A program made the position numbers and the translations under genes. From Streptomyces graminofaciens (GTDB lineage: Bacteria > Actinomycetota > Actinomycetes > Streptomycetales > Streptomycetaceae): 64,000 bases of DNA. The stretch spans positions 930,001-994,000 of the forward strand of contig NZ_AP018448.1 of NCBI RefSeq assembly GCF_030294945.1, given 5' to 3'. Within the stretch, counting starts at the first letter, position 1. Each line of letters opens with the position of its first letter. This document shows positions 1 through 64,000 of this stretch, in pieces. Under the pieces are notes generated by a model that saw nothing but the letters and a program-made list of their open reading frames with translations, searched no databases and had not been told where the DNA came from.

Positions 1-656
1 CCAGTCCCGGCTCGTTCTGGTCGAAGTTCCACCACGACACCATGGTGCGCTGGATGCGGTACGGCGTGGTGGTGGAGGAACTCGCGGTCGAGGTCATGGC
101 GCAACCGCCACACGACCAGGCCCGGCAGGAGGTGGCGGCGCTCGTAGAGGTCGCGCGGATGGATCCGCGCGCCGGGCCCGATGTCCGCGGGCCCCGGCTC
201 CGTGCAGGAGATCCGGGAGGCGTTCGGACGGCAGTGCCGGATCCAGTACGTACCGCACCCCGGAGCGGTCGAAATCCGGGGCATCGGGTGGGCGGGCTGA
301 TCAACTCGGCACGTGAGGACCGGGGACTCGGTCAGCGGTGGCGGAGTTCCCCGGACCAGTTCCGAAGCTGCTCTTCCAGGACAAGGTTGTCGCCGCGGGC
401 CACGGTCTGGAGTTGGGCGCACGCACACGGTCGCTTCGGCGAGGAGGCCGGCCAGGCTGCCCAGGACGGGGAAGGCGTCGCGGACGTGGGCGGCGGTGTC
501 CGGTTGCAGCAGTGAGTACGTGTAGAGCGTGGCGGCGCCGAACCCCTCTGGAGCTCGCCCCCAGCCCTCCCCGCCCAGAAGCCGCAGGGGTGAGGTGACG
601 CTATCCCAGTGCAGGTCGGAGTGCGCCGCCTGAGTGAAGCGGAGTCCGGCGATCAT
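1..656 (-). CDS. Hypothetical protein, 3' end beyond window, possible frameshift
   Basis: I do not recognise this gene. A minus-strand frame is open from the ATG at 656 to the window edge and runs divergently from the phosphatase at 718. Its first ~100 residues (starting MIAGLRFTQAAHSDL and containing LYTYSLLQPDTAAHVRDAF) have strong GC at codon position 3 and read like a real folded protein. Between about 360 and 100 the preferred frame is ambiguous. In the last ~60 bases the third-position bias clearly moves to another frame, which reads TTTPYRIQRTMVSWWNFDQN. That frame could start at an ATG at 97, or the gene could be frameshifted. No convincing ribosome binding site precedes 656. An upstream stop near 725 limits the start. 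Function unknown. Confidence 0.4.
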   Translation of the reverse strand, partial: MIAGLRFTQAAHSDLHWDSVTSPLRLLGGEGWGRAPEGFGAATLYTYSLLQPDTAAHVRDAFPVLGSLAGLLAEATVCVRPTPDRGPRRQPCPGRAASELVRGTPPPLTESPVLTCRVDQPAHPMPRISTAPGCGTYWIRHCRPNASRISCTEPGPADIGPGARIHPRDLYERRHLLPGLVVWRLRHDLDREFLHHHAVPHPAHHGVVVELRPERAGT

Positions 657-717
657 GTCATCGAGCCGGGCGTGAACACGCGTTCCCGCCTGGCTCGACG
701 ACCGCTTTGTTGTAGTT

Positions 718-1866
718 ATGATTCATTTTGTGCCTACTTTGAGGCGACAGCGGCGCCGTCGTCCGCACGGTGGCCGATGGGACGGTGGCCGATGGGACGC
801 TGTCCGGCTGTCACCGGTGATCCTCACCATCCTCATCAGCGCGCTGGCGTTCGCGACACCGAGGGACATCGCCATCAGCCGCCTCCTGCCTGCAGCGCCG
901 GCTCTGGCCGCCTCGATGTGGCCCGTGCTCCCCACGATCCTCCTGGGCGCGTTCTGCGCGCTGGTCATGCTCGGCCTGAGTCTCGTCTACACCGACCTGG
1001 GGACTCCCTACACGGCGGGTGCGATCGCCGCCGTCACCCTGGCGGCCGCCTACGCGAGCCACGTCCGGCTCCGGCGGGAGGAGGCCCTCCTGCAGATCCG
1101 ACTCGTGGCCGACACGGCCCAGCAGGTCCTGTTGCGACCGTTGCCGAGCCGCCTTGGGGGCATCGAGATCGAGTCGCTGTACGTCGCGGCCCAGGCCCAG
1201 GCGCGGATCGGCGGCGATTTCTACGAGGCGGCCGAGACGCCTCACGGCGTCCGGCTGCTCCTGGGAGACGTACGAGGCAAGGGCCTCTCCGCGGTGGGGG
1301 CGGCCTCGGCGCTGATCAGCTGCTTCCGAGAGGCCGCGTACGACGAACCCGACCTGACGGGCGTCATCCAGCGCCTGGAGATCAGCATCGGCCGCCACAG
1401 CGCCGCCTATCCCTCGCAGGACCTCCCGGAGCGATTCGCCACCGCTCTGCTCGCCGAGATCCCCCGCGGCGGCGGCCACGTCAGGCTTCTCAACTGCGGA
1501 CACCCCCCGCCGCTGCTCGTGTGCCAAGGGGAGATGCGCGTCCTGGAGCCCAGCGAACCCTCGCCGCCTCTCAACCTCGCGGCCCTCGTCGAAGACCACT
1601 ACCACACCGACACCGTGCGCTTCGCCCCGGGCGACCAGCTCCTGCTCTACACCGACGGCGTGACGGAGACCCGGGACCACACGGGCGAGTTCTTCCCGCT
1701 GCAGGAGTGGATGCGACACCAGAAGCCGATGTCACCCCACAGACTGCTCGACCGACTTCACCAGGACCTGCTCCGCTTCAGCGGCGGAAGGCTGGACGAC
1801 GACATCGCGGCCCTCGCCGTGCGGTACCCGAAGTCCCGCCCCCTTGAGGCGAGCAGCGGGCCCTGA
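718..1866 (+). CDS. Membrane-anchored SpoIIE-type PP2C serine/threonine phosphatase
   Basis: This is a 382-residue protein of the SpoIIE/RsbU phosphatase family, which dephosphorylates anti-anti-sigma (STAS) proteins in partner-switching pathways. Residues ~35-50 and ~65-110 form three hydrophobic segments (PVILTILISALAF, TILLGAFCALVMLGLSLVY, AIAAVTLAAAYA), so the catalytic part is probably cytoplasmic and membrane-tethered. The metal-binding PP2C motifs follow in order: GGDFYE, GDVRGKG, CGHPPP, YTDGVTE and DDDIA near the C-terminus. No PAS or GAF sensor domain is visible. The ATG at 718 has no clear Shine-Dalgarno sequence, so the start is uncertain. Just after it, a perfect 15-bp tandem repeat (769-798) encodes GGRWD twice. 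Neighbours give no sigma or STAS partner. Confidence 0.88.
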   Translation: MIHFVPTLRRQRRRRPHGGRWDGGRWDAVRLSPVILTILISALAFATPRDIAISRLLPAAPALAASMWPVLPTILLGAFCALVMLGLSLVYTDLGTPYTAGAIAAVTLAAAYASHVRLRREEALLQIRLVADTAQQVLLRPLPSRLGGIEIESLYVAAQAQARIGGDFYEAAETPHGVRLLLGDVRGKGLSAVGAASALISCFREAAYDEPDLTGVIQRLEISIGRHSAAYPSQDLPERFATALLAEIPRGGGHVRLLNCGHPPPLLVCQGEMRVLEPSEPSPPLNLAALVEDHYHTDTVRFAPGDQLLLYTDGVTETRDHTGEFFPLQEWMRHQKPMSPHRLLDRLHQDLLRFSGGRLDDDIAALAVRYPKSRPLEASSGP

Positions 1867-2320
1867 CCTCACCCGACCCGCAGGACCCTCGCCGTCAGTG
1901 AGAACCCCGTCGGTAATCAGCCGATTCGGCATGGAACGAGCCGCGCAGCGCGTCTCGTCGGCACTACTCGCGCCAAGAACGGCTTTGATCAGCGCCCGCT
2001 GTCCCCTCAACCCGGTTACCGGTTGGTCTGCCTCAAAGTTCAGCGCCCTGGTCGTTTCTGGGTCCTTCGTCGCCAACGCCCTTCGCGTACGGATGTGATG
2101 GGGCGCGACGGTGCCAACCAGAAGCGGACACCCACGCCGAACAGGACGTTGGCCGATCTCCTTGTGGACAGATTCCGCTGGGAAGCAAGCTGCTCTGCCC
2201 GATCGCCGACAGAGCTGTGGAGAGACGTGACGAAGTTGGCACTCGAAACGTTCAGGCCCACATTCCTCGCCAGGCACACGTACTGGCGAGGCGGTCGGTA
2301 CAACGGGAAGTCCTGTTGAT
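1867..2320. other. Intergenic stretch without a supported gene
   Basis: About 450 bases with weaker codon-position bias than the flanks. Short open frames exist on both strands but none combines a start, a ribosome binding site and coding-like third positions. It borders debris downstream and may be a decayed region. I see no RNA gene or clear hairpin. Confidence 0.5.
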
Positions 2321-2725
2321 CTATGGGAGGGCCGGGGGACCGTGAAGAAGGCAACGGACAACCTCCGCCGCAAGCTGCCCGAACGGTGATTTGTGTTCCG
2401 GCATACCCGTGGGGCCGTGACGAAACCAGGCCTCACGTTCGGCTGCCTCCTGCGCGTCTTCGGCGCGGCGGGCGAGGGCGCCATCCCGGCGGGCGTTGCC
2501 GATCGCGTCCCAGAGGTTCTGGCGGTCCTCGCGGCCGAAGCGCCGGAACGCGGGCCCGGCCGGGCCGTGCTCGCGCAGCCGCTCCAGCGTCGTCGCCACG
2601 ATCGGCATCTTCCCGCCGTAGGAGTGGAAGCCACCCCAGCTGTTCCAGTCGCCCTGCGAGTGGAGAAGCACCTCGGCAAGCCAACCGACGCAGGAATCAC
2701 AGGCCCCGGGGGACGCCCCGTCCAC
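2321..2725 (-). CDS. Hypothetical protein, 134 aa
   Basis: Not recognised. The minus-strand frame starts at a GTG (2725) that overlaps the end of the upstream 191-residue gene by 29 bases, suggesting the two are co-transcribed. The body has good third-position GC. It contains an aromatic/glycine patch (GDWNSWGGFHSYGGKMP) and then a charged helical stretch (ATTLERLREHG, RAEDAQEAAEREAW). No signal peptide or membrane segment is visible. Starts further inside (for example the ATG of MPIVATT) are possible. The pair sits beside degenerate gene fragments, so it may belong to an accessory island. Function unknown. Confidence 0.5.
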   Translation of the reverse strand: MDGASPGACDSCVGWLAEVLLHSQGDWNSWGGFHSYGGKMPIVATTLERLREHGPAGPAFRRFGREDRQNLWDAIGNARRDGALARRAEDAQEAAEREAWFRHGPTGMPEHKSPFGQLAAEVVRCLLHGPPALP

Positions 2726-3272
2726 TGTCGAAGAGGACGACGCTCGAGGGGGGCTTTACGATCACTGGGCAGGAGTTCCACAGCTCCACCCCGGCCGTGA
2801 TCAGTTCCAGTACCGCGCGTTGCTCCGCGGGGGTCCATGCGGCGCACTCGCCTCCGAACAGCTTCTCGTAGGCGCTGTTATGCACCGCGCTCTGCTGGGG
2901 CAGCCGGTGGACCTCGCCGAGTCCTCGGGCCAGATCCTCGACGAAATTCCACGCCTCCAACACCGCCCCTGAGGGGACACGCCGACGCACCGGGTCCTCC
3001 AGCCAATGCTGGACACGGGTGAGCTCCAGAGTGTTGGCCTCAGCAGTGGCCAGCCTCCACCCGCGTCGGCTCACATACACCCTCGCCTGCCGAACAGTCC
3101 TGAACGCCGGTACCTGACAGCGATCAGCTCCTGGCAACGCCAGCACCTGATCAAGTTCGTCGCCCTCGCCACCGATCCACAGCACTACCGCGCTGCGCCC
3201 GAGTCCACGCACCCGATACGCATGGAGACTCCCACGCCTACCGCGACGTCCGGCCGCGAACACATCTGCCAT
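2697..3272 (-). CDS. Hypothetical protein, 191 aa
   Basis: Not recognised. I chose the ATG at 3272 because a GGAG lies six bases upstream; a longer reading would run into the methyltransferase relic. The protein is soluble, with an Arg-rich N-terminus (MADVFAAGRRGRRG), a central stretch reading FRTVRQARVYVSRRGWRLATAE, and an acidic C-terminal half containing EAWNFVEDLARGLGEVHRL and TPAEQRAVLELITAGVELW. Cysteines are few and scattered. The stop codon lies inside the next gene (2321-2725), so translational coupling is likely. Its frame shows clear high GC3, which supports it being a gene rather than a shadow. Confidence 0.55.
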   Translation of the reverse strand: MADVFAAGRRGRRGSLHAYRVRGLGRSAVVLWIGGEGDELDQVLALPGADRCQVPAFRTVRQARVYVSRRGWRLATAEANTLELTRVQHWLEDPVRRRVPSGAVLEAWNFVEDLARGLGEVHRLPQQSAVHNSAYEKLFGGECAAWTPAEQRAVLELITAGVELWNSCPVIVKPPSSVVLFDSGRGVPRGL

Positions 3273-3324
3273 CTCGATCTCCGCCACTCCCCCACACTGG
3301 CACGCCCACCGAGAACCGTCGCGG

Positions 3325-3443
3325 AAATTTGGCGAGAGTTGCGAACACCGGCGCCCGCCCGGCTTGAGGGCGGCGGCCGCCGTCGGCAGCAGCTCGCGCG
3401 GGCCGGCGAAGTCGAAGGCGCCGAAGACGCTGTACAGCACGTC
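3325..3443 (-). pseudogene. Fragment of a class I SAM-dependent methyltransferase
   Basis: The minus strand encodes DVLYSVFGAFDFAGPRELLP followed by a run ending KPGGR, which is the motif IV/post-IV region of class I methyltransferases. After KPGGR the family continuation (VFATLA) appears in another frame, so there is an indel near 3350. Neither the N-terminal SAM-binding glycine loop nor the C-terminus is present. This is an internal relic, probably not expressed as a functional enzyme. Confidence 0.6.
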
Positions 3444-3487
3444 GCGACATCTGGCGGCCGGTCGATCCGCAGGCGACCTTCGCGAAG

Positions 3488-3643
3488 GTGGGGTTCCCCC
3501 CGTCGCCGAGCAAGGTCGCTGCCATGTGGGGCGGCACCCCGGTGACGGTGCGACTGGACGACCTGGACAAGATCTGCGCCGCGTTGGCGTGCACGGTGGC
3601 CGATCTGATGGAGGCCGAGCCGGTGGCCACTGCTGCGGGCCAG
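3488..3643 (+). pseudogene. Truncated XRE/Cro-CI type HTH regulator fragment
   Basis: The plus strand encodes SPSKVAAMWGGTPVTVRLDD followed by LDKICAALACTVADLMEAEP. This matches the second half of a small Cro/C1-type HTH domain, ending in the typical 'TVADLMEAEP' helix. The first helices are missing, and the frame runs directly into the inverted-repeat element at 3640, which would add a foreign tail. It reads as a decayed remnant rather than an intact 70-80 residue regulator. Confidence 0.5.
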
Positions 3644-3764
3644 GGCCTGTCGTCAAACTTGCACGCTCCCCCCACTCTCGAATCCGCTCGAGCGAGAGGT
3701 ACCCCCACGCCGCCGTGCGGCCCGCCCTCCGGGCGAACGACGGGAATTTGACGACAGGACCTAG
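3640..3764. repeat. MITE-like inverted-repeat element, CCAG/CTAG flanked
   Basis: A 117-bp body (3644-3760) starts GGCCTGTCGTCAAAC and ends with the near-complement AATTTGACGACAGGAC. It lies between CCAG (3640-3643) and CTAG (3761-3764), as expected for a 4-bp target duplication with one transition. Inside are two further hairpins, one with CTCTCG/CGAGAG arms. It encodes nothing. The CTAG contains the stop codon of ssuD. The strong secondary structure could also terminate the sulfur operon. Confidence 0.65.
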
Positions 3765-4903
3765 CTCGCGAAGGGCACCTGGGTCGCGGGTGCGGTGGGC
3801 CTGGCGAAGGGGTGGTGCCAGAGGCCCTGGGCGGCCAGGCGCGGCAGGACGCCCTCGCCGAACCAGTACGCCTCCTCCAGGTGCGGATAGCCGGAGAGTA
3901 CGAATTCGTCGATGCCGAGGGAGTGGTACTCCTTGATCCGCTCGGCGACTTCGTCGTGGCTGCCGACCAGGGCGGTGCCCGCGCCGCCGCGGACCAGGCC
4001 GATACCCGCCCACAGGTTGGGGTGGATCTCCAGGGCGTCGCGGCTGCCGCCGTGAAGTTCGAGCATGCGCTGCTGGCCCTCGGACTCGCTGCGCGCGAGG
4101 CCGGCCTGGACGGCTCGTACGGTCTCCGGGTCGAAGCCGTCGAGCAGCCGGTTCGCCTCGGCCCACGCCTGTGCCGACGTGTCGCGCGTGATGACGTGCA
4201 GACGGATGCCGAAGCGGAGCGTGCGGCCCTCCTTCGCCGCGAGCGACCTGAGCCAGGCGATCTTCTCGGCGACCTTGGCGGGCGGCTCGCCCCAGGTGAG
4301 GTAGACGTCGACATGCCGGGCGGCCACCTCACCGGCGATGGGCGAGGAACCGCCGAAGTACACCTCGGGCACCGGGTCGGGCACCCGGGCCAGCTTCGCG
4401 TCCTCGACCTGGACGTGTTCGCCCTTCAGGTCGACGGTCTTGCCCTCCCACAACTCTCGTACGACGTGCAGGAATTCGCCCGTACGGCGATACCGGGCGT
4501 CCTTGTCGAGAAAGTCCCCGTAGGCGCGCTGCTCGTGGCTCTCGCCGCCGGTGACGACGTTGAGGAGAAGCCGTCCGCCGGTCTGCCGCTGGAACGTGGA
4601 GGCCATCTGGGCGGCGAGCGTGGGCGAGACGAAGCCGGGGCGGAAGGCGACCAGGAACTTCAGCCGTTCGGTGTTCTGGCTGACCATCGCGGTGGTCAGC
4701 CAGGCGTCCTCGCACCAGGCGCCGGTGGGGGTGAGCGCGCCGACGAAGCCGAGGTCCTCGGCGGCGCGGGCGATCTGGCTCAGATAGGCGACCGTCGGAG
4801 GCCGGTCACGGCCGGACGCGGTGGCCGGGGTGCCGTGGCCGCCGCCGACGACATGGCGGCTGTCGCCGTTGGTGGGCAGGAACCAGTGGAAGGTGAGGGG
4901 CAT
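3761..4903 (-). CDS. ssuD: FMNH2-dependent alkanesulfonate monooxygenase
   Basis: A 380-residue bacterial-luciferase-like flavin monooxygenase of the SsuD group, which cleaves the C-S bond of alkanesulfonates with FMNH2 and O2 to release sulfite. Recognisable features are the N-terminal FHWFLPTNGD strand, the GGRLLLNVVTGG region, YRRTGEFLHVVRELWEGKTV, YFGGSSP, the GGAGTALVGSHDEVAERI segment and the C-terminal FVLSGYPHLEEAYWFGEGVL. Length fits SsuD (about 380). It is the last gene of a five-gene minus-strand operon, 24 bases after sfnB. Reduced flavin would come from the SsuE-like reductase at 6174. The TAG stop lies in the CTAG flank of an inverted-repeat element. Substrate choice (methanesulfonate or longer sulfonates) cannot be read from sequence. 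Confidence 0.92.
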   Translation of the reverse strand: MPLTFHWFLPTNGDSRHVVGGGHGTPATASGRDRPPTVAYLSQIARAAEDLGFVGALTPTGAWCEDAWLTTAMVSQNTERLKFLVAFRPGFVSPTLAAQMASTFQRQTGGRLLLNVVTGGESHEQRAYGDFLDKDARYRRTGEFLHVVRELWEGKTVDLKGEHVQVEDAKLARVPDPVPEVYFGGSSPIAGEVAARHVDVYLTWGEPPAKVAEKIAWLRSLAAKEGRTLRFGIRLHVITRDTSAQAWAEANRLLDGFDPETVRAVQAGLARSESEGQQRMLELHGGSRDALEIHPNLWAGIGLVRGGAGTALVGSHDEVAERIKEYHSLGIDEFVLSGYPHLEEAYWFGEGVLPRLAAQGLWHHPFARPTAPATQVPFAS

Positions 4904-4927
4904 GGAGGTCTCCGATCCGAGGTGTCG

Positions 4928-6169
4928 CTAGAGGAGCCCATGACGGGGCGGGCGGGTGCCGTTGAGCACGTACCGGCCGATGTGCTGGATCTTCCAGCGG
5001 GCCGGGTCGTGCAGTGTGTGGGTGCGTGCGTCGCGCCAATGCCGGTGCAGATTGAGGGAGCCCAGTGCCGAGCGGGTGCCCGACACCTCGAACAGGGCGC
5101 TCGCCACGTCGAGGGCGGCCTGTGCGGCCTGCACCTTGGCGGCGGCCACGGCGATGGACGCCTCGGCGGCCGTGTCGTCGGTGAGGTCGGCCCGGGCCGT
5201 GTCGACGGCACGGGCGGCCTCACGCAACAGCGCACCCGATGCCCTCGCCTGGATGGCGAGTTCACCGAAGCGCTGGATGAGGAGGGGGTCCTCGGCCGCC
5301 GTCTCGACCCCTGCCTCGAACCAGGGCCGGCTCTTGGTGCGCACGAACCCTACGGCCTCGACGAGCGCCCCTTCGGCGATCCCGACGTCGATCGCCGCAT
5401 GGATCAACTGCGCTACGGACCCGTGAAGTTGGGGCCCCTGGAAGGTGAGGTGGTGCGGGACGACCCGGTCGGCGGGGACGTGGACCTCCGCCAGCCTGAC
5501 CGTGCCGCTGGCCGTCGTACGCTGCCCCATCCCGTCCCAGTCGTCGACGACCGTGAGCCCGGGCGCGTCCCACGGGACATACGCGACGTGCGGGTTGTCG
5601 TTGTCGTCCTCGGCGCGGGCCAGCACCGGGATCCAGTCGGCGAACAGGGCGCCCGTGGAGTAGTGCTTGACGCCGGTCAGGCTGTACGAGCCGTCGGGCC
5701 GGCGTTCGAGCCGAGTGCGGATGTCCTGGATGTGTTTGGTACCCGCCTCGGACTGCGCGTTGCCGAAACGGCGCCCGGCGAGGACCTCACCGAAAAAGAA
5801 TTCCCGCTGTTTCCGGGTTCCCTGACGACGAATCACATTCACGTAGACGAAGTGGTTCTGCGGGATCTGGGCGAGGCTGGCGTCGGCGGAGGCGAGCAGC
5901 CGGAAGATCTCGGCCAGGGTCTCCTGCCGTACGTCCGCTCCCCCGTACTCGGCGGGCACGGTGACGGCGAGCAGCCCGGAGGCCGAGAGCCGGTCCAGCT
6001 CGGCGTGGGGCAGTCGGCGTTCGGCGTCCCGCCGCGAGGCCCCGGCGCGGAACTCCTCGGCGAGCGCGGCGGCGACGGTCAGGGCCTCGACGTCGTCGGC
6101 GATGACCTTCGCACCCGGAAGTCGGTGTGTCGGGGCCTGGGAAGCGTCGTCGATGGGGGCGTCGGTCAT
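4928..6169 (-). CDS. sfnB: SfnB-type sulfur-acquisition acyl-CoA dehydrogenase-fold oxidoreductase
   Basis: A 413-residue protein with the acyl-CoA dehydrogenase fold: N-terminal helical domain (ELDRLSASGLLAVTVPAEYG), middle beta domain (GNAQSEAGTKHIQD, LTGVKHYSTGALFADWIPVL) and C-terminal helices ending WRDARTHTLHDPARWK. That last motif is typical of the SfnB/DszC branch of flavin-dependent monooxygenases rather than true acyl-CoA dehydrogenases. SfnB proteins occur with SfnG in dimethylsulfone utilisation. Here the gene starts about 4 bases after the ssuE stop, so it is tightly operonic. The exact reaction of SfnB is not well defined in general, and I infer a role in using organic sulfur. 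Confidence 0.85.
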   Translation of the reverse strand: MTDAPIDDASQAPTHRLPGAKVIADDVEALTVAAALAEEFRAGASRRDAERRLPHAELDRLSASGLLAVTVPAEYGGADVRQETLAEIFRLLASADASLAQIPQNHFVYVNVIRRQGTRKQREFFFGEVLAGRRFGNAQSEAGTKHIQDIRTRLERRPDGSYSLTGVKHYSTGALFADWIPVLARAEDDNDNPHVAYVPWDAPGLTVVDDWDGMGQRTTASGTVRLAEVHVPADRVVPHHLTFQGPQLHGSVAQLIHAAIDVGIAEGALVEAVGFVRTKSRPWFEAGVETAAEDPLLIQRFGELAIQARASGALLREAARAVDTARADLTDDTAAEASIAVAAAKVQAAQAALDVASALFEVSGTRSALGSLNLHRHWRDARTHTLHDPARWKIQHIGRYVLNGTRPPRHGLL

Positions 6170-6173
6170 GGTG

Positions 6174-6728
6174 TCAGCTCACGGCGGCGAGCAACGGCGC
6201 GTGGCCGAGGGCGGCGAGGAACTGCTCGACGACCTGGCCGAGCGCCTCGGCGGTGGGCGGGGCGACGGTGACCTTGCCGTCGTCCCCGACGGTGATGTCC
6301 TTGTCGAGGGTGAACCAGCCGGGAACGATGTGCCGGGCGCCCATGGAGCTGAGCACCGGGCGCAGGGCGTAGTCGAGGGCGAGGACATGGGCGGTGCTGC
6401 CGCCGGTGGCCAGCGGCAGCACGGCCTTGCCGGTGAGGGCGTACTGCGGGAGCAGGTCGAGCAGGGCCTTGAGGACGCCGGAGTAGGCCGCCTTGTAGAC
6501 GGGGGTGCCGATGACGACGCCGTCGGCGCGTGCGAAGAGTTCGGTGGCCTCGACGATGGCCGGGTGCTTGAAGTCCGCGCCGAGCAGGGCCTCGGCGGGG
6601 ATCGTGCGGACGTCGAGCGGGACGACCTCGTGGCCCTGGGCGGCCAGTCGGGTGTCCAGGTGGCGCAGGAGCTTGGCGGTGCGGGAGGACACGGAGGGAC
6701 TGCCGGAGACGGACAGGACGGTGGCCAT
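6174..6728 (-). CDS. ssuE: NADPH-dependent FMN reductase
   Basis: A 184-residue flavodoxin-fold reductase. The N-terminus carries the flavin phosphate loop (SVSGSPSVSSRTAKLLRHL), then a VVIGTPVYKAAYSGVLKALL segment typical of the SsuE/MsuE family, and GKAVLPLATGGSTAHVLALD. Such enzymes make diffusible FMNH2 for two-component monooxygenases. Four flavin-using oxygenases surround it (SfnG, the DszC-like enzyme, SfnB, SsuD), so this single reductase probably feeds several of them. It sits in the middle of the operon, ~54 bases after the upstream gene. Length is normal for the family. msuE would be an equally fair symbol. Confidence 0.88.
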   Translation of the reverse strand: MATVLSVSGSPSVSSRTAKLLRHLDTRLAAQGHEVVPLDVRTIPAEALLGADFKHPAIVEATELFARADGVVIGTPVYKAAYSGVLKALLDLLPQYALTGKAVLPLATGGSTAHVLALDYALRPVLSSMGARHIVPGWFTLDKDITVGDDGKVTVAPPTAEALGQVVEQFLAALGHAPLLAAVS

Positions 6729-6782
6729 GTGTTCTCTTTCGGGAAGGAGGGGCGCCTCCGCTCGGGAGGCGCCCCGGGGTGG

Positions 6783-8000
6783 TCAGGAGTACCAGGTGGG
6801 TTCGGGTAGTTCGCCTTCGAGGACCCAGCGGCCGACCTCGCGGCGCTTGTAGGCGACGGGGTCGTGGAGGGTGTGGGTGCGGACGTTGCGCCAGAACCGG
6901 TCGAGGCCCTCGGCGGTGGCGGTGGAGCGGGCGCCGGTCACCTCGAAGATCCGGCTGGAGATCTCCAGGGCGACTTCGGTGGCGCGGGCCTTCGCCGCGG
7001 CCACCCGCACCTCGAAGTCGCCGCGGGCCTGCTCGGTGACCGCGTCGGGGTGGTCGTGCAGCTTCTGGCCCTCGGCGGCGACGGCGTCGGTGAGGGCCTC
7101 GACCGCCCACAGTTTCGCGGTCAGATCGCCGTAGATGTCGATGACGTACGGCTCGTCGACCGCCCGCTCGTGACCGCCGTGGAGCCACGACCGGGTCTTG
7201 GTGCGGGTGTAGGTCGCCGCCGTCTCCAGGGCGCCGCCCGCGATGCCCAGATAGAAGCTGACGAAGACCAGTTGGATGGTGGGGACGTTGAGCGTGTTGT
7301 ACGTGCGCGGCTGGAACACCTTGTCGACGTAGCCGGCCGCCGAGGACCACGGGGTGCGGACCCGGTCGATGGTGACGCCGCCGCTCTCGGTGAGCCGCTG
7401 GCCGATGTTGTCCCAGTCGTCGTGGAAGGTGAGGCCATCGGCGTCGGACGGCACGATCGCGAAGACGTGCTGGTCGGTGCCCTCCAGGACGCCTTCGAGG
7501 ACGGTGACGTCGGAGACCTTGCTGCCGGTGGAGAAGGACTTGCGGCCGGTGAAAAGCAGGTCGTCGCCGTCCTCGGTGACCACGACGTCCTTGTCGCGGG
7601 GGTTGACGGCCCCGCCGAAGAACCAGCGGTTGCGGGCGGCCTCGGCCTCGATGTGCTCCCACTGCTCGCGGGTGCCGACGAGGCGGGCAGCCCGGTTCCA
7701 CAGGTAGTGGTAGCCGAGGAGCTGTCCGATCGAGCCGTCGGCCTTGGCGATTTCACGGACGACGCGGTAGGCGGTCGGCCAGTCGTGGCCTCCGCCGCCG
7801 TGCTCCGTGGGGCCGAGCAGGGTGACGAGGCCGGCGTCCTTCAGCAGCTGGACCTCGGTGTACGGGGTTCGGCCCGCGCGGTCACGCTCGGCGGCGTCGG
7901 CGGCGAGGACGGCCGCGACCTCGGCAGCGCGGGCGATCCACTCCTCGGCGGTCTCGGGGGCGGGCCGGGTCTGCCAGTCGGTGGAAGTGGCTGTGCTCAT
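6783..8000 (-). CDS. DszC/SfnB-like flavin-dependent monooxygenase
   Basis: A 405-residue acyl-CoA-dehydrogenase-fold protein. I chose the ATG at 8000 (MSTATSTDWQTR) because an AAAGAGG lies upstream; the frame extends to 8057 without a better site. Visible motifs: LLKDAGLVTLLGPTEHGGGG, GQLLGYHYLWN, the FSTGSKVSD/DDWDNIGQR beta domain and FWRNVRTHTLHDPVAYKRRE near the end. The RTHTLHDP motif is shared with DszC (dibenzothiophene monooxygenase) and SfnB. It is a paralogue of the gene at 4928 but clearly diverged. It probably oxidises an organosulfur compound using FMNH2 from the SsuE-like reductase; the substrate is not determinable here. It lies ~49 bases after sfnG in the operon. Confidence 0.85.
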   Translation of the reverse strand: MSTATSTDWQTRPAPETAEEWIARAAEVAAVLAADAAERDRAGRTPYTEVQLLKDAGLVTLLGPTEHGGGGHDWPTAYRVVREIAKADGSIGQLLGYHYLWNRAARLVGTREQWEHIEAEAARNRWFFGGAVNPRDKDVVVTEDGDDLLFTGRKSFSTGSKVSDVTVLEGVLEGTDQHVFAIVPSDADGLTFHDDWDNIGQRLTESGGVTIDRVRTPWSSAAGYVDKVFQPRTYNTLNVPTIQLVFVSFYLGIAGGALETAATYTRTKTRSWLHGGHERAVDEPYVIDIYGDLTAKLWAVEALTDAVAAEGQKLHDHPDAVTEQARGDFEVRVAAAKARATEVALEISSRIFEVTGARSTATAEGLDRFWRNVRTHTLHDPVAYKRREVGRWVLEGELPEPTWYS

Positions 8001-8049
8001 GCGTAATGACCTCTTTCGCGGTGCGGGGCGGAAGGAGTGCGGACGGTGG

Positions 8050-9204
8050 TCAGGCATGAGCCGGGACGGAGGCGGCGGACGTCGCCTGGAAAGCGGCCCC
8101 GGGATCGGTCTCGTCGTCGGGCAGTCGGGCCTCCAGCTCCCGTACGAGGGGCAGCACCCGGCGGCCGAAGTACTCGACCTCCTCGTGGTAGTGGAGGAAG
8201 CCGAGCAGGAAGAGGTCGACGCCCAGCCTCTTGTAGGCGACGATCCGTTCGGCGATCTGCTCCGGGGTGCCGATCAGGCCGGTCCTGAAGCCGTCGTTGT
8301 ACTGCACGAGATCCTCGAAGGAGGAGTCCTGCCACATGCCCTTGCCGTCGGCGGTGGACTGCCCGGCCTGCTTGACGGCGGCGCCGAAGCCCTCGACGGC
8401 CTCGTGGTCGGCCTGGGCGACGATCTCACGGAGGGTGTCGCGGGCCTCGGCCTCGGTGTCGCGGGCGATGAGGAATCCGTTGAGGCCGAACTTCGGCGCC
8501 GTACGGCCGACTTGGGCGGCGGAGGCGCGTACGTCCGCGATCTGCTCGACGACTCCGTCGAAGTCCTTGCCGTTGGAGAAGTACCAGTCGGAGACCCGCC
8601 CGGCCATGGCACGGGCGGCGGTGGAGTTGCCGCCCTGGAAGATCTCCGGGTGGGGGCGCTCGGGGGTGTTGAGGGGCTTGGGCTTGAGGGAGAAGTCGCG
8701 CAGCCGGTAGAAGTCGCCGGCGAGTTCGGTGTGGTCCTCGGTCCAGATCTGGCGCAGGGCGCGGATGAACTCCTCGGAGCGGCGGTAGCGTTCGTCGTGT
8801 TCGAGCCAGGGTTCGCCGAGGGCGGTGAACTCGCCCTTGAACCAGCCGGAGACGACGTTCACGGCGAACCGGCCGTCCGACAGGTGGTCGGCTGTCGCGC
8901 CGAACTTGGCGAGTACGCCGGGGTGCCACAGGCCGGGGTGGATGGCGGCGATGACCTTCAGGCGCTCGGTGGCCAGCAGCAGGGCGAGGCTGAAACTGGT
9001 GGACTCGTGCTGGTACTCGGCGCCGTAGCTCGCCATGTAGCGGACCTGGCTGAGGGCGTAGTCGAAGCCGTTGTTCTCGGCGAGGACGGCGAGTTCACGG
9101 TTGTAGTCGTAGCCCCAGTCGGTGCGCTGCTCGATCCTGCTGGTGACGAGGCCCCCGCTGACATTGGGGACCCAGTAGGCGAATTTCACGGGTTCTGCGG
9201 GCAT
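8050..9204 (-). CDS. sfnG: Dimethylsulfone monooxygenase
   Basis: A 384-residue luciferase-family flavin monooxygenase matching SfnG, which converts dimethylsulfone to methanesulfinate with FMNH2. The start is the ATG at 9204 (MPAEPVKFAYWVPNVSGGLV), preceded by CAGGAG; upstream open frame lacks coding character. Motifs: QRTDWGYDYNRELAVLAENN, QVRYMASYGAEYQHES, GRFAVNVVSGWFKGEF, FQGGNS and the C-terminal LFLLGFLHYHEEVEYFGRRV. It is the first structural gene of the sulfur operon, 161 bases downstream of a predicted cysteine leader peptide. The combination SfnG plus SsuD allows stepwise release of sulfite from dimethylsulfone. Confidence 0.92.
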   Translation of the reverse strand: MPAEPVKFAYWVPNVSGGLVTSRIEQRTDWGYDYNRELAVLAENNGFDYALSQVRYMASYGAEYQHESTSFSLALLLATERLKVIAAIHPGLWHPGVLAKFGATADHLSDGRFAVNVVSGWFKGEFTALGEPWLEHDERYRRSEEFIRALRQIWTEDHTELAGDFYRLRDFSLKPKPLNTPERPHPEIFQGGNSTAARAMAGRVSDWYFSNGKDFDGVVEQIADVRASAAQVGRTAPKFGLNGFLIARDTEAEARDTLREIVAQADHEAVEGFGAAVKQAGQSTADGKGMWQDSSFEDLVQYNDGFRTGLIGTPEQIAERIVAYKRLGVDLFLLGFLHYHEEVEYFGRRVLPLVRELEARLPDDETDPGAAFQATSAASVPAHA

Positions 9205-9365
9205 GGCGGACTCCTGTCGCGGAGAGGGTTTTACGGCACGCCGAATTCCATGCCCGGCAAATGAGCGAACGGGAATTCGGGCGGTGCGGGGAAACACGAC
9301 GCACGGCTGCCCGAAGGAGCAGGTGCGGCGGGGAAGAAGTGCGGAAGGGCGGCGGATCCGGGGAA

Positions 9366-9449
9366 TCAGGCCGCGGCGCGACAGGAGGCGCTGGAGACGC
9401 GCGCGAGGTCGACGTGGCGTCGCCGCGTGAGGTCCAGTCGCATCTTCAT
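9366..9449 (-). CDS. Cysteine-containing leader peptide upstream of sulfur operon
   Basis: A 27-codon frame starts at ATG 9449 (GATCGAGGG just upstream as ribosome binding site; a second ATG at 9443 is in frame) and encodes a peptide containing LTRRRHVDLARVSSASCR before the stop at 9366. The RRHVDL-R-S-S-x-x-C core matches the small 'putative leader peptides' found upstream of sulfur and cysteine genes in actinomycetes. In that family a Cys codon near the 3' end is thought to sense cysteine supply through ribosome stalling. It lies 161 bases before sfnG on the same strand. Coding status is inferred from the motif, ribosome binding site and position. Confidence 0.78.
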   Translation of the reverse strand: MKMRLDLTRRRHVDLARVSSASCRAAA

Positions 9450-9586
9450 GCCCTCGATCGTGACAGTCGCCGTGCGCCACGGTCAAGGACAACCCGACCG
9501 GTCTCGTATCGCGGACCATTGAATTTCACGAAGGCGTGACAGGGAAACCCTTGAACCGCGCGTCGGGAACGCCGCATTGTGCGTGC

Positions 9587-10501
9587 GTGCGAATAGAGCA
9601 GCTGGAATACATTGCGGCGGTCACCCGCCTCGGTTCGCTGCGCCGGGCCGCCGAGGAACTCCGTCTGTCGCAGCCCGCGTTGAGCGAGACCGTACGGAAT
9701 CTGGAGCGGGAGCTGGGTGTCGATCTGCTGGAGCGCAAGCGGTCCGGGGCACGGATGAGCGCGGAGGGCCGGGAGCTGCTGCCGCACATCATCAACGTGC
9801 TGGACGCCGTCGACCGCCTGCGTGGCGCGGCGGGCGAGCACCATAGGATCAGCCGCATGGTGAGGGTCGGCACGGTGAACGCGGCGACCGTGCCGTTGCT
9901 CATCCCGGCGGTCCGGGAGTTCCGGGCGGCCCATCCGACGACGCAGGTCGAGGTGGTCGGCGCCCAGCAGTCCGAGATCCACCGGGCCCTGCTGGAGGGC
10001 GGGTTCGACCTCGGTCTGGTGAACCATCTGGACGGCGACGATCTGCCCGCCGACTTCGAGAGTACCGAACTGCTGCGGGGGCGCCCGGTGTTGTGTCTTC
10101 GCCCGGACAGTCCGCTGGCCCGGCTGTCCGCCGTCACGGTCGACGACGTTCTCGACGGGCCGGAGCCGGTGATCGCGATGCGCTCCGGCTACGTCATGCA
10201 CCGGTACGCCCACCGGCTGCTGCGGGGCCGCTCCCCCGACTTCTCCTTCTCCACCGACGGGGCGGAAATGGGCAAGCTGATGGTCGCGGAGGGACTGGGC
10301 GCCACGCTCCTGCCCGACTTCAGTGTGATCGGCGATCCGCTGGAGCGGCGGGGCGCGATCACGTATCGCCCGATCTCCGACGACTCCACCGAGGTCCTGC
10401 TGATGCTCCAGCGCAGGAAGGCGGAGTCCGTGCCACGGGCCGCGCGGGACCTGCACGAGACGTTCGTCCGCAGGGCGCGGGCGCTGAGCCAGTGCTCCTA
10501 G
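9587..10501 (+). CDS. LysR-family transcriptional regulator of the sulfur operon
   Basis: A LysR-type regulator of 304 residues if translated from the GTG at 9587 (reading VRIEQLEYIAAVTRLGSLRR), where LysR proteins normally begin. A longer frame from ATG 9536 would add 17 atypical residues. The winged HTH covers residues ~1-60 (AAEELRLSQPALSETVRNLE, LGVDLLERKRSG). The effector-binding domain follows (VRVGTVNAATVPLLIPAVRE, FDLGLVNHL, LMVAEGLGATLLPDFSVIGD). It is divergent from the leader peptide and sfnG operon, the usual arrangement for a LysR activator of the facing genes. The inducer may be a sulfur metabolite, by analogy with CysB-type regulators. The stop TAG lies in a CTAG. Confidence 0.88.
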   Translation: MRIEQLEYIAAVTRLGSLRRAAEELRLSQPALSETVRNLERELGVDLLERKRSGARMSAEGRELLPHIINVLDAVDRLRGAAGEHHRISRMVRVGTVNAATVPLLIPAVREFRAAHPTTQVEVVGAQQSEIHRALLEGGFDLGLVNHLDGDDLPADFESTELLRGRPVLCLRPDSPLARLSAVTVDDVLDGPEPVIAMRSGYVMHRYAHRLLRGRSPDFSFSTDGAEMGKLMVAEGLGATLLPDFSVIGDPLERRGAITYRPISDDSTEVLLMLQRRKAESVPRAARDLHETFVRRARALSQCS

Positions 10502-11019
10502 CGGCTCCAGGGTGTCATCGGGTCCGCCGGGCCGGCGCACAGCCGCTGAGGCCGCTGAGGCGCTGCACCAGCTGGTCCGTGTTCACGACGGCCTCAATCC
10601 CGCACCGTCCGTCGCGGTGATCCCGGACTCGGCGTCGCCTGGGCGGACTCCGCCTACGGCGGGACCCTCGTCGACTGCTCCCACTCCTTCCTCGGTATCA
10701 CTCTCAAGACGGTGCTCCGCCCCAAGGCCCAGGACGGCTTCGCCGTCCTGGCCAAGCCGTGGCGAGTCGAGCGGGCGATCCCGTGGATCACGAGAGCCAG
10801 GAGAAACGTGCGTGACCACGAGAGGCTTGACTCCCACAGCGAGGCCCACGCCACCTGGACAAGCCCAAGCCCGTACGCATCCGGGTGCAGCCACAGACGA
10901 TCCGCCTGGCCCCCACCGCCTTGTCCTGGACGGGCAAGTCCGATGTCCGGGGTTCCCCTATCTCCAGGAGACTCCTGGGCTGTTTCGAAACGACCTGCGT
11001 CAGCCGTCCCCAGCCGGCC
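10502..11019. other. Gap holding an IS relic and otherwise no gene
   Basis: About 520 bases between the LysR gene and the anti-sigma-like gene. It contains the IS5-type transposase relic (10628-10863). Further on, at about 10978-10995, is a sequence reading GGGCTGTTTCGAAACGA that resembles the terminal repeat (GGCGTGTTTCGAAAG) of the inverted-repeat elements at 22857, 42094 and 50466. No intact gene is supported. Confidence 0.5.
10628..10863 (+). pseudogene. C-terminal relic of an IS5-family DDE transposase
   Basis: The plus strand reads WADSAYGGTLVDCSHSFLGI, then LKTVLRPKAQDGFAVLAKPW, RVERAIPWITRARRNVRDHE and RLDSHSEAHATW. This corresponds to the C-terminal third of IS5-type transposases, including the ADSAY block, the 'RPK...GFAVL' strand and the RWRVER-W--RRN--D-E signature with the catalytic Glu. 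Everything upstream of ADSAY, including the first Asp, is unrecognisable, and no start codon fits. It is inactive. Its origin next to a terminal-repeat-like sequence makes it a candidate ancestor of the short elements in this window. Confidence 0.7.
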
Positions 11020-11652
11020 TCAACCGCCTGCCACGGGCCTGGAGCCGATGGCTGCGCAGGCCGCCTTATTCGTGGGGTAGCCGTCCGCCGGGTAGATCAC
11101 CGGCCCGCCGAGTTCCCCATGGTCGTCGGTGGCCGAGGACTCGCCGCTGTCGGAGGACTCGCCGCTGTCGGGCTGCGGGTTGGGGAAATAGCAGGCCGCG
11201 AACCGGGTCGGCTTGGGAGTCTGTGGCACTGTGCCCTGTGCGGGCTGGTTCCACATCCGGTCCCAGGACGCCGCGCAGGAACGCGCCGCGTCCTGCGGAT
11301 CGAAATCCTTCATGGCCTTGAGCGGCAGCTGGCTCAGGTCCGCCTCGGGCGACAGCGTGCGAGCGCACATGACATTGCGCCCGTCCTCGCCCCATGGCCC
11401 GAATGTGGCTACGGCAGCCGTGGTGGCGCCCCCGAGGAGGACGGCCGTGACCGCACCCACCATGAACAGGTGCCGGCGTCTCCCGGAACCGGCCGTGCCA
11501 CGCGGCTGCTCGGTTCGTCGCAGGATCTCCCGCAGGACGGCCTGGCCGTCTTCGGACGCCGCCCAGCCTTCGGTGCCGTCGCCGGTGGGGCGCAGGGCGC
11601 GGACGGCGGCGAGGTCGGGCGCCTGGCTGTGCTTGGTGACGGTCTGCTTCAT
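11020..11652 (-). CDS. Single-pass membrane protein, probable anti-sigma partner of the ECF sigma
   Basis: A 210-residue protein whose ATG (11652, GGGAG upstream) overlaps the stop of the ECF sigma gene in an ATGA, so the two are translationally coupled. An N-terminal cytoplasmic part of ~75 residues is followed by one membrane segment (HLFMVGAVTAVLLGGATTAA) and an extracytoplasmic domain with several Cys (CARTLSPEADLSQLPLKAMK, DAARSCAASWD, ACYFPNPQPDSGESS). No ZAS zinc motif (HxxxCxxC) is visible. The coupling and topology suggest it senses the envelope and holds the sigma factor, but this function is inferred from position, not from a recognised domain. Confidence 0.7.
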   Translation of the reverse strand: MKQTVTKHSQAPDLAAVRALRPTGDGTEGWAASEDGQAVLREILRRTEQPRGTAGSGRRRHLFMVGAVTAVLLGGATTAAVATFGPWGEDGRNVMCARTLSPEADLSQLPLKAMKDFDPQDAARSCAASWDRMWNQPAQGTVPQTPKPTRFAACYFPNPQPDSGESSDSGESSATDDHGELGGPVIYPADGYPTNKAACAAIGSRPVAGG

Positions 11653-12236
11653 GCTGACTCCCGTTGGGTGAAGTGGGGCTGGGCAAGAGCGCCATGGACC
11701 GGCTGTGCATGGCCTGCACGGGGCAGCGCCGCCCTGAACCGTTTGCGCGCCCGGTGCAGGCGCACAGCGAAGGCAGTGGCCGTGCAGCCCGCGACCACGG
11801 CCGCCTGCTTGGCCGTCAGGCCGTACCAGGCACTCAGCACGAGTACCTCCCGGTCCTGTTCGGAAAGCGCCGACAGCGCGGCGGCCACCTCGGCACGTGT
11901 CCCTATCGCGTCCCCGATCTCCGCGGTCCCCGTCCGGTCGGCCATCACCGCCAAGCGCTCGGTCAGTGCGCGGTGCCGCTGGTCGGACCGCACGCGGTTG
12001 GCGAGCAGCCGCCGGGCCGAGGCGAGCAGCCACGGCAGGGCATCGTCGGGTACGGACCCGGACTTGCGCCAGGCCAGCACGAAGGTCTCCGACAGGATGT
12101 CCTGTGTTGTGTCCCGGTCCGTACGGTGCAGCAGATACGCCAGGACCCGATCAGCATGAGCCGTATAGAGTGCCTCCAGGGCCCGGTGTCCGGCCGGGTC
12201 ACCGTTCTCCCCGGCGGTTGTTCGTCGTCGTCTCAC
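11649..12236 (-). CDS. ECF RNA polymerase sigma factor
   Basis: A 195-residue sigma-70 family protein with only regions 2 and 4. Region 2: LEALYTAHADRVLAYLLHRT through DILSETFVLAWRKSGSVPDD, with the PWLLASARRLLANR helix that contacts the -10 element. Region 4: LSALSEQDREVLVLSAWYGL, then TAKQAAVVAGCTATAFAVRL with the -35-binding helix and a basic RARKRFR end. It overlaps the following membrane-protein gene by 4 bases (ATGA), a typical sigma/anti-sigma arrangement. Target promoters are unknown. The ATG at 12236 is the first plausible start. Confidence 0.88.
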   Translation of the reverse strand: MRRRRTTAGENGDPAGHRALEALYTAHADRVLAYLLHRTDRDTTQDILSETFVLAWRKSGSVPDDALPWLLASARRLLANRVRSDQRHRALTERLAVMADRTGTAEIGDAIGTRAEVAAALSALSEQDREVLVLSAWYGLTAKQAAVVAGCTATAFAVRLHRARKRFRAALPRAGHAQPVHGALAQPHFTQRESA

Positions 12237-12786
12237 AGCACCTCCATGTTCGGTCCATCAACGGCCGTCAACGGCCGTCAACCGGGAGATGTACAGCCGG
12301 GCCGGATCTCTTACAGCATCTGGCGGATTCGGGATCGGGCCGTCTCGGCAGGCGTGACACGGAGCACGAGCCTGCCGTGAGTACACACCCCGCGCGAGTC
12401 GCCCGTGCGCGATCGCCACCTGCTCCAGAGGGAAGGGCTCACCACGCTCGCCGACCACCTCACCGCCCACGGCCCGGCCCTTGAGATGCTCGCCGGGCCC
12501 CTGCCCCATGTTGTGACCCGCGGCCGACCGGTACCAGTCACAGAACGTCACAGATCAGCGGTTCTGACACAGCTTCCGAGGCCGCTGAGACCGCTGCATC
12601 CGAACCGGTCCCGTCCGCGGAAGTGACTGGTGAGGGACCCGGTACGGAGGAAGGGCCCATGGGCACGCGAGGGCTGCGCGCCCATGCCTCCGGCCGGGGC
12701 GTCTCCCCCCTGCCGTCGTGCCCGGCGGCACGGCCTGCGGCGGCGCACGCGCGGCAGCCGTCCGTCACCCCTCTCCGGAGTGCTTC
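12237..12786. other. Intergenic stretch without a supported gene
   Basis: About 550 bases between the divergent ECF sigma and photolyase genes. A short direct repeat of AACGGCCGTC occurs around 12260-12280. Small open frames at 12258-12551 (minus) and 12405-12626 (plus) lack convincing starts and recognised domains. Promoters for both flanking genes must lie here, but I could not fix them. Confidence 0.45.
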
Positions 12787-14157
12787 ATGAACGTCTCGGT
12801 CATCCTGTTCACCGCCGATCTGCGCCTGCACGACCATCCGCCGCTGCGGGCCGCCCTCGACGGCTCCCGCCAGGTCGTCCCGCTGTTCGTACGTGACCCT
12901 GCCGTGGACCGCGCCGGCTTCGCCGCCCCCAACCGGCTCGCCTTTCTCGCCGACTGTCTGCGGGACCTGGACACCGGCTTGCGCGAGCGCGGCGGGCGGC
13001 TCGTGGTGCGCTCGGGCGACGTCGTCGAGCAGGTGCTCAAGGTGGTGGCCGAGGCGGACGCCGACGAGGTGCACCTGGCGGCCGACGTCAGCGCCCACGC
13101 ACGTCACCGGGAGACACGGCTGCGGCGGGTACTGGAGGAGCAGGGCGTACGACTGCACGTCCACGACACCGTGACCACGGCCGTTCCGCCGGGCGCGCTG
13201 TCCCCCGCCGCGTCGGACCACTTCGCCGTCTTCACCCCGTACTTCCGGCAGTGGTCTCGGGAGCCCATCCGCGACACCCTGGCGGCACCCCGCGCCGTGC
13301 CGGTCCCGGACGGAGTCGGCTCAGAGCCGCTCCCTTCCCGTACGGCCGTCACGGGGCTGTCGGACGGTCTCGCGCCGGGCGGCGAGCAGGCGGGCCGCAG
13401 TCGTCTGACCGCGTGGCTGCGCGACGGAATCACGGCGTACGAGGACCGCCACGACGACCTGGCGGGCGACGCGACCTCCCGCCTCTCGCCCCATCTGCAC
13501 TTCGGCACCCTCTCGCCCGTCGAACTCGTCAACCGGGCCCGCCGGGCGGGCGGCGGCGCGGGCGCGGAGGCATTCGTACGGCAGCTCGCGTGGCGGGACT
13601 TCCACCGGCAGGTGCTGGCGGCCCGCCCGGAGGCGGCATCCGTCGACTACCGCACCAGGAACGACCGTTGGCGGTCGGTGCCGGACGAGGTCGAGGCGTG
13701 GCGGGAGGGCCGCACCGGCTACCCGGTGGTCGACGCGGCGATGCGCCAGCTCCGCCACGAGGGCTGGATGCACAACCGTGGCCGACTGCTGACCGCGAGC
13801 TTCCTCACCAAGACGCTGTACGTGGACTGGCGGGTCGGCGCCCGGCATTTCCTGGACCTGCTCGTCGACGGCGATGTGGCCAACAACCAGCTCAACTGGC
13901 AGTGGATGGCCGGCACCGGCACGGACAGCCGCCCCAACCGCGTTCTCAACCCGGTCACCCAGGCGAAGCGGTACGACCCCGACGGGACATACGTACGCCG
14001 CTGGGTGCCGGAGTTGGCGCACGTCGAGGGGCCCGGCGTGCATGAACCATGGAAGCTGCGGGGCCTGGACCGCGCCGCGACGGACTATCCGGAGCCGATC
14101 GTCGAGTTGAGCGAGGGACGGGCTCGGTTCCTGCGTGGGCGTGGGATGGCGGTGTAG
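12787..14157 (+). CDS. phr: Class I deoxyribodipyrimidine photolyase
   Basis: A 456-residue DNA photolyase that repairs UV-induced cyclobutane pyrimidine dimers using FAD and light. The N-terminal alpha/beta antenna domain starts SVILFTADLRLHDHPPLRAA. The C-terminal FAD-binding domain carries the family signature: LAWRDFHRQVLA, TGYPVVDAAMRQL, GWMHNRGRLLTASFLTKTLY, VDWRVGARHFLDLLVDGDVA, NNQLNWQWMAGTGTDSRPNR and VLNPVTQAKRYDP. I chose the ATG at 12787 (CGGAG upstream) over an earlier in-frame codon at 12718 because the family begins at this point. It sits beside a MerR regulator with a B12-like domain and an ECF sigma factor, which suggests light- or stress-responsive expression. Confidence 0.95.
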   Translation: MNVSVILFTADLRLHDHPPLRAALDGSRQVVPLFVRDPAVDRAGFAAPNRLAFLADCLRDLDTGLRERGGRLVVRSGDVVEQVLKVVAEADADEVHLAADVSAHARHRETRLRRVLEEQGVRLHVHDTVTTAVPPGALSPAASDHFAVFTPYFRQWSREPIRDTLAAPRAVPVPDGVGSEPLPSRTAVTGLSDGLAPGGEQAGRSRLTAWLRDGITAYEDRHDDLAGDATSRLSPHLHFGTLSPVELVNRARRAGGGAGAEAFVRQLAWRDFHRQVLAARPEAASVDYRTRNDRWRSVPDEVEAWREGRTGYPVVDAAMRQLRHEGWMHNRGRLLTASFLTKTLYVDWRVGARHFLDLLVDGDVANNQLNWQWMAGTGTDSRPNRVLNPVTQAKRYDPDGTYVRRWVPELAHVEGPGVHEPWKLRGLDRAATDYPEPIVELSEGRARFLRGRGMAV

Positions 14158-14255
14158 GGCCGGGGGCCGGGGCCGCATCAGCGCCAGGGTTCGGGGCCGC
14201 GGAACTCCCCCTCGCACCGCAGGTCGGCGCACCCCTCAGGACCACCCGCGCAAGG

Positions 14256-15260
14256 TCACCCGGATGCCGCGGGCACCTGCCGTGTCCGGGCCACGCTTCC
14301 GTGCATGCCGGACAGGATCTCCACCGCCTCGCTCAGCACGGACGGCCGCACCATCCCGGGCGCGGGGTGCCCGTGCCAGCCCGGGCCGCCCAGGACGACG
14401 ACCGGCTGTCGGCGCGCGCCCCTCACTCCCCACCGTGTGGCGGCGACATGGCGGGCCAGGGGCAGGCTCGCGGAGGAACGGGCCTGGGACCAGAGGACGA
14501 CGGCGGAGGGGCCGATCCGGTCGACCGCCGCGATGAGCGCCTCGGCGGGGACCGCCGCGCCGAACATCCTTGTGGGCAGACGGAGTTCACCCAGTGCGGC
14601 GTTGAGCGCCTCCAGTGGGAGGGTGTGCTGTTCGCCGGGGACGCAGGCCAGGACGACCGGGCCGGGGGCGGTGGCGTCGCGCCGGGATTCGGGTGGTCGG
14701 GTGTGGCGGCGCAGGGCGGTGGAGATGTGCCAGGACAGCAGGTGTTCGACCTCGACGTAGCGGTCCCCGGACGACTCCCACTTACGGCCCACCGCGTGCA
14801 GCGTCGGCACCATCACCTCCTGCCAGGCGACCATGAGTCCGTACTTCTCCACCGCCCCGGCCAACTGCTCCTCGACGGACGGAACGTCGAGCCGTCCGGC
14901 GGCACGGGCGAGGCCGCGGCACTCCTTGCGGACGTCGCCCGGGGGCGGCGGGCCGACGGGGGCCGGTGAACGCCGGGGGCGGTCCGCCTCAGGCCCTGCC
15001 CCCGCACCGGCTCCCTCCTTCGCTGCGCGGGCCGCCTCCGCGGGCGGGACCCCGGCGGACGTCAGCCGGCACATGGTCTCCAGCACCGTCGCGTCCTGCG
15101 GGGTCCAACGCCGGTGCCTCCCCTCGGGGCGCACCGCGGGCCCGATGCCGTACCGGCGGTCCCAGGACCGCAGCGTCGTGGGCGACACGCCCAGCCGCCG
15201 TGCCAGGGCACCGGTGGTGAGCCCCGGTTCGACGGGGTTTTCGTCCGTGAATGCACCCAT
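14256..15260 (-). CDS. MerR-family regulator with cobalamin-binding-like C-terminal domain
   Basis: A 334-residue regulator. The N-terminal MerR winged HTH is clear (LTTGALARRLGVSPTTLRSW, DRRYGIGPAVRPEGRHRRWT). After a linker comes a four-helix region (VEEQLAGAVEKYGLMVAWQE, VMVPTLHAVGRKWESSGDRY, VEVEHLLSWH) and a Rossmann-like part (VVLACVPGEQHTLPLEALNA through SAVVLWSQA). This matches the architecture of CarH/LitR photoreceptor regulators, which use adenosylcobalamin. In CarH a Trp is followed ten residues later by Glu-His; here the spacing is one longer (W-x10-EH), and the axial-ligand motif is GEQH. Divergent from an ECF sigma gene and convergent with photolyase. B12 binding is inferred and not certain. 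Confidence 0.8.
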   Translation of the reverse strand: MGAFTDENPVEPGLTTGALARRLGVSPTTLRSWDRRYGIGPAVRPEGRHRRWTPQDATVLETMCRLTSAGVPPAEAARAAKEGAGAGAGPEADRPRRSPAPVGPPPPGDVRKECRGLARAAGRLDVPSVEEQLAGAVEKYGLMVAWQEVMVPTLHAVGRKWESSGDRYVEVEHLLSWHISTALRRHTRPPESRRDATAPGPVVLACVPGEQHTLPLEALNAALGELRLPTRMFGAAVPAEALIAAVDRIGPSAVVLWSQARSSASLPLARHVAATRWGVRGARRQPVVVLGGPGWHGHPAPGMVRPSVLSEAVEILSGMHGSVARTRQVPAASG

Positions 15261-15362
15261 GAGTTCCGACTATACGATGCAGAAGCGATGCGTGTTGAGG
15301 CGCTCACGCGTCGCCTCGCACGATGAGGGTGTCCGCACCGCCCATCGTGAGGAGCAGACGCC

Positions 15363-15941
15363 ATGACCCCGCGTCCGAGCACGTGCCGAAGTGCCGAGCC
15401 CGCCGACGACGAACTGGCGCGGGGCCTGGCCGCGGGTGACGAGGCGAGCTTGGCCGTCGCCTATCGCCGCTGGTCGGCGCTGGTGCACACGCTCGCCTGG
15501 CGCAGTCTCGGCGACGCCGGCGAGGCGGAGGACGTCACCCAGCAGGTGTTCCTCGGCGTATGGCGCGGGCGGCACGGCTACCGGCCCGAGCGGGGTGCGA
15601 TCGGCGCCTGGATCGTCGGCATCGCCAGGCACCGGATCGCCGACGCCCTCTCCGCCCGGACCCGCCGGGCTGACCTGGTCGCCTCGGCGGGTACCGCCCT
15701 CCCCCTCACCGGCCCCGGCCGCGACGACCCCGAGGCCGCCCTGGACCGCGTACTGCTCCGCACCGAACTCGCCCGGCTCCCGGCACCCCAACAGCGGGTG
15801 CTGCGCCTGACCTTCTACGAGGACCTCACCCAGACCCAGATCGCGGAACGCACAGGCCTGCCCCTGGGCACGGTCAAGAGCCACACCCGGCGGGGCCTGG
15901 GACGACTGCGCGGCCGCCTCGGCGAGGAAGGCCGCACGTGA
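15363..15941 (+). CDS. ECF RNA polymerase sigma factor
   Basis: A 192-residue ECF sigma factor. Region 2 spans LARGLAAGDEASLAVAYRRW, GEAEDVTQQVFLGVWRGRHG and AWIVGIARHRIADALSARTR. Region 4 spans LARLPAPQQRVLRLTFYEDL and TQTQIAERTGLPLGTVKSHT with a basic end (RRGLGRLRGRL). It is divergent from the MerR/B12-like regulator with ~100 bases between them, so that regulator probably controls it. The stop overlaps a GTG in GTGA, the place where an anti-sigma gene normally starts, but only a truncated frame follows (15938-16072). The sigma factor may therefore be controlled mainly at transcription. Confidence 0.9.
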   Translation: MTPRPSTCRSAEPADDELARGLAAGDEASLAVAYRRWSALVHTLAWRSLGDAGEAEDVTQQVFLGVWRGRHGYRPERGAIGAWIVGIARHRIADALSARTRRADLVASAGTALPLTGPGRDDPEAALDRVLLRTELARLPAPQQRVLRLTFYEDLTQTQIAERTGLPLGTVKSHTRRGLGRLRGRLGEEGRT

Positions 15942-16072
15942 CCGCGCGCACCGACGAAGACACACCGGATTGGGAGTCGGCGCTCTTCGGGGGGCTCCCC
16001 TCAGCAAGGTCGACACACGGGACCACAGCCGCCCCGCCCCCTCTCTCACCTCTACACATAAAGGCAAAATAA
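15938..16072 (+). pseudogene. Truncated anti-sigma-like remnant
   Basis: A 44-codon frame starts at GTG 15938, overlapping the sigma stop (GTGA). It begins VTARTDEDTPDWESALFGGL, like the first residues of cytoplasmic anti-sigma factors that follow ECF genes, then degenerates into a Pro/Ser tail (PPPLSPLHIKAK) and stops. No zinc motif or binding helix remains. It looks like a deletion relic; a very short functional peptide cannot be excluded. Confidence 0.45.
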
Positions 16073-16152
16073 GCGCAGAATGAACGTACGCGGCGCTTAC
16101 CGCATACCCCACCAGACGCGGTCAGGCCTGCCGAGTTCAAAGGAGTCGAGTC

Positions 16153-16608
16153 ATGGCCAACGTCTCACACAGGAGTGACATCACCAGTCACCCTGATGTA
16201 ACCGAAATGCGGGACCGGTACGCCCGCATGCTCGGTGGTCGCGATGTGGCGCTCGTGGACGGACCGGTGTTCCTGCTCGGTCTGTACTGCGCCGTATCCC
16301 CGTGGATACTCCATTACACGACCAGCCAGCCCTCGCTGGTGCCCCACAACCTGATCGTGGGCATCTCGATCGGCCTGCTGGCCCTCGGCTTCACCGCGGC
16401 ACCCGAGAGGATGTACGGCCTGAGCTGGGCCATGTGCGCAGTGGGAATCTGGATGATCGTCTCGCCGTGGATCGTCGGGGACAGCCCCGACACCGGCGTC
16501 ATCGTCAACAACATCATCATCGGCGCCCTGGCGCTGATCCTGGGGCTGATGTGCGCCGGCGCCTCCGCGAGGGGCACGTCACGCACGACACGCACACCTC
16601 CGGTCTGA
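16153..16608 (+). CDS. SPW-repeat integral membrane protein
   Basis: A 151-residue membrane protein with two SPW repeats: GLYCAVSPWIL and VGIWMIVSPWIV, each within a hydrophobic helix pair, with further membrane segments (LIVGISIGLLALGFTAA, NIIIGALALILGLMCAGA). The N-terminal ~35 residues are polar (SDITSHPDVTEMRDRYARML). The family is common in actinomycetes but its role is unknown. An AAAGGAG ribosome binding site precedes the ATG. The gene ends before a strong hairpin (16631-16662). Confidence 0.88.
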   Translation: MANVSHRSDITSHPDVTEMRDRYARMLGGRDVALVDGPVFLLGLYCAVSPWILHYTTSQPSLVPHNLIVGISIGLLALGFTAAPERMYGLSWAMCAVGIWMIVSPWIVGDSPDTGVIVNNIIIGALALILGLMCAGASARGTSRTTRTPPV

Positions 16609-16630
16609 CCGAAACGCCCGCGAGGGGTAT

Positions 16631-16662
16631 GACGGCCGACCCGCCCCGGCGGGTCGGCCGTC
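16631..16662. terminator. Perfect 15-bp hairpin downstream of SPW gene
   Basis: GACGGCCGACCCGCC and its exact complement are separated by CC. It starts 22 bases after the stop of the SPW gene and precedes the parS site. There is no T-tract, as is usual for streptomycete terminators. Confidence 0.75.
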
Positions 16663-16701
16663 TCCGCAACGGGCGACGTTTGCCTTGGTGTCGAATTATC
16701 C

Positions 16702-16715
16702 GTTTCACGTGAAAC
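16702..16715. promoter_or_regulatory. parS site (ParB-binding centromere sequence)
   Basis: The 14-bp sequence GTTTCACGTGAAAC is a perfect palindrome and equals the core of the bacterial parS consensus, including the form used by Streptomyces. It lies in the intergenic space between the SPW gene and the phosphotransferase gene, where parS sites often occur. In Streptomyces these sites cluster in the few hundred kilobases around oriC. Confidence 0.88.
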
Positions 16716-16780
16716 GCGCCCCATGGCCGTAACACCTAAATTCGTTCGCGAAGCGCCCTCGCGCCGCTCACACTGACGCC

Positions 16781-18001
16781 GTGACTCGGACTTTCAGCGC
16801 GTGGGTGACGACAGGTGCGGACTTCGTCGGTGTCGCGGGCCCCTTCTCCGTCGATGTCCCATGGTGGGCCGAAGTCGAACCGGTGGTCGGTCGGTTGCAG
16901 CACGCGCTCGGCGTGCCGGTGCTGGTGCTGCGGCTGCTGACGGTCGACGGTGGGCAGGGTGCCCGGGACGGGCATGTGACGTATCACGTCGAGGCGTTGG
17001 GGCCGCCCAGGCCGAGTGTGTGCAGACATGAGTCCGCGGATCAAGGGCTGTTGACGGGGGACGACCCGCTCCGTTCGCCCTGGGCCCGGTCCGACGGGCT
17101 GCGGGAGCTCCTCGACTGGGCTTCCCGGACCCTGCTGGCTTTGGGGCGGCCGGTGACCGGGTCCGTCGAACAGCGGCGGACATGGAACCTGGCGGGGCTG
17201 TTCCGTCTGCCCACGGAGAGCGGTCCCGTCTGGCTCAAGGCGACGCCGCACTTCGCCGCCGACGAGGCCGCGGTCATCGCCGCGTTCGCCGAGGTGGACC
17301 CGGGGCTCGTACCGGTCGTTCTCGGCAGTGGCGAGGGGAGGATGCTGCTGGAGCACATCCCCGGAGAGGACTGCTGGGATGCCGACGCCGCCACGGTCGA
17401 GGCGGGTGTGCGCCGGTTCGTCGCCGCGCAGGCCGCACTGGCCGGTCGAGGCCCGCACGGCCTCCGGGACAGGCGGGACCGGGTCCTCGCCGGGCTGGTG
17501 CGCGAACTGCTCGACAACACCACCGACTTGTACATCAGCGCACAGGAGCGTGCCGCGGCACGAGAGTTGACATACCGCTGGGACCGGCTCGCCGAGTGCG
17601 GGCTGCCCGACACGGTCGTACACGCCGACTTCCACCCCGGCAACTGGCGCGGCGACGGCGGACCACCGGTCGTCGTGGACTTCGCCGACGCCCACTGGGG
17701 CAACCCGGTCCTGGACTGCCTGCGCCTGTACGACTTCCTTCCCGAGCCGGTGCGCGCGACCGCCGTCCGCGCCTGGGTGGACGCCTGGAAGGCGCACGTC
17801 CCGGCGAGCGATCCCGCCCGCGCGCTCGCGTCGGCCGAGCCGCTGGCGCATCTGGCGTACGCCGTGCGGTACCAGGAGTTCCTCGACGGCATCGAGGCGT
17901 CGGAGCGGCCGTATCACGAAGGGGACCCGGTCGCGGTGATCCGCGCGGCGCTGCGCCGCGCCGGGAGCCCGGGCATCGATCTGCTGGAGGTGGCCGGTTA
18001 G
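16781..18001 (+). CDS. Aminoglycoside-phosphotransferase-fold protein
   Basis: A 406-residue APH/choline-kinase-fold protein. The kinase part begins after ~120 residues. The catalytic loop is VVHADFHPGNW (H-x-D-x4-N, near residue 280) and the metal-binding motif is VVVDFADAHWGNPVLD. The N-terminal ~110 residues (TGADFVGVAGPFSVDVPWWA) form an extra domain not part of a normal APH. It starts with GTG and has no ribosome binding site in the few bases before it, so it may be leaderless. The stop abuts the start of a P-loop kinase gene, so the two form an operon. Substrate unknown; antibiotic resistance should not be assumed from the fold. Confidence 0.8.
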   Translation: MTRTFSAWVTTGADFVGVAGPFSVDVPWWAEVEPVVGRLQHALGVPVLVLRLLTVDGGQGARDGHVTYHVEALGPPRPSVCRHESADQGLLTGDDPLRSPWARSDGLRELLDWASRTLLALGRPVTGSVEQRRTWNLAGLFRLPTESGPVWLKATPHFAADEAAVIAAFAEVDPGLVPVVLGSGEGRMLLEHIPGEDCWDADAATVEAGVRRFVAAQAALAGRGPHGLRDRRDRVLAGLVRELLDNTTDLYISAQERAAARELTYRWDRLAECGLPDTVVHADFHPGNWRGDGGPPVVVDFADAHWGNPVLDCLRLYDFLPEPVRATAVRAWVDAWKAHVPASDPARALASAEPLAHLAYAVRYQEFLDGIEASERPYHEGDPVAVIRAALRRAGSPGIDLLEVAG

Positions 18002-18544
18002 ATGGACCGCGCGGAGGTACTGCTCATCGGCGGCCGGGCCGGGGTCGGCAAGTCGACGGTGGGCTGGGAGATCTCGGACCGGCTGCGGGTCGCGGAGCTC
18101 GCGCACGCGATCATCGAGGGCGACTTCATGGGGCAGGTGCATCCGGCGCCGGAGGGCGATCCGCACCGGGCGGCGATCACCGAGCGCAACCTGACGGCCG
18201 TATGGGGCAATTACGCGGCCCTCGGCTACCGACGGCTCGTCTACACCAACACGCTGAGTGTGCTGACCGAGACCGCCGGTACGTTCCGACGGGCGATGGG
18301 CGCGGACGTACGGATCGTGCGGGTGCTGCTCACGGCCACCGACGAGACCACCGAGCGGCGGCTCAGAGGGCGGGAGATCGGCTCCGAGCTGGCACGGGAG
18401 CTGGCGAGCAGTGCCCGCAAGGCGCGCCTGCTCGACGCGCGGGCACCCGCCGACACCGTACGCGTGGCGACCGACGGGCGCTCGGTGGTCGACATCGCGG
18501 CCGAGGTACTGGCCGTCACCGGCTGGACGACGAGGGGCGGGTGA
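18002..18544 (+). CDS. P-loop AAA/shikimate-kinase-like small-molecule kinase
   Basis: A 180-residue P-loop NTPase. The Walker A motif is GGRAGVGKST (residues ~9-18), followed by AHAIIEGDFMGQVHPAPEGD and a lid-like region with TERRLRGREIGSELARELAS. The general form matches small kinases of the cytidylate/shikimate/gluconate type often annotated only as AAA family. The ATG follows directly after the TAG of the upstream APH-fold gene, so the two are co-translated and may act on related substrates. The substrate is not readable from sequence. Confidence 0.75.
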   Translation: MDRAEVLLIGGRAGVGKSTVGWEISDRLRVAELAHAIIEGDFMGQVHPAPEGDPHRAAITERNLTAVWGNYAALGYRRLVYTNTLSVLTETAGTFRRAMGADVRIVRVLLTATDETTERRLRGREIGSELARELASSARKARLLDARAPADTVRVATDGRSVVDIAAEVLAVTGWTTRGG

Positions 18545-18706
18545 CGAATCCACCCCCGGGCCACTCCGTGCGCAGCACCTGTCTCCCCTTGTCCTCTCCC
18601 GTCCCACCCGACCGGCGTTCCGAAGGCGCCCTGAAGCGGGACGGACTGCACCCGCGTTCAGCGGGCACACGCATGGATACGGGGGACCCGAGGAGAAGGG
18701 GCGGAG

Positions 18707-18970
18707 ATGGAGATCGACGGAATCATCAGTGCCATCGTCATCGGCATTGTCATCGGCGTACTGGGGCGGCTCGTCGTGCCGGGGCGTCAGCGCATCGGCA
18801 TCCTGCTGACGATCCTCGTCGGCATCGTGGCCGCGTTCATCGGCTCCGGGATCGCCGTGGCGTTCGGTGTCGCCGACACGGACGGGGTCGACTGGATCGA
18901 GTGGGTCATCCAGATCGGGCTGGCGGCTCTGGGCGTCGCGGCACTGGACCGCACAAGGGCGCGGCGCTGA
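18707..18970 (+). CDS. GlsB/YeaQ/YmgE-family stress membrane protein
   Basis: An 87-residue, three-helix membrane protein starting MEIDGIISAIVIGIVIGVLG. A Gly-rich second helix (RIGILLTILVGIVAAFIGSG) and a third helix (WIEWVIQIGLAALGVAALD) match the transglycosylase-associated/GlsB family seen in stress regulons. A GGGGCGGAG ribosome binding site directly precedes the ATG. It is monocistronic. Size is normal for the family. Confidence 0.88.
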   Translation: MEIDGIISAIVIGIVIGVLGRLVVPGRQRIGILLTILVGIVAAFIGSGIAVAFGVADTDGVDWIEWVIQIGLAALGVAALDRTRARR

Positions 18971-19039
18971 GCCCTCACGGGCCCTACCGAGCCCAATTCG
19001 TTGCGGGTCGGTGAATCCGGCGGCTAGCGTCTGTCGGCC

Positions 19040-19939
19040 ATGCCACCGACCAGCCCCGGAGTCGCCTTGCCCCCGCGCATCACAGCCCTCACCGACCCCG
19101 ACCCCGCGCCGTCGAGCCGTCGCCTGGCCTGGCTGGCGTCCGGACCGGCCGGTGTGCCGCTCGGCTCCGCGTTCCTGCGGCTGTTCACCAAGGAGGGGCA
19201 GACGCATCTGGCGGAGCTGGACCTCGCCGTGCACCCGGCGGAGCGACGGCAGGGTGTCGGGACCGCGTTGCTCGGCACGGCGGTCGACGCGGCCCGCGCC
19301 GAAGCGCGTCGGGCGGTCGTCGCGCAGGCCGAACGGGGCACCCCCGGCGACGCGTTCCTCGCCGCACGCGGTTTCCGGGAGGTGCTGGAGCTGGTGTACG
19401 CCCGGCTCGGACCGGCCGACATCGACCTCGACGGCATCACTCGCATCGCCGAACATCCGCGCCCCGGCTACCACTTGACGGAGTGGACCGGCGTCGTGCC
19501 CGGGGAACTGGCGGAGACCTTCGCCGCGTCCCGGCGCGCGATGGACGACATGCCCATGGGCGACACCGACTACGGGACGGTGGTCTGGGACGTCGAGCGG
19601 GTCATGGCGGCTGCCGAGACGATCGCGAAGCGGGGCGACACGCTGTACACCGTCGCCGCGGTGGACTCGTCGGACGGCACGATCGTCGGCTTCTCCGAGC
19701 TGGTGTTCCGGGCCCGGGGCGACGGACAGCACTACGGTACGGCCGTCCTGCCCGAGCACCGGGGCCACGGGCTGGGCCTCTGGATGAAGGCGCGGGCCAT
19801 CCGCCACGCCCACCGCCTCGACCCCGGTCGCGCCCTGCTCACCGACACCGCGTCGACCAACGCGCCCATGCTCCGCGTCAACGACACACTCGGCTACCGG
19901 CCCACGCACAGGGCGGTCGAGTACCAGCTGGACCTGTAG
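19040..19939 (+). CDS. GNAT N-acetyltransferase, two-domain
   Basis: A 299-residue protein with two GNAT-like halves. The first holds ELDLAVHPAERRQGVGTALL, the acetyl-CoA pyrophosphate-binding motif A (R-x-x-G-x-G). The second holds GTAVLPEHRGHGLGLWMKAR, another motif A, and ends LRVNDTLGYRPTHRAVEYQL. A hexamer TAGCGT lies a few bases before the ATG with TTGCGG about 18 bases further up, so transcription may start at or near the ATG. It is convergent with another GNAT gene. Acceptor substrate unknown. Confidence 0.85.
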   Translation: MPPTSPGVALPPRITALTDPDPAPSSRRLAWLASGPAGVPLGSAFLRLFTKEGQTHLAELDLAVHPAERRQGVGTALLGTAVDAARAEARRAVVAQAERGTPGDAFLAARGFREVLELVYARLGPADIDLDGITRIAEHPRPGYHLTEWTGVVPGELAETFAASRRAMDDMPMGDTDYGTVVWDVERVMAAAETIAKRGDTLYTVAAVDSSDGTIVGFSELVFRARGDGQHYGTAVLPEHRGHGLGLWMKARAIRHAHRLDPGRALLTDTASTNAPMLRVNDTLGYRPTHRAVEYQLDL

Positions 19940-19954
19940 TCGAGCCGGGCGGCG

Positions 19955-20749
19955 TCACGCCGCCGCCCGGGCCTCCACCGCGTACTCGTACGGGGTCGTC
20001 GTGGTCAGGAGCTCGAAGCCGAGGCGGGCCAGGATCGGGCGGCTGGTGGCGAGGGCGTCGACCTGGACATAGCGGTAGCCGCGGTCGGCGGCCACGCGGG
20101 CGCGATGGGCGACGAGGGCGCGGTAGACGCCTCGGCCACGCCAGCTCTCGACGGTGCCGCCACCCCACAGACCGGCGAAGCGCGTGCCCGCGACAAGCTC
20201 CATGCGGGCCGCGCTCACGGGTTCGCCGTCGGCGACGGCCACCACCGCGACGACGTGTTCGGGGTCTCCGGTGACCTGGGCGAGGAGTTGATGGCGCATA
20301 CGGGTGCTGTCCGTGCCGAAGGCCTTCTCGTGGACGTCGGCCACCAGATCGACGCCCTCGCGGTCGGTGACGGGCACGATCCGTACGCCTTCGGGCGGCT
20401 CGACGTCGAGGGTCAGATCGGCGACCTCGGCGACCATCAGCGTCTCCTCCGGCGCGGCCTTGAACCCGGCCGTCCGCAGCCGCTCCCCCAGGTCTTCGGG
20501 CAGGTCGTGGCCGTACAGCTTCCACTCGAAGTCTCGTCCGAGACCCGTGAAGTACCGGATCTGCTCGGCGATGGCCCCGTCGGCGCGGGCCTCGTCCAGG
20601 TCGGACCAGACGATGCCGCTCCAACCCTTCTCGGAGCCGACCTGCCGCACCACCCCGCCGACGCGCTCGATCCGGGCACCGGGACCGTCGGGGCGAGCGC
20701 CCTCCCGCATGTCCCGGTCGAACAGTGCCAGCACAGCAGCGTGATCCAT
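19955..20749 (-). CDS. GNAT N-acetyltransferase
   Basis: A 264-residue acetyltransferase. The N-terminal half (ALFDRDMREGARPDGPGARI, then GWSGIVWSDLDE) is a typical extra domain, and the C-terminal half carries the GNAT core: SAARMELVAGTRFAGLWGGG, TVESWRGRGVYRALVAHRAR (motif A, R-x-x-G-x-x) and RYVQVDALATSRPILARLGF. It faces the two-domain GNAT gene at 19040, ending 15 bases from it, and starts close to the MerR gene. Substrate unknown. Confidence 0.85.
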   Translation of the reverse strand: MDHAAVLALFDRDMREGARPDGPGARIERVGGVVRQVGSEKGWSGIVWSDLDEARADGAIAEQIRYFTGLGRDFEWKLYGHDLPEDLGERLRTAGFKAAPEETLMVAEVADLTLDVEPPEGVRIVPVTDREGVDLVADVHEKAFGTDSTRMRHQLLAQVTGDPEHVVAVVAVADGEPVSAARMELVAGTRFAGLWGGGTVESWRGRGVYRALVAHRARVAADRGYRYVQVDALATSRPILARLGFELLTTTTPYEYAVEARAAA

Positions 20750-20801
20750 ACGCTCACTCCATCATCAGACGTTCTCCCTGGCAACGGAATTCGCCCGCTT
20801 C

Positions 20802-21251
20802 TCACGCACGTGACTTGTTTCGCACCGAACCAGGCCGTACAGACGGCTCCGCTTCCGAGACGCCCTGTTCCGGTCGGCCGACGGCTTCCGCCGGGCGCAC
20901 GGCGGCCAGGTACGCCTTGAGGCGGTCCCGGTTGCGGCCCAGGCAGTCGATGCGGGCCTGGATGCGGTCGATCGTGCCGGTGAGCAGCGCGGACATCTCA
21001 GGGGTGAGGCAGTCGGGGTGGACGTGGATCTCGTCGGGGCCGTTCAGGAAGGGCAGGATGCCGCGGATCATCTCCGTGGTGAGGCCGGAGTCGAGCAGCC
21101 CGCGGATCTGCTGGACGTCCTGGACGACCGACTCGGGGTAACTGCGGTAGCCGTTGGCCGCGCGGTCGGGGGCGAGCAGGCCCTGTTCCTCGTAGTAACG
21201 GAGCATCCTGGTGGGGACGCCGGTGCGGTCGGACAGCTCACCGATCTTCAT
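20802..21251 (-). CDS. MerR-family transcriptional regulator
   Basis: A 149-residue MerR regulator starting at ATG 21251 (MKIGELSDRTGVPTRMLRYY), preceded by a GGGGGCGG; an ATG 12 bases earlier is in frame but less usual. The HTH is followed by EEQGLLAPDRAANGYRSYPE, a dimerisation helix (GTIDRIQARIDCLGRNRDRL) and a short tail. One Cys lies in the effector region (HVHPDCLTPEMSALL). It is divergent from an MFS exporter gene only ~60 bases away, so it probably controls that gene and itself. Confidence 0.88.
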   Translation of the reverse strand: MKIGELSDRTGVPTRMLRYYEEQGLLAPDRAANGYRSYPESVVQDVQQIRGLLDSGLTTEMIRGILPFLNGPDEIHVHPDCLTPEMSALLTGTIDRIQARIDCLGRNRDRLKAYLAAVRPAEAVGRPEQGVSEAEPSVRPGSVRNKSRA

Positions 21252-21311
21252 GACCGCCCCCATGGGGTCGTGCTTGCCTTCTCACTGATGTGAACGTTTC
21301 AGCATGGTCGC

Positions 21312-22493
21312 ATGTCCACCGAATCCCTGGTCAAGGGCACCGCCATGCCCGCACGCCTGCCACTGCCCGGTCTGCTGGCGCTCGCCACGGCCGCCTTCAC
21401 CGCGGTCGTCACCGAGCTGCTGCCCGCCGGGTTGCTGCCCCGAATGGCGTCCGCCCTGGGGGTGCCGGAGGCGCGCGTCGGGTTTCTCGTCTCCGGATAC
21501 GCGATCACGTCGACCCTGGCCGCGGTCCCTCTCACGGCCGCGTTGCGCGGGCTGCCGCGTCGGCCGGTGCTGATCGGCACGCTGATCGGTTTCGCCTGTT
21601 GCAACGCGGTCACCGCGCTGTCGTCCTCGTACGCGCTGATCTTCACGGCGCGGCTCGCGGCCGGGGTCATGGGCGGGACGCTCTGGGCGATGCTCGTCGG
21701 CTACGCGGCCCGGATGGTCCCCGCCGAGCGGCGCGGCCGGGCCATCGCGATCGTCCTCGCCGGGATCACGCTCGCCCTGTCCCTGGGCGTCCCGGCGGGT
21801 ACGGCTCTGGCCGGCGCACTCGGCTGGCGTGCCGCCTTCGGGGTGCTGTCCGGGCTCGCGGCACTGCTCGTGGGGTGCGTGTGGTGGCGGGTGCCGGGTT
21901 TCCCCGGGGAGCCTGCGGGCGGGCGTGTGCCGCTGCGGCGGGTCGCCGTGCTGCCGGGGATCCCCGCGATCTTGTCGGTGACGCTGTGCCTGCTGCTGGG
22001 GCATCAGGTGATGTACACGTACGTCGCTCCCTTCGCGGAGCACGCGGGGTTCGGCCGTGCGGGTGTCGTGCTGCTCGTCTTCGGTGCCTCCACGGTGGTG
22101 GGGATCTGGGTCACGGGCGCGCTGGTCGACCGGCGGCTGCGGTGGACGCTGCTGGTCGCCCTGGGCCTGGTCGTGGCCGCGATGCTCGCGCTGGGGCTGG
22201 CCGCCGACAGCCCTGCCTTGCTGCTCGGCTCGGTGGCGCTGTGGGGAGCCGCGTTCGGCGGGGCGCCGACGCTCATCCAGACGGCGCTCGTGGACGCCTC
22301 CGGCGCGGCGAACGCGGATGTGGCGACCTCGCTCCAGACCACCGTCTACAACGCGGGCATCGCCGTCGGTTCCCTCACCGGCGGGCTCGTCCTGGAGAGC
22401 ACGGGCGCGGCGGCGCTCCCCTGGACGGCCCTCCCGCTGATCGCGGCGGCGCTGACCGTGGTGGCGGTGGGCCGCCGCCGAGCCTTTCCTTAA
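21312..22493 (+). CDS. Major facilitator superfamily drug exporter
   Basis: A 393-residue 12-helix MFS transporter of the arabinose-efflux/DHA1 kind. The A-like motif between helices 2 and 3 is seen at TAALRGLPRRPVLIGTLIGF. Helix 4 is LIFTARLAAGVMGGTLWAML. An LSLGVPAGTALAGALGWRAA segment follows in helix 5, where antiporter motif C lies in this family. It is divergent from the MerR gene at 20802, an arrangement usual for drug-inducible efflux. Substrate unknown. Length is typical. Confidence 0.88.
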   Translation: MSTESLVKGTAMPARLPLPGLLALATAAFTAVVTELLPAGLLPRMASALGVPEARVGFLVSGYAITSTLAAVPLTAALRGLPRRPVLIGTLIGFACCNAVTALSSSYALIFTARLAAGVMGGTLWAMLVGYAARMVPAERRGRAIAIVLAGITLALSLGVPAGTALAGALGWRAAFGVLSGLAALLVGCVWWRVPGFPGEPAGGRVPLRRVAVLPGIPAILSVTLCLLLGHQVMYTYVAPFAEHAGFGRAGVVLLVFGASTVVGIWVTGALVDRRLRWTLLVALGLVVAAMLALGLAADSPALLLGSVALWGAAFGGAPTLIQTALVDASGAANADVATSLQTTVYNAGIAVGSLTGGLVLESTGAAALPWTALPLIAAALTVVAVGRRRAFP

Positions 22494-22856
22494 CGCAAGG
22501 TCGTGCGAAGCCGACGGCCGCCTCCCGTAGCGGCGGCGACGATCGCCTGCGGGGAGTCCGGGCCCTGCTCGCCCGCCGATTCGTCGCCGAGGGCGGTGCC
22601 CCGTCGTAGCGGAACGAGCGGTGCCGTTCATCGGCAAGTGCATCTGTCGGGCCAGGACTCCCCCGACGACCCGGTGCTGACCTGGCTGGACCGAAGGGAC
22701 GAGCGCCCGCCGGTGATCGAACCGGCCGCACCCAACCCGGCGGGGCAACGGCTCCCGGAACGGACCTGCTGCCGCCGCAGGCTGCGGGCACGCCACAAGG
22801 GTGCCCGCAGTGCACCATTCCGAACCCGCACCTGGGTGGGCTCCAGGCCGCGGCGC
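22494..22856. other. Intergenic stretch without a supported gene
   Basis: About 360 bases between the MFS gene and the inverted-repeat element. Open frames on both strands lack starts with ribosome binding sites and recognised domains. Base composition is coding-like in places, so it may be decayed sequence. Confidence 0.4.
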
Positions 22857-23037
22857 CCAGGGCGTGTTTCGAAAGTGGCGTCGTCCGCCCGGAGGGCGGG
22901 GCCCGCGGCGTCTGGTGCGGTGCATCGCAAGGCGGAGGGTCGTCCGCGTACTGGGCGTACGCGGACGACCCCGACAACGCGGCGAGGTGCCGTGCCAGAC
23001 GTCACGGGGCAGACGGGACTTTCGAAACACGCCCTAG
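22857..23037. repeat. MITE-like element, copy A (173-bp body)
   Basis: The body 22861-23033 starts GGCGTGTTTCGAAAGT and ends with the exact complement ACTTTCGAAACACGCC, between CCAG (22857-22860) and CTAG (23034-23037). Inside is a perfect 15-bp hairpin (arms GGGTCGTCCGCGTAC, 22937-22951, and its complement, 22957-22971). It is nearly identical to copy B at 42094, with about four differences over 173 bases. It encodes nothing convincing. The CTAG includes the stop codon of the minus-strand GNAT gene. Confidence 0.85.
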
Positions 23038-23882
23038 CCGAGTTCCAGGGTCGTCACCCCGAAGACCCGCTCCTTCGTGTAGGGCCGGATCGGGCCCGTG
23101 TACATACGGGCCGTGTCGAAGGAGGGGACGAGGCCGTACTCCTCGACCAGGGCGACGGCCGCCGTGTTCGGCAGGGGGACGTCGATGGCCAGCTCCCGTC
23201 CGGCGGCCTCGGCGGCCAGGCCGAGGAGGAGTGCCCGGGCGTCCTCGGCGGTGTCGGCGAACAGCGGGCCGACGCGCAGCGCGTCGCGGCCGGGGCGGAC
23301 GACACCGTAGCCGGTGAGCCGTCCGTCGACGACGCGGGCGAGGGCCCGGTGTCCGTCGGTGGTCAGCCAGCGCCGCAGGAATCGGGGACGGTCGGCGGGG
23401 TGACAGGCGCTGTCGTACGCCGCGACGGCTCCCGCGTCCTCGACCGGCCGGACATCGGCGGGGACGGCGGCCTCGGGGACGACGCCCGTGAACCGGGCGG
23501 TGCGGTAGGCGAGCTCGAAGCCGGACTGCCGGTAGTTGTCCTGCTGGGCGGGGACGCCGTCCAGGCCGACCGTACGGCCGTCGGCATGGGCGAGTGCGGT
23601 CTTCCAGGTGGTGAGGCCGTAGCCGTGGCCGCGCAGGTCGGGGCGGACGAGATAGAAGCCGAGGAAGGAGTAGTCGTCGCCGTAGTTGACCACGGAGACG
23701 GCGGAGACCGGTTCGCCGTCGAGCCTTCCGATGAAGAAGCCGGCGGGGTCCTGCGCGAAGAAGCACGCGGCGTCGGACAGCCCCGGATTCCACCCCTCCT
23801 CCCCCGCCCATCGGGCGACCACCCGCCAGTCGTCGAGCGTGGCTCGGCCGACGACGAGGTCCTGGGTACCCGGAGAGGTCAT
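23034..23882 (-). CDS. GNAT N-acetyltransferase with tandem GNAT/SCP2-like half
   Basis: A 282-residue GNAT protein. I chose the ATG at 23882 (MTSPGTQDLVVGRATLDDWR), with AGGGAG upstream. The first GNAT unit shows SFLGFYLVRPDLRGHGYGLT (motif A) and DGVPAQQDNYRQSGFELAYR. The second half (YGVVRPGRDALRVGPLFADT, AIDVPLPNTAAVALVEEYGL) matches the DUF1248-type C-terminal domain found in such acetyltransferases. Its TAG stop is supplied by the CTAG flank of inverted-repeat element copy A. Substrate unknown. Confidence 0.83.
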   Translation of the reverse strand: MTSPGTQDLVVGRATLDDWRVVARWAGEEGWNPGLSDAACFFAQDPAGFFIGRLDGEPVSAVSVVNYGDDYSFLGFYLVRPDLRGHGYGLTTWKTALAHADGRTVGLDGVPAQQDNYRQSGFELAYRTARFTGVVPEAAVPADVRPVEDAGAVAAYDSACHPADRPRFLRRWLTTDGHRALARVVDGRLTGYGVVRPGRDALRVGPLFADTAEDARALLLGLAAEAAGRELAIDVPLPNTAAVALVEEYGLVPSFDTARMYTGPIRPYTKERVFGVTTLELG

Positions 23883-24299
23883 GCGTGCACTCCCTGTCGA
23901 TGTGTATGAGGCCGAGGGCGCGGTGGTCGGCCGCACCCGCAGCATCCTGACGGACGCCGGCAGGAGCCCGCGACGCCGAAAGCGGACGACTTCGCCGGGC
24001 AACAGTGGGTTCGGGAACGCCCAGTTCACGCGTACGGGTGAGAGGCGTCCCCGGCGACGACGGCGGCGGCGCGCAGGCTACGGCACCTCGGCGCGGTCCG
24101 CTCGCCGGGAGGCGTGGCCGCATGGGCCCGCCTATGGTGATCCGAGGGCGCGCCCCGGCCGGTGGCCGGGAGTCCCCGCCGGTCCCTGCCGGGTGATCCG
24201 TGCCGGCGCCCTCGCCCGGTGCTCGCGCCGGGTGGGCACAGCCGGTGTCCTGTCAGGTGTCCGGAGCCCGTGTTCCCGTCGGGGTCCCTGGAGGCACGC
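23883..24299. other. Intergenic region between divergent genes
   Basis: About 415 bases between the divergently transcribed GNAT and secreted peptidase genes. Promoters for both should lie here, but I could not place them. The open frames crossing it are extensions of the peptidase frame or shadows. No hairpin or RNA gene is evident. Confidence 0.45.
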
Positions 24300-25901
24300 A
24301 TGCGGTCCACGCACAGACGGCGCCCGCTCGCCGGAACGGCGGTCGCGGCGCTGGCCCTGCTCGGCGCCGTTCTGCCGGCCACGGCGGCGGCCGACGACGA
24401 GCCCGACCTCTCCCGCTTCTACCGGCAGAAGATCAAGTGGTCCAAGTGCGAGGGCGCCGAGATCCCCAAGGACCTGCGGTGCGGAAAGGTCACCGTGCCG
24501 GTCGACTACTCCCGGCCCGGCGCCGGCACGCTCGACCTGGCGATGGCCCGCTTCCGGGCGACGGGCGACTCGCGCGGTTCGGTGCTGCTGAACTTCGGCG
24601 GCCCCGGCGGTCCGGGCGTCGGCGAACTGTCCTACGGCGCCAAGGACTTCATGGACCTCACCAACGGCTACGACGTGGTGACCTTCGACCCGCGCGGTGT
24701 CGGCCGCTCCTCCCCCGTCAGCTGTGGCGACGGCACCGAGGAGGCCCTGGAGGCGACGGACGACGGCGCGGACGCGGACGACCCCGAGGCCGCGCTCGCG
24801 CGGCTCGAGGAGGCCTCCCACCTCTGTACGAAGCACTCGGGCCCGGTGCTGCCGCACGTCGGCACGGTGAACGCCTCCCGCGACATGGACGTGATGCGCG
24901 CGGCCCTCGGTGACAAGAAGCTCAACTATCTCGGCTTCTCGTACGGCACCCGGCTGGGCGCGGTGTACGCGGCGCAGTTCCCGAAGAAGGTCGGGCGGAT
25001 GGTCCTCGACGGTGTGGACACCCTCACCGAGCCGCTGACCGAGCAGGGCCTGGTCGGCGCCAAGGGGCAGCAGAAGGCCCTGGAGGACTATCTCGACGCC
25101 TGCACAGAGCAGCTGACCTGCCCGTTCGGCCAGGACGCCCGCTCGGCCCGTGAACAGGTCGTCCATCTGGTCCGCTCGCTGGACGAGTACCCCCTGCCGA
25201 CGGACTTCGGACAGGAGTTCACGGGCCAGGACCTCGTGGGCGCCATCAGCCAGGCCCTCTACAGCGAACAGATGTGGCCCGCGCTCACCCAGGCGCTCAA
25301 CGCCCTCGTCCTGGACGGTGACACCCGCGCCGTGATGGCGCTGGCGGGCGGCGGCATCGCCGGCACATTCCCTCGGGCATCGGCGACCGGGCCCGACAGC
25401 GAGCGCGGGACTCCGACACCCAGCCCGAGTGGCGGACTCGTCGACGAGGAGGACGTCCCGCTCGACAACTTCCCGGCCGCGCTGACGGCGATCAACTGCG
25501 CGGACGACCCCGACCGGCCCACGTCCGAGCAGCTCACCGAGGACCTCGACAGGCTGCGCGCCACGTACGAGAAGGCCTCCCCGGTGTTCGGGCAGTACCG
25601 CCTCACCGAGGTGCTGATGTGCTACGGCCGTCCCAAGGGCACGGACTTCATCCGTGAGAAGGTGCGGGACCTCGACACCCCCAAGATGCTGCTCGTCGGC
25701 ACCCGGGGGGACCCCGCGACCCCGTACCGCTGGACCGTGGAGACGGCCGAGCGGCTCGGGTCCTCGGTCGTGGTCCTCGACAACAAGGGCAAGGGGCACA
25801 CGGGGTACGGATCGTCGAAGTGCGTGCACCAGAAGGTCGACGAGTTCCTGTTGTACGGATCGCTGCCGGCCGACGGAAGTTCCTGCGGACCCGACGATTG
25901 A
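24300..25901 (+). CDS. Secreted alpha/beta-hydrolase, tripeptidyl-aminopeptidase-like
   Basis: A 533-residue exported serine hydrolase. The ATG at 24300 has GGAGG upstream and begins a signal peptide (RRRPLAGTAVAALALLGAVL, cleavage near ATAAADDE). Catalytic parts: oxyanion-side GGPGGPGVGEL, nucleophile elbow GFSYGTRLG, acid within LVGTRGDPATPY and the His in GHTGYGSSKC. The C-terminal domain with paired Cys (KCVHQ, SSCGPDD) matches the TAP-like C-terminal domain. This is the family of Streptomyces tripeptidyl aminopeptidases and proteinases such as SlpD/SlpE. It probably trims peptides outside the cell. Confidence 0.9.
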   Translation: MRSTHRRRPLAGTAVAALALLGAVLPATAAADDEPDLSRFYRQKIKWSKCEGAEIPKDLRCGKVTVPVDYSRPGAGTLDLAMARFRATGDSRGSVLLNFGGPGGPGVGELSYGAKDFMDLTNGYDVVTFDPRGVGRSSPVSCGDGTEEALEATDDGADADDPEAALARLEEASHLCTKHSGPVLPHVGTVNASRDMDVMRAALGDKKLNYLGFSYGTRLGAVYAAQFPKKVGRMVLDGVDTLTEPLTEQGLVGAKGQQKALEDYLDACTEQLTCPFGQDARSAREQVVHLVRSLDEYPLPTDFGQEFTGQDLVGAISQALYSEQMWPALTQALNALVLDGDTRAVMALAGGGIAGTFPRASATGPDSERGTPTPSPSGGLVDEEDVPLDNFPAALTAINCADDPDRPTSEQLTEDLDRLRATYEKASPVFGQYRLTEVLMCYGRPKGTDFIREKVRDLDTPKMLLVGTRGDPATPYRWTVETAERLGSSVVVLDNKGKGHTGYGSSKCVHQKVDEFLLYGSLPADGSSCGPDD

Positions 25902-26025
25902 GCATCGGCTGTGTAACACGGGCTTCTCCCGTACAACCACTTGAGCGTTTGCCGCGTCACACTGGGTGTGCGTCGCCTTTGCCTGGGCCGCACCCGTACA
26001 TGACCAAAACTGGGGGATTCCACCG

Positions 26026-26565
26026 ATGCGCATCCGTTCCGCCCGTTCCTTTCTCGTGCTCTCCACCACGGCTACCGCCGGTGCCGCGCTGCTGCTGACG
26101 GCCGCGCCGCAGGGCCTCGCCGCCGAGTCGGCCGTCAAGGTCCCGGTCTGCAAGGCGAAGGTCCTCAAGCTGAAGGCCAAGGTGTCCAAGGACCCGAGGG
26201 TCGTGCACATCAGCGTCAAGAACACGAGCACCCGCACCTGCACCGTCGACCGCATCCCCACCGTCACCTTCGGCGACCTGGACGGCGCGGCGCTGCCGGT
26301 GCCGCAGGGCGACAGCGCCCCGTACAAGGTCGGCGCCGGCAAGACGGTGTACGCGTCGGTGCGGACGATCGCCGACCTGAAGGACCCCGAGGCCCGCCGC
26401 GTGAAGACGATCACCGTGTCGGCCAACCCGGCCTACAACGGCCGTACGTTCACCGCGAAGGAGATGGGCGCGGCCAAGGTCGTGAAGGTCTGGATTCCCG
26501 TGACGACCTGGTGGAAGCCGTCGCAGGCCGCCGCCGACAAGGCGCTCCAGAAGGCCGTCGGCTAG
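26026..26565 (+). CDS. Secreted DUF4232-type protein
   Basis: A 179-residue exported protein with a signal peptide (ARSFLVLSTTATAGAALLLT, cleavage near GLAAESA). The mature part (VKVPVCKAKVLKLKAKVSKD, VHISVKNTSTRTCTVDRIPT, YKVGAGKTVYASVRTIADL) has two conserved Cys and the beta-rich pattern of DUF4232. Function is unknown for the family. It follows the secreted peptidase by ~125 bases on the same strand. Its stop TAG lies in the CTAG at the start of an inverted-repeat element. Confidence 0.75.
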   Translation: MRIRSARSFLVLSTTATAGAALLLTAAPQGLAAESAVKVPVCKAKVLKLKAKVSKDPRVVHISVKNTSTRTCTVDRIPTVTFGDLDGAALPVPQGDSAPYKVGAGKTVYASVRTIADLKDPEARRVKTITVSANPAYNGRTFTAKEMGAAKVVKVWIPVTTWWKPSQAAADKALQKAVG

Positions 26566-26641
26566 GGCCTGCCGTTTGGATCTCGCCGGCTTCGGGCGTC
26601 GGCGCCTGCGGCTCGGGCGAGATCCGAAACACAGGCCCCAG
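26562..26641. repeat. Short inverted-repeat element, CTAG/CCAG flanked
   Basis: The body 26566-26637 (72 bp) begins GGCCTGCCGTTTGGATC and ends GATCCGAAACACAGGCC, imperfect complements including an exact GGATCTCGCC/GGCGAGATCC match. It is flanked by CTAG (26562-26565) and CCAG (26638-26641). The left CTAG carries the stop codon of the DUF4232-type gene. The hairpin would also serve as a terminator. Confidence 0.65.
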
Positions 26642-26806
26642 GGCCCCCGCGCTCCGGCGCACGCCGCCAGGTCACCCGGCGTCGGGACCGTACTCTCGCA
26701 GTCGTCCCGGCGGGTGTGACTCGGGGTGTGCGCCGGCTGCTCGCGGTGTCCCCCGCGGCTTGTTACCCCAAATGCCCGATACGGGATTCGGTCCTATCGT
26801 GAAGAC

Positions 26807-27904
26807 ATGGAGCATGCCCTGAGTCCCGCGACCCTGACCGAACTGCGCCGACCCCGGCCGTATCCGGCCGTCTCGGTGCTGGCGCCGACGCACCGCCGGG
26901 AGCCGGAGAACGCCCAGGATCCGGTGCGGCTGCGCAATGTGGTGGCCGAGGCGAAGAAGCAGTTGGAGGCCGATCCCTCGGTCACCCGTGAGCGGCGCAA
27001 CGACGTCGCCCGGCAACTGGACCAGGCACTCGCCGAGGTGGACCTCGCGCACACCGAGGAAGGCCTGGTGATCTTCGCGGCGCCCGGTGAGCACCAGGTC
27101 TGGTCGCTGGCCCGCTCGGTGCCGGAGCGCGTGGTGCTGTCGGACACGTTCCTCACCCGCAACCTGGTGGCCGCGCAGGCCGCCGAGCGCCCTTTCTGGG
27201 TGCTGTCGGTCTCACCCGACCGGGTCACCCTGTGGAACGGCGGCGCCGACCGCGTGACGGAGTCGCGCTCCGACGGGTTTCCCCTCACCAGGACCCGCGA
27301 GAACTTCGACGCCGAGCGCCAGCAACAGATCGGCGACATGCCGAGCACCTACCGCGACGAGGGCACCCATCACTTCCTGCGGGACGCCGACACCGCGATG
27401 GCCAGGGTCCTGCGCGAACAGCCGCGCCCCCTGTACGTCACCGGCGAGACGGCGGCGCTGTCGCTCCTGGACGAGATCGGCACGGTCTCCAAGGACGCCA
27501 CCCACATCCCGCACGGCGGCCTCGCGAACGGCACCCCCGACGCCGTGTGGCAGGCGGTGCGGCCGCTGGTCGCCGCCGAGGACCGCAGGAACGCCGACTC
27601 CGTGGCCCGGCGACTGGAGGCCGCCCAGGGGCGCAAGGCGTTCGCCGCCGGTGTCGACGAGGTGTGGCAGAACGCGGGCGAGGGCCGGATCAGCCTCCTC
27701 GCCGTCGAGGAGAACTACCGCGTGACCGTCCGCGACACCGCGGGGGACCACCTCGTCCCGGCCGAGAGCGGCGACCGCGACACCCGCGAGGACATCGTGG
27801 ACGAGATCGTCGAGCAGTGCCTGGAGACGGGAGCCGAGGTCCGCTTCGTCCCGGACGGCGCGCTGGGCGAGGCTCGGGGCATCGCGGGGGTGCTGAGGTA
27901 CTGA
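26807..27904 (+). CDS. baeRF-domain protein (release-factor-1-like fold)
   Basis: A 365-residue cytoplasmic protein matching the bacterial/archaeal eRF1-like (baeRF3-type) family. The N-terminus reads LSPATLTELRRPRPYPAVSV, followed by LAPTHRREPENAQDPVRLRN, the AHTEEGLVIFAAPGEHQVW strand, and PLYVTGETAALSLLDEIGTV. The C-terminal part contains RRLEAAQGRKAFAAGVDEVW and GRISLLAVEENYRVTVRD. No GGQ peptide-release motif is visible. I chose ATG 26807 because it begins the family-typical N-terminus; TATCGT sits ~9 bases upstream, suggesting a short or absent leader. Role unknown, possibly ribosome- or stress-associated. Confidence 0.75.
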   Translation: MEHALSPATLTELRRPRPYPAVSVLAPTHRREPENAQDPVRLRNVVAEAKKQLEADPSVTRERRNDVARQLDQALAEVDLAHTEEGLVIFAAPGEHQVWSLARSVPERVVLSDTFLTRNLVAAQAAERPFWVLSVSPDRVTLWNGGADRVTESRSDGFPLTRTRENFDAERQQQIGDMPSTYRDEGTHHFLRDADTAMARVLREQPRPLYVTGETAALSLLDEIGTVSKDATHIPHGGLANGTPDAVWQAVRPLVAAEDRRNADSVARRLEAAQGRKAFAAGVDEVWQNAGEGRISLLAVEENYRVTVRDTAGDHLVPAESGDRDTREDIVDEIVEQCLETGAEVRFVPDGALGEARGIAGVLRY

Positions 27905-27942
27905 GGGCATGAGGCCTGGGGCTTGGGAGGCATGGGGTTGAT

Positions 27943-28356
27943 TCAGACGCCGCCCAACAGAGCCGTGAGGCCCCGGTCGACGGTTGGCCCCAGGTTCTCC
28001 CTGCCGGAGGCGACCACGGCGTAGGTGCGCAGCAGGAAGCGGCGGAGGGCCGGGGCTTCGAACTGGAGCAGGGCCATGCCGTACGGGGAGTGGAGTTCCA
28101 CCGCGGTGCGGCCTCCGCCGCAGGGCCAGATGTGCACGTCGCCCGCCCCGGCGGGCGCCCGCAGCCCCTCCTCCAGCAGTCCACGGGAGAAGGTCCAGGA
28201 CACCACGTCACCGCTGAGGGAGATGTCGGCCGGGAAGTCGATGTGCGCCGCCAGCGGGTCGTCGGAGGCGTAGCGGAGGGTGGCGGTCACGGGGACTTCC
28301 TGGTCCTCGGCCGTGACGAGAACGGCGCGGGCGGGTTGTTCCAGCGTGACGGTCAT
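27943..28356 (-). CDS. SsgA-like sporulation and cell-division protein (SALP)
   Basis: A 137-residue SsgA-family protein. The start is ATG 28356 with CGGAG upstream. Family features: an N-terminal VPVTATLRYASDDPLAAHID, VVSWTFSRGLLEEGLRAPAG, the GDVHIWPCGGGRTAVELHSP strand and a C-terminal ALRRFLLRTYAVVASGREN. SALPs occur only in morphologically complex actinomycetes and guide septum placement and wall remodelling during sporulation; the length equals that of SsgB. Which SALP this is cannot be decided from sequence alone. It is divergent from a PAS-PP2C phosphatase with two palindromes between them. Confidence 0.9.
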   Translation of the reverse strand: MTVTLEQPARAVLVTAEDQEVPVTATLRYASDDPLAAHIDFPADISLSGDVVSWTFSRGLLEEGLRAPAGAGDVHIWPCGGGRTAVELHSPYGMALLQFEAPALRRFLLRTYAVVASGRENLGPTVDRGLTALLGGV

Positions 28357-28769
28357 GAACGGTCTCCGTTTTCGGTGAAGGTCGGCCGGTGCGCCGACAT
28401 GCCTCTTCGACCTCGCGAAGGGCTTTCGCGCGACACGACTCCCTGGATTGACCCCTGTGACCCATGTCACTCATGATGGCCGTCCGGACGGCCGAACAGT
28501 CCCGCACAAATGACCCTCGAACACACGATTGAGTGAGGCGACGATCCCCTCCGACTATCCGTCAATTCACGTACCATCTCTACGACTTGACCCCTTCGGA
28601 CGCGCACCCACTTGTCGTGGCACACCCCACCCGCAAGGACTGCGGCATATGCCAGGAGCACCGCCGTATCGGGTCTTGCCAAATCCCTTACAGCGCGTCT
28701 CGGGCTGTGCAACAGTCGTAACGGCCCTTCCGTCAGCGTTGGTCGTACCATCCCCCATCGGAGTACGTG
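28357..28769. other. Divergent regulatory region between SALP and PAS-phosphatase genes
   Basis: About 410 bases without a supported gene; short frames on both strands lack good starts. It contains the palindromes listed separately (28457-28493) and must hold promoters for both flanking genes. Confidence 0.5.
28457..28493. promoter_or_regulatory. Two adjacent palindromes upstream of the SALP gene
   Basis: GTGACCCATGTCAC (28457-28470) has perfect 5-bp arms around CCAT. GGCCGTCCGGACGGCC (28478-28493) is a perfect 16-bp palindrome. They lie 100-137 bases upstream of the SALP start. They could be operators, or the second could be a small terminator. The binding protein is unknown. Confidence 0.4.
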
Positions 28770-30206
28770 ATGCCGTCCCCTCTCTCTGCGGATCGCAGCC
28801 CAACCGCCCAGCCGCCGTCGCGCGGCACGGTCGACGCGCTCATCTCGCAGACGCGGCGACTGCGCGGCGACGTCGACGCCGTACGACGTGACGCACCCGT
28901 CGACGGCACGGACCCCGAGGAGCGGTGGCAGCGCGCCCTGTACGACCTGGCGCTGCATCAACTCAACGACCTGCACGAACACTTGGGCCAGCTGCGGGAA
29001 GGCCCCCCGCCGGTGGCCGACAACACGGTCACCGACGGCCCGGCCACGGCACCCGGCCCACGAACCGTGCCGGCCCCTCCCCGGCGCGACTCACTCCTCA
29101 GCCGGGTCGGCAGCGCCGAGTGGAATCTGCTCACGGACGAGGCCACCTGGTCCGGGGAGCTGTACGAGATCCTCGGCCGCGACCCCGCCGCCCCACCCCT
29201 GACGCTCGACGAACTGCCGTCGCTGGTGCTGGACGAGGACCGGCCCGAGCTGGCGGCGATGGTCACCGACTGTCTTATCGACGCCAAGCGCATCGACGGC
29301 GAGTTCCGGATCGTGCTCCCCGACGGCGGTGTGCGCACCGTGCACATGATGGGCGAGCCCGTGCTCGACGCCGACGGTGGCACCGCCTCGATGTGGGCCG
29401 TGCTGCGGGACGTCAGCGAACTGCGGCGCAGCCAGCGAACGGTGAGCGAGACCCGTGACTCGCTCAGGCGCCAGCGGCACATCGCGCAGACCGAGCACAG
29501 GCTCGCGGTCGAGCTGCAGGAGGCCGTGCTGCCGCCCTGGGGCGGTCCCCTGCGGCTCCCGCGCCAAGGCCCCGAGACCCTGGACCTGGCGGCCCACTAT
29601 CTGCCGTCCTCGACGAGCGCGCTGATCGGCGGCGACTGGTACGACGCCCTTGAACTGCCCGGCGGCGAGAGCATGCTGAGCGTCGGCGACCTCACCGGAC
29701 ACGGCGTCACCGTCACCTCCGGCATGGCGACGCTGATCGGCGCCGTGCGCGGCATGGCCATGGCCGGCACCGAGCCGGGCAAGCTGATGGCCTGTCTGAA
29801 CCAGTTACTCGACGCCACCGTGCAGCCCGCCCTCGGCAGCGCCGTCTGCTGCCGCTACCGGCCCGCGACCCGCACCCTGGTCTGGGCGCAGGCAGGGCAC
29901 CCCGCCCCGCTGCTGTTCCGCGGCGGGACAGGGCGCGTCCTCGCGGCACCGGACGGCGTCCTGCTCGGGGCGACCTCCGGAGCCGCCTACGGGCAGGCGG
30001 AAGTGACACTCGAACAGGGCGACCTGCTGCTCCTGTACACCGACGGGCTGGTCCCCCGGCAGGCCGTCCAGCGGCTGCTGGACCTGGCCCCGCGTTTCGG
30101 CACGGCACGTACGGCCCAGGAGTGTGTGCGCACGGTGGTGGAGGAGTTCGGCGAGCGGGAACGCGCGGACGACGCGTGTGTGCTCGTCGCCCGGGTCAGC
30201 TCGTGA
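28770..30206 (+). CDS. PAS-domain PP2C (SpoIIE-type) phosphatase
   Basis: A soluble phosphatase of 478 residues. The start is ATG 28770 with GGAG seven bases upstream; a GTG directly before it is equally possible. Domains: N-terminal helical part (residues ~20-80), PAS fold (~110-230; VGSAEWNLLTDEATWSGELY, VHMMGEPVLDADGG), a coiled linker (RRSQRTVSETRDSLRRQRHI) and the PP2C domain (~260-478) with LIGGDWYD, VGDLTGHG, QAGHPAPLLF, YTDGLVPR and ADDACVLVAR. It probably responds to a small ligand and dephosphorylates a STAS protein in sigma-factor control. The LTGHG motif replaces the usual VxGKG but keeps the metal-binding Asp. Confidence 0.88.
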   Translation: MPSPLSADRSPTAQPPSRGTVDALISQTRRLRGDVDAVRRDAPVDGTDPEERWQRALYDLALHQLNDLHEHLGQLREGPPPVADNTVTDGPATAPGPRTVPAPPRRDSLLSRVGSAEWNLLTDEATWSGELYEILGRDPAAPPLTLDELPSLVLDEDRPELAAMVTDCLIDAKRIDGEFRIVLPDGGVRTVHMMGEPVLDADGGTASMWAVLRDVSELRRSQRTVSETRDSLRRQRHIAQTEHRLAVELQEAVLPPWGGPLRLPRQGPETLDLAAHYLPSSTSALIGGDWYDALELPGGESMLSVGDLTGHGVTVTSGMATLIGAVRGMAMAGTEPGKLMACLNQLLDATVQPALGSAVCCRYRPATRTLVWAQAGHPAPLLFRGGTGRVLAAPDGVLLGATSGAAYGQAEVTLEQGDLLLLYTDGLVPRQAVQRLLDLAPRFGTARTAQECVRTVVEEFGERERADDACVLVARVSS

Positions 30207-30214
30207 ACCCCGCC

Positions 30215-30237
30215 CGCACGGGCTTCACGCCCGTGCG
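30215..30237. terminator. Hairpin between convergent phosphatase and NsdA-like genes
   Basis: CGCACGGGC and GCCCGTGCG are separated by TTCAC. It lies after the phosphatase stop and overlaps the last codons of the minus-strand gene, so it can act in both directions. Confidence 0.6.
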
Positions 30238-31718
30238 ATGTCTCCCTTGTTCTTCGCGGTGTTGGGCAGGGCGAGCTTGATCTCCTCCCGGAGGTCATGG
30301 ATCTTCGGATAGCTGGAGTACTGCCCGGTGAGCCGGTACATCTGGCGCAGCCGGTCCCAGGTGCGATGGGAGGAGTTGGAGCCCATCGCCGCCAGGGCGA
30401 GGCGGGCGTACCCGGTCGCCTGTTCCGGGTCGTCGGCGATGAAGCAGGCCGAGGCCATCGACAGGTAGTCGAAGATCTGCGACCTTTCCTGGGCTCCGCT
30501 CCTGAGGTCCAGGGCCTTCGCCGCGTAGTGCCGGGCGTGCTTGGCCGCGGCCGGCTCGTGCTCCGCCAAGGTGCGGTAGGCCAGGGCCTGCATGCCGTAC
30601 AGGTCCGCCTCGTTGAACATCTGCATCCAGCTCGGCGGGGGGACGTCGCCCCGGTCGGAGACGAAGAGGTCCTCCGCCTGGCCGAGGGTGCGCCGCATGG
30701 CCTGGCCCTTGCCCATGGAGGCCTGTGCCCAGGCCTCGACGGTGTAGAGCATGGCCTTGGTGCGCGGCAGCACCTCGTCGCCGGAGCCGGACTGGGCGAG
30801 CTTCATGAGGTCTAGCGCCTCGTCGGGCTTGCCGAGGTGCACCAGTTGCCGGGCCGCCCGGGAGAGTGCCTCCCCGGCACGGGGCCGGTCGCCGCCTTCT
30901 CTGGCCGCGTGGGCGGCGATGATGAAGTACTTCTGGGCCGTGGGCTCCAGGCCGACGTCGTGCGACATCCAGCCCGCGAGGACGGCGAGGTTGGCCGCGA
31001 CGCCCCACAGGCGCCGCTGGAGAGGGTCGGGGTGGCGGTAGGAGAGCATGCCTCCCACCTCGTTGAGCTGTCCCACGACCGCCTTGCGCTGCAGCCCGCC
31101 GCCGCGAGCCGCGTCCCAGGCCCGGAACACCTCGACCGAGCGCTCCAGCTCCTCGATCTCCTGGAACCCGATGGGGGCGGCTTCGTAGCGGTCGAACCCG
31201 GCGGGGTCGGCGTGCAGAGGGTTGTCGATATCAGGGGCGTCGGCCTGCAGTGCCGGATCGGTGTGCAGCCAGTCGTGCATGGCACTGCTGAGTGCGGAAC
31301 CCGCGGCGAGCGCGGCACCCGCGCCCACCAAACCGCGTCGGTTGAGCATGAGGTCCATTCCCGTGAATTCGGTGAGGACCGCGGCTGTTCGTTCGGGCGC
31401 CCACGGCACGCCGTCGGGAGCTTCCGCGCTCCCGCCGCTGGGCCGTTTCCCCGCGCGCCCGTGCCGCACCAGACCGAGGTCCTCGATGGTCACGACACGG
31501 CCGAGACGCTCGGTGAACAGCGCCGCCAGCACCCTCGGCACGGGATCGCGCGGGATCTCTCCCATATCGATCCAGCGCCGCACCCGTGAGGTGTCGGTCG
31601 CCAGCTGGGGGTGGCCCATGGCCGCCGCCTGCCGGTTGACCGATCTCGCGAGCTCTCCCTTGGACCAGCCGGCCAGGCCGAACAGGTCTGCGAGTCGGGT
31701 GTTGGGTTGTCCGCTCAC
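30225..31718 (-). CDS. NsdA/NsdB-like TPR regulator
   Basis: A 497-residue regulator resembling Streptomyces NsdA and NsdB, which repress sporulation and antibiotic production. The N-terminus matches strongly: LFGLAGWSKGELARSVNRQA, LATDTSRVRRWIDMGEIPRD, PVPRVLAALFTERLGRVVTI and EDLGLVRHG, a divergent HTH region. A short hydrophobic stretch (GLVGAGAALAAGSALSSAM) and then helical TPR-like repeats fill the remainder (GEALSRAARQLVHLGKPDEA, MLYTVEAWAQASMGKGQAMR). Its stop is close to the convergent phosphatase gene. Family role is known; which member this is remains open. Confidence 0.8.
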   Translation of the reverse strand: MSGQPNTRLADLFGLAGWSKGELARSVNRQAAAMGHPQLATDTSRVRRWIDMGEIPRDPVPRVLAALFTERLGRVVTIEDLGLVRHGRAGKRPSGGSAEAPDGVPWAPERTAAVLTEFTGMDLMLNRRGLVGAGAALAAGSALSSAMHDWLHTDPALQADAPDIDNPLHADPAGFDRYEAAPIGFQEIEELERSVEVFRAWDAARGGGLQRKAVVGQLNEVGGMLSYRHPDPLQRRLWGVAANLAVLAGWMSHDVGLEPTAQKYFIIAAHAAREGGDRPRAGEALSRAARQLVHLGKPDEALDLMKLAQSGSGDEVLPRTKAMLYTVEAWAQASMGKGQAMRRTLGQAEDLFVSDRGDVPPPSWMQMFNEADLYGMQALAYRTLAEHEPAAAKHARHYAAKALDLRSGAQERSQIFDYLSMASACFIADDPEQATGYARLALAAMGSNSSHRTWDRLRQMYRLTGQYSSYPKIHDLREEIKLALPNTAKNKGDIARA

Positions 31719-31745
31719 GTCAAGCCCCCAGGTTCTCGGCTGAGT

Positions 31746-31764
31746 TGACAGTAGCCCGCTGTCA
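31746..31764. promoter_or_regulatory. Inverted repeat TGACAG-N7-CTGTCA upstream of NsdA-like gene
   Basis: Perfect 6-bp arms lie 28-46 bases upstream of the NsdA-like start in the divergent region shared with the APH-fold gene. The left arm overlaps a TTGACA hexamer. A binding site for an autoregulator is plausible but unproven. Confidence 0.35.
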
Positions 31765-31952
31765 GTTGCTGCGGGACTATTCGCCAGGCTTCGCCAGGGC
31801 TCGCTACATGGTGTGCCACGGCCATGCGGGTGTCAGGTAGGAAAGCGCCACCCCGACCCGGTCGACCCCAGGGGCACTCCCCAGGGTGCGCCTGGACGGC
31901 CGGGGCGGGTAGCGCGTGACATCGCAGGCACACGAAGGGATCTGTATCGCCC

Positions 31953-33095
31953 ATGTACGCAGCATCGTCCTCCGTGTCCGCCCCTCCCCGGTCGCTGCAC
32001 CCCCGCCAGCCGGGGAGCGGCGGCCCCTACCTCGACCCCACCCGCACGGCGGCTCCGGTGCTCGGCGCCGGCCGGACGCGGCGCGTTCCGGGGCTCGGCA
32101 CCCAACCGCTCAGCGGGAGACTCGACTTGTCCGGCCCCCAGGGCGCGCAGCTGCGCACGGCGATCGCCTCGGTGCATCGCATCTGTCCGGAGTTCACTCC
32201 GGTGCAGGTGCTGCGCCGCAGCGGCCGCTCGGTGCTGCTCGTCGGTACGACAGGGCGCAGCACGGCCGTCGCGAAGTGCTTACTGGACCATTCCTCCATC
32301 TGGGAGGAACGGCTCAGGCACGAAATAGCCGCGTACCGCTCGTTCGTGCGACACCGCCCTCCGGTGCGGGTGCCGCGACTGATCGCAGCGGATCCGGACA
32401 ACTGCACGTTGGTCATCGAGCGAATGCCGGGCCGGGTGGCCGCCCTGCAGCGGCATCCGGTGGAGGCCCCACCCCGCGCAGACATCCGGGCGGCGTTGGG
32501 CGCGGTCTGCCGACTGAACGCGTGGCGGCCACCGGCGGGGACGTTCGACGCACCGCTGGACTACGCGGAGCGGATCTCCCGATTCCATGAGCTGGGTCTG
32601 CTCACCGACCGGGACATGGGCGATCTGCAGAAGCTGCTGCACGGCATCGCGCATGCGTCGGGCCGCCAGGGCATGGGCCAGTTCTGTCACGGCGACGCCC
32701 TGCTGTCGAACATCCTCCTGTCACCGGCCGGTCCAGTGCTGGTGGACTGGGAGCACGCGGGCTGGTATCTCCCGGGGTACGACCTGGCGACGCTCTGGGC
32801 GGTGCTCGGTGACGCGCCGATGGCGCGGCGGCAGATCAGTCAGCTGGCGCAGTCGGCGGGCCCGGCCTCGCGCGACGCCTTCCTGGTGAACCTGATGCTC
32901 GTGCTGACCCGTGAGATCCGTACCTACGAGACGGCCGTGCAGCGTTCGATGCACGACACGACCCCGGCGGCACCGGGACCGGCCCACCCGGGTGCTGCGC
33001 CGTCCGGCGAGGAACAGCGGCTGCTGCTGAGGCGGCTGCACGACGACTGCCAGATGGCCCGCAAGGCCGTGCGCGCGGCGGTCGGTACTCGCTGA
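31953..33095 (+). CDS. Aminoglycoside-phosphotransferase-fold protein
   Basis: A 380-residue APH-fold kinase-like protein. After a Pro/Gly-rich N-terminus of ~60 residues, the fold starts at [20 protein letters not shown]. Catalytic loop: [14 protein letters not shown] (H-G-D-x4-N, near residue 250). Metal site: [20 protein letters not shown]. The C-terminal helices include [20 protein letters not shown]. No close drug-resistance signature is visible, so the substrate is unknown. It is divergent from the NsdA-like gene and followed by a perfect hairpin. Confidence 0.78.
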
Positions 33096-33106
33096 GGGGA
33101 AAAAGG

Positions 33107-33149
33107 AAGGTCCGTGGTGTGCCCTGGACAGCGGCACACCACGGACCTT
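33107..33149. terminator. 17-bp perfect hairpin terminator
   Basis: AAGGTCCGTGGTGTGCC and its exact complement flank a 9-base loop, 12 bases after the APH-fold stop. It is one of the strongest hairpins in the window. Confidence 0.85.
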
Positions 33150-33325
33150 CGTCATGTCCGGCCACTGGTCCTGCGTCCGGCCAATCGTTCGCCACTCGCG
33201 CCTCCCGCTTCCCGGGCGAAGCACCCTGCTCTGGGCATCATTGACGGATCGTCGGCCGACCGATAGCACTGACGCACGCTCGGCCCCGTACGTCCCCCCA
33301 CGTTCGTATGCCCGAGGAGGCCGCT

Positions 33326-35272
33326 TTGCGAGGATCCCCCACCGACCGCAAGCGCGTCCGCAGGACGGCAGCCGTCTCGCTGGCGCTGCTGCTGCCCCTG
33401 ATCGGCGCCGCCCCGCCCCAGAGTCAGTCGTCCGCCGCCCGTCTGCAGAGCGCGTTCGCGGCCGCGGCCAGCGCGTACGACGTGCCGGCGAGCGTGCTGC
33501 TCGGGGTGTCGTACCTCCAGTCCCGCTGGGACGCGCACGGCGGTGCGCCGAGCGTCTCGGGCGGTTACGGCCCCATGCATCTCACCGACGCGCGTACGGC
33601 CCTGGCCGAGGCCCCGCACCACGGCGAGGGCAGGGAGGACGCCCGGGGCGACGACTCCCGGGCCGCCCTGGCGCCGGAGAACGACCTCCCCGAGAACGCC
33701 GAACTCCCCGCCAGGCTGCGGACGTTGCCGAAGGCCGCCGAGCTGACCGGTCTGCCGGCGGAGCGGTTGCGCACCGACCCGGAGGCCAATGTGGCCGGCG
33801 GTGCCGCGCTGCTCGCCGCAGCGCAGCGGGACCTCGGGCTGCGGCCGAGCGACGATCCGGCGGACTGGTACGGGGCGGTGGCGCGCTTCTCCGGTGCCGA
33901 CGACCGGGCGACGGCGGCGGCGTACGCGGACGATGTCTTCGCGGTGATCCGCGCCGGTGAGCGGCGGGTCACGGACGCCGGTCAGCGGGTGACGCTCGAC
34001 GCGGAACCCGGACTGCGACCGGATCGCGCGCAGCTGACCCGGGCGGGGCTGCGCGCGGCGGCGGCCGACGGCACCGAGTGTCCGAAGACCGTGTCCTGCG
34101 AGTGGATCCCGGCGCCCTACGAGGAGTTCGGGGACAAGGACTACGGCAACCACGACCTGGCGGACCGGCCGAACTCCCAGTCGATCAAATACATCGTCAT
34201 CCATGACACGGAGGCCACCTGGGACACCACGCTCAAGCTGGTCCAGGACCCGACCTATGTGTCCTGGCACTATTCGCTGCGCTCGACGGACGGCCGCATC
34301 GCCCAGCATGTGAAGGCCAGGGACGTGGGCTGGCACGCCGGCAACTGGTACGTCAACGCCAAGTCGATCGGCCTGGAGCACGAGGGGTTCCTGGCCTCGC
34401 CGGACGCCTGGTACACGGAGGCGATGTACCGCACGTCGGCGCGGCTCGTGCGCTACCTCTCCGAGCGGTACCGCATCCCGCTCGACCGTCAGCACATCCT
34501 GGGCCACGACACCGTGCCGGGCACGACGACGGCGACGATCCCGGGCATGCACACCGACCCGGGCCCGTACTGGGACTGGCGGCACTACTTCGAGCTGCTG
34601 GGCAGACCGTTCGGCGCGACGTCCGGCAAGTACAGCAGCCTGGTCACCGTCCTCCCCGAGTACGCGGACAACCGGCCGGAGTTCACGGGCTGCGTCACCG
34701 GCGGTGAGCCCTGTGCGGTGCACGGCTCCAGCGCCGTACGCCTCCACAGCGAGCCCGACGAGGCCTCGCCGCTCATCAAGGACATCGGGCTGCGCCCGGA
34801 CGGCTCGGCGTCGACCATCGATGTGAACGACATCGGTTCACGGGTCTCCACCGGCCAGCGGTACGCGGTGGCGGACCGCCGGGGTGACTGGACGGCGATC
34901 TGGTACCTCGGCCAGAAGGCCTGGTTCCGGAACCCGCAGCGGCAGCCGACGGCGGTCGGGGCGCGCGGGCTGGTCGTGACCCCGAAGAAGGGGCTCGCCG
35001 AGATCCCGGTGTACGGCCGCGCCTACCCGGAGAAGGAGGCGTACCCCGAGGGGGTGCCCGCCCAGCCGGTCTCCCCTCTGCCGTACAAGCTCCTGGAGGG
35101 CCAGAAATATGTGATCGGCGACAAGGTGCCCGGCGAGTACTACTACGCCGTCGCCTTCGACACGGCCTCGCACCGGGTCGTGGTCGGCGAGGACCTCTAC
35201 TACGAGATCCAGTTCGGCCACCGGGTGGCGTTCGTGCGGGCGGCGGACGTACGGGTGCTGCCGGCCGCGTAG
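33326..35272 (+). CDS. Secreted N-acetylmuramoyl-L-alanine amidase (PGRP/Amidase_2)
   Basis: A 648-residue exported peptidoglycan amidase. I favour the TTG at 33326 as start because GAGGAGG lies seven bases upstream; the in-frame ATG at 33308 has no such site. The signal peptide is [20 protein letters not shown]. Residues ~35-230 form a lysozyme/transglycosylase-like helical region ([28 protein letters not shown]). The amidase domain (~285-420) shows [53 protein letters not shown] and [12 protein letters not shown], giving the zinc His residues. The C-terminal ~220 residues look like SH3-type wall-binding repeats. It likely remodels or degrades cell walls. Confidence 0.88.
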
Positions 35273-35286
35273 CGGCGGAACGAACG

Positions 35287-35314
35287 AAAGGGCCGGGCGT
35301 GTGCCCGGCCCTTT
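35287..35314. terminator. Rho-independent-type terminator after the amidase gene
   Basis: AAAGGGCCGGGC pairs with GCCCGGCCCTTT around GTGT, followed by one more T and a C. It lies 15 bases after the amidase stop, between convergent genes, and its A/T flanks make it bidirectional. Confidence 0.88.
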
Positions 35315-35332
35315 TCGTCTGGGTGATTCTCG

Positions 35333-35830
35333 TCAGCCCTGCTGGAACAGCTCCGCCGGGAGTGGCTTGAGCAGGGCGTACAGGTCGTCGGTGATGGGGC
35401 GGTCCCAGGCGGCGATGGTCACCAGGACGTTGTCGCTGCGGTCGAACTGGACGCAGGAGATCCGGCTCTCGGAGAGCTTGAGGCGGCGGACGATCAGGAG
35501 ATTGTCGCCCTGCATCACCGGCATGTCCTCGGAGCCGACGACGGTGATCTCCTCGTCGTTCTCCAGCGCCACCAGCAGCTGGGCCACCTCGAAGGGGACC
35601 TCGTCCTCGGCGACCTCGCGCGCCGGGGAGCCCTCCGGGAGGTTGCCGATGATCATTGCGGGGCCGCGGCCGCCGTACAGGTCGTAGCGCAGGAAGACGC
35701 CCTGGCAGCTGCCGTCGGGGGCGGGCAGCAGGCCCGCGCCGAGATTGCCCGGCCAGTCGCCCGGGTCCATGGCCAGTACGTCGAAATCGGGCCCGGCAGG
35801 AGTGGCGCTGCGGCGGCGGAGGAAGGACAT
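35333..35830 (-). CDS. Conserved hypothetical protein, 165 aa
   Basis: Not assigned to a family with confidence. It starts MSFLRRRSATPAGPDFDVLA and continues MDPGDWPGNLGAGLLPAPDG, VFLRYDLYGGRGPAMIIGNL and EVPFEVAQLLVALENDEEIT. It is acidic, soluble and has one Cys (ESRISCVQFDRSDNVLVTIA). It is conserved-looking (high GC3, compact) and ends just after the amidase terminator. The ATG at 35830 is followed by a clean frame. No functional residues can be named. Confidence 0.75.
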   Translation of the reverse strand: MSFLRRRSATPAGPDFDVLAMDPGDWPGNLGAGLLPAPDGSCQGVFLRYDLYGGRGPAMIIGNLPEGSPAREVAEDEVPFEVAQLLVALENDEEITVVGSEDMPVMQGDNLLIVRRLKLSESRISCVQFDRSDNVLVTIAAWDRPITDDLYALLKPLPAELFQQG

Positions 35831-35906
35831 GTCGCCATGGTACGTGCCCGGCGGCGGTCGGTGTCGAGGGTGGCCGACCGTACGGACCGGGGGACGGTTT
35901 CGGCCG

Positions 35907-36524
35907 TTACCGGGCCGAGGGTTGGAGGGTCGGCTGCTTGTGTCGTTCGTGGTGGCGGGCGACCCGGGCGCGGTTTCCGCAGGACGGCTTGCACCACTCC
36001 TGTCGCGGGTGCTCCTTGAGGAAGTAGCGCACGCAGCGAGGCGCGTGGCAGGCGCGCAGTCGCTGCCGGTCGGGGCTCGCGAGGAAGGCGATGGCCGCGC
36101 GGGCGAGCACGGCGGTGAGCGGTTCGCCGCCGGTCGCGGACTCGTGCCGTACGACGGGGTCGGCGGCCGGGGCCCACAGCAGCACCGGGACGGTGGGGGT
36201 CAGGGCGGCGGTCGCGTTGAGGCGTTCCAGGGCCTCGGGGACGGGCAGCAGCCGGGCCGCGTCGGCGGGGCTGGGCTCGCCGGGGCGGACGGCCTGGGCG
36301 AAGAGGGCTCGGACGGCGGCGCGGAGATCGGTGACGGCGGCGAGCGTGGTCGCGTCGGCGGTGAGGCCGGTGGCCGCCGGGAGGGTGTCCGCGTGGGCTT
36401 CGACCCAGGTCGTGAGCCCTGTGGGCGTCGCCAGGTCGTCCGTGACGCCGCCCTGGCCGTCGTGGCGGAGGGTCAGGGCGAGGTCGAGGGTGAGTCGTGC
36501 GTCCCCGCTGATCGAGTACTCCAT
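35907..36524 (-). CDS. CGNR zinc-finger/ABATE-domain regulator
   Basis: A 205-residue protein of the ABATE-CGNR family, putative stress-linked transcription regulators. The N-terminal ABATE domain spans residues ~5-140 (LTLDLALTLRHDGQGGVTDD, TDLRAAVRALFAQAV). The C-terminal finger reads LRACHAPRCVRYFLKEHPRQ then EWCKPSCGNRARVARHHERH: C-x4-C and the CGNR motif with the third Cys in EWCKPSC. The ATG at 36524 has no ribosome binding site, but TATCAT sits just upstream, so the mRNA may be leaderless. It is divergent from the LAL regulator, sharing a 240-base control region. Confidence 0.85.
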   Translation of the reverse strand: MEYSISGDARLTLDLALTLRHDGQGGVTDDLATPTGLTTWVEAHADTLPAATGLTADATTLAAVTDLRAAVRALFAQAVRPGEPSPADAARLLPVPEALERLNATAALTPTVPVLLWAPAADPVVRHESATGGEPLTAVLARAAIAFLASPDRQRLRACHAPRCVRYFLKEHPRQEWCKPSCGNRARVARHHERHKQPTLQPSAR

Positions 36525-36627
36525 GGCGCTAATGATAGATGACTGGAAACCCATTAATTCGCGCTGCGAGGAATCAGGGACCGCGCGGAGATCGTCAGGA
36601 TGCGTGGTGAAGCGGAGGGAGGCATAT

Positions 36628-36670
36628 GACTTGTGCAAGTCGCCAGCAAGTCCGGGCCTGCATATGCAGG
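36628..36670. promoter_or_regulatory. Two palindromes in the CGNR/LAL divergent region
   Basis: GACTTGTGCAAGTC (36628-36641, 6-bp arms around TG) and CCTGCATATGCAGG (36657-36670, perfect) lie ~100-135 bases upstream of both starts. A further CAAGTC half-site follows the first. The region is AT-rich relative to its surroundings. These are probable operators for one of the flanking regulators. Confidence 0.45.
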
Positions 36671-36762
36671 ATGGGCAGCACCAGTGGAGGGTGCGGGGCG
36701 GTGCCGCGGGGGACCGCGATCGCCGGTGACCCCGCCACCCGACCTTTCTGAGAGGTGTCGGT

Positions 36763-39510
36763 GTGATGCTCAAGGGACGGGTCAGGGAACGGGAAACCCT
36801 CGGTCGGTTCGTGGCGGACCTGCGCGAGCGATTAAGCGGTGTCGTGCTCCTGTGCGGTGACGCCGGCATCGGCAAGACGGTCCTGCTGGATCACGCCGCC
36901 TCGGAGGCCGCCGACCTGCGCGTCCTGCGGGTGGCGGGGGTGGAGGCGGAGTCCGGGTTCCCTTTCGCGGCGCTGCACCGGCTGCTCGTGCCGTTTCTGG
37001 ACGACCTCAAGGAGCCCGGCGCGCTGCCCACGGCCCAGCGCTCGGCGCTGCGGGTGGCCTGTGGGCTGGCCGACGGCCCGGCCGCCGATCAGTTCCTGGT
37101 GGGGCTCGCGACGCTCACGCTGCTCGCGGAGGCCGCCAAGCGACGGCCGGTGCTGGCCTGCGTCGACGACGCCCAGTGGCTGGACGAGGAGTCCTTGGGC
37201 GTGCTCGCCTTCGTCGGCCGGCGGGTGCACGCCGAGGGTGTCGGTCTGCTGTTCGCCGCGCGCACCGGTTTCGACGCGCCCGCGGGCCTTCCCCGCACGG
37301 AAGTCACCGGTCTGGAGGACGAGTTCGCGCTGGAACTGCTGCGGGAGGCCGTCCCCGGGCCGCTCGACACCCGGGTCGCGGCACGGATCGTGTCCGCCAC
37401 CGCCGGGAATCCGCTGGCGCTGGCCGACCTGGGGCGGGAACTGTCCGCCGACCAACTCTCCGGAGGGCTCGTCCTGCCGGAGCCGCTGCCCGTGGGCGGC
37501 AGGCTGGAGGCGCACTACCTCCAACAGGTCCGCGAGTTGCCGGAGCCGACACGGACCTGGCTGCTCCTCGCCGCCGCCGAGCCCGGCGGTGACCTCGGGT
37601 ACCTCACGAGCGCGGCGGACCGACTCGGGATCGGCACGGACGCCTCGGGTCCGGCCGAGGCCGCGCGCCTGGTGGTGCTGCGCTCCACCGTACGGTTCCG
37701 CCATCCGCTGGTGCGGTCGGCTGTCTACGGCGGCGCCACCAGCGTCGAGCGGAGGCGGGCGCACGACGCGCTGGCCCAGGTCACCGACCGCCCGGCCGAC
37801 GCCGACCGGCGTGCCTGGCATCGCGCCGCGGCCGCGATCGGGACGGACGCCGCCGTCGCCGCGGAGGTGGAGGACGTGGCCGACCGGGCGGGCGCGCGCG
37901 GTGGCTACGCCGCGCGCGCCACCTTCCTGACCCGGGCCGCCGAGCTGACACCGGAGGGCGAGGTACGAGCGGGGCGGCTGCTCGCGGCGGCCGAGGCCGC
38001 GCTGCGCGCCGGGGCGCCGCTGCAGGCCGAGTCGCTGCTGGACGGGATCGAGGGGGAACTGCTCGGTGACGCCGGCCAGGGCCGGGCCCTGTTGATCCGG
38101 GCGACCACAGGCCTCGCGCTGGGCCGCGCGGATTCCTTCGCGCAGGCGCCGGCGCTGTGTGTGCGGGCCGCCCGGTTCCTCTCCGACGGCGCTCCGGACC
38201 TGGCACGTGAGGCGCTCCTCCGGGCGACCGACCGCGCCATCACGGCGGAGCACCTCATGCGGGACACCACACCGGCCGAGATCGCCCGGGCCGTGGAGTC
38301 GCTGGTGCCGCGCTCCGGTGCGGCGACCGGCGTCGACCTGGTGCTGCGCGGTTTCGCGGCCCTGGTCACCGACGGCTACGAACGCGCCGTACCGCAGCTG
38401 CGGCGGGCCTGCGCCATGGTGCTGGACCCGGACACCTCCGAGGAGGAGGTGCTGCGCGGGTATCTGCCCGCCGTCACCCTGTCGATGATCCTGTGGGACG
38501 AGCAGACGCACACCGCTGTCATCGGGCGGGCGGCCGATGTGGCGCGACGGACGGGTTCCCTGTGGCAGCTGGACTCCGCCCTGTACTGCGCCACGATGTC
38601 CGAGACGAATCTCGGCGAGCTGGCCGCCGCCGACGACCTGTTGGCCGAGGGGCACCAGATCCGTGCGGCGATCGGCGCGAACGACGACGTGTGGGCCATC
38701 TACCGGCATCCCGAACTGCTCGCCTGGCACGGCGAGCGCGACGACCTGGACGCCGTGCTGCGCGGGTCGATGGAGGCGGGCACCTGGCTCGGCAGCGGCG
38801 CGGTCGAGTCCATCGCCCGCATCGGCATGGTGGTGCTGGCCCTCAGCCGGGGCGACTACGCCAAGGCGCGCGGCATCGCGCACGAGCTGATCCAGCAGGA
38901 CGCGCTCGGGGTGCATTCGCGGCTGCTCCCCTCCCTCGTCGAGGCGGCCGTGCGCTGCGGCGACCGGGTCCTCGCCACGGCCACGCTGGGGACGCTCGCC
39001 TCCCGGGCGACGGCCTCCGGCACGCCCTGGGCCCTTGGCGTGCTGGCCCGCTCCAGCGCTCTGGTCGCCGCCGTCGACGACGCCGAGCCGCTGTACAACG
39101 AGGCGATCAACCTGCTGTCGGGCACGAGAGCGCGCTCCGATCTCGCCATCGCCCATCTGCTGTACGGCGAGTGGCTGCGCCGCCGCAAGCGCCGCAAGGA
39201 CGCCCGCGAACAACTGCGTACGGCCGTCGCAATGTTCGACGCCATGCGGGCCACGGGTTACGCGGCGCGCGCCGCTCAGGAGCTGGCCGCCACCGGGGCG
39301 CATCCTCAGCGCGGGACGGGCGGGACGACGAGCGGGCTGACCCCGCAGGAACTCCAGATCGCCCGGCTCGCCAAGGGCGGCGCGACCAACGCCGAGATCG
39401 CCGCGCAGCTGTACATCAGCGCCAGCACCGTCGACTACCACCTGCGGAAGATCTTCCGGAAGCTCGATGTGACGTCCCGGCGGCAGCTCCGCCAGGCATG
39501 GGAGGACTGA
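36763..39510 (+). CDS. Large ATP-binding LuxR-family (LAL) transcriptional regulator
   Basis: A 915-residue LAL regulator. Starts GTG-ATG (36763/36766) after GAGAGG. N-terminal AAA/NB-ARC-like ATPase: Walker [21 protein letters not shown] (~residues 30-50), Walker [21 protein letters not shown] (~130). The middle is a long TPR-like helical region. The C-terminal LuxR HTH begins [20 protein letters not shown] and continues [26 protein letters not shown]. LALs are often pathway-specific activators. Three alpha/beta hydrolase genes follow on the same strand with short gaps, starting 98 bases after its stop, so they are the likely targets. Confidence 0.9.
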
Positions 39511-39607
39511 CCGCGGTCACGACTACGCGCGCCACGGGATTCGGGCACCGGCCGTCCTGGCGGAGGCTCGGGCGGCCGGACAGATCGTGCAGACGGGAGC
39601 TTTCACC

Positions 39608-40432
39608 ATGCCGTACGTCACCGCGAGCGACGGAGCGCGGATCTACTACAAGGACTGGGGCACGGGCCGGCCGGTCGTGCTCAGCCACGGCTGGCCGCTG
39701 AACTCGGACAGCTGGGAGGCGCAGCAGTTGTTCCTCGCCTCGAACGGTTTCCGTGCCATCGCCCACGACCGTCGTGGGCACGGCCGGTCCTCGCAGACCT
39801 GGCACGGCAACGAGATGAACACCTACGCCGACGACCTCGCCACGCTCATCGACACGCTCGACCTGCGCGATGTGACGCTCGTCGGCTTCTCCACGGGCGG
39901 CGGTGAGGTCGCCCGCTACGTAGGGCGGCACGGCACCGCCCGGGTCGCGCAGCTCGTGCTGGTCTCCGCCGTACCGCCGCTGATGGTCAAGACCGACGAC
40001 AACCCGGGCGGGGTGCCCGTCGAGGTGTTCGACGCGATCCGCGCCGGGTCGCTCGCCGACCGCTCACAGCTGTACCGCGACCTGGCCGACGGCCCGTTCT
40101 TCGGGCACAACCGGCCCGGCGCCGATGTCTCCCAGGGCATCCGGGACGCGTTCTGGCGGCAGGGCCTGCAGGCGGGACACCGGAACGCCTACGAGTGCGT
40201 CGCGGCCTTCTCGGCCACCGACTTCCGCGCCGACCTGGACGCCTTCGACGTGCCCACGCTGGTCGTGCACGGCGACGACGACCAGGTCGTGCCCTTCGAG
40301 GTGGGGGGCAGGGCGTCGGCGTCCCGTATCAAGAACGCGACGCTGAAGGTATACCCGGGGGCGCCGCACGGCATCACGGACACGCACAAGGAACAGCTCG
40401 GCACGGACCTGCTGGACTTCCTCAACTCCTGA
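39608..40432 (+). CDS. Alpha/beta hydrolase, non-haem chloroperoxidase-like
   Basis: A 274-residue alpha/beta hydrolase of the cofactor-free chloroperoxidase/arylesterase group. The N-terminus [20 protein letters not shown] and [17 protein letters not shown] (oxyanion HGW) are typical. Nucleophile elbow: [19 protein letters not shown]. Acid: [13 protein letters not shown]. His: [13 protein letters not shown]. Length fits. GGGAG precedes the ATG. It is the first of three tandem hydrolases, 19 bases before the next. Perhydrolase or esterase activity is likely; the natural substrate is unknown. Confidence 0.9.
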
Positions 40433-40451
40433 CTCCGGAAGGAACCATCAC

Positions 40452-41279
40452 GTGATTCCCGAAGGTCAGCCCCGCCGTCGCGTGCTCGGCGGCCTGCTCG
40501 CGGCGGGAGCGGTCACGCTCGGCGCCGCCCCCGCGGCGTCGGCCGCCGCCTCCTCGGGCGGCGCCGCGAGACCGACCGTCGTGCTCGTGCACGGCGTGTT
40601 CGCCGACGCCTCGGGCTGGAACGACGTCATCGCCCGGCTGCTGAAGGCCGGGTTCCCGGTCATCGCCCCGGCGAACCCGCTGCGCGACCTGGCGGGCGAC
40701 TCGGCGTATGTCTCCAGCGTCGTCGGCTCCGTCTCCGGCCCGGTCATCCTGGTCGGCCACTCCTACGGCGGGGAGGTCATCACCAACGCCGGACGCGGCC
40801 ATTCCCACGTCAAGGCGCTGGTGTACGTCGGGGCGTTCGCGCCCGACGAGGGCGAGAGCGCGCTGGACCTGGCCGGTATGTTCCCGGGCAGCAAGCTGGA
40901 GGACGCGCTGGTGATCCGCCCGTTCCCGCTGCCCGACGGCACCACCGGCAGGGACGGGTACATCGACCCGGCGAAGTTCCGCGAGGTCTTCGCCGCGGAC
41001 CTGCCGGCCTCCGTGACGCGGCTGATGGCCGCCACCCAGCGCCCCGGCAGTGTGGGCGGGCTGTCGTCCGCCAGCGGCGTACCGGCGTGGAAGAGCCTGC
41101 CGTCCTGGTACGTGATCCCCACCGCCGACCAGGTCATCCCGGCGGCGGTGCAGCGCTTCATGGCCGAGCGCGCGAGGAGCAAGGTCGTCGAGGTGAAGGG
41201 TTCCTCGCACGTCGTGATGATGTCGCACCCCGACGTCGTCGTCCGCCAGATCGTGGCCGCCCACCGCGCCACCCGTTGA
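40452..41279 (+). CDS. Tat-exported alpha/beta hydrolase
   Basis: A 275-residue hydrolase with a twin-arginine signal (EGQPRRRVLGGLLAAGAVTL, cleavage near AASAAASS). Oxyanion side: VVLVHGVFADASGWNDV. Nucleophile: ILVGHSYGGEVITNAG. Acid region: WYVIPTADQVIP. His: EVKGSSHVVMMSHPD. It matches the short exported esterase-like hydrolases common in actinomycetes. GTG start with AAGGAA upstream. It lies between two other hydrolases in one probable operon under the LAL regulator. Confidence 0.88.
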   Translation: MIPEGQPRRRVLGGLLAAGAVTLGAAPAASAAASSGGAARPTVVLVHGVFADASGWNDVIARLLKAGFPVIAPANPLRDLAGDSAYVSSVVGSVSGPVILVGHSYGGEVITNAGRGHSHVKALVYVGAFAPDEGESALDLAGMFPGSKLEDALVIRPFPLPDGTTGRDGYIDPAKFREVFAADLPASVTRLMAATQRPGSVGGLSSASGVPAWKSLPSWYVIPTADQVIPAAVQRFMAERARSKVVEVKGSSHVVMMSHPDVVVRQIVAAHRATR

Positions 41280-41299
41280 CCTCCTGGAAGGAAAAATCG

Positions 41300-42097
41300 A
41301 TGAGCGCACCGGACACCATCGTCCTGATCCACGGCTTCTGGGTGACGCCGCGCAGCTGGGAGCACTGGATCGACCGATACGAGAAGCAGGGCTACCGTGT
41401 GCTCGCGCCCGCCTACCCCGGTTTCGAGGTGGAGGTCGAGTCCCTGAACGCCGACCCGACCCCGATCGAGAAGGTGACCGCCCCGCAGATCGTGGAGAGC
41501 CTGGCGAACGTGATCCGCGGGCTCGACAGGCCGCCCGTGCTGATCGGCCACTCCGCGGGCGGCGCGTTCACCCAGATCCTGCTCGACCACGGCTTCGGCG
41601 CGGCCGGAGTGGCCATCAACTCCGCGGCCACGGAGGGCGTGAAGGTGGTCCCGCTGAGCCAGGTGAAGTCGACGTTCCCCGTGCTCAAGAACCCCGCCAA
41701 CCATCACAAGGCGGTCGGCCTCACCCATGAGCAGTGGCACTACGCCTTCACCAACACGTTCTCCGAGGAGGAGTCCCGGGCGCTGTACGAGCGTTACGCG
41801 ATCCCCGCGTCGGGCCGCATCCTGTGGAACAGCGTGCTGGCCAACTTCCAGCCCGGCCACCAGGACATCTGGGTGAACTACCACAACGACGGCCGTGCCC
41901 CGCTGCTGTTCCTCTCCGGCGAGCTGGACCACCTGATGCCGCCCAAGGTGCAGCAGTCCAACGCCGAGCACTACAAGTCGGACACCGTCACGGAGGTCAA
42001 GGTGTATCCGGGGCAGCCGCATCTGATGCCGGCCGCGCCGGGCTGGGAGGAGGTCGCGGACTACGCGCTGTCGTGGGCCCTGGCGCACGCCCGCTAG
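41300..42097 (+). CDS. Cytoplasmic alpha/beta hydrolase
   Basis: A 265-residue alpha/beta hydrolase: VLIHGFWVTPRSWEHWIDRY, nucleophile elbow VLIGHSAGGAFTQILLDHGF, acid in LLFLSGELDHLMPPKVQQ, and His in VKVYPGQPHLMPAAPGWEEV. GGAAGGA precedes the ATG, which is 21 bases after the previous stop. No signal peptide, so it works inside the cell, unlike its neighbour. Its TAG stop forms part of the CTAG that starts inverted-repeat element copy B. Substrate unknown. Confidence 0.88.
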   Translation: MSAPDTIVLIHGFWVTPRSWEHWIDRYEKQGYRVLAPAYPGFEVEVESLNADPTPIEKVTAPQIVESLANVIRGLDRPPVLIGHSAGGAFTQILLDHGFGAAGVAINSAATEGVKVVPLSQVKSTFPVLKNPANHHKAVGLTHEQWHYAFTNTFSEEESRALYERYAIPASGRILWNSVLANFQPGHQDIWVNYHNDGRAPLLFLSGELDHLMPPKVQQSNAEHYKSDTVTEVKVYPGQPHLMPAAPGWEEVADYALSWALAHAR

Positions 42098-42274
42098 GGC
42101 GTGTTTCGAAAGTGGCGTCGTCCGCCCGGAGGGCGGGGCCCGCGGCGTCTGGTGCGGTGCATCGCAAGGCGGAGGGTCGTCCGCGTACTGGGCGCACGCG
42201 GACGACCCCGACAACGCGGCGAGGTGCCGTGCCAGGCGTCGCGGGGCAGACGGGACGTTCGAAACACGCCCTAG
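42094..42274. repeat. MITE-like element, copy B (173-bp body)
   Basis: The body 42098-42270 starts GGCGTGTTTCGAAAGT and ends ACGTTCGAAACACGCC, flanked on both sides by CTAG (42094-42097 and 42271-42274), a perfect 4-bp duplication. It matches copy A (22861-23033) across the full length with about four substitutions, one of them in the inner hairpin. The left CTAG includes the stop codon of the upstream hydrolase. Confidence 0.88.
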
Positions 42275-42337
42275 CCATCTGCACGCCCGGGGCGGCGGTC
42301 CTGCCCGCCGTCCCGGGCCACCGGAAGGGATCACGGT

Positions 42338-43129
42338 ATGACCGATGTCCGCGTCACGCACATCGGCGGTCCGACCACGCTGATCGAAGTCGACGGCTGG
42401 CGGCTGCTCACCGACCCGACGTTCGATCCGCCGGGTCGCCGCTACTCGTTCGGCTGGGGCACATCCTCCCGTAAGACGTCCGGCCCCGCCCTCGCCGTCG
42501 CGGACCTGCCGCCGGTCGACGCCGTCCTGCTCACCCACGACCATCACGGCGACAACCTCGACACGGCCGGGCGCGCCCTGTTGCCGACCGCGGACGTCGT
42601 GCTCACCACCCCGGCCGGGGCACGACGGCTCGGCGGCAACGCCCGTGGCCTGGCGCCCTGGACGACCACACGCCTTGAGGCACCCGGGCGCAAGACGATC
42701 GACGTGACCGCCACCCCGGCCCGTCACGGGCCGCCGCTGTCCCGGCCGGTCACCGGGCAGGTCACCGGCTTCGCGCTCCGCTGGGAGGGACAGCGGCACG
42801 GCGTGCTGTGGATCTCCGGGGACACCGTCCTCCACGACGGCGTACGCCACGTCGCGCGCCGCCTGGACGTGGGCACGGCCCTGTTGCACATGGGCGGTGT
42901 GCGCTTCCCGCTGACGGGTCCGGTCCGCTACACGATGACGGCCGCTCAGGCCGTGGAACTGTGCCGTCTCCTCGCCCCGCGCACCGCCTTCCCCGTCCAC
43001 TACGAGGGCTGGCATCACTTCCGCGAGAACCGCGAGGCCATCGAACGGCGTCTGGCCTCGGCGCCCGCCGACATCCGCGACCGCTTCCGCTGGCTGCCCG
43101 CAGGAACGGGCGTCGACGTCACTGTGTGA
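42338..43129 (+). CDS. MBL-fold metal-dependent hydrolase
   Basis: A 263-residue metallo-beta-lactamase-fold protein of the UlaG-like branch. The metal-binding motif is LLTHDHHGDNLD (T-H-x-H-x-D-N). Other metal ligands are probably in VTATPARHGPP, LWISGDTVLHDG and FPVHYEGWHHF. The N-terminus VTHIGGPTTLIEVDGWRLLT also fits. It starts just downstream of inverted-repeat element copy B and is followed by the transglutaminase-like gene. Substrate unknown. Confidence 0.87.
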   Translation: MTDVRVTHIGGPTTLIEVDGWRLLTDPTFDPPGRRYSFGWGTSSRKTSGPALAVADLPPVDAVLLTHDHHGDNLDTAGRALLPTADVVLTTPAGARRLGGNARGLAPWTTTRLEAPGRKTIDVTATPARHGPPLSRPVTGQVTGFALRWEGQRHGVLWISGDTVLHDGVRHVARRLDVGTALLHMGGVRFPLTGPVRYTMTAAQAVELCRLLAPRTAFPVHYEGWHHFRENREAIERRLASAPADIRDRFRWLPAGTGVDVTV

Positions 43130-43237
43130 TGAGCCGCGGTAGTGACCGCACGGGTCGAATTTTGGCAGGATGAGCCGAACCGGCCCGCAATTCGAACGCG
43201 TGGCCGATTCCACCTGGCTTCCTCTGGGGGTTCCGTC

Positions 43238-44158
43238 ATGCCACCCGTACGCCTCGCACCGGACGTCGCCGCCTTCTACGCCACGCAGAGCGTGTTCACC
43301 GACCCAGGCGCACTCGCCCCGCTCTACGCCGATCTGCCGCGCGATCCGGCCCAACTGGCCCGGATCACACGGGATCTGATGATCCATCGCGGGGAGGGCG
43401 GGACGTTCGGTCACACGATCCCGCAGGACCGGCTGCACAACGACGCCGAGACCCGCTATCTCGACGACATCCTGCGGATCGTCGTCGAGCGGAACGACGC
43501 GCCGCTCTCGCACCGCCGCGAGCCGAAGGACCGCTTCGTCGGTGTGTGCCGCGACTTCTCACTGCTGCACTGCTCGCTCCTGCGGCACGCGGGCGTGCCC
43601 GCCCGGCTCCGGTCGGGCTTCGCGAGCTATTTCGGCTCCGACGGTTTCCACTGCGATCACGTGGTCACCGAGTACTGGGATCCGGTACGGGGCTGGCTGC
43701 TCGCCGATCCGCAGCTGCCCGAGCCGTCGCTCATGGCGGAGTGGGGCATCGACTTCGACCCGATGGATGTGCCGCGCGACCGGTTCCTCGTCGCGGGCAA
43801 GGTGTGGCGGGCCATCCGCGCGGGCGAAGCGGACCCCCGGTCCTTCGGCCTGCATCCCCCTGCCGAGGGGCCGATGTTCGGGGAGTTCTTCGTGGCGGGC
43901 AATGTGCGCCTCGACCTCGCGGCGCTCAACAAGGTCGAGACGCTGCTGTGGGATGTCTGGGGGTCGGAGGTGGAGCTGGGGCACGACCTCACGGACGCCG
44001 TGCGCGCACACTACGACCGGGCCGTGCCGGTGGTGGGTGACGAGGTGCCCTTCGCGGCGGCCCGCGAACTCTTCGCCGTCGACGAGGAGTTCAGGACTCC
44101 GGCGACCGTGATGTCGTACGCGCCCTTCAACGGTCCGCGCGAGGTCGCCCTGCGCTGA
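43238..44158 (+). CDS. Transglutaminase-like superfamily protein
   Basis: A 306-residue protein with a transglutaminase-like cysteine-protease fold. I chose ATG 43238 (MPPVRLAPDVAAFYATQSVF), with GGGGG upstream. The Cys is in FVGVCRDFSLLHCSLLRHAG, followed by VPARLRSGFASYFG; His in FHCDHVVTEYWDPVRGWLLA; Asp in LADPQLPEPS. The remaining ~120 residues are helical. No signal peptide. Such proteins may hydrolyse peptides or link to metabolite pathways; the function here is unknown. Confidence 0.83.
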   Translation: MPPVRLAPDVAAFYATQSVFTDPGALAPLYADLPRDPAQLARITRDLMIHRGEGGTFGHTIPQDRLHNDAETRYLDDILRIVVERNDAPLSHRREPKDRFVGVCRDFSLLHCSLLRHAGVPARLRSGFASYFGSDGFHCDHVVTEYWDPVRGWLLADPQLPEPSLMAEWGIDFDPMDVPRDRFLVAGKVWRAIRAGEADPRSFGLHPPAEGPMFGEFFVAGNVRLDLAALNKVETLLWDVWGSEVELGHDLTDAVRAHYDRAVPVVGDEVPFAAARELFAVDEEFRTPATVMSYAPFNGPREVALR

Positions 44159-44231
44159 CCGCTCACCCCGCGGTTCCCTCTCACCGTCGGTGGGCGGCTC
44201 GGGTCGCCCACCGACACACACCCCGCCTGGT

Positions 44232-44477
44232 TCAGGTCAGGTCGAACTCGCCCTCCCGGGCCCCCGACACGAAGGCGCCCCACTCCGCAGGGGTGAAGAT
44301 CAGCGAGTGGCTCTCGGGACTGCCGCTGTTGCGCATCGCGATGAAACCCTCGACAAACGCGATCTGGACGTCTCCCCTGCCTTCACTGCTGGACCGCCAG
44401 TCCGCGTTGCTGAGGTCCAGGTCCGCCGGCTTGTGCCAGCCGTCGAGCGATCGCTGCTCCATGGTGCTCTCGGCCAC
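44232..44477 (-). CDS. DUF397 small regulatory protein
   Basis: An 81-residue DUF397 protein starting at GTG 44477 with GGAGGAG upstream; an ATG at 44462 is also possible. Family pattern: DLSNADWRSSSEGRGDVQIA, FVEGFIAMRNSGSPESHSLI, FTPAEWGAFVSGAREGEFDL. DUF397 proteins normally sit beside an HTH (XRE) partner and act in developmental control; none is adjacent here, so this one is an orphan. The family is restricted to actinomycetes. Confidence 0.88.
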   Translation of the reverse strand: MAESTMEQRSLDGWHKPADLDLSNADWRSSSEGRGDVQIAFVEGFIAMRNSGSPESHSLIFTPAEWGAFVSGAREGEFDLT

Positions 44478-44559
44478 GTCCGTGCTCCTCCCGGTTCGTC
44501 GTCCGCCCGCCAGACTAGCGATCGACCCCCGCCGCCGACAGGCCACGTGGGGAGGAGGT

Positions 44560-45726
44560 TCAGGAGGTGGGCGGCTCGGCGCCCACGAGCCACATCGCGA
44601 AGAACTGCGATCCACCGCCGTAGGCGTGCCCGAGCACCCGGCGGGCGCCCTCCACCTGGTGTTCTCCGGCCTGCCCGCGCACCTGGAGCGCGGCCTCGGC
44701 GAAGCGGATCATGCCGGAGGCGCCGATGGGGTTGGTGGAGAGCACCCCGCCGGACATGTCGACCGGGAGATCGCCGTCGAGTTCGGTGACCCCGGACTCG
44801 GTGAGCTTCCACCCCTCGCCCTCGTCGGCGAAGCCGAGGTTTTCCAGCCACATCGGCTCGTACCAGGAGAACGGCACATACATCTCCACCGCGTCGATCT
44901 CGCGGCGCGGATCGACGATGCCCGCCTGCCGGTAGACGTCGGCCGCGCAGTCCCGGCCCGCGCGCGGCGAGACACAGTCCTTGCCCGCGAACAGCGTCGG
45001 TTCGCTGCGCATCGCCCCGCCGTGCATCCACGCGGGCGGCCGGGGTGCGCGGGCCGCGCCCGCCCGGTCGGTGAGCACCATCGCGACGGCCCCGTCCGAG
45101 GAGGGGCAGGTCTCCGAGTAGCGGATCGGGTCCCACAGCATGGGCGAGGCCTGGACCTTCTCCAGGGTGATGTCGTGCTCGTGGAGGTGCGCGTAGGGGT
45201 TCTTCAGCGCGTTGCGCCTGTCCTTGTACGCGACCAGCGAGCCGACGGTGTCGGGGGCGCCGCTGCGCCGCATGTACGCCCGTACGTGCGGGGCGAAGAA
45301 GCCGCCCGCGCCGGCCAGCAGCGGCTGTTGGAACGGGATCGGCAGGGACAGGCCCCACATGGCGTTCGACTCGGACTGTTTTTCGAAGGCGAGGGTCAGG
45401 ACGGTCCCGTGGACGCGGGCCGCGACCAGGCTCGCGGCGACCAGTGCCGTGGACCCGCCGACCGAGCCCGCCGTGTGCACCCGCATCATCGGCTTGCCGA
45501 CCGCGCCGAGTGCGTCGGCCAGGTACAGCTCGGGCATCATGACGCCCTCGAAGAAGTCGGGCGCCTTGCCGATGACCACGGCGTCGATGTCCGCCCACGT
45601 CAACTCGGCGTCGGCGAGTGCCCGTCCGGCGGCCTCGCGGACGAGCCCGGCGATCGACACGTCCCGCCGCGCCGCGACGTGCTTGGTCTGGCCGATCCCT
45701 ACGACGGCCACGGGCTCCTTGCTCAT
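44560..45726 (-). CDS. SCP-x/thiolase-fold lipid-transfer protein
   Basis: A 388-residue thiolase-fold protein of the sterol-carrier-protein-x type. Family landmarks: VAVVGIGQTKHVAARRDVSI, the nucleophile region RVHTAGSVGGSTALVAASLV, CPSSDGAVAMVLTDRA, STNPIGASGMIRFAEAALQV and C-terminal LGHAYGGGSQFFAMWLVG. In catalytic thiolases the nucleophile is a Cys; here the equivalent position reads Ala-Gly-Ser-Val-Gly-Gly-Ser, with no Cys. It may therefore act as a non-catalytic partner of the thiolase encoded just upstream, as Ltp pairs do in steroid side-chain degradation. The ATG overlaps the stop of that gene (ATGA). It is last in the operon. Confidence 0.85.
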   Translation of the reverse strand: MSKEPVAVVGIGQTKHVAARRDVSIAGLVREAAGRALADAELTWADIDAVVIGKAPDFFEGVMMPELYLADALGAVGKPMMRVHTAGSVGGSTALVAASLVAARVHGTVLTLAFEKQSESNAMWGLSLPIPFQQPLLAGAGGFFAPHVRAYMRRSGAPDTVGSLVAYKDRRNALKNPYAHLHEHDITLEKVQASPMLWDPIRYSETCPSSDGAVAMVLTDRAGAARAPRPPAWMHGGAMRSEPTLFAGKDCVSPRAGRDCAADVYRQAGIVDPRREIDAVEMYVPFSWYEPMWLENLGFADEGEGWKLTESGVTELDGDLPVDMSGGVLSTNPIGASGMIRFAEAALQVRGQAGEHQVEGARRVLGHAYGGGSQFFAMWLVGAEPPTS

Positions 45727-46787
45727 CGCGGATCCCCTTCGAGTACGGCGACCAGGTTCTGTTGCAGACAGGGCCCGGAGGTGGCGTGGGCGAGGGCCCG
45801 GTCGGACTCGCCCCGGTGGATACGGGCGGCCGCCTCGCCGATGCGGATGAGCCCGGCGGCCATGATCGGGTTGGCCGCGAGGGCGCCGCCCGAAGGGTTC
45901 ACGGCCACCCCGTCGTCGAGCCGCAGCGCCTTGCGCAGGAGCACCTCCTGCGAGCTGAAGGGCGCGTGCAACTCGGCGGTGTCCACGGGCCGTTCGAAGG
46001 CTCCGGCCCGTTCGGCGGCCAGCCGGGCGGACGGCGAGTCGGTGAGCTCGCGTACGCCGATGCCGTGCGCCTCGACGCGGTGGTCGATGCCCCGGATCCA
46101 GGCGGGCCGCGCGCACAGCTCCCGGGCCCGCTCCCCCGCCGCGAGCACGACGGCGGCGGCTCCGTCGCTGATCGGCGGGCAGTCGCCGGTGCGGAGGGGC
46201 CGTACGACGTAGTCTCCTTGCGGCACCGGACCCCGCAGCTGCGCATGCGGGTTGTCGGTCGAGCGGCTGCGCGCCCCGACGGCGGCCAGCGCGGGCTCGT
46301 CCGTGTGGCCCGCGTCGATGAGGGCCTGGGCCTGGAGGGCGGCGAGGGCGACGGAGTCGGGCCACAGGGGGGCCACGTAGTACGGGTCGAGCTGGCGGGT
46401 CAGCACGTCGCGTACGGAGCCGGGCGAGGACTTGCCGTAGGAGTAGACGAGCGCGGTGTCGGCGTCCCCTGTACGCAGCTTCACCCACGCCTCGTACAGG
46501 GCCCACGCCCCGTCCATCTCGACGTGCGACTCGGAGATCGGCGGCCAGGCGCCCACGCCGTCGAGGGCGAGGGTGAAGGAGAACGCGCGGCCGGCGAGGT
46601 AGTCGCTGGAGCCGGAGCAGGTGAAGCCGATGTCGGCGGTCTTCAGGCCCGTCTGACCGAGCACGTCGTGCAGGACCGGCATGAGCATCTCCACCTCGGA
46701 GAGCTCCTCGCTGGTGCGCCGGTGGTCGGTCTGCGCGAAGGCGACGACGGCGATCTCGCGTTCCCCAGGAGCTTCTTCGCGGGTCAC
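45723..46787 (-). CDS. Thiolase-domain protein (acetyl-CoA acetyltransferase-like)
   Basis: A 354-residue thiolase. Starts at GTG 46787 (AAGGAG upstream), overlapping the previous stop (GTGA), and overlaps the next gene (ATGA). It has the expected Cys in IGFTCSGSSDYLAGRAFSFT, CPPISDGAAAVVLAAGERAR, NPSGGALAANPIMAAGLIRI and HATSGPCLQQN. Length is a little short of classical thiolases, as in the SCP-x branch. It probably cleaves or releases acyl-CoA chains with the neighbouring lipid-transfer protein and DUF35 protein, which resembles the steroid side-chain Ltp/OB-fold complexes of other actinomycetes. Confidence 0.85.
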   Translation of the reverse strand: MTREEAPGEREIAVVAFAQTDHRRTSEELSEVEMLMPVLHDVLGQTGLKTADIGFTCSGSSDYLAGRAFSFTLALDGVGAWPPISESHVEMDGAWALYEAWVKLRTGDADTALVYSYGKSSPGSVRDVLTRQLDPYYVAPLWPDSVALAALQAQALIDAGHTDEPALAAVGARSRSTDNPHAQLRGPVPQGDYVVRPLRTGDCPPISDGAAAVVLAAGERARELCARPAWIRGIDHRVEAHGIGVRELTDSPSARLAAERAGAFERPVDTAELHAPFSSQEVLLRKALRLDDGVAVNPSGGALAANPIMAAGLIRIGEAAARIHRGESDRALAHATSGPCLQQNLVAVLEGDPR

Positions 46788-47725
46788 AGCAACTCCTTGT
46801 ACATGTCGTAGTCCGCGTCGGGTTCGCCGGTGGGCCGGTAGTGGTCGGGGTAACGGGCACCCTCCGTCCACACCGCCTCGACGCGCAGCCCCATGCGGAC
46901 CCGGTCGTAGGGGATGCCGGCGATCCGGCCGTGCAGGGCGAGGTCGGCGCCGTCGAGGGCGATGTGGGCATAGACGTACGGGACTTCGATGTCGAGCTGT
47001 TTCGCCTTGATGTTGACGATGCAGAAGGTGGTGACCGTGCCGCGCGGCCCGACCTCGACCTGTTCGGCCGTGGCGACACCGCAGGTGGGGCAGGCGCCCC
47101 GCGGCGGGACGTACACCTTCCGGCAGGACGGGCAGCGTTCGCCGACGAGGCGGCGCTCGGCAAGGGCGTGGATGTAGCCGGTCTGGGCGCGGCCGGGCGA
47201 GTAGGTGTAGTCGAGGCGGGCGGGCGCGACGATGCCGGTGACCGGGTCCTCGAACTCGCCGGTGTGGCCGTCGAGTCGGCCCGGCTCTCCGTCGTACGGC
47301 TCGAAGCAGGCGATGTCCGTGATGGCGCCGGAGCGTTCCCCGGCCCAGCGGACGCGGACGCGCATACCGGTGTGCACGGCGTCGGGGCCGGGGGCGTCGA
47401 GGGCGTGCAGGAGGGCGGTGTCGGCACCGTCGAGGCGGACGAGGACCCAGGCGAAGGGGGCATCGAGGGGCTGGCCCCGGCGGGGTTCGTGGTTCCAGGC
47501 CCAGGTGGTGACCGTGCCGGTGGGGGCCACCTCGACCAGGTCGCGGATCTCCTCGGCGGTGACGGGGTCGTACTCGACGGGCGGAACGAGCACGCGACCG
47601 TCGCCGGTCCGCACGCCGAGCACGACGCGCTCGCGCAGGCCGGTGAGGAAGGCGCTCTGGACGGGGCCGAGGGAGCGGGTGAAGGGGAACTCGACGGTGA
47701 GGGGGGCTTTGAGGATGTCGGGCAT
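46784..47725 (-). CDS. DUF35 zinc-ribbon OB-fold acyl-CoA-associated protein
   Basis: A 313-residue protein with a rubredoxin-like zinc ribbon (ERCPSCRKVYVPPRGACPTC, C-x2-C-x10-C-x2-C) followed by an OB-fold (VTTFCIVNIKAKQLDIEVPY, VYAHIALDGADLALHG). An N-terminal ~160 residues include a second OB-like half (TVTTWAWNHEPRRGQPLDAP). DUF35 proteins bind thiolases and shuttle or position acyl-CoA. Translationally coupled to the thiolase gene downstream. The ATG at 47725 has AAGGAGG ~11 bases upstream. The double OB-fold size is larger than the usual ~140 residues. Confidence 0.85.
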   Translation of the reverse strand: MPDILKAPLTVEFPFTRSLGPVQSAFLTGLRERVVLGVRTGDGRVLVPPVEYDPVTAEEIRDLVEVAPTGTVTTWAWNHEPRRGQPLDAPFAWVLVRLDGADTALLHALDAPGPDAVHTGMRVRVRWAGERSGAITDIACFEPYDGEPGRLDGHTGEFEDPVTGIVAPARLDYTYSPGRAQTGYIHALAERRLVGERCPSCRKVYVPPRGACPTCGVATAEQVEVGPRGTVTTFCIVNIKAKQLDIEVPYVYAHIALDGADLALHGRIAGIPYDRVRMGLRVEAVWTEGARYPDHYRPTGEPDADYDMYKELL

Positions 47726-47869
47726 CAGGGGGCTTACCTCCTTCGAGAGGGGACGACAGGGACGCCCCGTAAGGGGCACGGGGCTGTATCGATATGCGGC
47801 TCCACCGCGTGGGCGCGACCAGACACAGACGACCCGCGGCCGAGACACAACCGCCCCCTGGTGGACCAC

Positions 47870-48673
47870 CTACGCCCGCTTGTAAACAGGGGCCCGCTTC
47901 TCGGCGAAGGCACGGGCACCCTCCTTGGCGTCGGCCGTGTCGAACACCGGCCACCCCCGCTTGAGCTCGGCGGCCAGTCCCTCCGCCTCGGTCAGCTCGG
48001 CGGTCTCGTACACGGACGCCTTGACCGCCTCCACGGCCAGCGGCCCACACGCGTTGATCCGTTCGGCGATCTCCAGAGCCTTCGCCAGGGCCGTCCCGTC
48101 CGGGACGACATGCCCGATGAGCCCGATGTCCGCGGCCTCGCGGGCGCTGTACGGCCGCCCGGTGAGCAGCATCTCCAGGGCATGCGTGCGCGGGATCTGC
48201 CGCTGGAGCCGAACCGTGGAGCCGCCGATGGGGAACAGACCGCGTTTGACCTCGAAGAGGCCGAATGTCGCCGACTTGCCCGCCACGCGAATGTCGGTGC
48301 CCTGGAGCATCTCGGTGCCGCCCGCGACGCAGTACCCCTCGACGGCGGCGATCACGGGCTTGCGCGGCCGATGGTGGCGGAGCATCGCCTTCCAGTGCAG
48401 ATCGGGGTCGGCCTTGAGCCGGTCGCGGTACTCCTGGCCCACCATCCCCTTGTCGCCGGCCAGCGCCTTGAGGTCCATTCCGGCGCAGAAGTCGCCCCCG
48501 GCCCCCGTGAAGACGATCGAGCGGACACCGTCGTCCTCGTCGGCCTCGATCCAGCCGTCGTAGAGGCCGACGAGCATCGGCAACGAGAGCGCGTTCTTGG
48601 CCTCGGGCCTGTTGAGCGTGAGCACGAGCGTGGCGCCTTCGCGCCGCACAGTGAGGTGTTCCGTGCCAACCAT
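47870..48673 (-). CDS. Crotonase-family enoyl-CoA hydratase/isomerase
   Basis: A 267-residue crotonase. Oxyanion segments: FTGAGGDFCAGMDLKALAGD and AVEGYCVAGGTEMLQGTDIR, with the Glu of GGTEML in the active-site position. The C-terminus shows GRPYSAREAADIGLIGHVVP. It likely hydrates enoyl-CoA in acyl chain degradation. First gene of the minus-strand group; ATG 48673 has GGAGGAAG upstream. A 17-bp palindrome lies 65 bases before the start. It is divergent from the acyl-CoA synthetase gene at 48850. Confidence 0.9.
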   Translation of the reverse strand: MVGTEHLTVRREGATLVLTLNRPEAKNALSLPMLVGLYDGWIEADEDDGVRSIVFTGAGGDFCAGMDLKALAGDKGMVGQEYRDRLKADPDLHWKAMLRHHRPRKPVIAAVEGYCVAGGTEMLQGTDIRVAGKSATFGLFEVKRGLFPIGGSTVRLQRQIPRTHALEMLLTGRPYSAREAADIGLIGHVVPDGTALAKALEIAERINACGPLAVEAVKASVYETAELTEAEGLAAELKRGWPVFDTADAKEGARAFAEKRAPVYKRA

Positions 48674-48737
48674 CGCTTCCTCCAGTCTCCGGAACGAGAA
48701 CAGGTTGCAGTAGGCGGGGAGACAGGACAAGAGTTTT

Positions 48738-48754
48738 CTGACACTCAGTCAGAT
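48738..48754. promoter_or_regulatory. 17-bp operator palindrome in the acyl-CoA gene cluster
   Basis: TCTGACACTCAGTCAGA lies in the 176-base control region between the crotonase and acyl-CoA synthetase genes. Outer arms are TCTGA and TCAGA. An almost identical site occurs at 58401-58417. The flanks also match (AAG-AGTTTTC before, TT after). The form suits a TetR-family repressor. Confidence 0.7.
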
Positions 48755-48849
48755 TCTTTTGCGCGGGGCCTTCACAGTGACGGCGCCCTTTGCTCTGATG
48801 ACCGGCGAACCGACGGATACCAGGCACGCCCGGGGTCAGGAGGAGTGCG

Positions 48850-50469
48850 GTGGAGTACAACCTTGCCGACCTGTTCGAGTCTGTCGTGGACGTGGTCCCG
48901 GACCGTGCGGCGCTCGCTTATCTCGACATCCCCGGCACGGGCGAGGAGCGCCGGCTGACGTACGCGGAGCTGGACGCGGCGGCGAACCGTGTCGGCCACC
49001 AGCTGCTCGACAGCGGCCTCAGGCCCGGTGACCATGTCGGCCTGCATCTGTACAACTGTGTCGAATACCTCCAAACCGCACTGGGCTGTCTCAAGGCGCG
49101 GCTGGTCCCCGTCAACGTCAACTACCGCTATGTGGAAGAGGAGTTGGTCTACCTCTACCGGGACGCGGATCTGGTGGGGCTCGTCTTCGACGCGGAGTTC
49201 ACCGGGCGGGTGGCGGGGGCGCTGCCGAGGACGGAGAAGCTGCGGTGGCTGGTTCGGGTGGGGACTCCCCCGGCCGACGCCCCCGAGCTGCCCGGCGTCA
49301 TGGACTTCGCGGAGATCTCCGAGAACGCCGAACGAGGCTTTCCCGCGCGCTCGGCCGACGACCAGTTCATCATCTACACCGGCGGCACGACGGGCATGCC
49401 CAAGGGCGTGATGTGGCGTCAGGAGGACCTGTTCTTCTCGGGGTTGGGCGGTGGCGCCCCGACCGGGGAGCCGGTGAAGGCGCCGGAGGAACTGGCCCGG
49501 CGGGTCGCGGCGGGTGGCGAGGGCATCACGTTCTTCCCGACGGCGCCGCTGATGCACGGCACGTCGACGCTCACGGCGTTCATCGGGTTCAACTTCGGCC
49601 AACGGGTGGTGATCCACCGGAAGTTCGTGCCGGAGGAGGTCCTGCGGACGATCGAGAAGGAGAAGGTGACGAGTGTGTCGCTGGTGGGCGACGCGATGCT
49701 GCGCCCGCTGATCGACGCCCTCGGCGGCCCCATGAAGGACACAGACTGTTCAGCGCTGTTCAGCGTGTCCTCGTCCGGCGCGATCATGTCGGAGACGGTA
49801 CGGCGGCAGTTCCAGGAGCTGGTTCCGAACGCGATGCTGCTGAACAACTTCGGCTCGTCGGAGTCCGGCTTCAACGGTACGGCGACGGAGGACTCGGGGG
49901 CAGGCGACGGCTTCCGGATCCGCGTCAACGCCCGTACCCAGGTCGTGGACCCGGCGACGTACGAGCCGGTCCCCGTCGGCGTACCCGGCCGGGTCGCCCA
50001 GCGCGGTCACGTCCCCCTCGGCTACTACAACGACTCGAGGAAGACCGCCGAGACCTTCTTCGAGAAGGACGGCGAGCGCTGGGTGCTGCTCGGCGACATG
50101 GCCACGGTGGACGAGGAGGGCGTCGTCACCGTCCTCGGCCGCGGTTCGCAGTGCATCAACACCGGTGGCGAGAAGGTGTACCCGGAGGAGGTCGAGCAGG
50201 CCCTCAAGGCCCACCCCGACGTGTACGACGCGCTGGTCGCCGGGGTCCCGGACGCCCGCTGGGGCAGCCACGTGGCGGCCGTGGTCCAGCTCCGCGAGGG
50301 CGCTGCCCGCCCCTCCCTGGAGGACATCCAGACCCACTGCCGCACCCGCCTCGCCGGCTACAAGATCCCCCGCCAGCTGGTCCTCGCCGACACCATCCAA
50401 CGCTCACCGAGCGGGAAGGCCGACTATCGATGGGCACGGTCGGTGGCGGCCACGGCGGACAGGCCCTAG
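48850..50469 (+). CDS. Acyl-CoA synthetase (AMP-forming, FadD-like)
   Basis: A 539-residue adenylate-forming ligase. Starts GTG with AGGAGGAG upstream. AMP-binding P-loop: FIIYTGGTTGMPKGVMWRQE. Other core motifs: NNFGSSESGFNG (A5-like), WVLLGDMATVDEEGVVTVLG (A7/A8) and GGEKVYPEEVEQALKAHPDV; the C-terminal Lys lies in RSPSGKADYRWA. It activates a fatty, steroid-derived or aromatic acid as CoA ester. Divergent from the crotonase-thiolase operon and sharing the palindrome at 48738. Its stop TAG is in the CTAG of inverted-repeat element copy C. Confidence 0.93.
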   Translation: MEYNLADLFESVVDVVPDRAALAYLDIPGTGEERRLTYAELDAAANRVGHQLLDSGLRPGDHVGLHLYNCVEYLQTALGCLKARLVPVNVNYRYVEEELVYLYRDADLVGLVFDAEFTGRVAGALPRTEKLRWLVRVGTPPADAPELPGVMDFAEISENAERGFPARSADDQFIIYTGGTTGMPKGVMWRQEDLFFSGLGGGAPTGEPVKAPEELARRVAAGGEGITFFPTAPLMHGTSTLTAFIGFNFGQRVVIHRKFVPEEVLRTIEKEKVTSVSLVGDAMLRPLIDALGGPMKDTDCSALFSVSSSGAIMSETVRRQFQELVPNAMLLNNFGSSESGFNGTATEDSGAGDGFRIRVNARTQVVDPATYEPVPVGVPGRVAQRGHVPLGYYNDSRKTAETFFEKDGERWVLLGDMATVDEEGVVTVLGRGSQCINTGGEKVYPEEVEQALKAHPDVYDALVAGVPDARWGSHVAAVVQLREGAARPSLEDIQTHCRTRLAGYKIPRQLVLADTIQRSPSGKADYRWARSVAATADRP

Positions 50470-50537
50470 GCGTGTTTCGAAGGTCCCGTCTGCCCCGCCC
50501 TCCGGGCGGACGACGCCACTTCCGAAACACGCCCTAG
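50466..50537. repeat. MITE-like element, copy C (deleted, inverted)
   Basis: Only 64 bp of body (50470-50533) remain, between CTAG (50466-50469) and CTAG (50534-50537). It is in the opposite orientation to copies A and B: its first ~29 bases correspond to their right end and the remainder to their left end, joined at a shared CCCCG. About 110 internal bases are missing, consistent with deletion at short homology. One G of the left terminus is also lost. It sits at the stop of the acyl-CoA synthetase gene. Confidence 0.8.
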
Positions 50538-50590
50538 AGCCGCGGAGATCCGTCAGAAGGGCCCCAGCCGTACGAGAACCAGGGCTCAGC

Positions 50591-52090
50591 TCAGGCCTCG
50601 GCGAACCGGTCCCGTAGTTCCCGCTTGAGGATCTTGCCGCTGGCGTTGCGTGGCAGTTCGTCGACGAACAGGACCTTCTTCGGGGCCTTGAAGTGGGGGA
50701 GGTTCTCTCGGGCGTGGGCGATCAGTTCGGCCTCGGTGACCTCGCCCCGGGGGACGACGACCGCGGTCACGGCCTCGATCCACTTCTCGTCGGGCAGGCC
50801 GATCACGGCGGCCTCGGCGACCCGGTCGTGGGTGTAGAGGGCGTCCTCGACCTGGCGTGAGGCGATCAGCACACCGCCGGAGTTGATGACGTCCTTCACC
50901 CGGTCCACGACGGTGAAGTACCCCTCCTCGTCGCGCACGGCGAGGTCACCGGAGTGGAACCAGCCGTCGCGGAAGGCCTCGGCGGTCTCCTCGGGCTTGT
51001 TCCAGTAGCCCTCGCAGAGTTGCGGGGACTTGTAGACGATCTCGCCGGGGGTGCCGTCCGGCACGTCCTCGCCGTGTTCGTCGACCACCCTGGCCTCGAC
51101 GAACATCACCGTGCGCCCGCAGGACTCCATACGGCCCTTGTGCTCGTACGGCCCGAGGACCATCGACAGCGGGCCGATCTCGCTCTGGCCGAAACAGTTG
51201 TGGAAGGCGAGCTTCGGCAGGCGTTCCCTGAGCCGTTCGAGGACGGGCACGGGCATGATCGACGCCCCGTAGTACGCCTTGCCGAGTCCGCCGAGGTCGC
51301 GGTCGTCGAAGTCGGGGCGGTTCGCCAGGCCGATCCACACGGTGGGCGGGGCGAAGAGGCTGTCGGCGTCGCCCGCCTCGATCAGGTCGAGGATCCGGTC
51401 GCCGTCGGGCGCGTCGAGGATGGTGTTCGTGGCGCCTACCGCGAGGTACGGCACGAGGAAGACGTGCATCTGTGCCGAGTGGTACAGCGGCAGCGCGTGC
51501 ACGGGACGGTCGCCCGCCTGGAGGTCGAGGGCGGCGATCGCGCTGAGGTACTCGTGGGCCAGCGCGCGGTGCGTCATCATCGCGCCCTTGGGGAGGGCCG
51601 TCGTGCCCGAGGTGTAGAGCAGCTGCACCAGGTCCTCGGTCTGCGGCTCCTCGCCGTCGTACGGCTCCGTCGCGGCGAGCCGGGTGAGCAGCGAGTCGTC
51701 CGCGTCGCGCAGCGCGAGGGTGCGCACGCCGTCGGGGAGGTTCGCGGCGAGGTCCGGGTCGGTGAGGACGAGGGTGCTGCCGGACTGGTCGAGGATGTAC
51801 GACAGGTCGTCGCCGGTGAGGTTCTGGTTGACCGGGACGTGCACCAGGCCGGCGCGGGCGCAGGCCAGGAAGGCGATGAGGTACGCGTCCGAGTTGTGGC
51901 CGTAGGCGCCGACGCGGTCGCCGGGTGCGAGACCGATGTCGCGCAGGGCGCGGGCGGCGCGGGAGACGGCGTCGTCGAGTTCGGCGTATGTCCAGGACCG
52001 TTCGCCGTAGCGGACCGCGACACGGGCGGGGCTCCGCCGGACGCTGCGCCGGAGCACCCCGTCGACCGTCACGCTGCGACCAGCCGTCAT
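50591..52090 (-). CDS. Acyl-CoA synthetase (AMP-forming)
   Basis: A 499-residue adenylate-forming ligase. I chose ATG 52090 (MTAGRSVTVDGVLRRSVRRS), with AAGGAG ~10 bases upstream. P-loop: LLYTSGTTALPKGAMMTHRA. Others: HNCFGQSEIGPLSMVLGPY, WFHSGDLAVRDEEGYFTVVD, DVINSGGVLIASRQVEDALY and the Lys in LPRNASGKILKRELRDRF. It is a fatty/aromatic acid:CoA ligase; the substrate is not clear. It converges with the synthetase at 48850, with copy C between them, and is divergent from the secreted acylase gene. Confidence 0.92.
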   Translation of the reverse strand: MTAGRSVTVDGVLRRSVRRSPARVAVRYGERSWTYAELDDAVSRAARALRDIGLAPGDRVGAYGHNSDAYLIAFLACARAGLVHVPVNQNLTGDDLSYILDQSGSTLVLTDPDLAANLPDGVRTLALRDADDSLLTRLAATEPYDGEEPQTEDLVQLLYTSGTTALPKGAMMTHRALAHEYLSAIAALDLQAGDRPVHALPLYHSAQMHVFLVPYLAVGATNTILDAPDGDRILDLIEAGDADSLFAPPTVWIGLANRPDFDDRDLGGLGKAYYGASIMPVPVLERLRERLPKLAFHNCFGQSEIGPLSMVLGPYEHKGRMESCGRTVMFVEARVVDEHGEDVPDGTPGEIVYKSPQLCEGYWNKPEETAEAFRDGWFHSGDLAVRDEEGYFTVVDRVKDVINSGGVLIASRQVEDALYTHDRVAEAAVIGLPDEKWIEAVTAVVVPRGEVTEAELIAHARENLPHFKAPKKVLFVDELPRNASGKILKRELRDRFAEA

Positions 52091-52274
52091 GATGTGCGCT
52101 CCTTCGTCCACCGGTTCCCACGCGATCCTCGTCGCGTCGCGCGAGCGAGGTCAAGCGCGCCACCGGCATGGTCGAAATCCGGCACGGATGGCCTGAAGCG
52201 GCTCAACTTCGGAGGCGGGGACGCGAGTCCACCAAGGTGAAGATCGATCACATGTATGGACTACGCACATACGT

Positions 52275-52289
52275 GTTGACATGCTCAAC
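52275..52289. promoter_or_regulatory. Palindrome GTTGACATGCTCAAC upstream of acylase gene
   Basis: Arms GTTGA and TCAAC flank CATGC, 33-47 bases before the acylase ATG. The left arm contains TTGACA, a possible -35 element, so a protein bound here could block the promoter. Only one copy was found in the window. Confidence 0.35.
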
Positions 52290-52321
52290 CGTCCCTTCCC
52301 TCACTGACGTTGGGAGGCTCC

Positions 52322-54736
52322 ATGCGCACCCGCCTGAGACAGCTCGTGGTCTCGGCCGTCGCCCTGCTCACCGCCTCGGCCGTCCTGCCCTCGGCGGCCA
52401 CCGCCGCCGACGACGGCCGGGCGTCCGGGCAGCGCCCGTCCCAGGGCGCTCTGTCCGCCGTGATCCGCTACACCGAGTACGGCGTTCCGCACATCGTCGC
52501 GAAGGACTACGCGAACCTCGGCTTCGGCACCGGTTGGGCGCAGGCCGCCGACCAGGTGTGTGTGCTCGCCGACGGCTTCGTGACCGTACGCGGCGAGCGG
52601 TCCCGTTACTTCGGGCCCGACGCGGCGCCCGACTTCTCGCTCTCCTCGGCCTCGAAGAACCTGACCAGCGACCTGTACTTCCGGGGCGTCCGGGACACGG
52701 GCACCGTGGAGCGACTGCTCGACCAGCCCGCGCCGCGCGGTCCCAGCCGCGCCGTCAAGGACCTGATGCGGGGCTGGGCGGCGGGCTACAACGCCTGGCT
52801 GAGGCAGAACCGCGTCACCGACCCAGCCTGCAAGGGCGCCGCCTGGGTGAGGCCGGTCACCACGCTCGACGTGTTCTCCCGTGCGTACGCCCTGGCCGTG
52901 CTGGGCGGCGAGGGGCGGCTCGTGGACTCGATCGCCACCGCGCAGCCTCCGTCCGGCAGCTCCACGGCCGCCGCCCCGGACGCGAAGGCCGCCGCCCGGG
53001 CCGCGAGCGAGCTGTTCTCCGCCGGGGACGCGGACATGGGGTCGAACGCCGTCGCCTTCAGCGGTGACACCACGGCGAACGGCCGCGGTCTGCTGCTGGG
53101 CAACCCGCACTACCCGTGGGCCGGCGGGCGCCGCTTCTGGCAGGCGCAACAGACGATCCCGGGCGAGCTGAACGTCTCCGGCGGCGCGCTGCTCGGCTCG
53201 CCGATCACCCAGATCGGGTTCAACGCCAAGGTGGCCTGGAGCCACACCGTCGCGACCGGCGTCCCCATGAACGTCCATCAGCTGAAGCTGGACCCGGCCG
53301 ACCCGACGACGTATCTCGTGGACGGCAAGCCGGAGCGGATGACGAAGCGGGCCGTGACCGTCGACGTCAAGGACGGCACCCCGGTCACCCGCACCCAGTG
53401 GTGGACCCGCTACGGCCCGGTCGTCACCTCCCTCGGCGGGGACCTTCCGCTGCCCTGGTCGGGCACGACCGCGTACGCCGTCGCCGACCCGAACGCGGCG
53501 AACATGCGGTTCGCCGACACCTCGCTCGGCTTCGCGAAGGCGCGCGGCACGGCCGACATCCTGAAGTCGCTCGCCGAGCACCAGGGGCTGCCGTGGGTGA
53601 ACACGGTCGCCGCCGACTCCGCCGGGCACACCCTGTACACCCAGTCGCAGGTCCTGCCCCGGATCACCGACGAACTGGCGGCCCGCTGCTCGACCCCGCT
53701 CGGCAGGGCCACGTATCCGGCCTCGGGTGTCGCCGTCCTGGACGGCTCACGCTCCGACTGCGCGCCCGGCAGTGACGTCGACGCCGCGCAGCCGGGGATA
53801 TTCGGGCCCGCGCGGATGCCGACGCTGAAGGACGCCCCGTACGCGGAGAACTCGAACGACAGCGCGTGGCTGGCCAACGCGGACCAGCCGCTCACCGGGT
53901 ACGAGCGGGTCTTCGGCACCATCGGCACACAGCGGTCGATGCGCACGCGCGGCGCCGTCGAGGACGTCGCGGCGATGGCCGACAAGGGCGGTCTGACCGT
54001 ACGGGACCTCCAGCGGCAGCAGTTCGCGAACCGGGTGCCGGCCGCCGACCTGACGGTGGCGGACGTGGCCCGGGCCTGTGCCGCGCTGCCGGGCGGTACG
54101 GCGACGGGGAGCGACGGCAAGGCCGTCGAGGTGAGCGAGGCCTGCGGTGTGCTCAAGGCGTGGGACCGCGCCATGGACACCGACAGCCGGGGCGCACTGC
54201 TGTTCGACCGGTTCTGGCGGAAGCTGACCGCTCTCGTACCGCGCGATCAGCTCTGGAAGGTGCCCTTCTCGGCGGCGGACCCGGTCAACACCCCGAACAC
54301 GCTGAACACGGACGCGCCCGGCCTCGCCACAGCCCTGGCCGACACGGTGACGGAGCTGCGTACGGCGGGCATCGCGCTGGACGCGAAGCTGGGCGCCAAC
54401 CAGTTCGTCGTACGCGGCGGCAAGCGCGTCCCGGTGCCCGGCGGCACCGAGTCGCTCGGCGTGTGGAACAAGATCGAGGCCCGCTGGAGCGCGGCCGACG
54501 GCGGCTACGCGGAGGTGTCCACGGGCTCCAGCCACATCCAGGCGGTCGGCTGGGACGGCGGCCGCTGCCCGGTGGCCCGCACCCTGCTGACGTACTCCCA
54601 GTCCTCGAACCCGAACTCGCCGCACTACAGGGACCAGACGCGGCTGTTCTCGGACGAGAAGTGGGTGAAGTCCCGCTTCTGCGAGAAGGACATCCTGTCG
54701 TCACCGAAGCTCAAGGTGGTGCGTGTGAGCCAATGA
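52322..54736 (+). CDS. Secreted penicillin-acylase-family Ntn hydrolase
   Basis: An 804-residue exported amidohydrolase of the penicillin acylase family, similar in plan to aculeacin A acylase and acyl-homoserine-lactone acylase of actinomycetes. Starts ATG 52322 with GGGAGG upstream. Signal peptide: QLVVSAVALLTASAVLPSAA. The alpha subunit covers roughly residues 30-235. The linker ends at DADMGSNAVAFSGDTTANGR, where self-cleavage should expose the nucleophilic Ser of GSN. The beta chain includes LLGNPHYPWAGGRRFWQA and NDSAWLANADQPLTG. The product may hydrolyse lipopeptide or AHL amide bonds. Substrate is inferred from family only. Confidence 0.9.
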   Translation: MRTRLRQLVVSAVALLTASAVLPSAATAADDGRASGQRPSQGALSAVIRYTEYGVPHIVAKDYANLGFGTGWAQAADQVCVLADGFVTVRGERSRYFGPDAAPDFSLSSASKNLTSDLYFRGVRDTGTVERLLDQPAPRGPSRAVKDLMRGWAAGYNAWLRQNRVTDPACKGAAWVRPVTTLDVFSRAYALAVLGGEGRLVDSIATAQPPSGSSTAAAPDAKAAARAASELFSAGDADMGSNAVAFSGDTTANGRGLLLGNPHYPWAGGRRFWQAQQTIPGELNVSGGALLGSPITQIGFNAKVAWSHTVATGVPMNVHQLKLDPADPTTYLVDGKPERMTKRAVTVDVKDGTPVTRTQWWTRYGPVVTSLGGDLPLPWSGTTAYAVADPNAANMRFADTSLGFAKARGTADILKSLAEHQGLPWVNTVAADSAGHTLYTQSQVLPRITDELAARCSTPLGRATYPASGVAVLDGSRSDCAPGSDVDAAQPGIFGPARMPTLKDAPYAENSNDSAWLANADQPLTGYERVFGTIGTQRSMRTRGAVEDVAAMADKGGLTVRDLQRQQFANRVPAADLTVADVARACAALPGGTATGSDGKAVEVSEACGVLKAWDRAMDTDSRGALLFDRFWRKLTALVPRDQLWKVPFSAADPVNTPNTLNTDAPGLATALADTVTELRTAGIALDAKLGANQFVVRGGKRVPVPGGTESLGVWNKIEARWSAADGGYAEVSTGSSHIQAVGWDGGRCPVARTLLTYSQSSNPNSPHYRDQTRLFSDEKWVKSRFCEKDILSSPKLKVVRVSQ

Positions 54737-54770
54737 ACGCAGTGATCCCCGGCCAATGAGCGGAGGTGTG

Positions 54771-54798
54771 TGGTGCCGTCCCGAGCGGGGCGGCACCA
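54771..54798. terminator. Hairpin downstream of the acylase gene
   Basis: TGGTGCCG pairs with CGGCACCA around a 12-base loop, 34 bases after the acylase stop and before the ribosome binding site of the next gene. Confidence 0.6.
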
Positions 54799-54839
54799 TG
54801 CCAGTGGCATACACCCCTTCCTCATGAGGAGGCCACGCG

Positions 54840-55658
54840 GTGGCACAGGACTCGTTACGCCCGGAGACCGATTCGGTCACGAAGATCGACACGACGGTGC
54901 CGCACTCGGCCCGTATCTGGAACTACTGGCTGGGCGGCAAGGACAACTACCCGGTCGACCACGAGGCGGGCGACGCGTTCCGCGCGGTGTTCCCCGGCAT
55001 CACCGACCTCGCCCGTGACTCCCGGGCCTTTCTCGGTCGGGCGGTGCGATTCCTCGCCCAGGAAGCCGGGATACGCCAGTTCCTCGACATCGGCACCGGC
55101 CTGCCCACGGCGGACAACACGCACGAGATCGCCCAACGGGTGGTCCCCGAGGCGCGGATCGTCTATGTGGACAACGACCCGCTGGTCCTGACCCACGCGC
55201 GGGCGCTGCTCACGAGCACCCCCGAGGGGGCGACCGACTACATCGACTCCGATCTGCACGATCCCGCGACCGTGCTGCGCGAGGCGGCCAGGACCCTGGA
55301 CCTCAGGCGACCGGTCGCGCTGACACTGATGCAGGTCAGCGGTCACATCGCCGACTACGACGAGGCACGGTCCATCGTCGGCACCCTCATGGCCGCGCTG
55401 CCGTCGGGCAGTTGGTTCGCGTTCAACGACAGCGTGGACACGCACCGGGCCAACGCCGAGGCCACCCGCCGCTACAACGAGAGCGGCGCGGTCCCCTACT
55501 ACCTGCGCAGCCCGGACCGGCTCGCCGGTTTCTTCGACGGCCTGGAGCTGCTGGAGCCCGGTGTCGTCCCGCTCGCCGACTGGCGCCCCGACCCGTCGGC
55601 CCCGCGCGGCGGGTCGGGCGAGGTGATCGCGCTGGGCGGGGTCGCGCGCAAGCCCTGA
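54840..55658 (+). CDS. SAM-dependent methyltransferase of the DUF574 type
   Basis: A 272-residue protein of the actinomycete DUF574 (SAM-dependent methyltransferase) family. Starts GTG with GGAGG upstream. N-terminal hallmark: PHSARIWNYWLGGKDNYPVD. SAM motif I: FLDIGTGLPTADNTHEIAQR. Then RIVYVDNDPLVLTHARALL and the PVALTLMQVSGHIADYDEAR segment. The C-terminal part includes RYNESGAVPYYLRSPDRLAG. Many members of this family occur per Streptomyces genome, with unknown substrates. It lies between the acylase and a minus-strand acyl-CoA synthetase gene. Confidence 0.92.
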   Translation: MAQDSLRPETDSVTKIDTTVPHSARIWNYWLGGKDNYPVDHEAGDAFRAVFPGITDLARDSRAFLGRAVRFLAQEAGIRQFLDIGTGLPTADNTHEIAQRVVPEARIVYVDNDPLVLTHARALLTSTPEGATDYIDSDLHDPATVLREAARTLDLRRPVALTLMQVSGHIADYDEARSIVGTLMAALPSGSWFAFNDSVDTHRANAEATRRYNESGAVPYYLRSPDRLAGFFDGLELLEPGVVPLADWRPDPSAPRGGSGEVIALGGVARKP

Positions 55659-55673
55659 GGCCCGACCAGTGCG

Positions 55674-57248
55674 TCAGACCGGCCGCTCCCTGCCCTCCCA
55701 GTACGGCTCTCGCAACCGCCGCTTGTAGAGCTTGCCGTTGGGGTCGCGGGGCATCGTCTCGATGAAGTCGACGCTCTTGGGGCGCTTGTAGCCGGCCAGC
55801 CGGGTCGTGCAGTGCCGGAGGATCTCGGCGGCCAGCGCCGGACCCGCCTCGAAGCCCGGGGCGGGTTCGACGACCGCCTTGACCTCCTCGCCCCAGTCGT
55901 CGTGCGGGATGCCGAAGGCGGCCGCGTCGGCGACGGCGGGGTGGGTCAGCAGCTCGGACTCGATCTCGGCGGGGTAGATGTTGACGCCGCCGGAGATGAT
56001 CAGGTCGATCTTGCGGTCGCGGAGGAAGAGATAGCCGTCCTCGTCCAGGAGGCCGAGGTCGCCCACGGTGAAGAAGTCGCCGATGCGGTTCTTGCGCGTC
56101 TTGCCCTCGTCCTTGTGGTAGGAGAAGCCGCCGGTGCTCATCTTCATGTAGACGGTGCCGAGTTCACCGGGCGGCAGCCGGTCGCCGTCGTCGTCGAAGA
56201 CGGCCAGCTCACTGATCGGCCAGGCGCGGCCGACCGTGCCGGGCTTCTTCAGCCAGTCCTCGGCGGTGGCGAAGGCGCCACCGCCCTCGCTGGCCGCGTA
56301 GTACTCCTCGACGCAGTTCCCCCACCACGCGATCATGGCCCGCTTCACATGGTCGGGGCAGGGGGCGGCACCGTGGATGGCATGCCGCATGGACGACACG
56401 TCGTACGAGGCCCTGACCTGCTCAGGCAGGGCGAGCAGACGGTGGAACTGGGTCGGGACCATGTGGGTGTGGGTGCACCGGTGGGCGTCGATGAGCCGGA
56501 GCATCTCCTCGGGTGTCCACTTGTCCATCAGGACCAGGCGGTGCCCGATGTGCAGGGACGCGCCCGCGAACTGCAGGACCGCCGTGTGGTAGAGCGGCGA
56601 GCAGACGAGGTGCACATTGCCGTCGTAGGGCTTGATGCCGAAGATGCCGAGGAATCCGCCGAGGTACGCCTCCTCGGGCGGCTTGCCGGGCAGGGGGCGG
56701 CGGATACCGCGCGGGCGGCCGGTGGTGCCCGAGGTGTAGTTCATGACCCAGCCGAGCGTGCGGTCCGAGGGCGCCGACTCGGACTGCCCGTCGAGGAGTT
56801 CGGCATACGGCCGGAAGCCGGCGACCTCGCCGACCGCGTACCGGTGGCTGTCCGGCAGCTTCGCCTCGTCGGCGGCGTTCCGCGCCTGGTCCGCGAACCG
56901 TTCGTGCGCGATGAGCACCTTGGCGCCGGAGTCGGAGACGATCCAGGCGATCTCGGGGCCGACGAGATGGTGGTTGACGGGCACGAGGTAGAGACCGGCC
57001 TGCTGGGAGGCCAGATACGCGATGAGGAACTCGACGCCGTTGGGCAGGACGGCCGCGAAGGCGTCGCCGCGGGCGAGGCCCGCCGCGCGCAGCCCGTGGA
57101 CCAGCCGGTTGGCGTCGGCGAGCAGACGGCCGGCGGTCCACTCCTCGCCGTCGGGTGCGACGAGGACCGTACGGTCGGGGTCGGCGGCAGCCTGGGCCCA
57201 GAAGCCGTTGGGAGCCTGCCCCATGGGGCCGTTGGATGCCTGGCTCAC
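55674..57248 (-). CDS. Acyl-CoA synthetase (AMP-forming)
   Basis: A 524-residue adenylate-forming ligase starting at GTG 57248, which overlaps the stop of the nitronate-monooxygenase-like gene (GTGA), so the two are translationally coupled. P-loop: VMNYTSGTTGRPRGIRRPLP. Others: AASEGGGAFATAEDWLKKPG, FFTVGDLGLLDEDGYLFLRD, LIISGGVNIYPAEIESELLT and the Lys in PRDPNGKLYKRRLREPYW. It fits the FadD-like group found in steroid/terpenoid-acid degradation. Probably controlled by the palindrome at 58401 through the upstream gene. Confidence 0.92.
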   Translation of the reverse strand: MSQASNGPMGQAPNGFWAQAAADPDRTVLVAPDGEEWTAGRLLADANRLVHGLRAAGLARGDAFAAVLPNGVEFLIAYLASQQAGLYLVPVNHHLVGPEIAWIVSDSGAKVLIAHERFADQARNAADEAKLPDSHRYAVGEVAGFRPYAELLDGQSESAPSDRTLGWVMNYTSGTTGRPRGIRRPLPGKPPEEAYLGGFLGIFGIKPYDGNVHLVCSPLYHTAVLQFAGASLHIGHRLVLMDKWTPEEMLRLIDAHRCTHTHMVPTQFHRLLALPEQVRASYDVSSMRHAIHGAAPCPDHVKRAMIAWWGNCVEEYYAASEGGGAFATAEDWLKKPGTVGRAWPISELAVFDDDGDRLPPGELGTVYMKMSTGGFSYHKDEGKTRKNRIGDFFTVGDLGLLDEDGYLFLRDRKIDLIISGGVNIYPAEIESELLTHPAVADAAAFGIPHDDWGEEVKAVVEPAPGFEAGPALAAEILRHCTTRLAGYKRPKSVDFIETMPRDPNGKLYKRRLREPYWEGRERPV

Positions 57249-58357
57249 TGTTCGGCGCTCCTTCCGGCGATCCGGTTGAGCCGGTCGACGGCCCGTTCGA
57301 AACCACGGGTGAGGTCGTCGAAGACCTCCTGGACACTGCGCTCGCTGTTCATCCGGCCGACGATCTGCCCGACGGGCGTGCCGAGCAGCGGCTCCACCTC
57401 GTACTTCTGGATCCGGGTGAGCGCCTCGGCGACCAGCAGGCCCTGGAGGGGCATGGGGAGCGTGCCGGGGCCGCTCGGGTCGTCCCAGGCGTCGGTCCAT
57501 TCGGTACGCAGCTGGCGTGCGGGTTTGCCGGTCAGCGCGCGGGAGCGGACGGTGTCGCCCGAGCCGGCGGCGAGCAGTTTGCGGGTCACGGCGGTGGAGT
57601 GGAGGTCGGCCTCGGTGGTCGTCAGCCACAGGGAGCCCAGCCACACACCCTGGGCGCCGAGGCTGAGCGCGGCCGCCACCTGCTGTCCGCTGCCGATACC
57701 GCCGGCGGCCAGCACGGGCAACGGGTCGACGGCGTCCACGACCTCGGGCGTGAGGACCATGGAGGCGATCTCCCCGGTGTGGCCGCCGGCCTCGTAGCCC
57801 TGGGCGACGACGATGTCGATCCCGCCCTCGGCGTGCTTGCGGGCGTGCCGGGCGCTGCCCGCCAGCGCGGCGACGAGGACGCCCTTGTCGTGGGCGCGTT
57901 CGACGACATCGGCTGGCGGGGAGCCCAGCGCGTTGGCGAGCAGCTTGATCGGGTAGTCGAAGGCCACGTCGAGCTGGGTGCGGGCGACCTGCTCCATCCA
58001 CCCGGTGATCCGCCAGCCTGACGCCTCCCCGTCGGCGAGCTCCGGCACCCCGTGCTTGGCGAGGGTGTCCTTGACGAACTGCCGGTGGCCCTCGGGGATC
58101 ATCGCCTCGACATCGGCCTCGGTGACGCCCTCCACCTTCTTCGCGGGCATGACGACGTCCAGCCCGTACGGCTGGCCGTCGACATGGGCCTCCAGCCAGT
58201 CGAGGTCGCGTTTGAGGTCGTCCGGGGCGGTGTAGCGGACCGCGCCGAGCACCCCGAAGCCCCCTGCCCGGCTGATGGCCGCGGCGACGGCGGGGAACGG
58301 CGTGAAGCCGAACACGGCGTACTGGACTCCGAGTTTCTTGCTCAGCTCCGTCTGCAT
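57245..58357 (-). CDS. Nitronate-monooxygenase-like FMN oxidoreductase
   Basis: A 370-residue TIM-barrel FMN protein of the nitronate monooxygenase/enoyl reductase-like group. N-terminus: LSKKLGVQYAVFGFTPFPAV. FMN sites: GGIDIVVAQGYEAGGHTGEI and PVLAAGGIGSGQQVAAALSL then GAQGVWLGSLWLTTTEADLH. The C-terminal EVFDDLTRGFERAVDRLNRI is helical. In actinomycetes these enzymes often occur with acyl-CoA synthetases, where the true activity may be a double-bond reductase or oxidase. ATG 58357 lacks a strong ribosome binding site. The 17-bp operator palindrome ends 44 bases upstream. Confidence 0.87.
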   Translation of the reverse strand: MQTELSKKLGVQYAVFGFTPFPAVAAAISRAGGFGVLGAVRYTAPDDLKRDLDWLEAHVDGQPYGLDVVMPAKKVEGVTEADVEAMIPEGHRQFVKDTLAKHGVPELADGEASGWRITGWMEQVARTQLDVAFDYPIKLLANALGSPPADVVERAHDKGVLVAALAGSARHARKHAEGGIDIVVAQGYEAGGHTGEIASMVLTPEVVDAVDPLPVLAAGGIGSGQQVAAALSLGAQGVWLGSLWLTTTEADLHSTAVTRKLLAAGSGDTVRSRALTGKPARQLRTEWTDAWDDPSGPGTLPMPLQGLLVAEALTRIQKYEVEPLLGTPVGQIVGRMNSERSVQEVFDDLTRGFERAVDRLNRIAGRSAEQ

Positions 58358-58400
58358 GGTGCGCAGAATGCCGCAGTCCTCCGGACGAGGGAAGAAGTTT

Positions 58401-58417
58401 TCTGATGCTCCGTCAGA
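58401..58417. promoter_or_regulatory. 17-bp operator palindrome, second copy
   Basis: TCTGATGCTCCGTCAGA matches the site at 48738-48754 (TCTGACACTCAGTCAGA) in 14 of 17 positions, and the outer flanks (AGTTT upstream, TT downstream) match too. It lies 44-60 bases upstream of the nitronate-monooxygenase-like gene, which heads a two-gene operon with an acyl-CoA synthetase. Confidence 0.72.
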
Positions 58418-58509
58418 TTTCTGTTGGCGCCTCTTCGGCGAGTCCCGCCCGACCGACGCGGCACGGATCACGGCAGCGGGGTGGACGGTCTCCGCCGACC
58501 AGGGACCGA

Positions 58510-60096
58510 CTACGGGGCGGGCGGTTCGAGGACGGCCATCGCCGCGTTGTGCCCCGGCACCCCGCTCACCCCACCGCCGCGCACGGCCCCCGCCCCACAC
58601 AGCAGGACGTTCGGGTGCCGCGTCTCGACGCCCCAGCGGCCGGTGCCCTCCTGGGCGTACGGCCAGGTCAGGTCGCGGTGGAAGATGTTGCCGCCGGGGA
58701 GGCCGAGGTCGCGTTCCAGGTCGAGCGGGGTCCTGGCCTCGATGCAGGGGCGGCCGTCCGCGTCGACGGCGAGGCAGTCGGCGATCGGCTCGGCGAGGTG
58801 GGCGTCCAGCTGGGCCAGGGTCGACTTCAGCAGCTCCTCGCGTACGGCGTCATTGTCGCCCTCGAACAGCCGCGCGGGGGTGTGCAGGCCGAAGAGGGTG
58901 AGCGTCTGGTAGCCCGCCTCGACCAGGTCGGGGCCGAGGATGGTCGGGTCGGTGAGCGAGTGGCAGTAGATCTCGGAGGGCGGCGCCTCGGGCAGCGCGC
59001 CGGCGGCGGCCTGGGCGTAGGAGGCGGCGAGTTGCTCGTAGCCCTCGGCGATGTGGAAGGTGCCGGAGAACGCCTCGTGCGGGTCGACGGACTCGTCACG
59101 CAGCCTCGGCAGCCGCTTGAGCAGCATGTTCACCTTGAGCTGTGCGCCCTCGGCAGGGGTGGCCGGTTCGTCGCCGGTCAGGGTGGCCAGTTCCTTCGGG
59201 GAGGCGTTGACCAGGACGTGGCGGGCGGCGACGACGCCTTCGCCGTCGGCTGTGCGGTAGGAGACCTCGGCGGACCGGCCGTCCGTGTCGATGCGTGTCG
59301 CCTCGTGCCCGGTGGCGAGCACCGCGCCCGCGTCCCGGGCGGCCCCGGCCAGCGCGTCCGTGAGCGCGCCCATGCCGCCGACCGGTACGTCCCACGCGCC
59401 GGTGCCGCCGCCGATCACGTGGTAGAGGAAGCAGCGGTTCTGGCGCAGGGAGGGGTCGTGGGCGTCCGCGAAGGTGCCGATCAGGGCGTCGGTGAGGACG
59501 ACTCCGCGTACGAGGTCGTCCTCGAACGCCGACTCGACAGTGGTGCCGATGGGCTCCTCGAAGAGGGTCCGCCAGGCGTCCTCGTCGTCGATGCGGCGGC
59601 GCAGTTCGTCCCGGGCGGGCAGGGGCTCGGTGAGCGTCGGGAACACTCGTTCGGCGACGCGGCCGGTCATGCCGTAGAAGCGCTTCCAGGCCTGGTACTC
59701 GCGGTCGGAGCCGGTCAGCCGTGCGAACGCCTCGCGGGTGCGGCGCTCGCTGCCGCCGACGAGGAGGCCGGTGGGCTGTCCGTGGCGTTCGACGGGGGTG
59801 TACGAGGAGATCGTGCGGCCGCGGACGCGGAAGTCCAGGTCGAGGTCCCGCACGATCTTCTTCGGCAGCAGGCTGACCAGGTACGAGTACCGCGAGAGCC
59901 GGGCGTCGATCCCGGCGAAGGGGCGCGTGGAGACGGCCGCTCCCCCGGTGTGGTCGAGGCGCTCCAGCACGAGCACGGACCGCCCGGCGCGGGCCAGATA
60001 GGCGGCGGCGACCAGGCCGTTGTGACCGCCGCCGACGATCACGGCGTCGTACGAACGGTGACCGGGGCTTGCGGGGTGTGCTTCGTGTGCGGGCAT
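58510..60096 (-). CDS. CrtI-like FAD-dependent phytoene-desaturase-family oxidoreductase
   Basis: A 528-residue FAD oxidoreductase. I chose ATG 60096 (MPAHEAHPASPGHRSYDAVI). FAD dinucleotide motif: DAVIVGGGHNGLVAAAYLAR (~residues 16-35). A second cofactor patch is GGMGALTDALAGAARDAGAV. The C-terminus holds LLCGAGAVRGGGVSGVPGHN, the G-rich FAD motif typical of CrtI-type and mammalian PYROXD2-like proteins. No other carotenoid genes are near, so carotenoid function is not implied. It is upstream of, and in the same direction as, the operon at 57245, but 150 bases away and with the operator between. Confidence 0.87.
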   Translation of the reverse strand: MPAHEAHPASPGHRSYDAVIVGGGHNGLVAAAYLARAGRSVLVLERLDHTGGAAVSTRPFAGIDARLSRYSYLVSLLPKKIVRDLDLDFRVRGRTISSYTPVERHGQPTGLLVGGSERRTREAFARLTGSDREYQAWKRFYGMTGRVAERVFPTLTEPLPARDELRRRIDDEDAWRTLFEEPIGTTVESAFEDDLVRGVVLTDALIGTFADAHDPSLRQNRCFLYHVIGGGTGAWDVPVGGMGALTDALAGAARDAGAVLATGHEATRIDTDGRSAEVSYRTADGEGVVAARHVLVNASPKELATLTGDEPATPAEGAQLKVNMLLKRLPRLRDESVDPHEAFSGTFHIAEGYEQLAASYAQAAAGALPEAPPSEIYCHSLTDPTILGPDLVEAGYQTLTLFGLHTPARLFEGDNDAVREELLKSTLAQLDAHLAEPIADCLAVDADGRPCIEARTPLDLERDLGLPGGNIFHRDLTWPYAQEGTGRWGVETRHPNVLLCGAGAVRGGGVSGVPGHNAAMAVLEPPAP

Positions 60097-60186
60097 GGCT
60101 CTTGGTAACACGCGCTGATCGAGGTCGGCCAGGGGTGCGGGTCAGGTGGACCAACGGGGGTCGGACCGACGGCCACGACCACCGCG

Positions 60187-60228
60187 CCAGGGGCGACGCG
60201 GGCGGCAGATCGCCCGCGTCGCCCCTGG
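60187..60228. terminator. 18-bp perfect hairpin after the M4 protease gene
   Basis: CCAGGGGCGACGCGGGCG and its exact complement flank GCAGAT. It lies between the minus-strand protease stop (60255) and the CrtI-like gene start, so it should end protease transcription. Confidence 0.85.
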
Positions 60229-60254
60229 TCCTGGTTCGGATCAGATGGGGCCGG

Positions 60255-62648
60255 TCAGCCAGTCGTCACGGCGGTGTCGTCGATGACGAAGCTGGTCTGG
60301 AGCGAGGAGTCCTCGACTCCGGTGAACTTCAGGGTCACGGTGCTGCCCGCGAGCGACCCGAGGCTGAAGGACTTCTGTACATAGCCGCTGGCCGCGTTGA
60401 GGTTGGAGTAGGTGGCCAGGGTGGTCGACCCGGCGGTGACCGTCAGCTTGTCGTACTGGGTGCTGGTGGAGGTCTCGGCCGTGTCGACGTGCAGATAGAA
60501 GGTGAACGTGGTGTTGGTGCAGCCGCTCGGGATCGTCACCGACTGCGACAGCGTGTCGGTGTGGGTCGAGCCGTAGCCGTCGAGCCAGGCCTTGTAGGAG
60601 CCGGTGCGGGCCGCCTGGCTGCTGGAGCTGGTGATCACACCGCTCGACGCCGTCCAGGTGGTGTTGCCCGACTCGAAGCCCGCGTTGCCGAGGAGCTGGG
60701 TCGAGGTGCAGGAGCCGCTGCCGGAGGAGCTGACCGTCCAGGTGAAGGACGCGGTGCCGGTCGCGCCGGTGCTGTCGGTCACGGTGACGGTGGTGCTGTA
60801 GCTGCCTGCCGTGGTCGGGGTGCCGGAGATGACACCGGTGGAGCTGCTGATGGACAGGCCGGTGGGCAGGCCGGTCGCGGCGTAGGTCAGCGAGCCGCTG
60901 TTGGTGCTGCTCGCCGAGATCTGCAGGCTCACGGCGGTGCCGACGGTCGAGGACTGGCTGCCCGGGTTGGTGACCGTCACGCCGGTCGACGGGACGGTGA
61001 TGTGGCTGCCGACGTTGATGCCGGCGAAGGCGTTGCCGACACCCGCGTACTGCGTGGAGCTGGTGCCGTACAGGGCGGCCGCGGCGTTGAGGGCGGCTGT
61101 GCGGGCCCCGGAGTACGTGGTGCTCGACGTCATGTACGTCGTGAGCGCCTTGTACCAGATCTGCAGGGCGGCGGCCCGGCCGATGCCCGCGACGGCGACG
61201 CCGTCGGAGGTCGGGCTGTTGTAGGTGACGCCGTTGATGGTCTTGGAGCCGCTGCCCTCGGAGAGCAGGTAGAACATGTGGTTCGCCGGGCCCGAGGAGT
61301 AGTGGACGTCCAGGTTGCCGACGCCGGAGTACCAGCTGTCGGCGGAGCCGCCGTCCTTGTCGGGCTCGTCCATGTAACGCAGCGGCGTGCCGTCACCGTT
61401 GATGTCGATCTTCTCACCGATGAGGTAGTCACCGACGTCGGTGGAGTTGGCCGCGTAGAACTCCACGCCCGTGCCGAAGATGTCGGAGGTCGCCTCGTTG
61501 AGGCCGCCGGACTCGCCGGTGTAGTTCAGGTTCGCGGTGTTGGAGGTGACGCCGTGCGTCATCTCGTGACCGGCCACGTCCAGCGAGGTCAGCGCGTGGG
61601 TGCCGCCGGAGCCGTCGCCGTAGGTCATGCAGAAGCAGTCGTCGTCCCAGAAGGCGTTGACGTACGCCGAGCTGTAGTGGACGCGCGAGTAGGCGGCCAC
61701 GCCGTCGTTCTTGATGCCGCTTCGGCCGAAGGTGTTCTTGTAGAAGTCCCAGGTGGTCTGGGCGCCGAAGTGGGCGTCGACACCGGCGGTCTGCGTGTTG
61801 GAGCCGGAGCCGGTGCCCCAGGTGTCGTCGGTGTCGGTCATCAGGGTGCCGGTGCCCGACGTGCCGTTGTTCAGGCTGTACGTCTTGTGGGTGCCCCGTG
61901 TGGTGTCGTTCAGCTGGTACGTCGAGCCGGACAGCGTGGTGCCGATGGTGACGGTGCCGCTGTACTGGCTGTTGCCGGTACCGGTCTTGATGGCCTGGTA
62001 CTGGTAGAGCTTCTCCCCCGTCGTGGCGTCCGTGACGACGTGCAGCTGGCTGGGGGTGCCGTCGTCCTGGAGGCCGCCGATCACCGTCTCCCAGGCGAGC
62101 GTCGGGGTGCCCTTGCCCGCCCAGATCACCTTGCGGGCGCTGTCGGTGGTGGGCTTCTCCGCGTCCAGGGCCTTGGCCGCCTTGAGGGCCTTGGTCTCGG
62201 CGGCCGACTTGGTGAAGGTCGCGCTGGTGGAGGGGACCTTGATGGTGCGCTTGCTGTTGAAGGTGGTACTCACCGTGCCGGCGGCGAGGGAGGCCGGCGG
62301 GGTGTGTACGACGAGGTCGCCGCCGAGGACCGGCAGACCGGCGTAGGTGCGCTCGTACCGCGTGTGGAGCGTGCCGTCCTTGTCCTTGACGACGTCCTTG
62401 ACGACCAGCTTCTCCTTCGCCCCGAGGCCGAGGGAGTCGGCCGTCGCCACGGTCTGCTTGGATGCCTTCTTCAGCAGCGCCGTGTGCTGGGCCGGGGTGA
62501 GCTCGGCCTGCAGTCCCCCGGTGCGCAGGGGACTGGGGTGGGGAGCGGGCTTGGCGGCCGCGGGGACCGCCTGTACACCGAGGGCCAGGAGCGCCGCGGT
62601 GGCCGCGAGGGCTCCGGCTGCGGCCGCCTGAGGGGGGATACGTCTCAC
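60255..62648 (-). CDS. Secreted thermolysin-like M4 zinc metalloprotease with Ig-like and C-terminal domains
   Basis: A 797-residue secreted neutral protease. Starts at GTG 62648 with GGAG six bases upstream. Signal peptide: AAAAGALAATAALLALGVQA, ending near VPAAAKPA. FTP/PepSY propeptide follows (~residues 45-200; LGLGAKEKLVVKDVVKDKDG, GKGTPTLAWETVIGGLQDDG). Catalytic M4 domain: VAGHEMTHGVTS (HEMTH at residues 361-365) and GGLNEATSDIFG giving the third zinc ligand Glu. Then an immunoglobulin-like putative-Ig domain (GVTVTNPGSQSSTVGTAVSL, GLPTGLSISSSTGVISGTPT) and a C-terminal beta-sandwich (LLGNAGFESGNTTWTASSGV). It degrades extracellular protein and may bind a polymer. Confidence 0.93.
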   Translation of the reverse strand: MRRIPPQAAAAGALAATAALLALGVQAVPAAAKPAPHPSPLRTGGLQAELTPAQHTALLKKASKQTVATADSLGLGAKEKLVVKDVVKDKDGTLHTRYERTYAGLPVLGGDLVVHTPPASLAAGTVSTTFNSKRTIKVPSTSATFTKSAAETKALKAAKALDAEKPTTDSARKVIWAGKGTPTLAWETVIGGLQDDGTPSQLHVVTDATTGEKLYQYQAIKTGTGNSQYSGTVTIGTTLSGSTYQLNDTTRGTHKTYSLNNGTSGTGTLMTDTDDTWGTGSGSNTQTAGVDAHFGAQTTWDFYKNTFGRSGIKNDGVAAYSRVHYSSAYVNAFWDDDCFCMTYGDGSGGTHALTSLDVAGHEMTHGVTSNTANLNYTGESGGLNEATSDIFGTGVEFYAANSTDVGDYLIGEKIDINGDGTPLRYMDEPDKDGGSADSWYSGVGNLDVHYSSGPANHMFYLLSEGSGSKTINGVTYNSPTSDGVAVAGIGRAAALQIWYKALTTYMTSSTTYSGARTAALNAAAALYGTSSTQYAGVGNAFAGINVGSHITVPSTGVTVTNPGSQSSTVGTAVSLQISASSTNSGSLTYAATGLPTGLSISSSTGVISGTPTTAGSYSTTVTVTDSTGATGTASFTWTVSSSGSGSCTSTQLLGNAGFESGNTTWTASSGVITSSSSQAARTGSYKAWLDGYGSTHTDTLSQSVTIPSGCTNTTFTFYLHVDTAETSTSTQYDKLTVTAGSTTLATYSNLNAASGYVQKSFSLGSLAGSTVTLKFTGVEDSSLQTSFVIDDTAVTTG

Positions 62649-62918
62649 TCTTGCTCCTACTGCGACGGCCGCGCGCCGGCGGCCGGTGACAGACCGGGCA
62701 GACGGGTCGTGCTGTCCGGGACGAGCTGAGCCGTGCGGTGTGGGGGGCTCCCGACCATGTGCAGACCGCGTGCGGCCTGCGCGGAAGGTGGGGGAACAAT
62801 GACAGCATTGACCGAGACATGTCATTCACTTGAAGGCCTTTCGAGGGCCATTCGAGGGTTATCCCTCTACGCCACGCGGTGACCTGTGCGTTTGCTGTGC
62901 GACACCGCGTGGCGACGG

Positions 62919-64000
62919 TCAGCGTCCGCCCGTCGCCCGCTGCTGCCGCAACGCGGCCACCCTCCGGTACAGCTGCACCGCCTCCCCGCCCCGGCCGAGT
63001 TGCTCCAGACAGTGGGCCTCGTCGTTGCGGCTGGCGAGGGCGTCGGGGTGGTCGGCGCCGAGGACGCGCTCACGGGCGTCGGCCACACTGCGGTACTCGG
63101 CGAGGGCGTCGGCCCAGCGGCCGAGCCAGCCGAGACCGACGGCGACCTCGCGGCGGCTGACGAGGGTGTCCGGGTGGTCGGCGCCGAGGACGCGCTCACG
63201 CAGGGCGCACACGTCCCGGGACTCGGCGAGGGCCTCCTCCCAGCGGCCGAGCCGGCCGAGGTTGACGCCGAGGCCGTGGCGGGCGCGCAGGGTCTCGGGG
63301 TGGGCGGGGCCGTGGACGCGGGTACGGTCGTCGACCAGGGCCCGGTAGAGGGTCAGCGCGTCGGCGCTGCGGCCGAGCCTGCCGAGGCTGATGCCGACCT
63401 CGTAGCGGGCGGCGAGGGTGTCCGGATGGTCGGGGCCGAGGGCCTGCGCACGGGCCTCGGCGACCTCCTGGTAGGTCTGGAGCGCCTCGGGCCAGCGCCC
63501 CAACTGGCCTAGTGCGTACGCCACTTCATATCGGGTGACGAGCGTGTCGGGGTGGTTGGCGCCAAGGACGCGGGCCCGCGCGGCGGCCACTTCGCTCGCC
63601 ATGCGGTACGAGTCCTCCAGCCGCCCGAGCCTGCTGAGGTTGTAGGCGAGGTTGTGCCGGCAGCGCAGGGTGTCCGGGTGATCGGGGCCCATGGCGCGCT
63701 GACGGGCGGCGAGCACGGACGTGTAGGCCTGGTGGGCCTCGAAGTGGCGGCCCAACTGGCCCAGCACGTATGCCATTTCCTGACGGGCGGCGAGCGTGTC
63801 GGGGTGCTCGGGGCCGAGAACGCGCTCCCTGGCACTGGCCACATGGGCGAACTCGCGCAGTGCGTCGGCCGGGCGGTCGGTGCGGCTGAGGGTGAAGCCG
63901 ACCTCGAAGCGGCTGGCGAGGGTGTCGGGATGGTCGGGGCCGAGAGCGTGCTCGCGTTCGGCGGCGACCGCGCGGTGCACCTCGCCGGCCTCCGTCCAGC
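62919..64000 (-). CDS. Kinesin-light-chain-type TPR protein, 5' end beyond window
   Basis: Minus-strand frame open from the window edge to the stop at 62919 (360 residues visible). It is made of about seven ~42-residue TPR units of the TPR_10 kind with the repeated signature LGPDHPDTLAARYEVGISLG, varying as VLGADHPDTLVSRREVAVGL and VHGPAHPETLRARHGLGVNL. The end reads YRRVAALRQQRATGGR. This repeat type is common in Streptomyces regulators and in signalling proteins fused to kinase or NTPase domains, so an N-terminal domain may lie outside the window. An internal GTG at 63980 is not a convincing start. Confidence 0.85.
   Translation of the reverse strand, partial: WTEAGEVHRAVAAEREHALGPDHPDTLASRFEVGFTLSRTDRPADALREFAHVASARERVLGPEHPDTLAARQEMAYVLGQLGRHFEAHQAYTSVLAARQRAMGPDHPDTLRCRHNLAYNLSRLGRLEDSYRMASEVAAARARVLGANHPDTLVTRYEVAYALGQLGRWPEALQTYQEVAEARAQALGPDHPDTLAARYEVGISLGRLGRSADALTLYRALVDDRTRVHGPAHPETLRARHGLGVNLGRLGRWEEALAESRDVCALRERVLGADHPDTLVSRREVAVGLGWLGRWADALAEYRSVADARERVLGADHPDALASRNDEAHCLEQLGRGGEAVQLYRRVAALRQQRATGGR

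What the first reader, a model, noticed from the sequence alone, without database searches (positions are those of the whole stretch)
3640..50537. Five short inverted-repeat elements inserted at C(T/C)AG, each using the stop codon of a gene
Elements at 3640-3764, 22857-23037, 26562-26641, 42094-42274 and 50466-50537 have terminal inverted repeats starting GGC(C/G)TG and are flanked by CTAG or CCAG. Copies B (42094) and C (50466) have CTAG on both sides. In each of the five cases the TAG of CTAG is the stop codon of a flanking gene (ssuD, GNAT, DUF4232 type, hydrolase, acyl-CoA synthetase). CTAG is rare in high-GC DNA and is found at C-TAG stops, so a CTAG-targeting element would land at gene ends and restore the stop each time. 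That would be a harmless insertion niche and would leave a terminator hairpin behind.
Basis: partly seen in the sequence, partly recalled or inferred. Interest (0 to 1): 0.8.

Follow-up and report, generated by a model that had tools for sequence, protein, structure and literature searches.

The report
Mobile hairpins landing on stop codons
Short mobile DNA hairpins in a soil bacterium jump into the rare sequence CTAG, so most of the surviving copies sit exactly on a gene's stop codon and rebuild it, and many carry a conserved folded core that turns up between several different sets of transposon ends.

Summary
All five window elements have inverted repeats at CTAG (CCAG on one side in three), and the TAG is the stop of the gene named. 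Of 45 paired copies of the GGGCGTGTTTCGAA family in the own genome, 40 have CTA/TAG on both sides, 37 lie on a stop and none inside a called gene; of 39 other CTAGs in an even sample 6 are stops. The element begins with G and duplicates TA, so both junctions read CTAG again. Other CTAGs lie mostly in genes (14 of 39) or within 150 bp upstream of starts (16 of 39), so CTAG targeting plus loss of harmful insertions explains most of the bias. A terminator role is unsupported. Relatives end the gene at the same place but seldom with CTAG (9 of 41). Unexpectedly, the 104-nt core is a covarying hairpin seen with 12 clusters of terminal repeats among 33 entries and matched in 18 of 83 genera, without an Rfam match at gathering score. 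IS630, IS701, IS982 and IS5 elements use CTAG too; in 19 of 27 IS630 loci it supplies the transposase's own stop.

The parts
3643..3761 (.). Element 1, 119 bp, ends GGGCCTGTCGTCAAA; left flank CCA, right flank TAG
3761..4903 (-). 380-aa luciferase-like monooxygenase gene; its TAG stop is the complement of 3761-3763 (element's last C plus TA)
22860..23034 (+). Element 2, 175-bp GGGCGTGTTTCGAA family; left CCA, right TAG
22905..23009 (+). Conserved hairpin core of element 2 (model R1, 104.3 bits)
23034..24029 (-). 331-aa GNAT gene; TAG stop is the complement of 23034-23036
26026..26565 (+). 179-aa DUF4232 gene; TAG stop at 26563-26565 (TA plus element's first G)
26565..26638 (.). Element 3, 74 bp, ends GGGCCTG; left CTA, right CAG
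41276..42097 (+). 273-aa alpha/beta hydrolase gene; TAG stop at 42095-42097
42097..42271 (+). Element 4, 175-bp GGGCGTGTTTCGAA family, CTAG on both sides; site empty in Streptomyces sp. F001
42142..42246 (+). Conserved hairpin core of element 4 (model R1, 103 bits)
48850..50469 (+). 539-aa AMP-binding (acyl-CoA synthetase type) gene; TAG stop at 50467-50469
50469..50534 (.). Element 5, short palindromic form of the GGGCGTGTTTCGAA family, too short for the core; left end one G shorter; CTAG on both sides

Best explanation
The elements are non-autonomous, IS5-type miniature transposons (MITEs). A transposase supplied in trans cuts CTAG and duplicates TA; because each element begins with G and ends with C, both junctions read CTAG again. 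A gene that ended in C-TAG therefore keeps its stop (TA from the host, G from the element), also when two convergent genes share one CTAG. In this genome most other CTAGs lie in coding sequence or just upstream of starts, where insertions are lost, so survivors collect on stop codons. Each insertion leaves two CTAGs, so the site can be hit again and elements of different families can come to share it. Many of the elements carry a conserved single-stranded fold as core, found together with different transposon ends. Shown here: ends, target, regenerated stop, genome-wide bias, native gene end in relatives, one empty site, covariation. Inferred: the transposase in trans, the selective loss, the use of the fold.
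For: 40 of 45 copies have CTA/TAG flanks and the other 5 differ by one change on one side. 37 of 45 at stops, 0 inside called genes, 2 within 150 bp upstream of a start, against 6, 14 and 16 of 39 background CTAGs (p = 8e-10, 5e-6 and 4e-5). Against other harmless CTAGs the excess is not significant in the even sample (37:6 against 6:3, p = 0.18). Independent annotation: of four plasmid copies in annotated regions, three have a listed gene whose TAG stop ends exactly at the junction. Second genome, G066 (3 contigs): 16 of 26 copies read at stops, against 1 of 9 other CTAGs in the same flanks (p = 0.018). Gene ends are native: 28 of 41 orthologous ends at the same codon. Empty site over both flanks, 87% over 170 bp. 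A full IS with ends GGGCCTGTGTGA, CTAG flanks and an IS5-family transposase lies in the same genome.
Against: No autonomous IS with the GGGCGTGTTTCGAA ends was found at the end matches examined (96 of 98 places), so the mobilising transposase is not identified. Full IS630 copies with CTAG on both sides lie on host stops in only 7 of 23 cases against 37 of 45 for the MITE (p = 4e-5; genomes differ), so target plus loss may not be the whole story. With the larger, not random set of 181 background CTAGs, stops exceed other harmless sites (37:6 against 41:27, p = 0.005). In the genus set 16 of 28 hand-picked elements are on stops against 6 of 19 other CTAGs in the same flanks, not significant (p = 0.14); over all 43 loci by the left copy 15 are stops and 8 lie inside genes. 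Relatives seldom show CTAG at the aligned stop (9 of 41; 0 of 12 in F001). Gene calls in the own genome are by my own codon-score caller.
Confidence: 0.8

Rival explanations
1. Targeting, not loss: the transposition machinery prefers CTAG at gene 3' ends (transcription end, local structure or longer sequence context), so insertions fall on stops from the start.
For: 0 of 45 copies lie in called genes although 14 of 39 CTAGs do, and the copies are alike, hence recent (nearest-neighbour identity 98.7% on average for 31 full copies); stop excess over other harmless CTAGs p = 0.005 in the larger set; MITEs are more stop-biased than IS630 at the same target.
Against: Excess over other harmless CTAGs is not significant in the even sample (p = 0.18), and the larger set is drawn around the elements. 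I tested no longer target motif.
Confidence: 0.2
2. The elements are kept because they help: 3'-end hairpins that terminate transcription or protect mRNA.
For: The 175-nt element 4 folds as one hairpin, -126.6 kcal/mol, z = -8.35, and on the other strand z = -8.00; copies sit directly on stops.
Against: No terminator-like site with T run round element 4 (the others were not scanned); no orientation bias (14 sense, 9 antisense, 4 with genes on both sides, 1 unread of 28); convergent context not significantly enriched; a hairpin just downstream would serve as well, yet overlap with the stop is exact.
Confidence: 0.12
3. The conserved core is the real family: a structured RNA (or single-stranded DNA) motif with its own function, and the ends are replaceable vehicles.
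For: 12 clusters of terminal repeats among 33 entries, 11 of the clusters represented in the core alignment; 33 cores covary, 0 of 500 shuffles reach the observed values on five measures; G-U 200 cells against A-C 16 on the modelled strand; matched in 18 of 83 genera.
Against: 8 of 45 copies are 29-72 bp and cannot hold the core, and 6 of these 8 have CTA/TAG on both sides, so the core seems not needed for insertion, unless it was deleted later; no promoter, partner protein or fixed gene neighbour was looked for beyond the flanks; ends could drift by co-evolution with transposases around an old core.
Confidence: 0.35
4. The insertion creates the stop: the gene was longer or ended otherwise and the element supplied a new TAG.
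For: The G of the left-junction TAG does come from the element; in relatives TGA is the commoner stop (26 of 41).
Against: Host C and G on the two outer sides imply that CTAG existed before; 28 of 41 orthologues end at that very codon.
Confidence: 0.03

Closest known systems
IS870 of Agrobacterium (Fournier, Paulus and Otten 1993; only the title seen, in the reference list of PMC6471742; the paper is not held; the host name is recalled)
   Same: By its title it requires CTAG to make a stop codon. IS630-type elements met here do likewise: in 19 of 27 loci read the transposase frame ends on the flanking TAG.
   Different: IS870 uses CTAG for the stop of its own gene. The elements of the finding carry no gene; the stop restored is the host gene's.
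IS5-family insertion sequences and their MITEs
   Same: Ends beginning GGGCCTG, CTAG flanks, a full IS of this kind in the same genome.
   Different: No IS with the exact GGGCGTGTTTCGAA ends found; a core shared by several end types is not what a simple internal-deletion MITE would show.
RUP of Streptococcus pneumoniae, a MITE attributed to IS630-Spn1 (passages in PMC2229807)
   Same: 107 bp, TA-containing target, many copies, thought to be moved in trans.
   Different: Said there to favour regions with IS elements; no stop-codon niche in the passages seen; other host.
ERIC, YPAL and Correia elements (passages and table of PMC2229807)
   Same: Small interspersed repeat elements of bacteria.
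   Different: Other hosts and targets; YPAL duplications vary from 3 to 26 bp.

Membership tests
MITE (non-autonomous IS derivative) | short, terminal inverted repeats, many copies | tested here: met
   45 paired copies of 29-180 bp in one genome
MITE (non-autonomous IS derivative) | no transposase gene of its own | tested here: met
   29-180 bp, too short
MITE (non-autonomous IS derivative) | target duplication, with an empty site in a relative | tested here: met
   CTA/TAG on both sides in 40 of 45; one empty site over both flanks, in Streptomyces sp. F001, with a single TAG (ATAG, not CTAG)
MITE (non-autonomous IS derivative) | autonomous partner with the same ends | tested here: inconclusive
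   none with GGGCGTGTTTCGAA ends at 96 of 98 end matches examined; related ends on an IS5-family IS
IS5 family derivative | moved by an IS5-family transposase | not testable with these tools
   inferred from similar ends and target only
IS870-like use of CTAG | CTAG target | tested here: met
IS870-like use of CTAG | target completes the element's own reading frame | tested here: not met
   the finding's elements have no gene; met instead by IS630 elements, 19 of 27 loci read
Intrinsic terminator | GC hairpin followed by a T run | tested here: not met
   0 found in 41900-42500, element 4 only
Rfam RNA family | match at gathering score | tested here: not met
   0 in the window; best weak match at element 4 23.6 bits against a cutoff of 70
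Conserved structured nucleic acid (core) | covariation beyond controls | tested here: met
   97.5% of cells paired, covariation score 0.342 against 0.140 shuffled, slid versions at most 0.117

The most novel reading that the evidence does not exclude
The 104-nt core is an undescribed, strand-specific structured RNA (or single-stranded DNA) family of actinomycetes that spreads by exchanging its terminal repeats, riding on whichever CTAG-targeting transposase is at hand, and stop codons serve the whole community of CTAG elements as renewable landing sites.
Probability: 0.35. Interest if true: 0.85.

Novelty: new variant of a known kind. Interest (0 to 1): 0.68.

Why it matters
It shows how a mobile element can be nearly harmless by construction: a target that in this genome lies mainly in genes, before genes or in stop codons (36 of 39), and ends that rebuild the stop. 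The same four bases also finish the transposase genes of IS630 elements. The conserved core found with different ends gives a testable case for a folded nucleic acid that outlives its transposon ends, and a covariance model with which to look for its transcript and partner.

Tried and rejected
Terminator reading: no T run round element 4, no orientation bias. Created-stop reading: rejected by orthologous gene ends. Phage origin: no match of element 4 among the phage records. Known RNA family: none at gathering score; weak matches to mir-1397 and VA are taken as chance long-hairpin matches. Parent IS by plasmid search: 18 Streptomyces plasmid records matched the first 57 bases, none with a transposase named under the match. 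Annotated plasmid copies: five regions read, one without annotated features; I first overlooked, and then checked, that in three of the other four the listed gene ends with TAG exactly at the junction; in the fourth the nearest such gene end is 227 bp away. G189, another genus: ends are degenerate; of 29 loci with ends 6 scored as stop, 13 intergenic, 10 inside; not counted as support for the niche. G125: 15 loci, 12 with at least one CTAG side, 6 stop and 6 inside by the left junction copy, several with doubtful ends. Strict stacking (another element with 13 of 16 matching ends abutting at the shared TA): 3 of 45 in the own genome, 5 of 43 genus loci, two of these doubtful by their ends; 2 of 36 background CTAGs, which are the two ends of one other MITE. 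ORFs of 388 and 322 aa without a stop in two other ISs had no family match; the 388-aa one is antisense to an IS630-like match; neither was counted as a target-supplied stop.

Rows dropped before counts: unpaired ends (for example the copy at 5028848) are not among the 45; 2 of the 98 end-match places were not fetched; 144 CTAGs next to repeat-like ends were dropped from the background over all loci; 2 of 43 orthologue rows were unreadable, and the 40 stretches fetched for it were chosen by me from the matches; 3 of 15 rows were unreadable; of 43 genus loci I picked 28 by hand for good ends; the 33 aligned elements were picked by hand too; 26 of 30 fetched G066 loci, of 51 matches, were used; 3 of 30 IS630 loci of odd length were dropped. 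In one search two of the 31 full copies were wrongly oriented by my pattern, which lowers the mean pairwise identity printed there.

Literature: searches of the held library listed no paper that by title or abstract start treats CTAG-targeting MITEs of Streptomyces or this core; the library lacks most subscription papers. Two papers were opened, by passage only. CTAG or YTAR preferences of IS630 and IS701 are recalled from no call.
Full report
Setting. The window is bases 930001-994000 of a single 11.6-Mb contig. The four best named matches to a window gene are Streptomyces, so the host is taken to be a Streptomyces; this is inference.

The five elements. Searches show them as described. Read with TA as the duplicated target, the ends are GGGC(C/G)TG.. 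and the site is C^TA^G; a 4-base CTAG duplication with ends GGC(C/G)TG gives the same letters and cannot be told apart. Two have CTAG on both sides, three have CCAG on one side. In all five the TAG is the stop of a called gene: luciferase-like monooxygenase, GNAT, DUF4232, hydrolase and AMP-binding. Geometry does the restoring: on the left the stop is TA plus the element's first G; on the right it is, on the other strand, TA plus the complement of the element's last C.

Genome-wide. A 175-bp copy finds 38 full-length copies at 93% or more and two at 77%. Exact or one-mismatch ends occur 98 times, the reversed control once. 45 copies have both ends, 37 of them 172-180 bp and 8 of them 29-72 bp. 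Flanks: CTA/TAG 40, CCA/TAG 2, CTA/TGG 2, CCT/TAG 1, the last being the window copy with an end one base short. With a codon-score gene caller of my own, 34 of 45 are on stops by the left junction copy and 37 of 45 by either copy; the other 8 lie between genes and none inside. For comparison, 39 CTAGs in twenty evenly spaced 20-kb stretches, those next to repeat-like ends dropped, fall as 16 within 150 bp upstream of a start, 14 inside genes, 6 stops and 3 other. Counts with other edge rules and without dropping were 9 of 49 and 10 of 45 stops. The CTAGs just upstream of starts may be parts of TAGNNT -10 boxes; that motif is recalled and was not tested.

Independent annotation. In four annotated Streptomyces plasmid regions with an element, three have a listed gene whose TAG stop ends exactly on the junction (S. 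atratus NZ_CP108277, Streptomyces sp. AMCC400023 NZ_CP024990, Streptomyces sp. NBC_01178 NZ_CP108593); in the fourth (NZ_CP109093) the nearest such gene end lies 227 bp away.

Why stops. CTAGs in genes or before genes are the ones where insertion would hurt. Against the other harmless CTAGs the stop excess is not significant in the even sample (37:6 against 6:3, p = 0.18) but is in the larger set drawn around the elements (37:6 against 41:27, p = 0.005). Loss of harmful insertions therefore explains most of the bias; some true preference cannot be excluded. IS630 elements with CTAG on both sides are on host stops in only 7 of 23, which speaks against loss alone, with the reserve that genomes and neighbourhoods differ.

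Other families and genomes. Of 17 other repeat-ended elements in the own genome, nearly all at CTAG, 8 are on stops, 6 intergenic and 3 inside by the left copy alone; one of the 3 is the window's first element, which is a stop by its right copy. In G066 (3 contigs), 26 copies read: 16 stop, 10 intergenic, against 1 stop among 9 other CTAGs in the same flanks (p = 0.018). Of 43 genus loci, one per genome, the left copy alone gives 15 stop, 20 intergenic, 8 inside; the 28 that I picked for good ends give 16 stop, 10 intergenic, 2 inside by either copy, against 6 stops among 19 other CTAGs in their flanks (p = 0.14). So the bias is strong in the own genome, seen in G066, and weaker and not significant against its own control in the mixed genus set. 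The element matches 131 of 150 genomes of the genus, often through the core alone.

Empty sites and native stops. Gene ends next to 12 of the sites were compared with relatives in 40 stretches: of 43 comparisons 41 could be read; 28 end at the same codon, 37 within 9 nt; stops are TGA 26 and TAG 15, with CTAG in 9. Streptomyces sp. F001 has the site of element 4 empty, with both flanks aligned at 87% over 170 bp and a single TAG after CGA where our genome has CGC. Of five relatives read at that site three have TAG, two TGA, none CTAG; of 12 readable gene ends in F001 four are TAG, six TGA, two TAA, none CTAG. So the gene end is native; the CTAG itself is seen in only a minority of relatives at this distance.

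Shared sites. Because CTAG is renewed at both ends, sites can be hit repeatedly. 9 of 45 copies have another repeat-like end at a CTAG within 260 bp, where the background rate is 0.013 per 520 bp. By the strict test of a whole second element abutting at the shared TA it is 3 of 45, and 5 of 43 genus loci. In L371 an IS, a core-bearing MITE and two further ISs follow each other sharing CTAGs. NCBIfam names IS701, IS982, IS630 and IS5 among the full elements with CTAG flanks. Of 27 IS630 loci read, 23 have CTAG on both sides, and in 19 the transposase frame is open to the last base and stops on the flanking TAG, as the title of the IS870 paper says for that element (title seen).

The core. 33 hand-picked elements from 32 genomes (two from the own genome) align over a common core. 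Ends of 33 entries, an overlapping set, fall in 12 clusters at 13 of 16 identities; 11 of the clusters are represented in the alignment. RNAalifold on the full alignment gives 59 pairs, 37 with a compensated change. On the core, 37 pairs: 97.5% of cells paired, 17 pairs with both sides changed, covariation score 0.342 against 0.140 in shuffles; 0 of 500 shuffles reach any of the five values, and slid structures score at most 0.117. On the modelled strand there are 200 G-U and 16 A-C cells; a structure kept only as double-stranded DNA would not favour one over the other. Six pairs hold 155 of the 200, and the structure was predicted with RNA energies, so the number is not a test by itself; 20 pairs show some G-U and 10 some A-C. 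The loop strands around GCAAGGCG and GACAACGCG are nearly invariant. Model R1 matches 40 of 158 genomes of the class in 18 of 83 genera at E <= 0.001. The weakest of these may be chance, but outside the genus seven genomes of four genera have a best E-value below 1e-10. Of 11 loci from outside the genus, 5 show inverted-repeat ends with TA on at least one side, 4 do not, and 2 could not be read. Rfam has no match at gathering score.

What the core does is open. It seems not needed for insertion: 8 of 45 copies are too short to hold it, and 6 of these have CTA/TAG on both sides, though a later deletion cannot be excluded. Relative to the gene ended it lies in either direction (14 and 9), so it is not simply a 3' UTR signal. 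A folded transcript, or a folded single strand in transposition, remain the best guesses.

Noticed in passing
window 22905-23009 and 42142-42246; model R1 in other genomes: Conserved covarying hairpin core shared by elements with different terminal repeats, matched in 18 of 83 genera of the class.
   Followed up: partly
L372 1371-2494 and IS630 loci L453-L482: IS630 transposase frames that end on the TAG of the flanking CTAG, 19 of 27 loci read.
   Followed up: yes
L371 1530-4834: Four mobile elements in a row sharing CTAG junctions.
   Followed up: partly
own genome 10046503-10046531 (L084): A 29-bp copy made of little more than the two ends, left flank CCA, right flank TAG, scored as lying on a stop.
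   Followed up: no
window 50260-50352, minus strand: ARAGORN calls a tRNA-Pro (agg) inside the AMP-binding gene; probably a false call.
   Followed up: no
own genome 5018726 and 5470202: Both copies abut a 1443-bp element with the same ends at the shared CTAG; the one at 5018726 is IS701 by NCBIfam.
   Followed up: no
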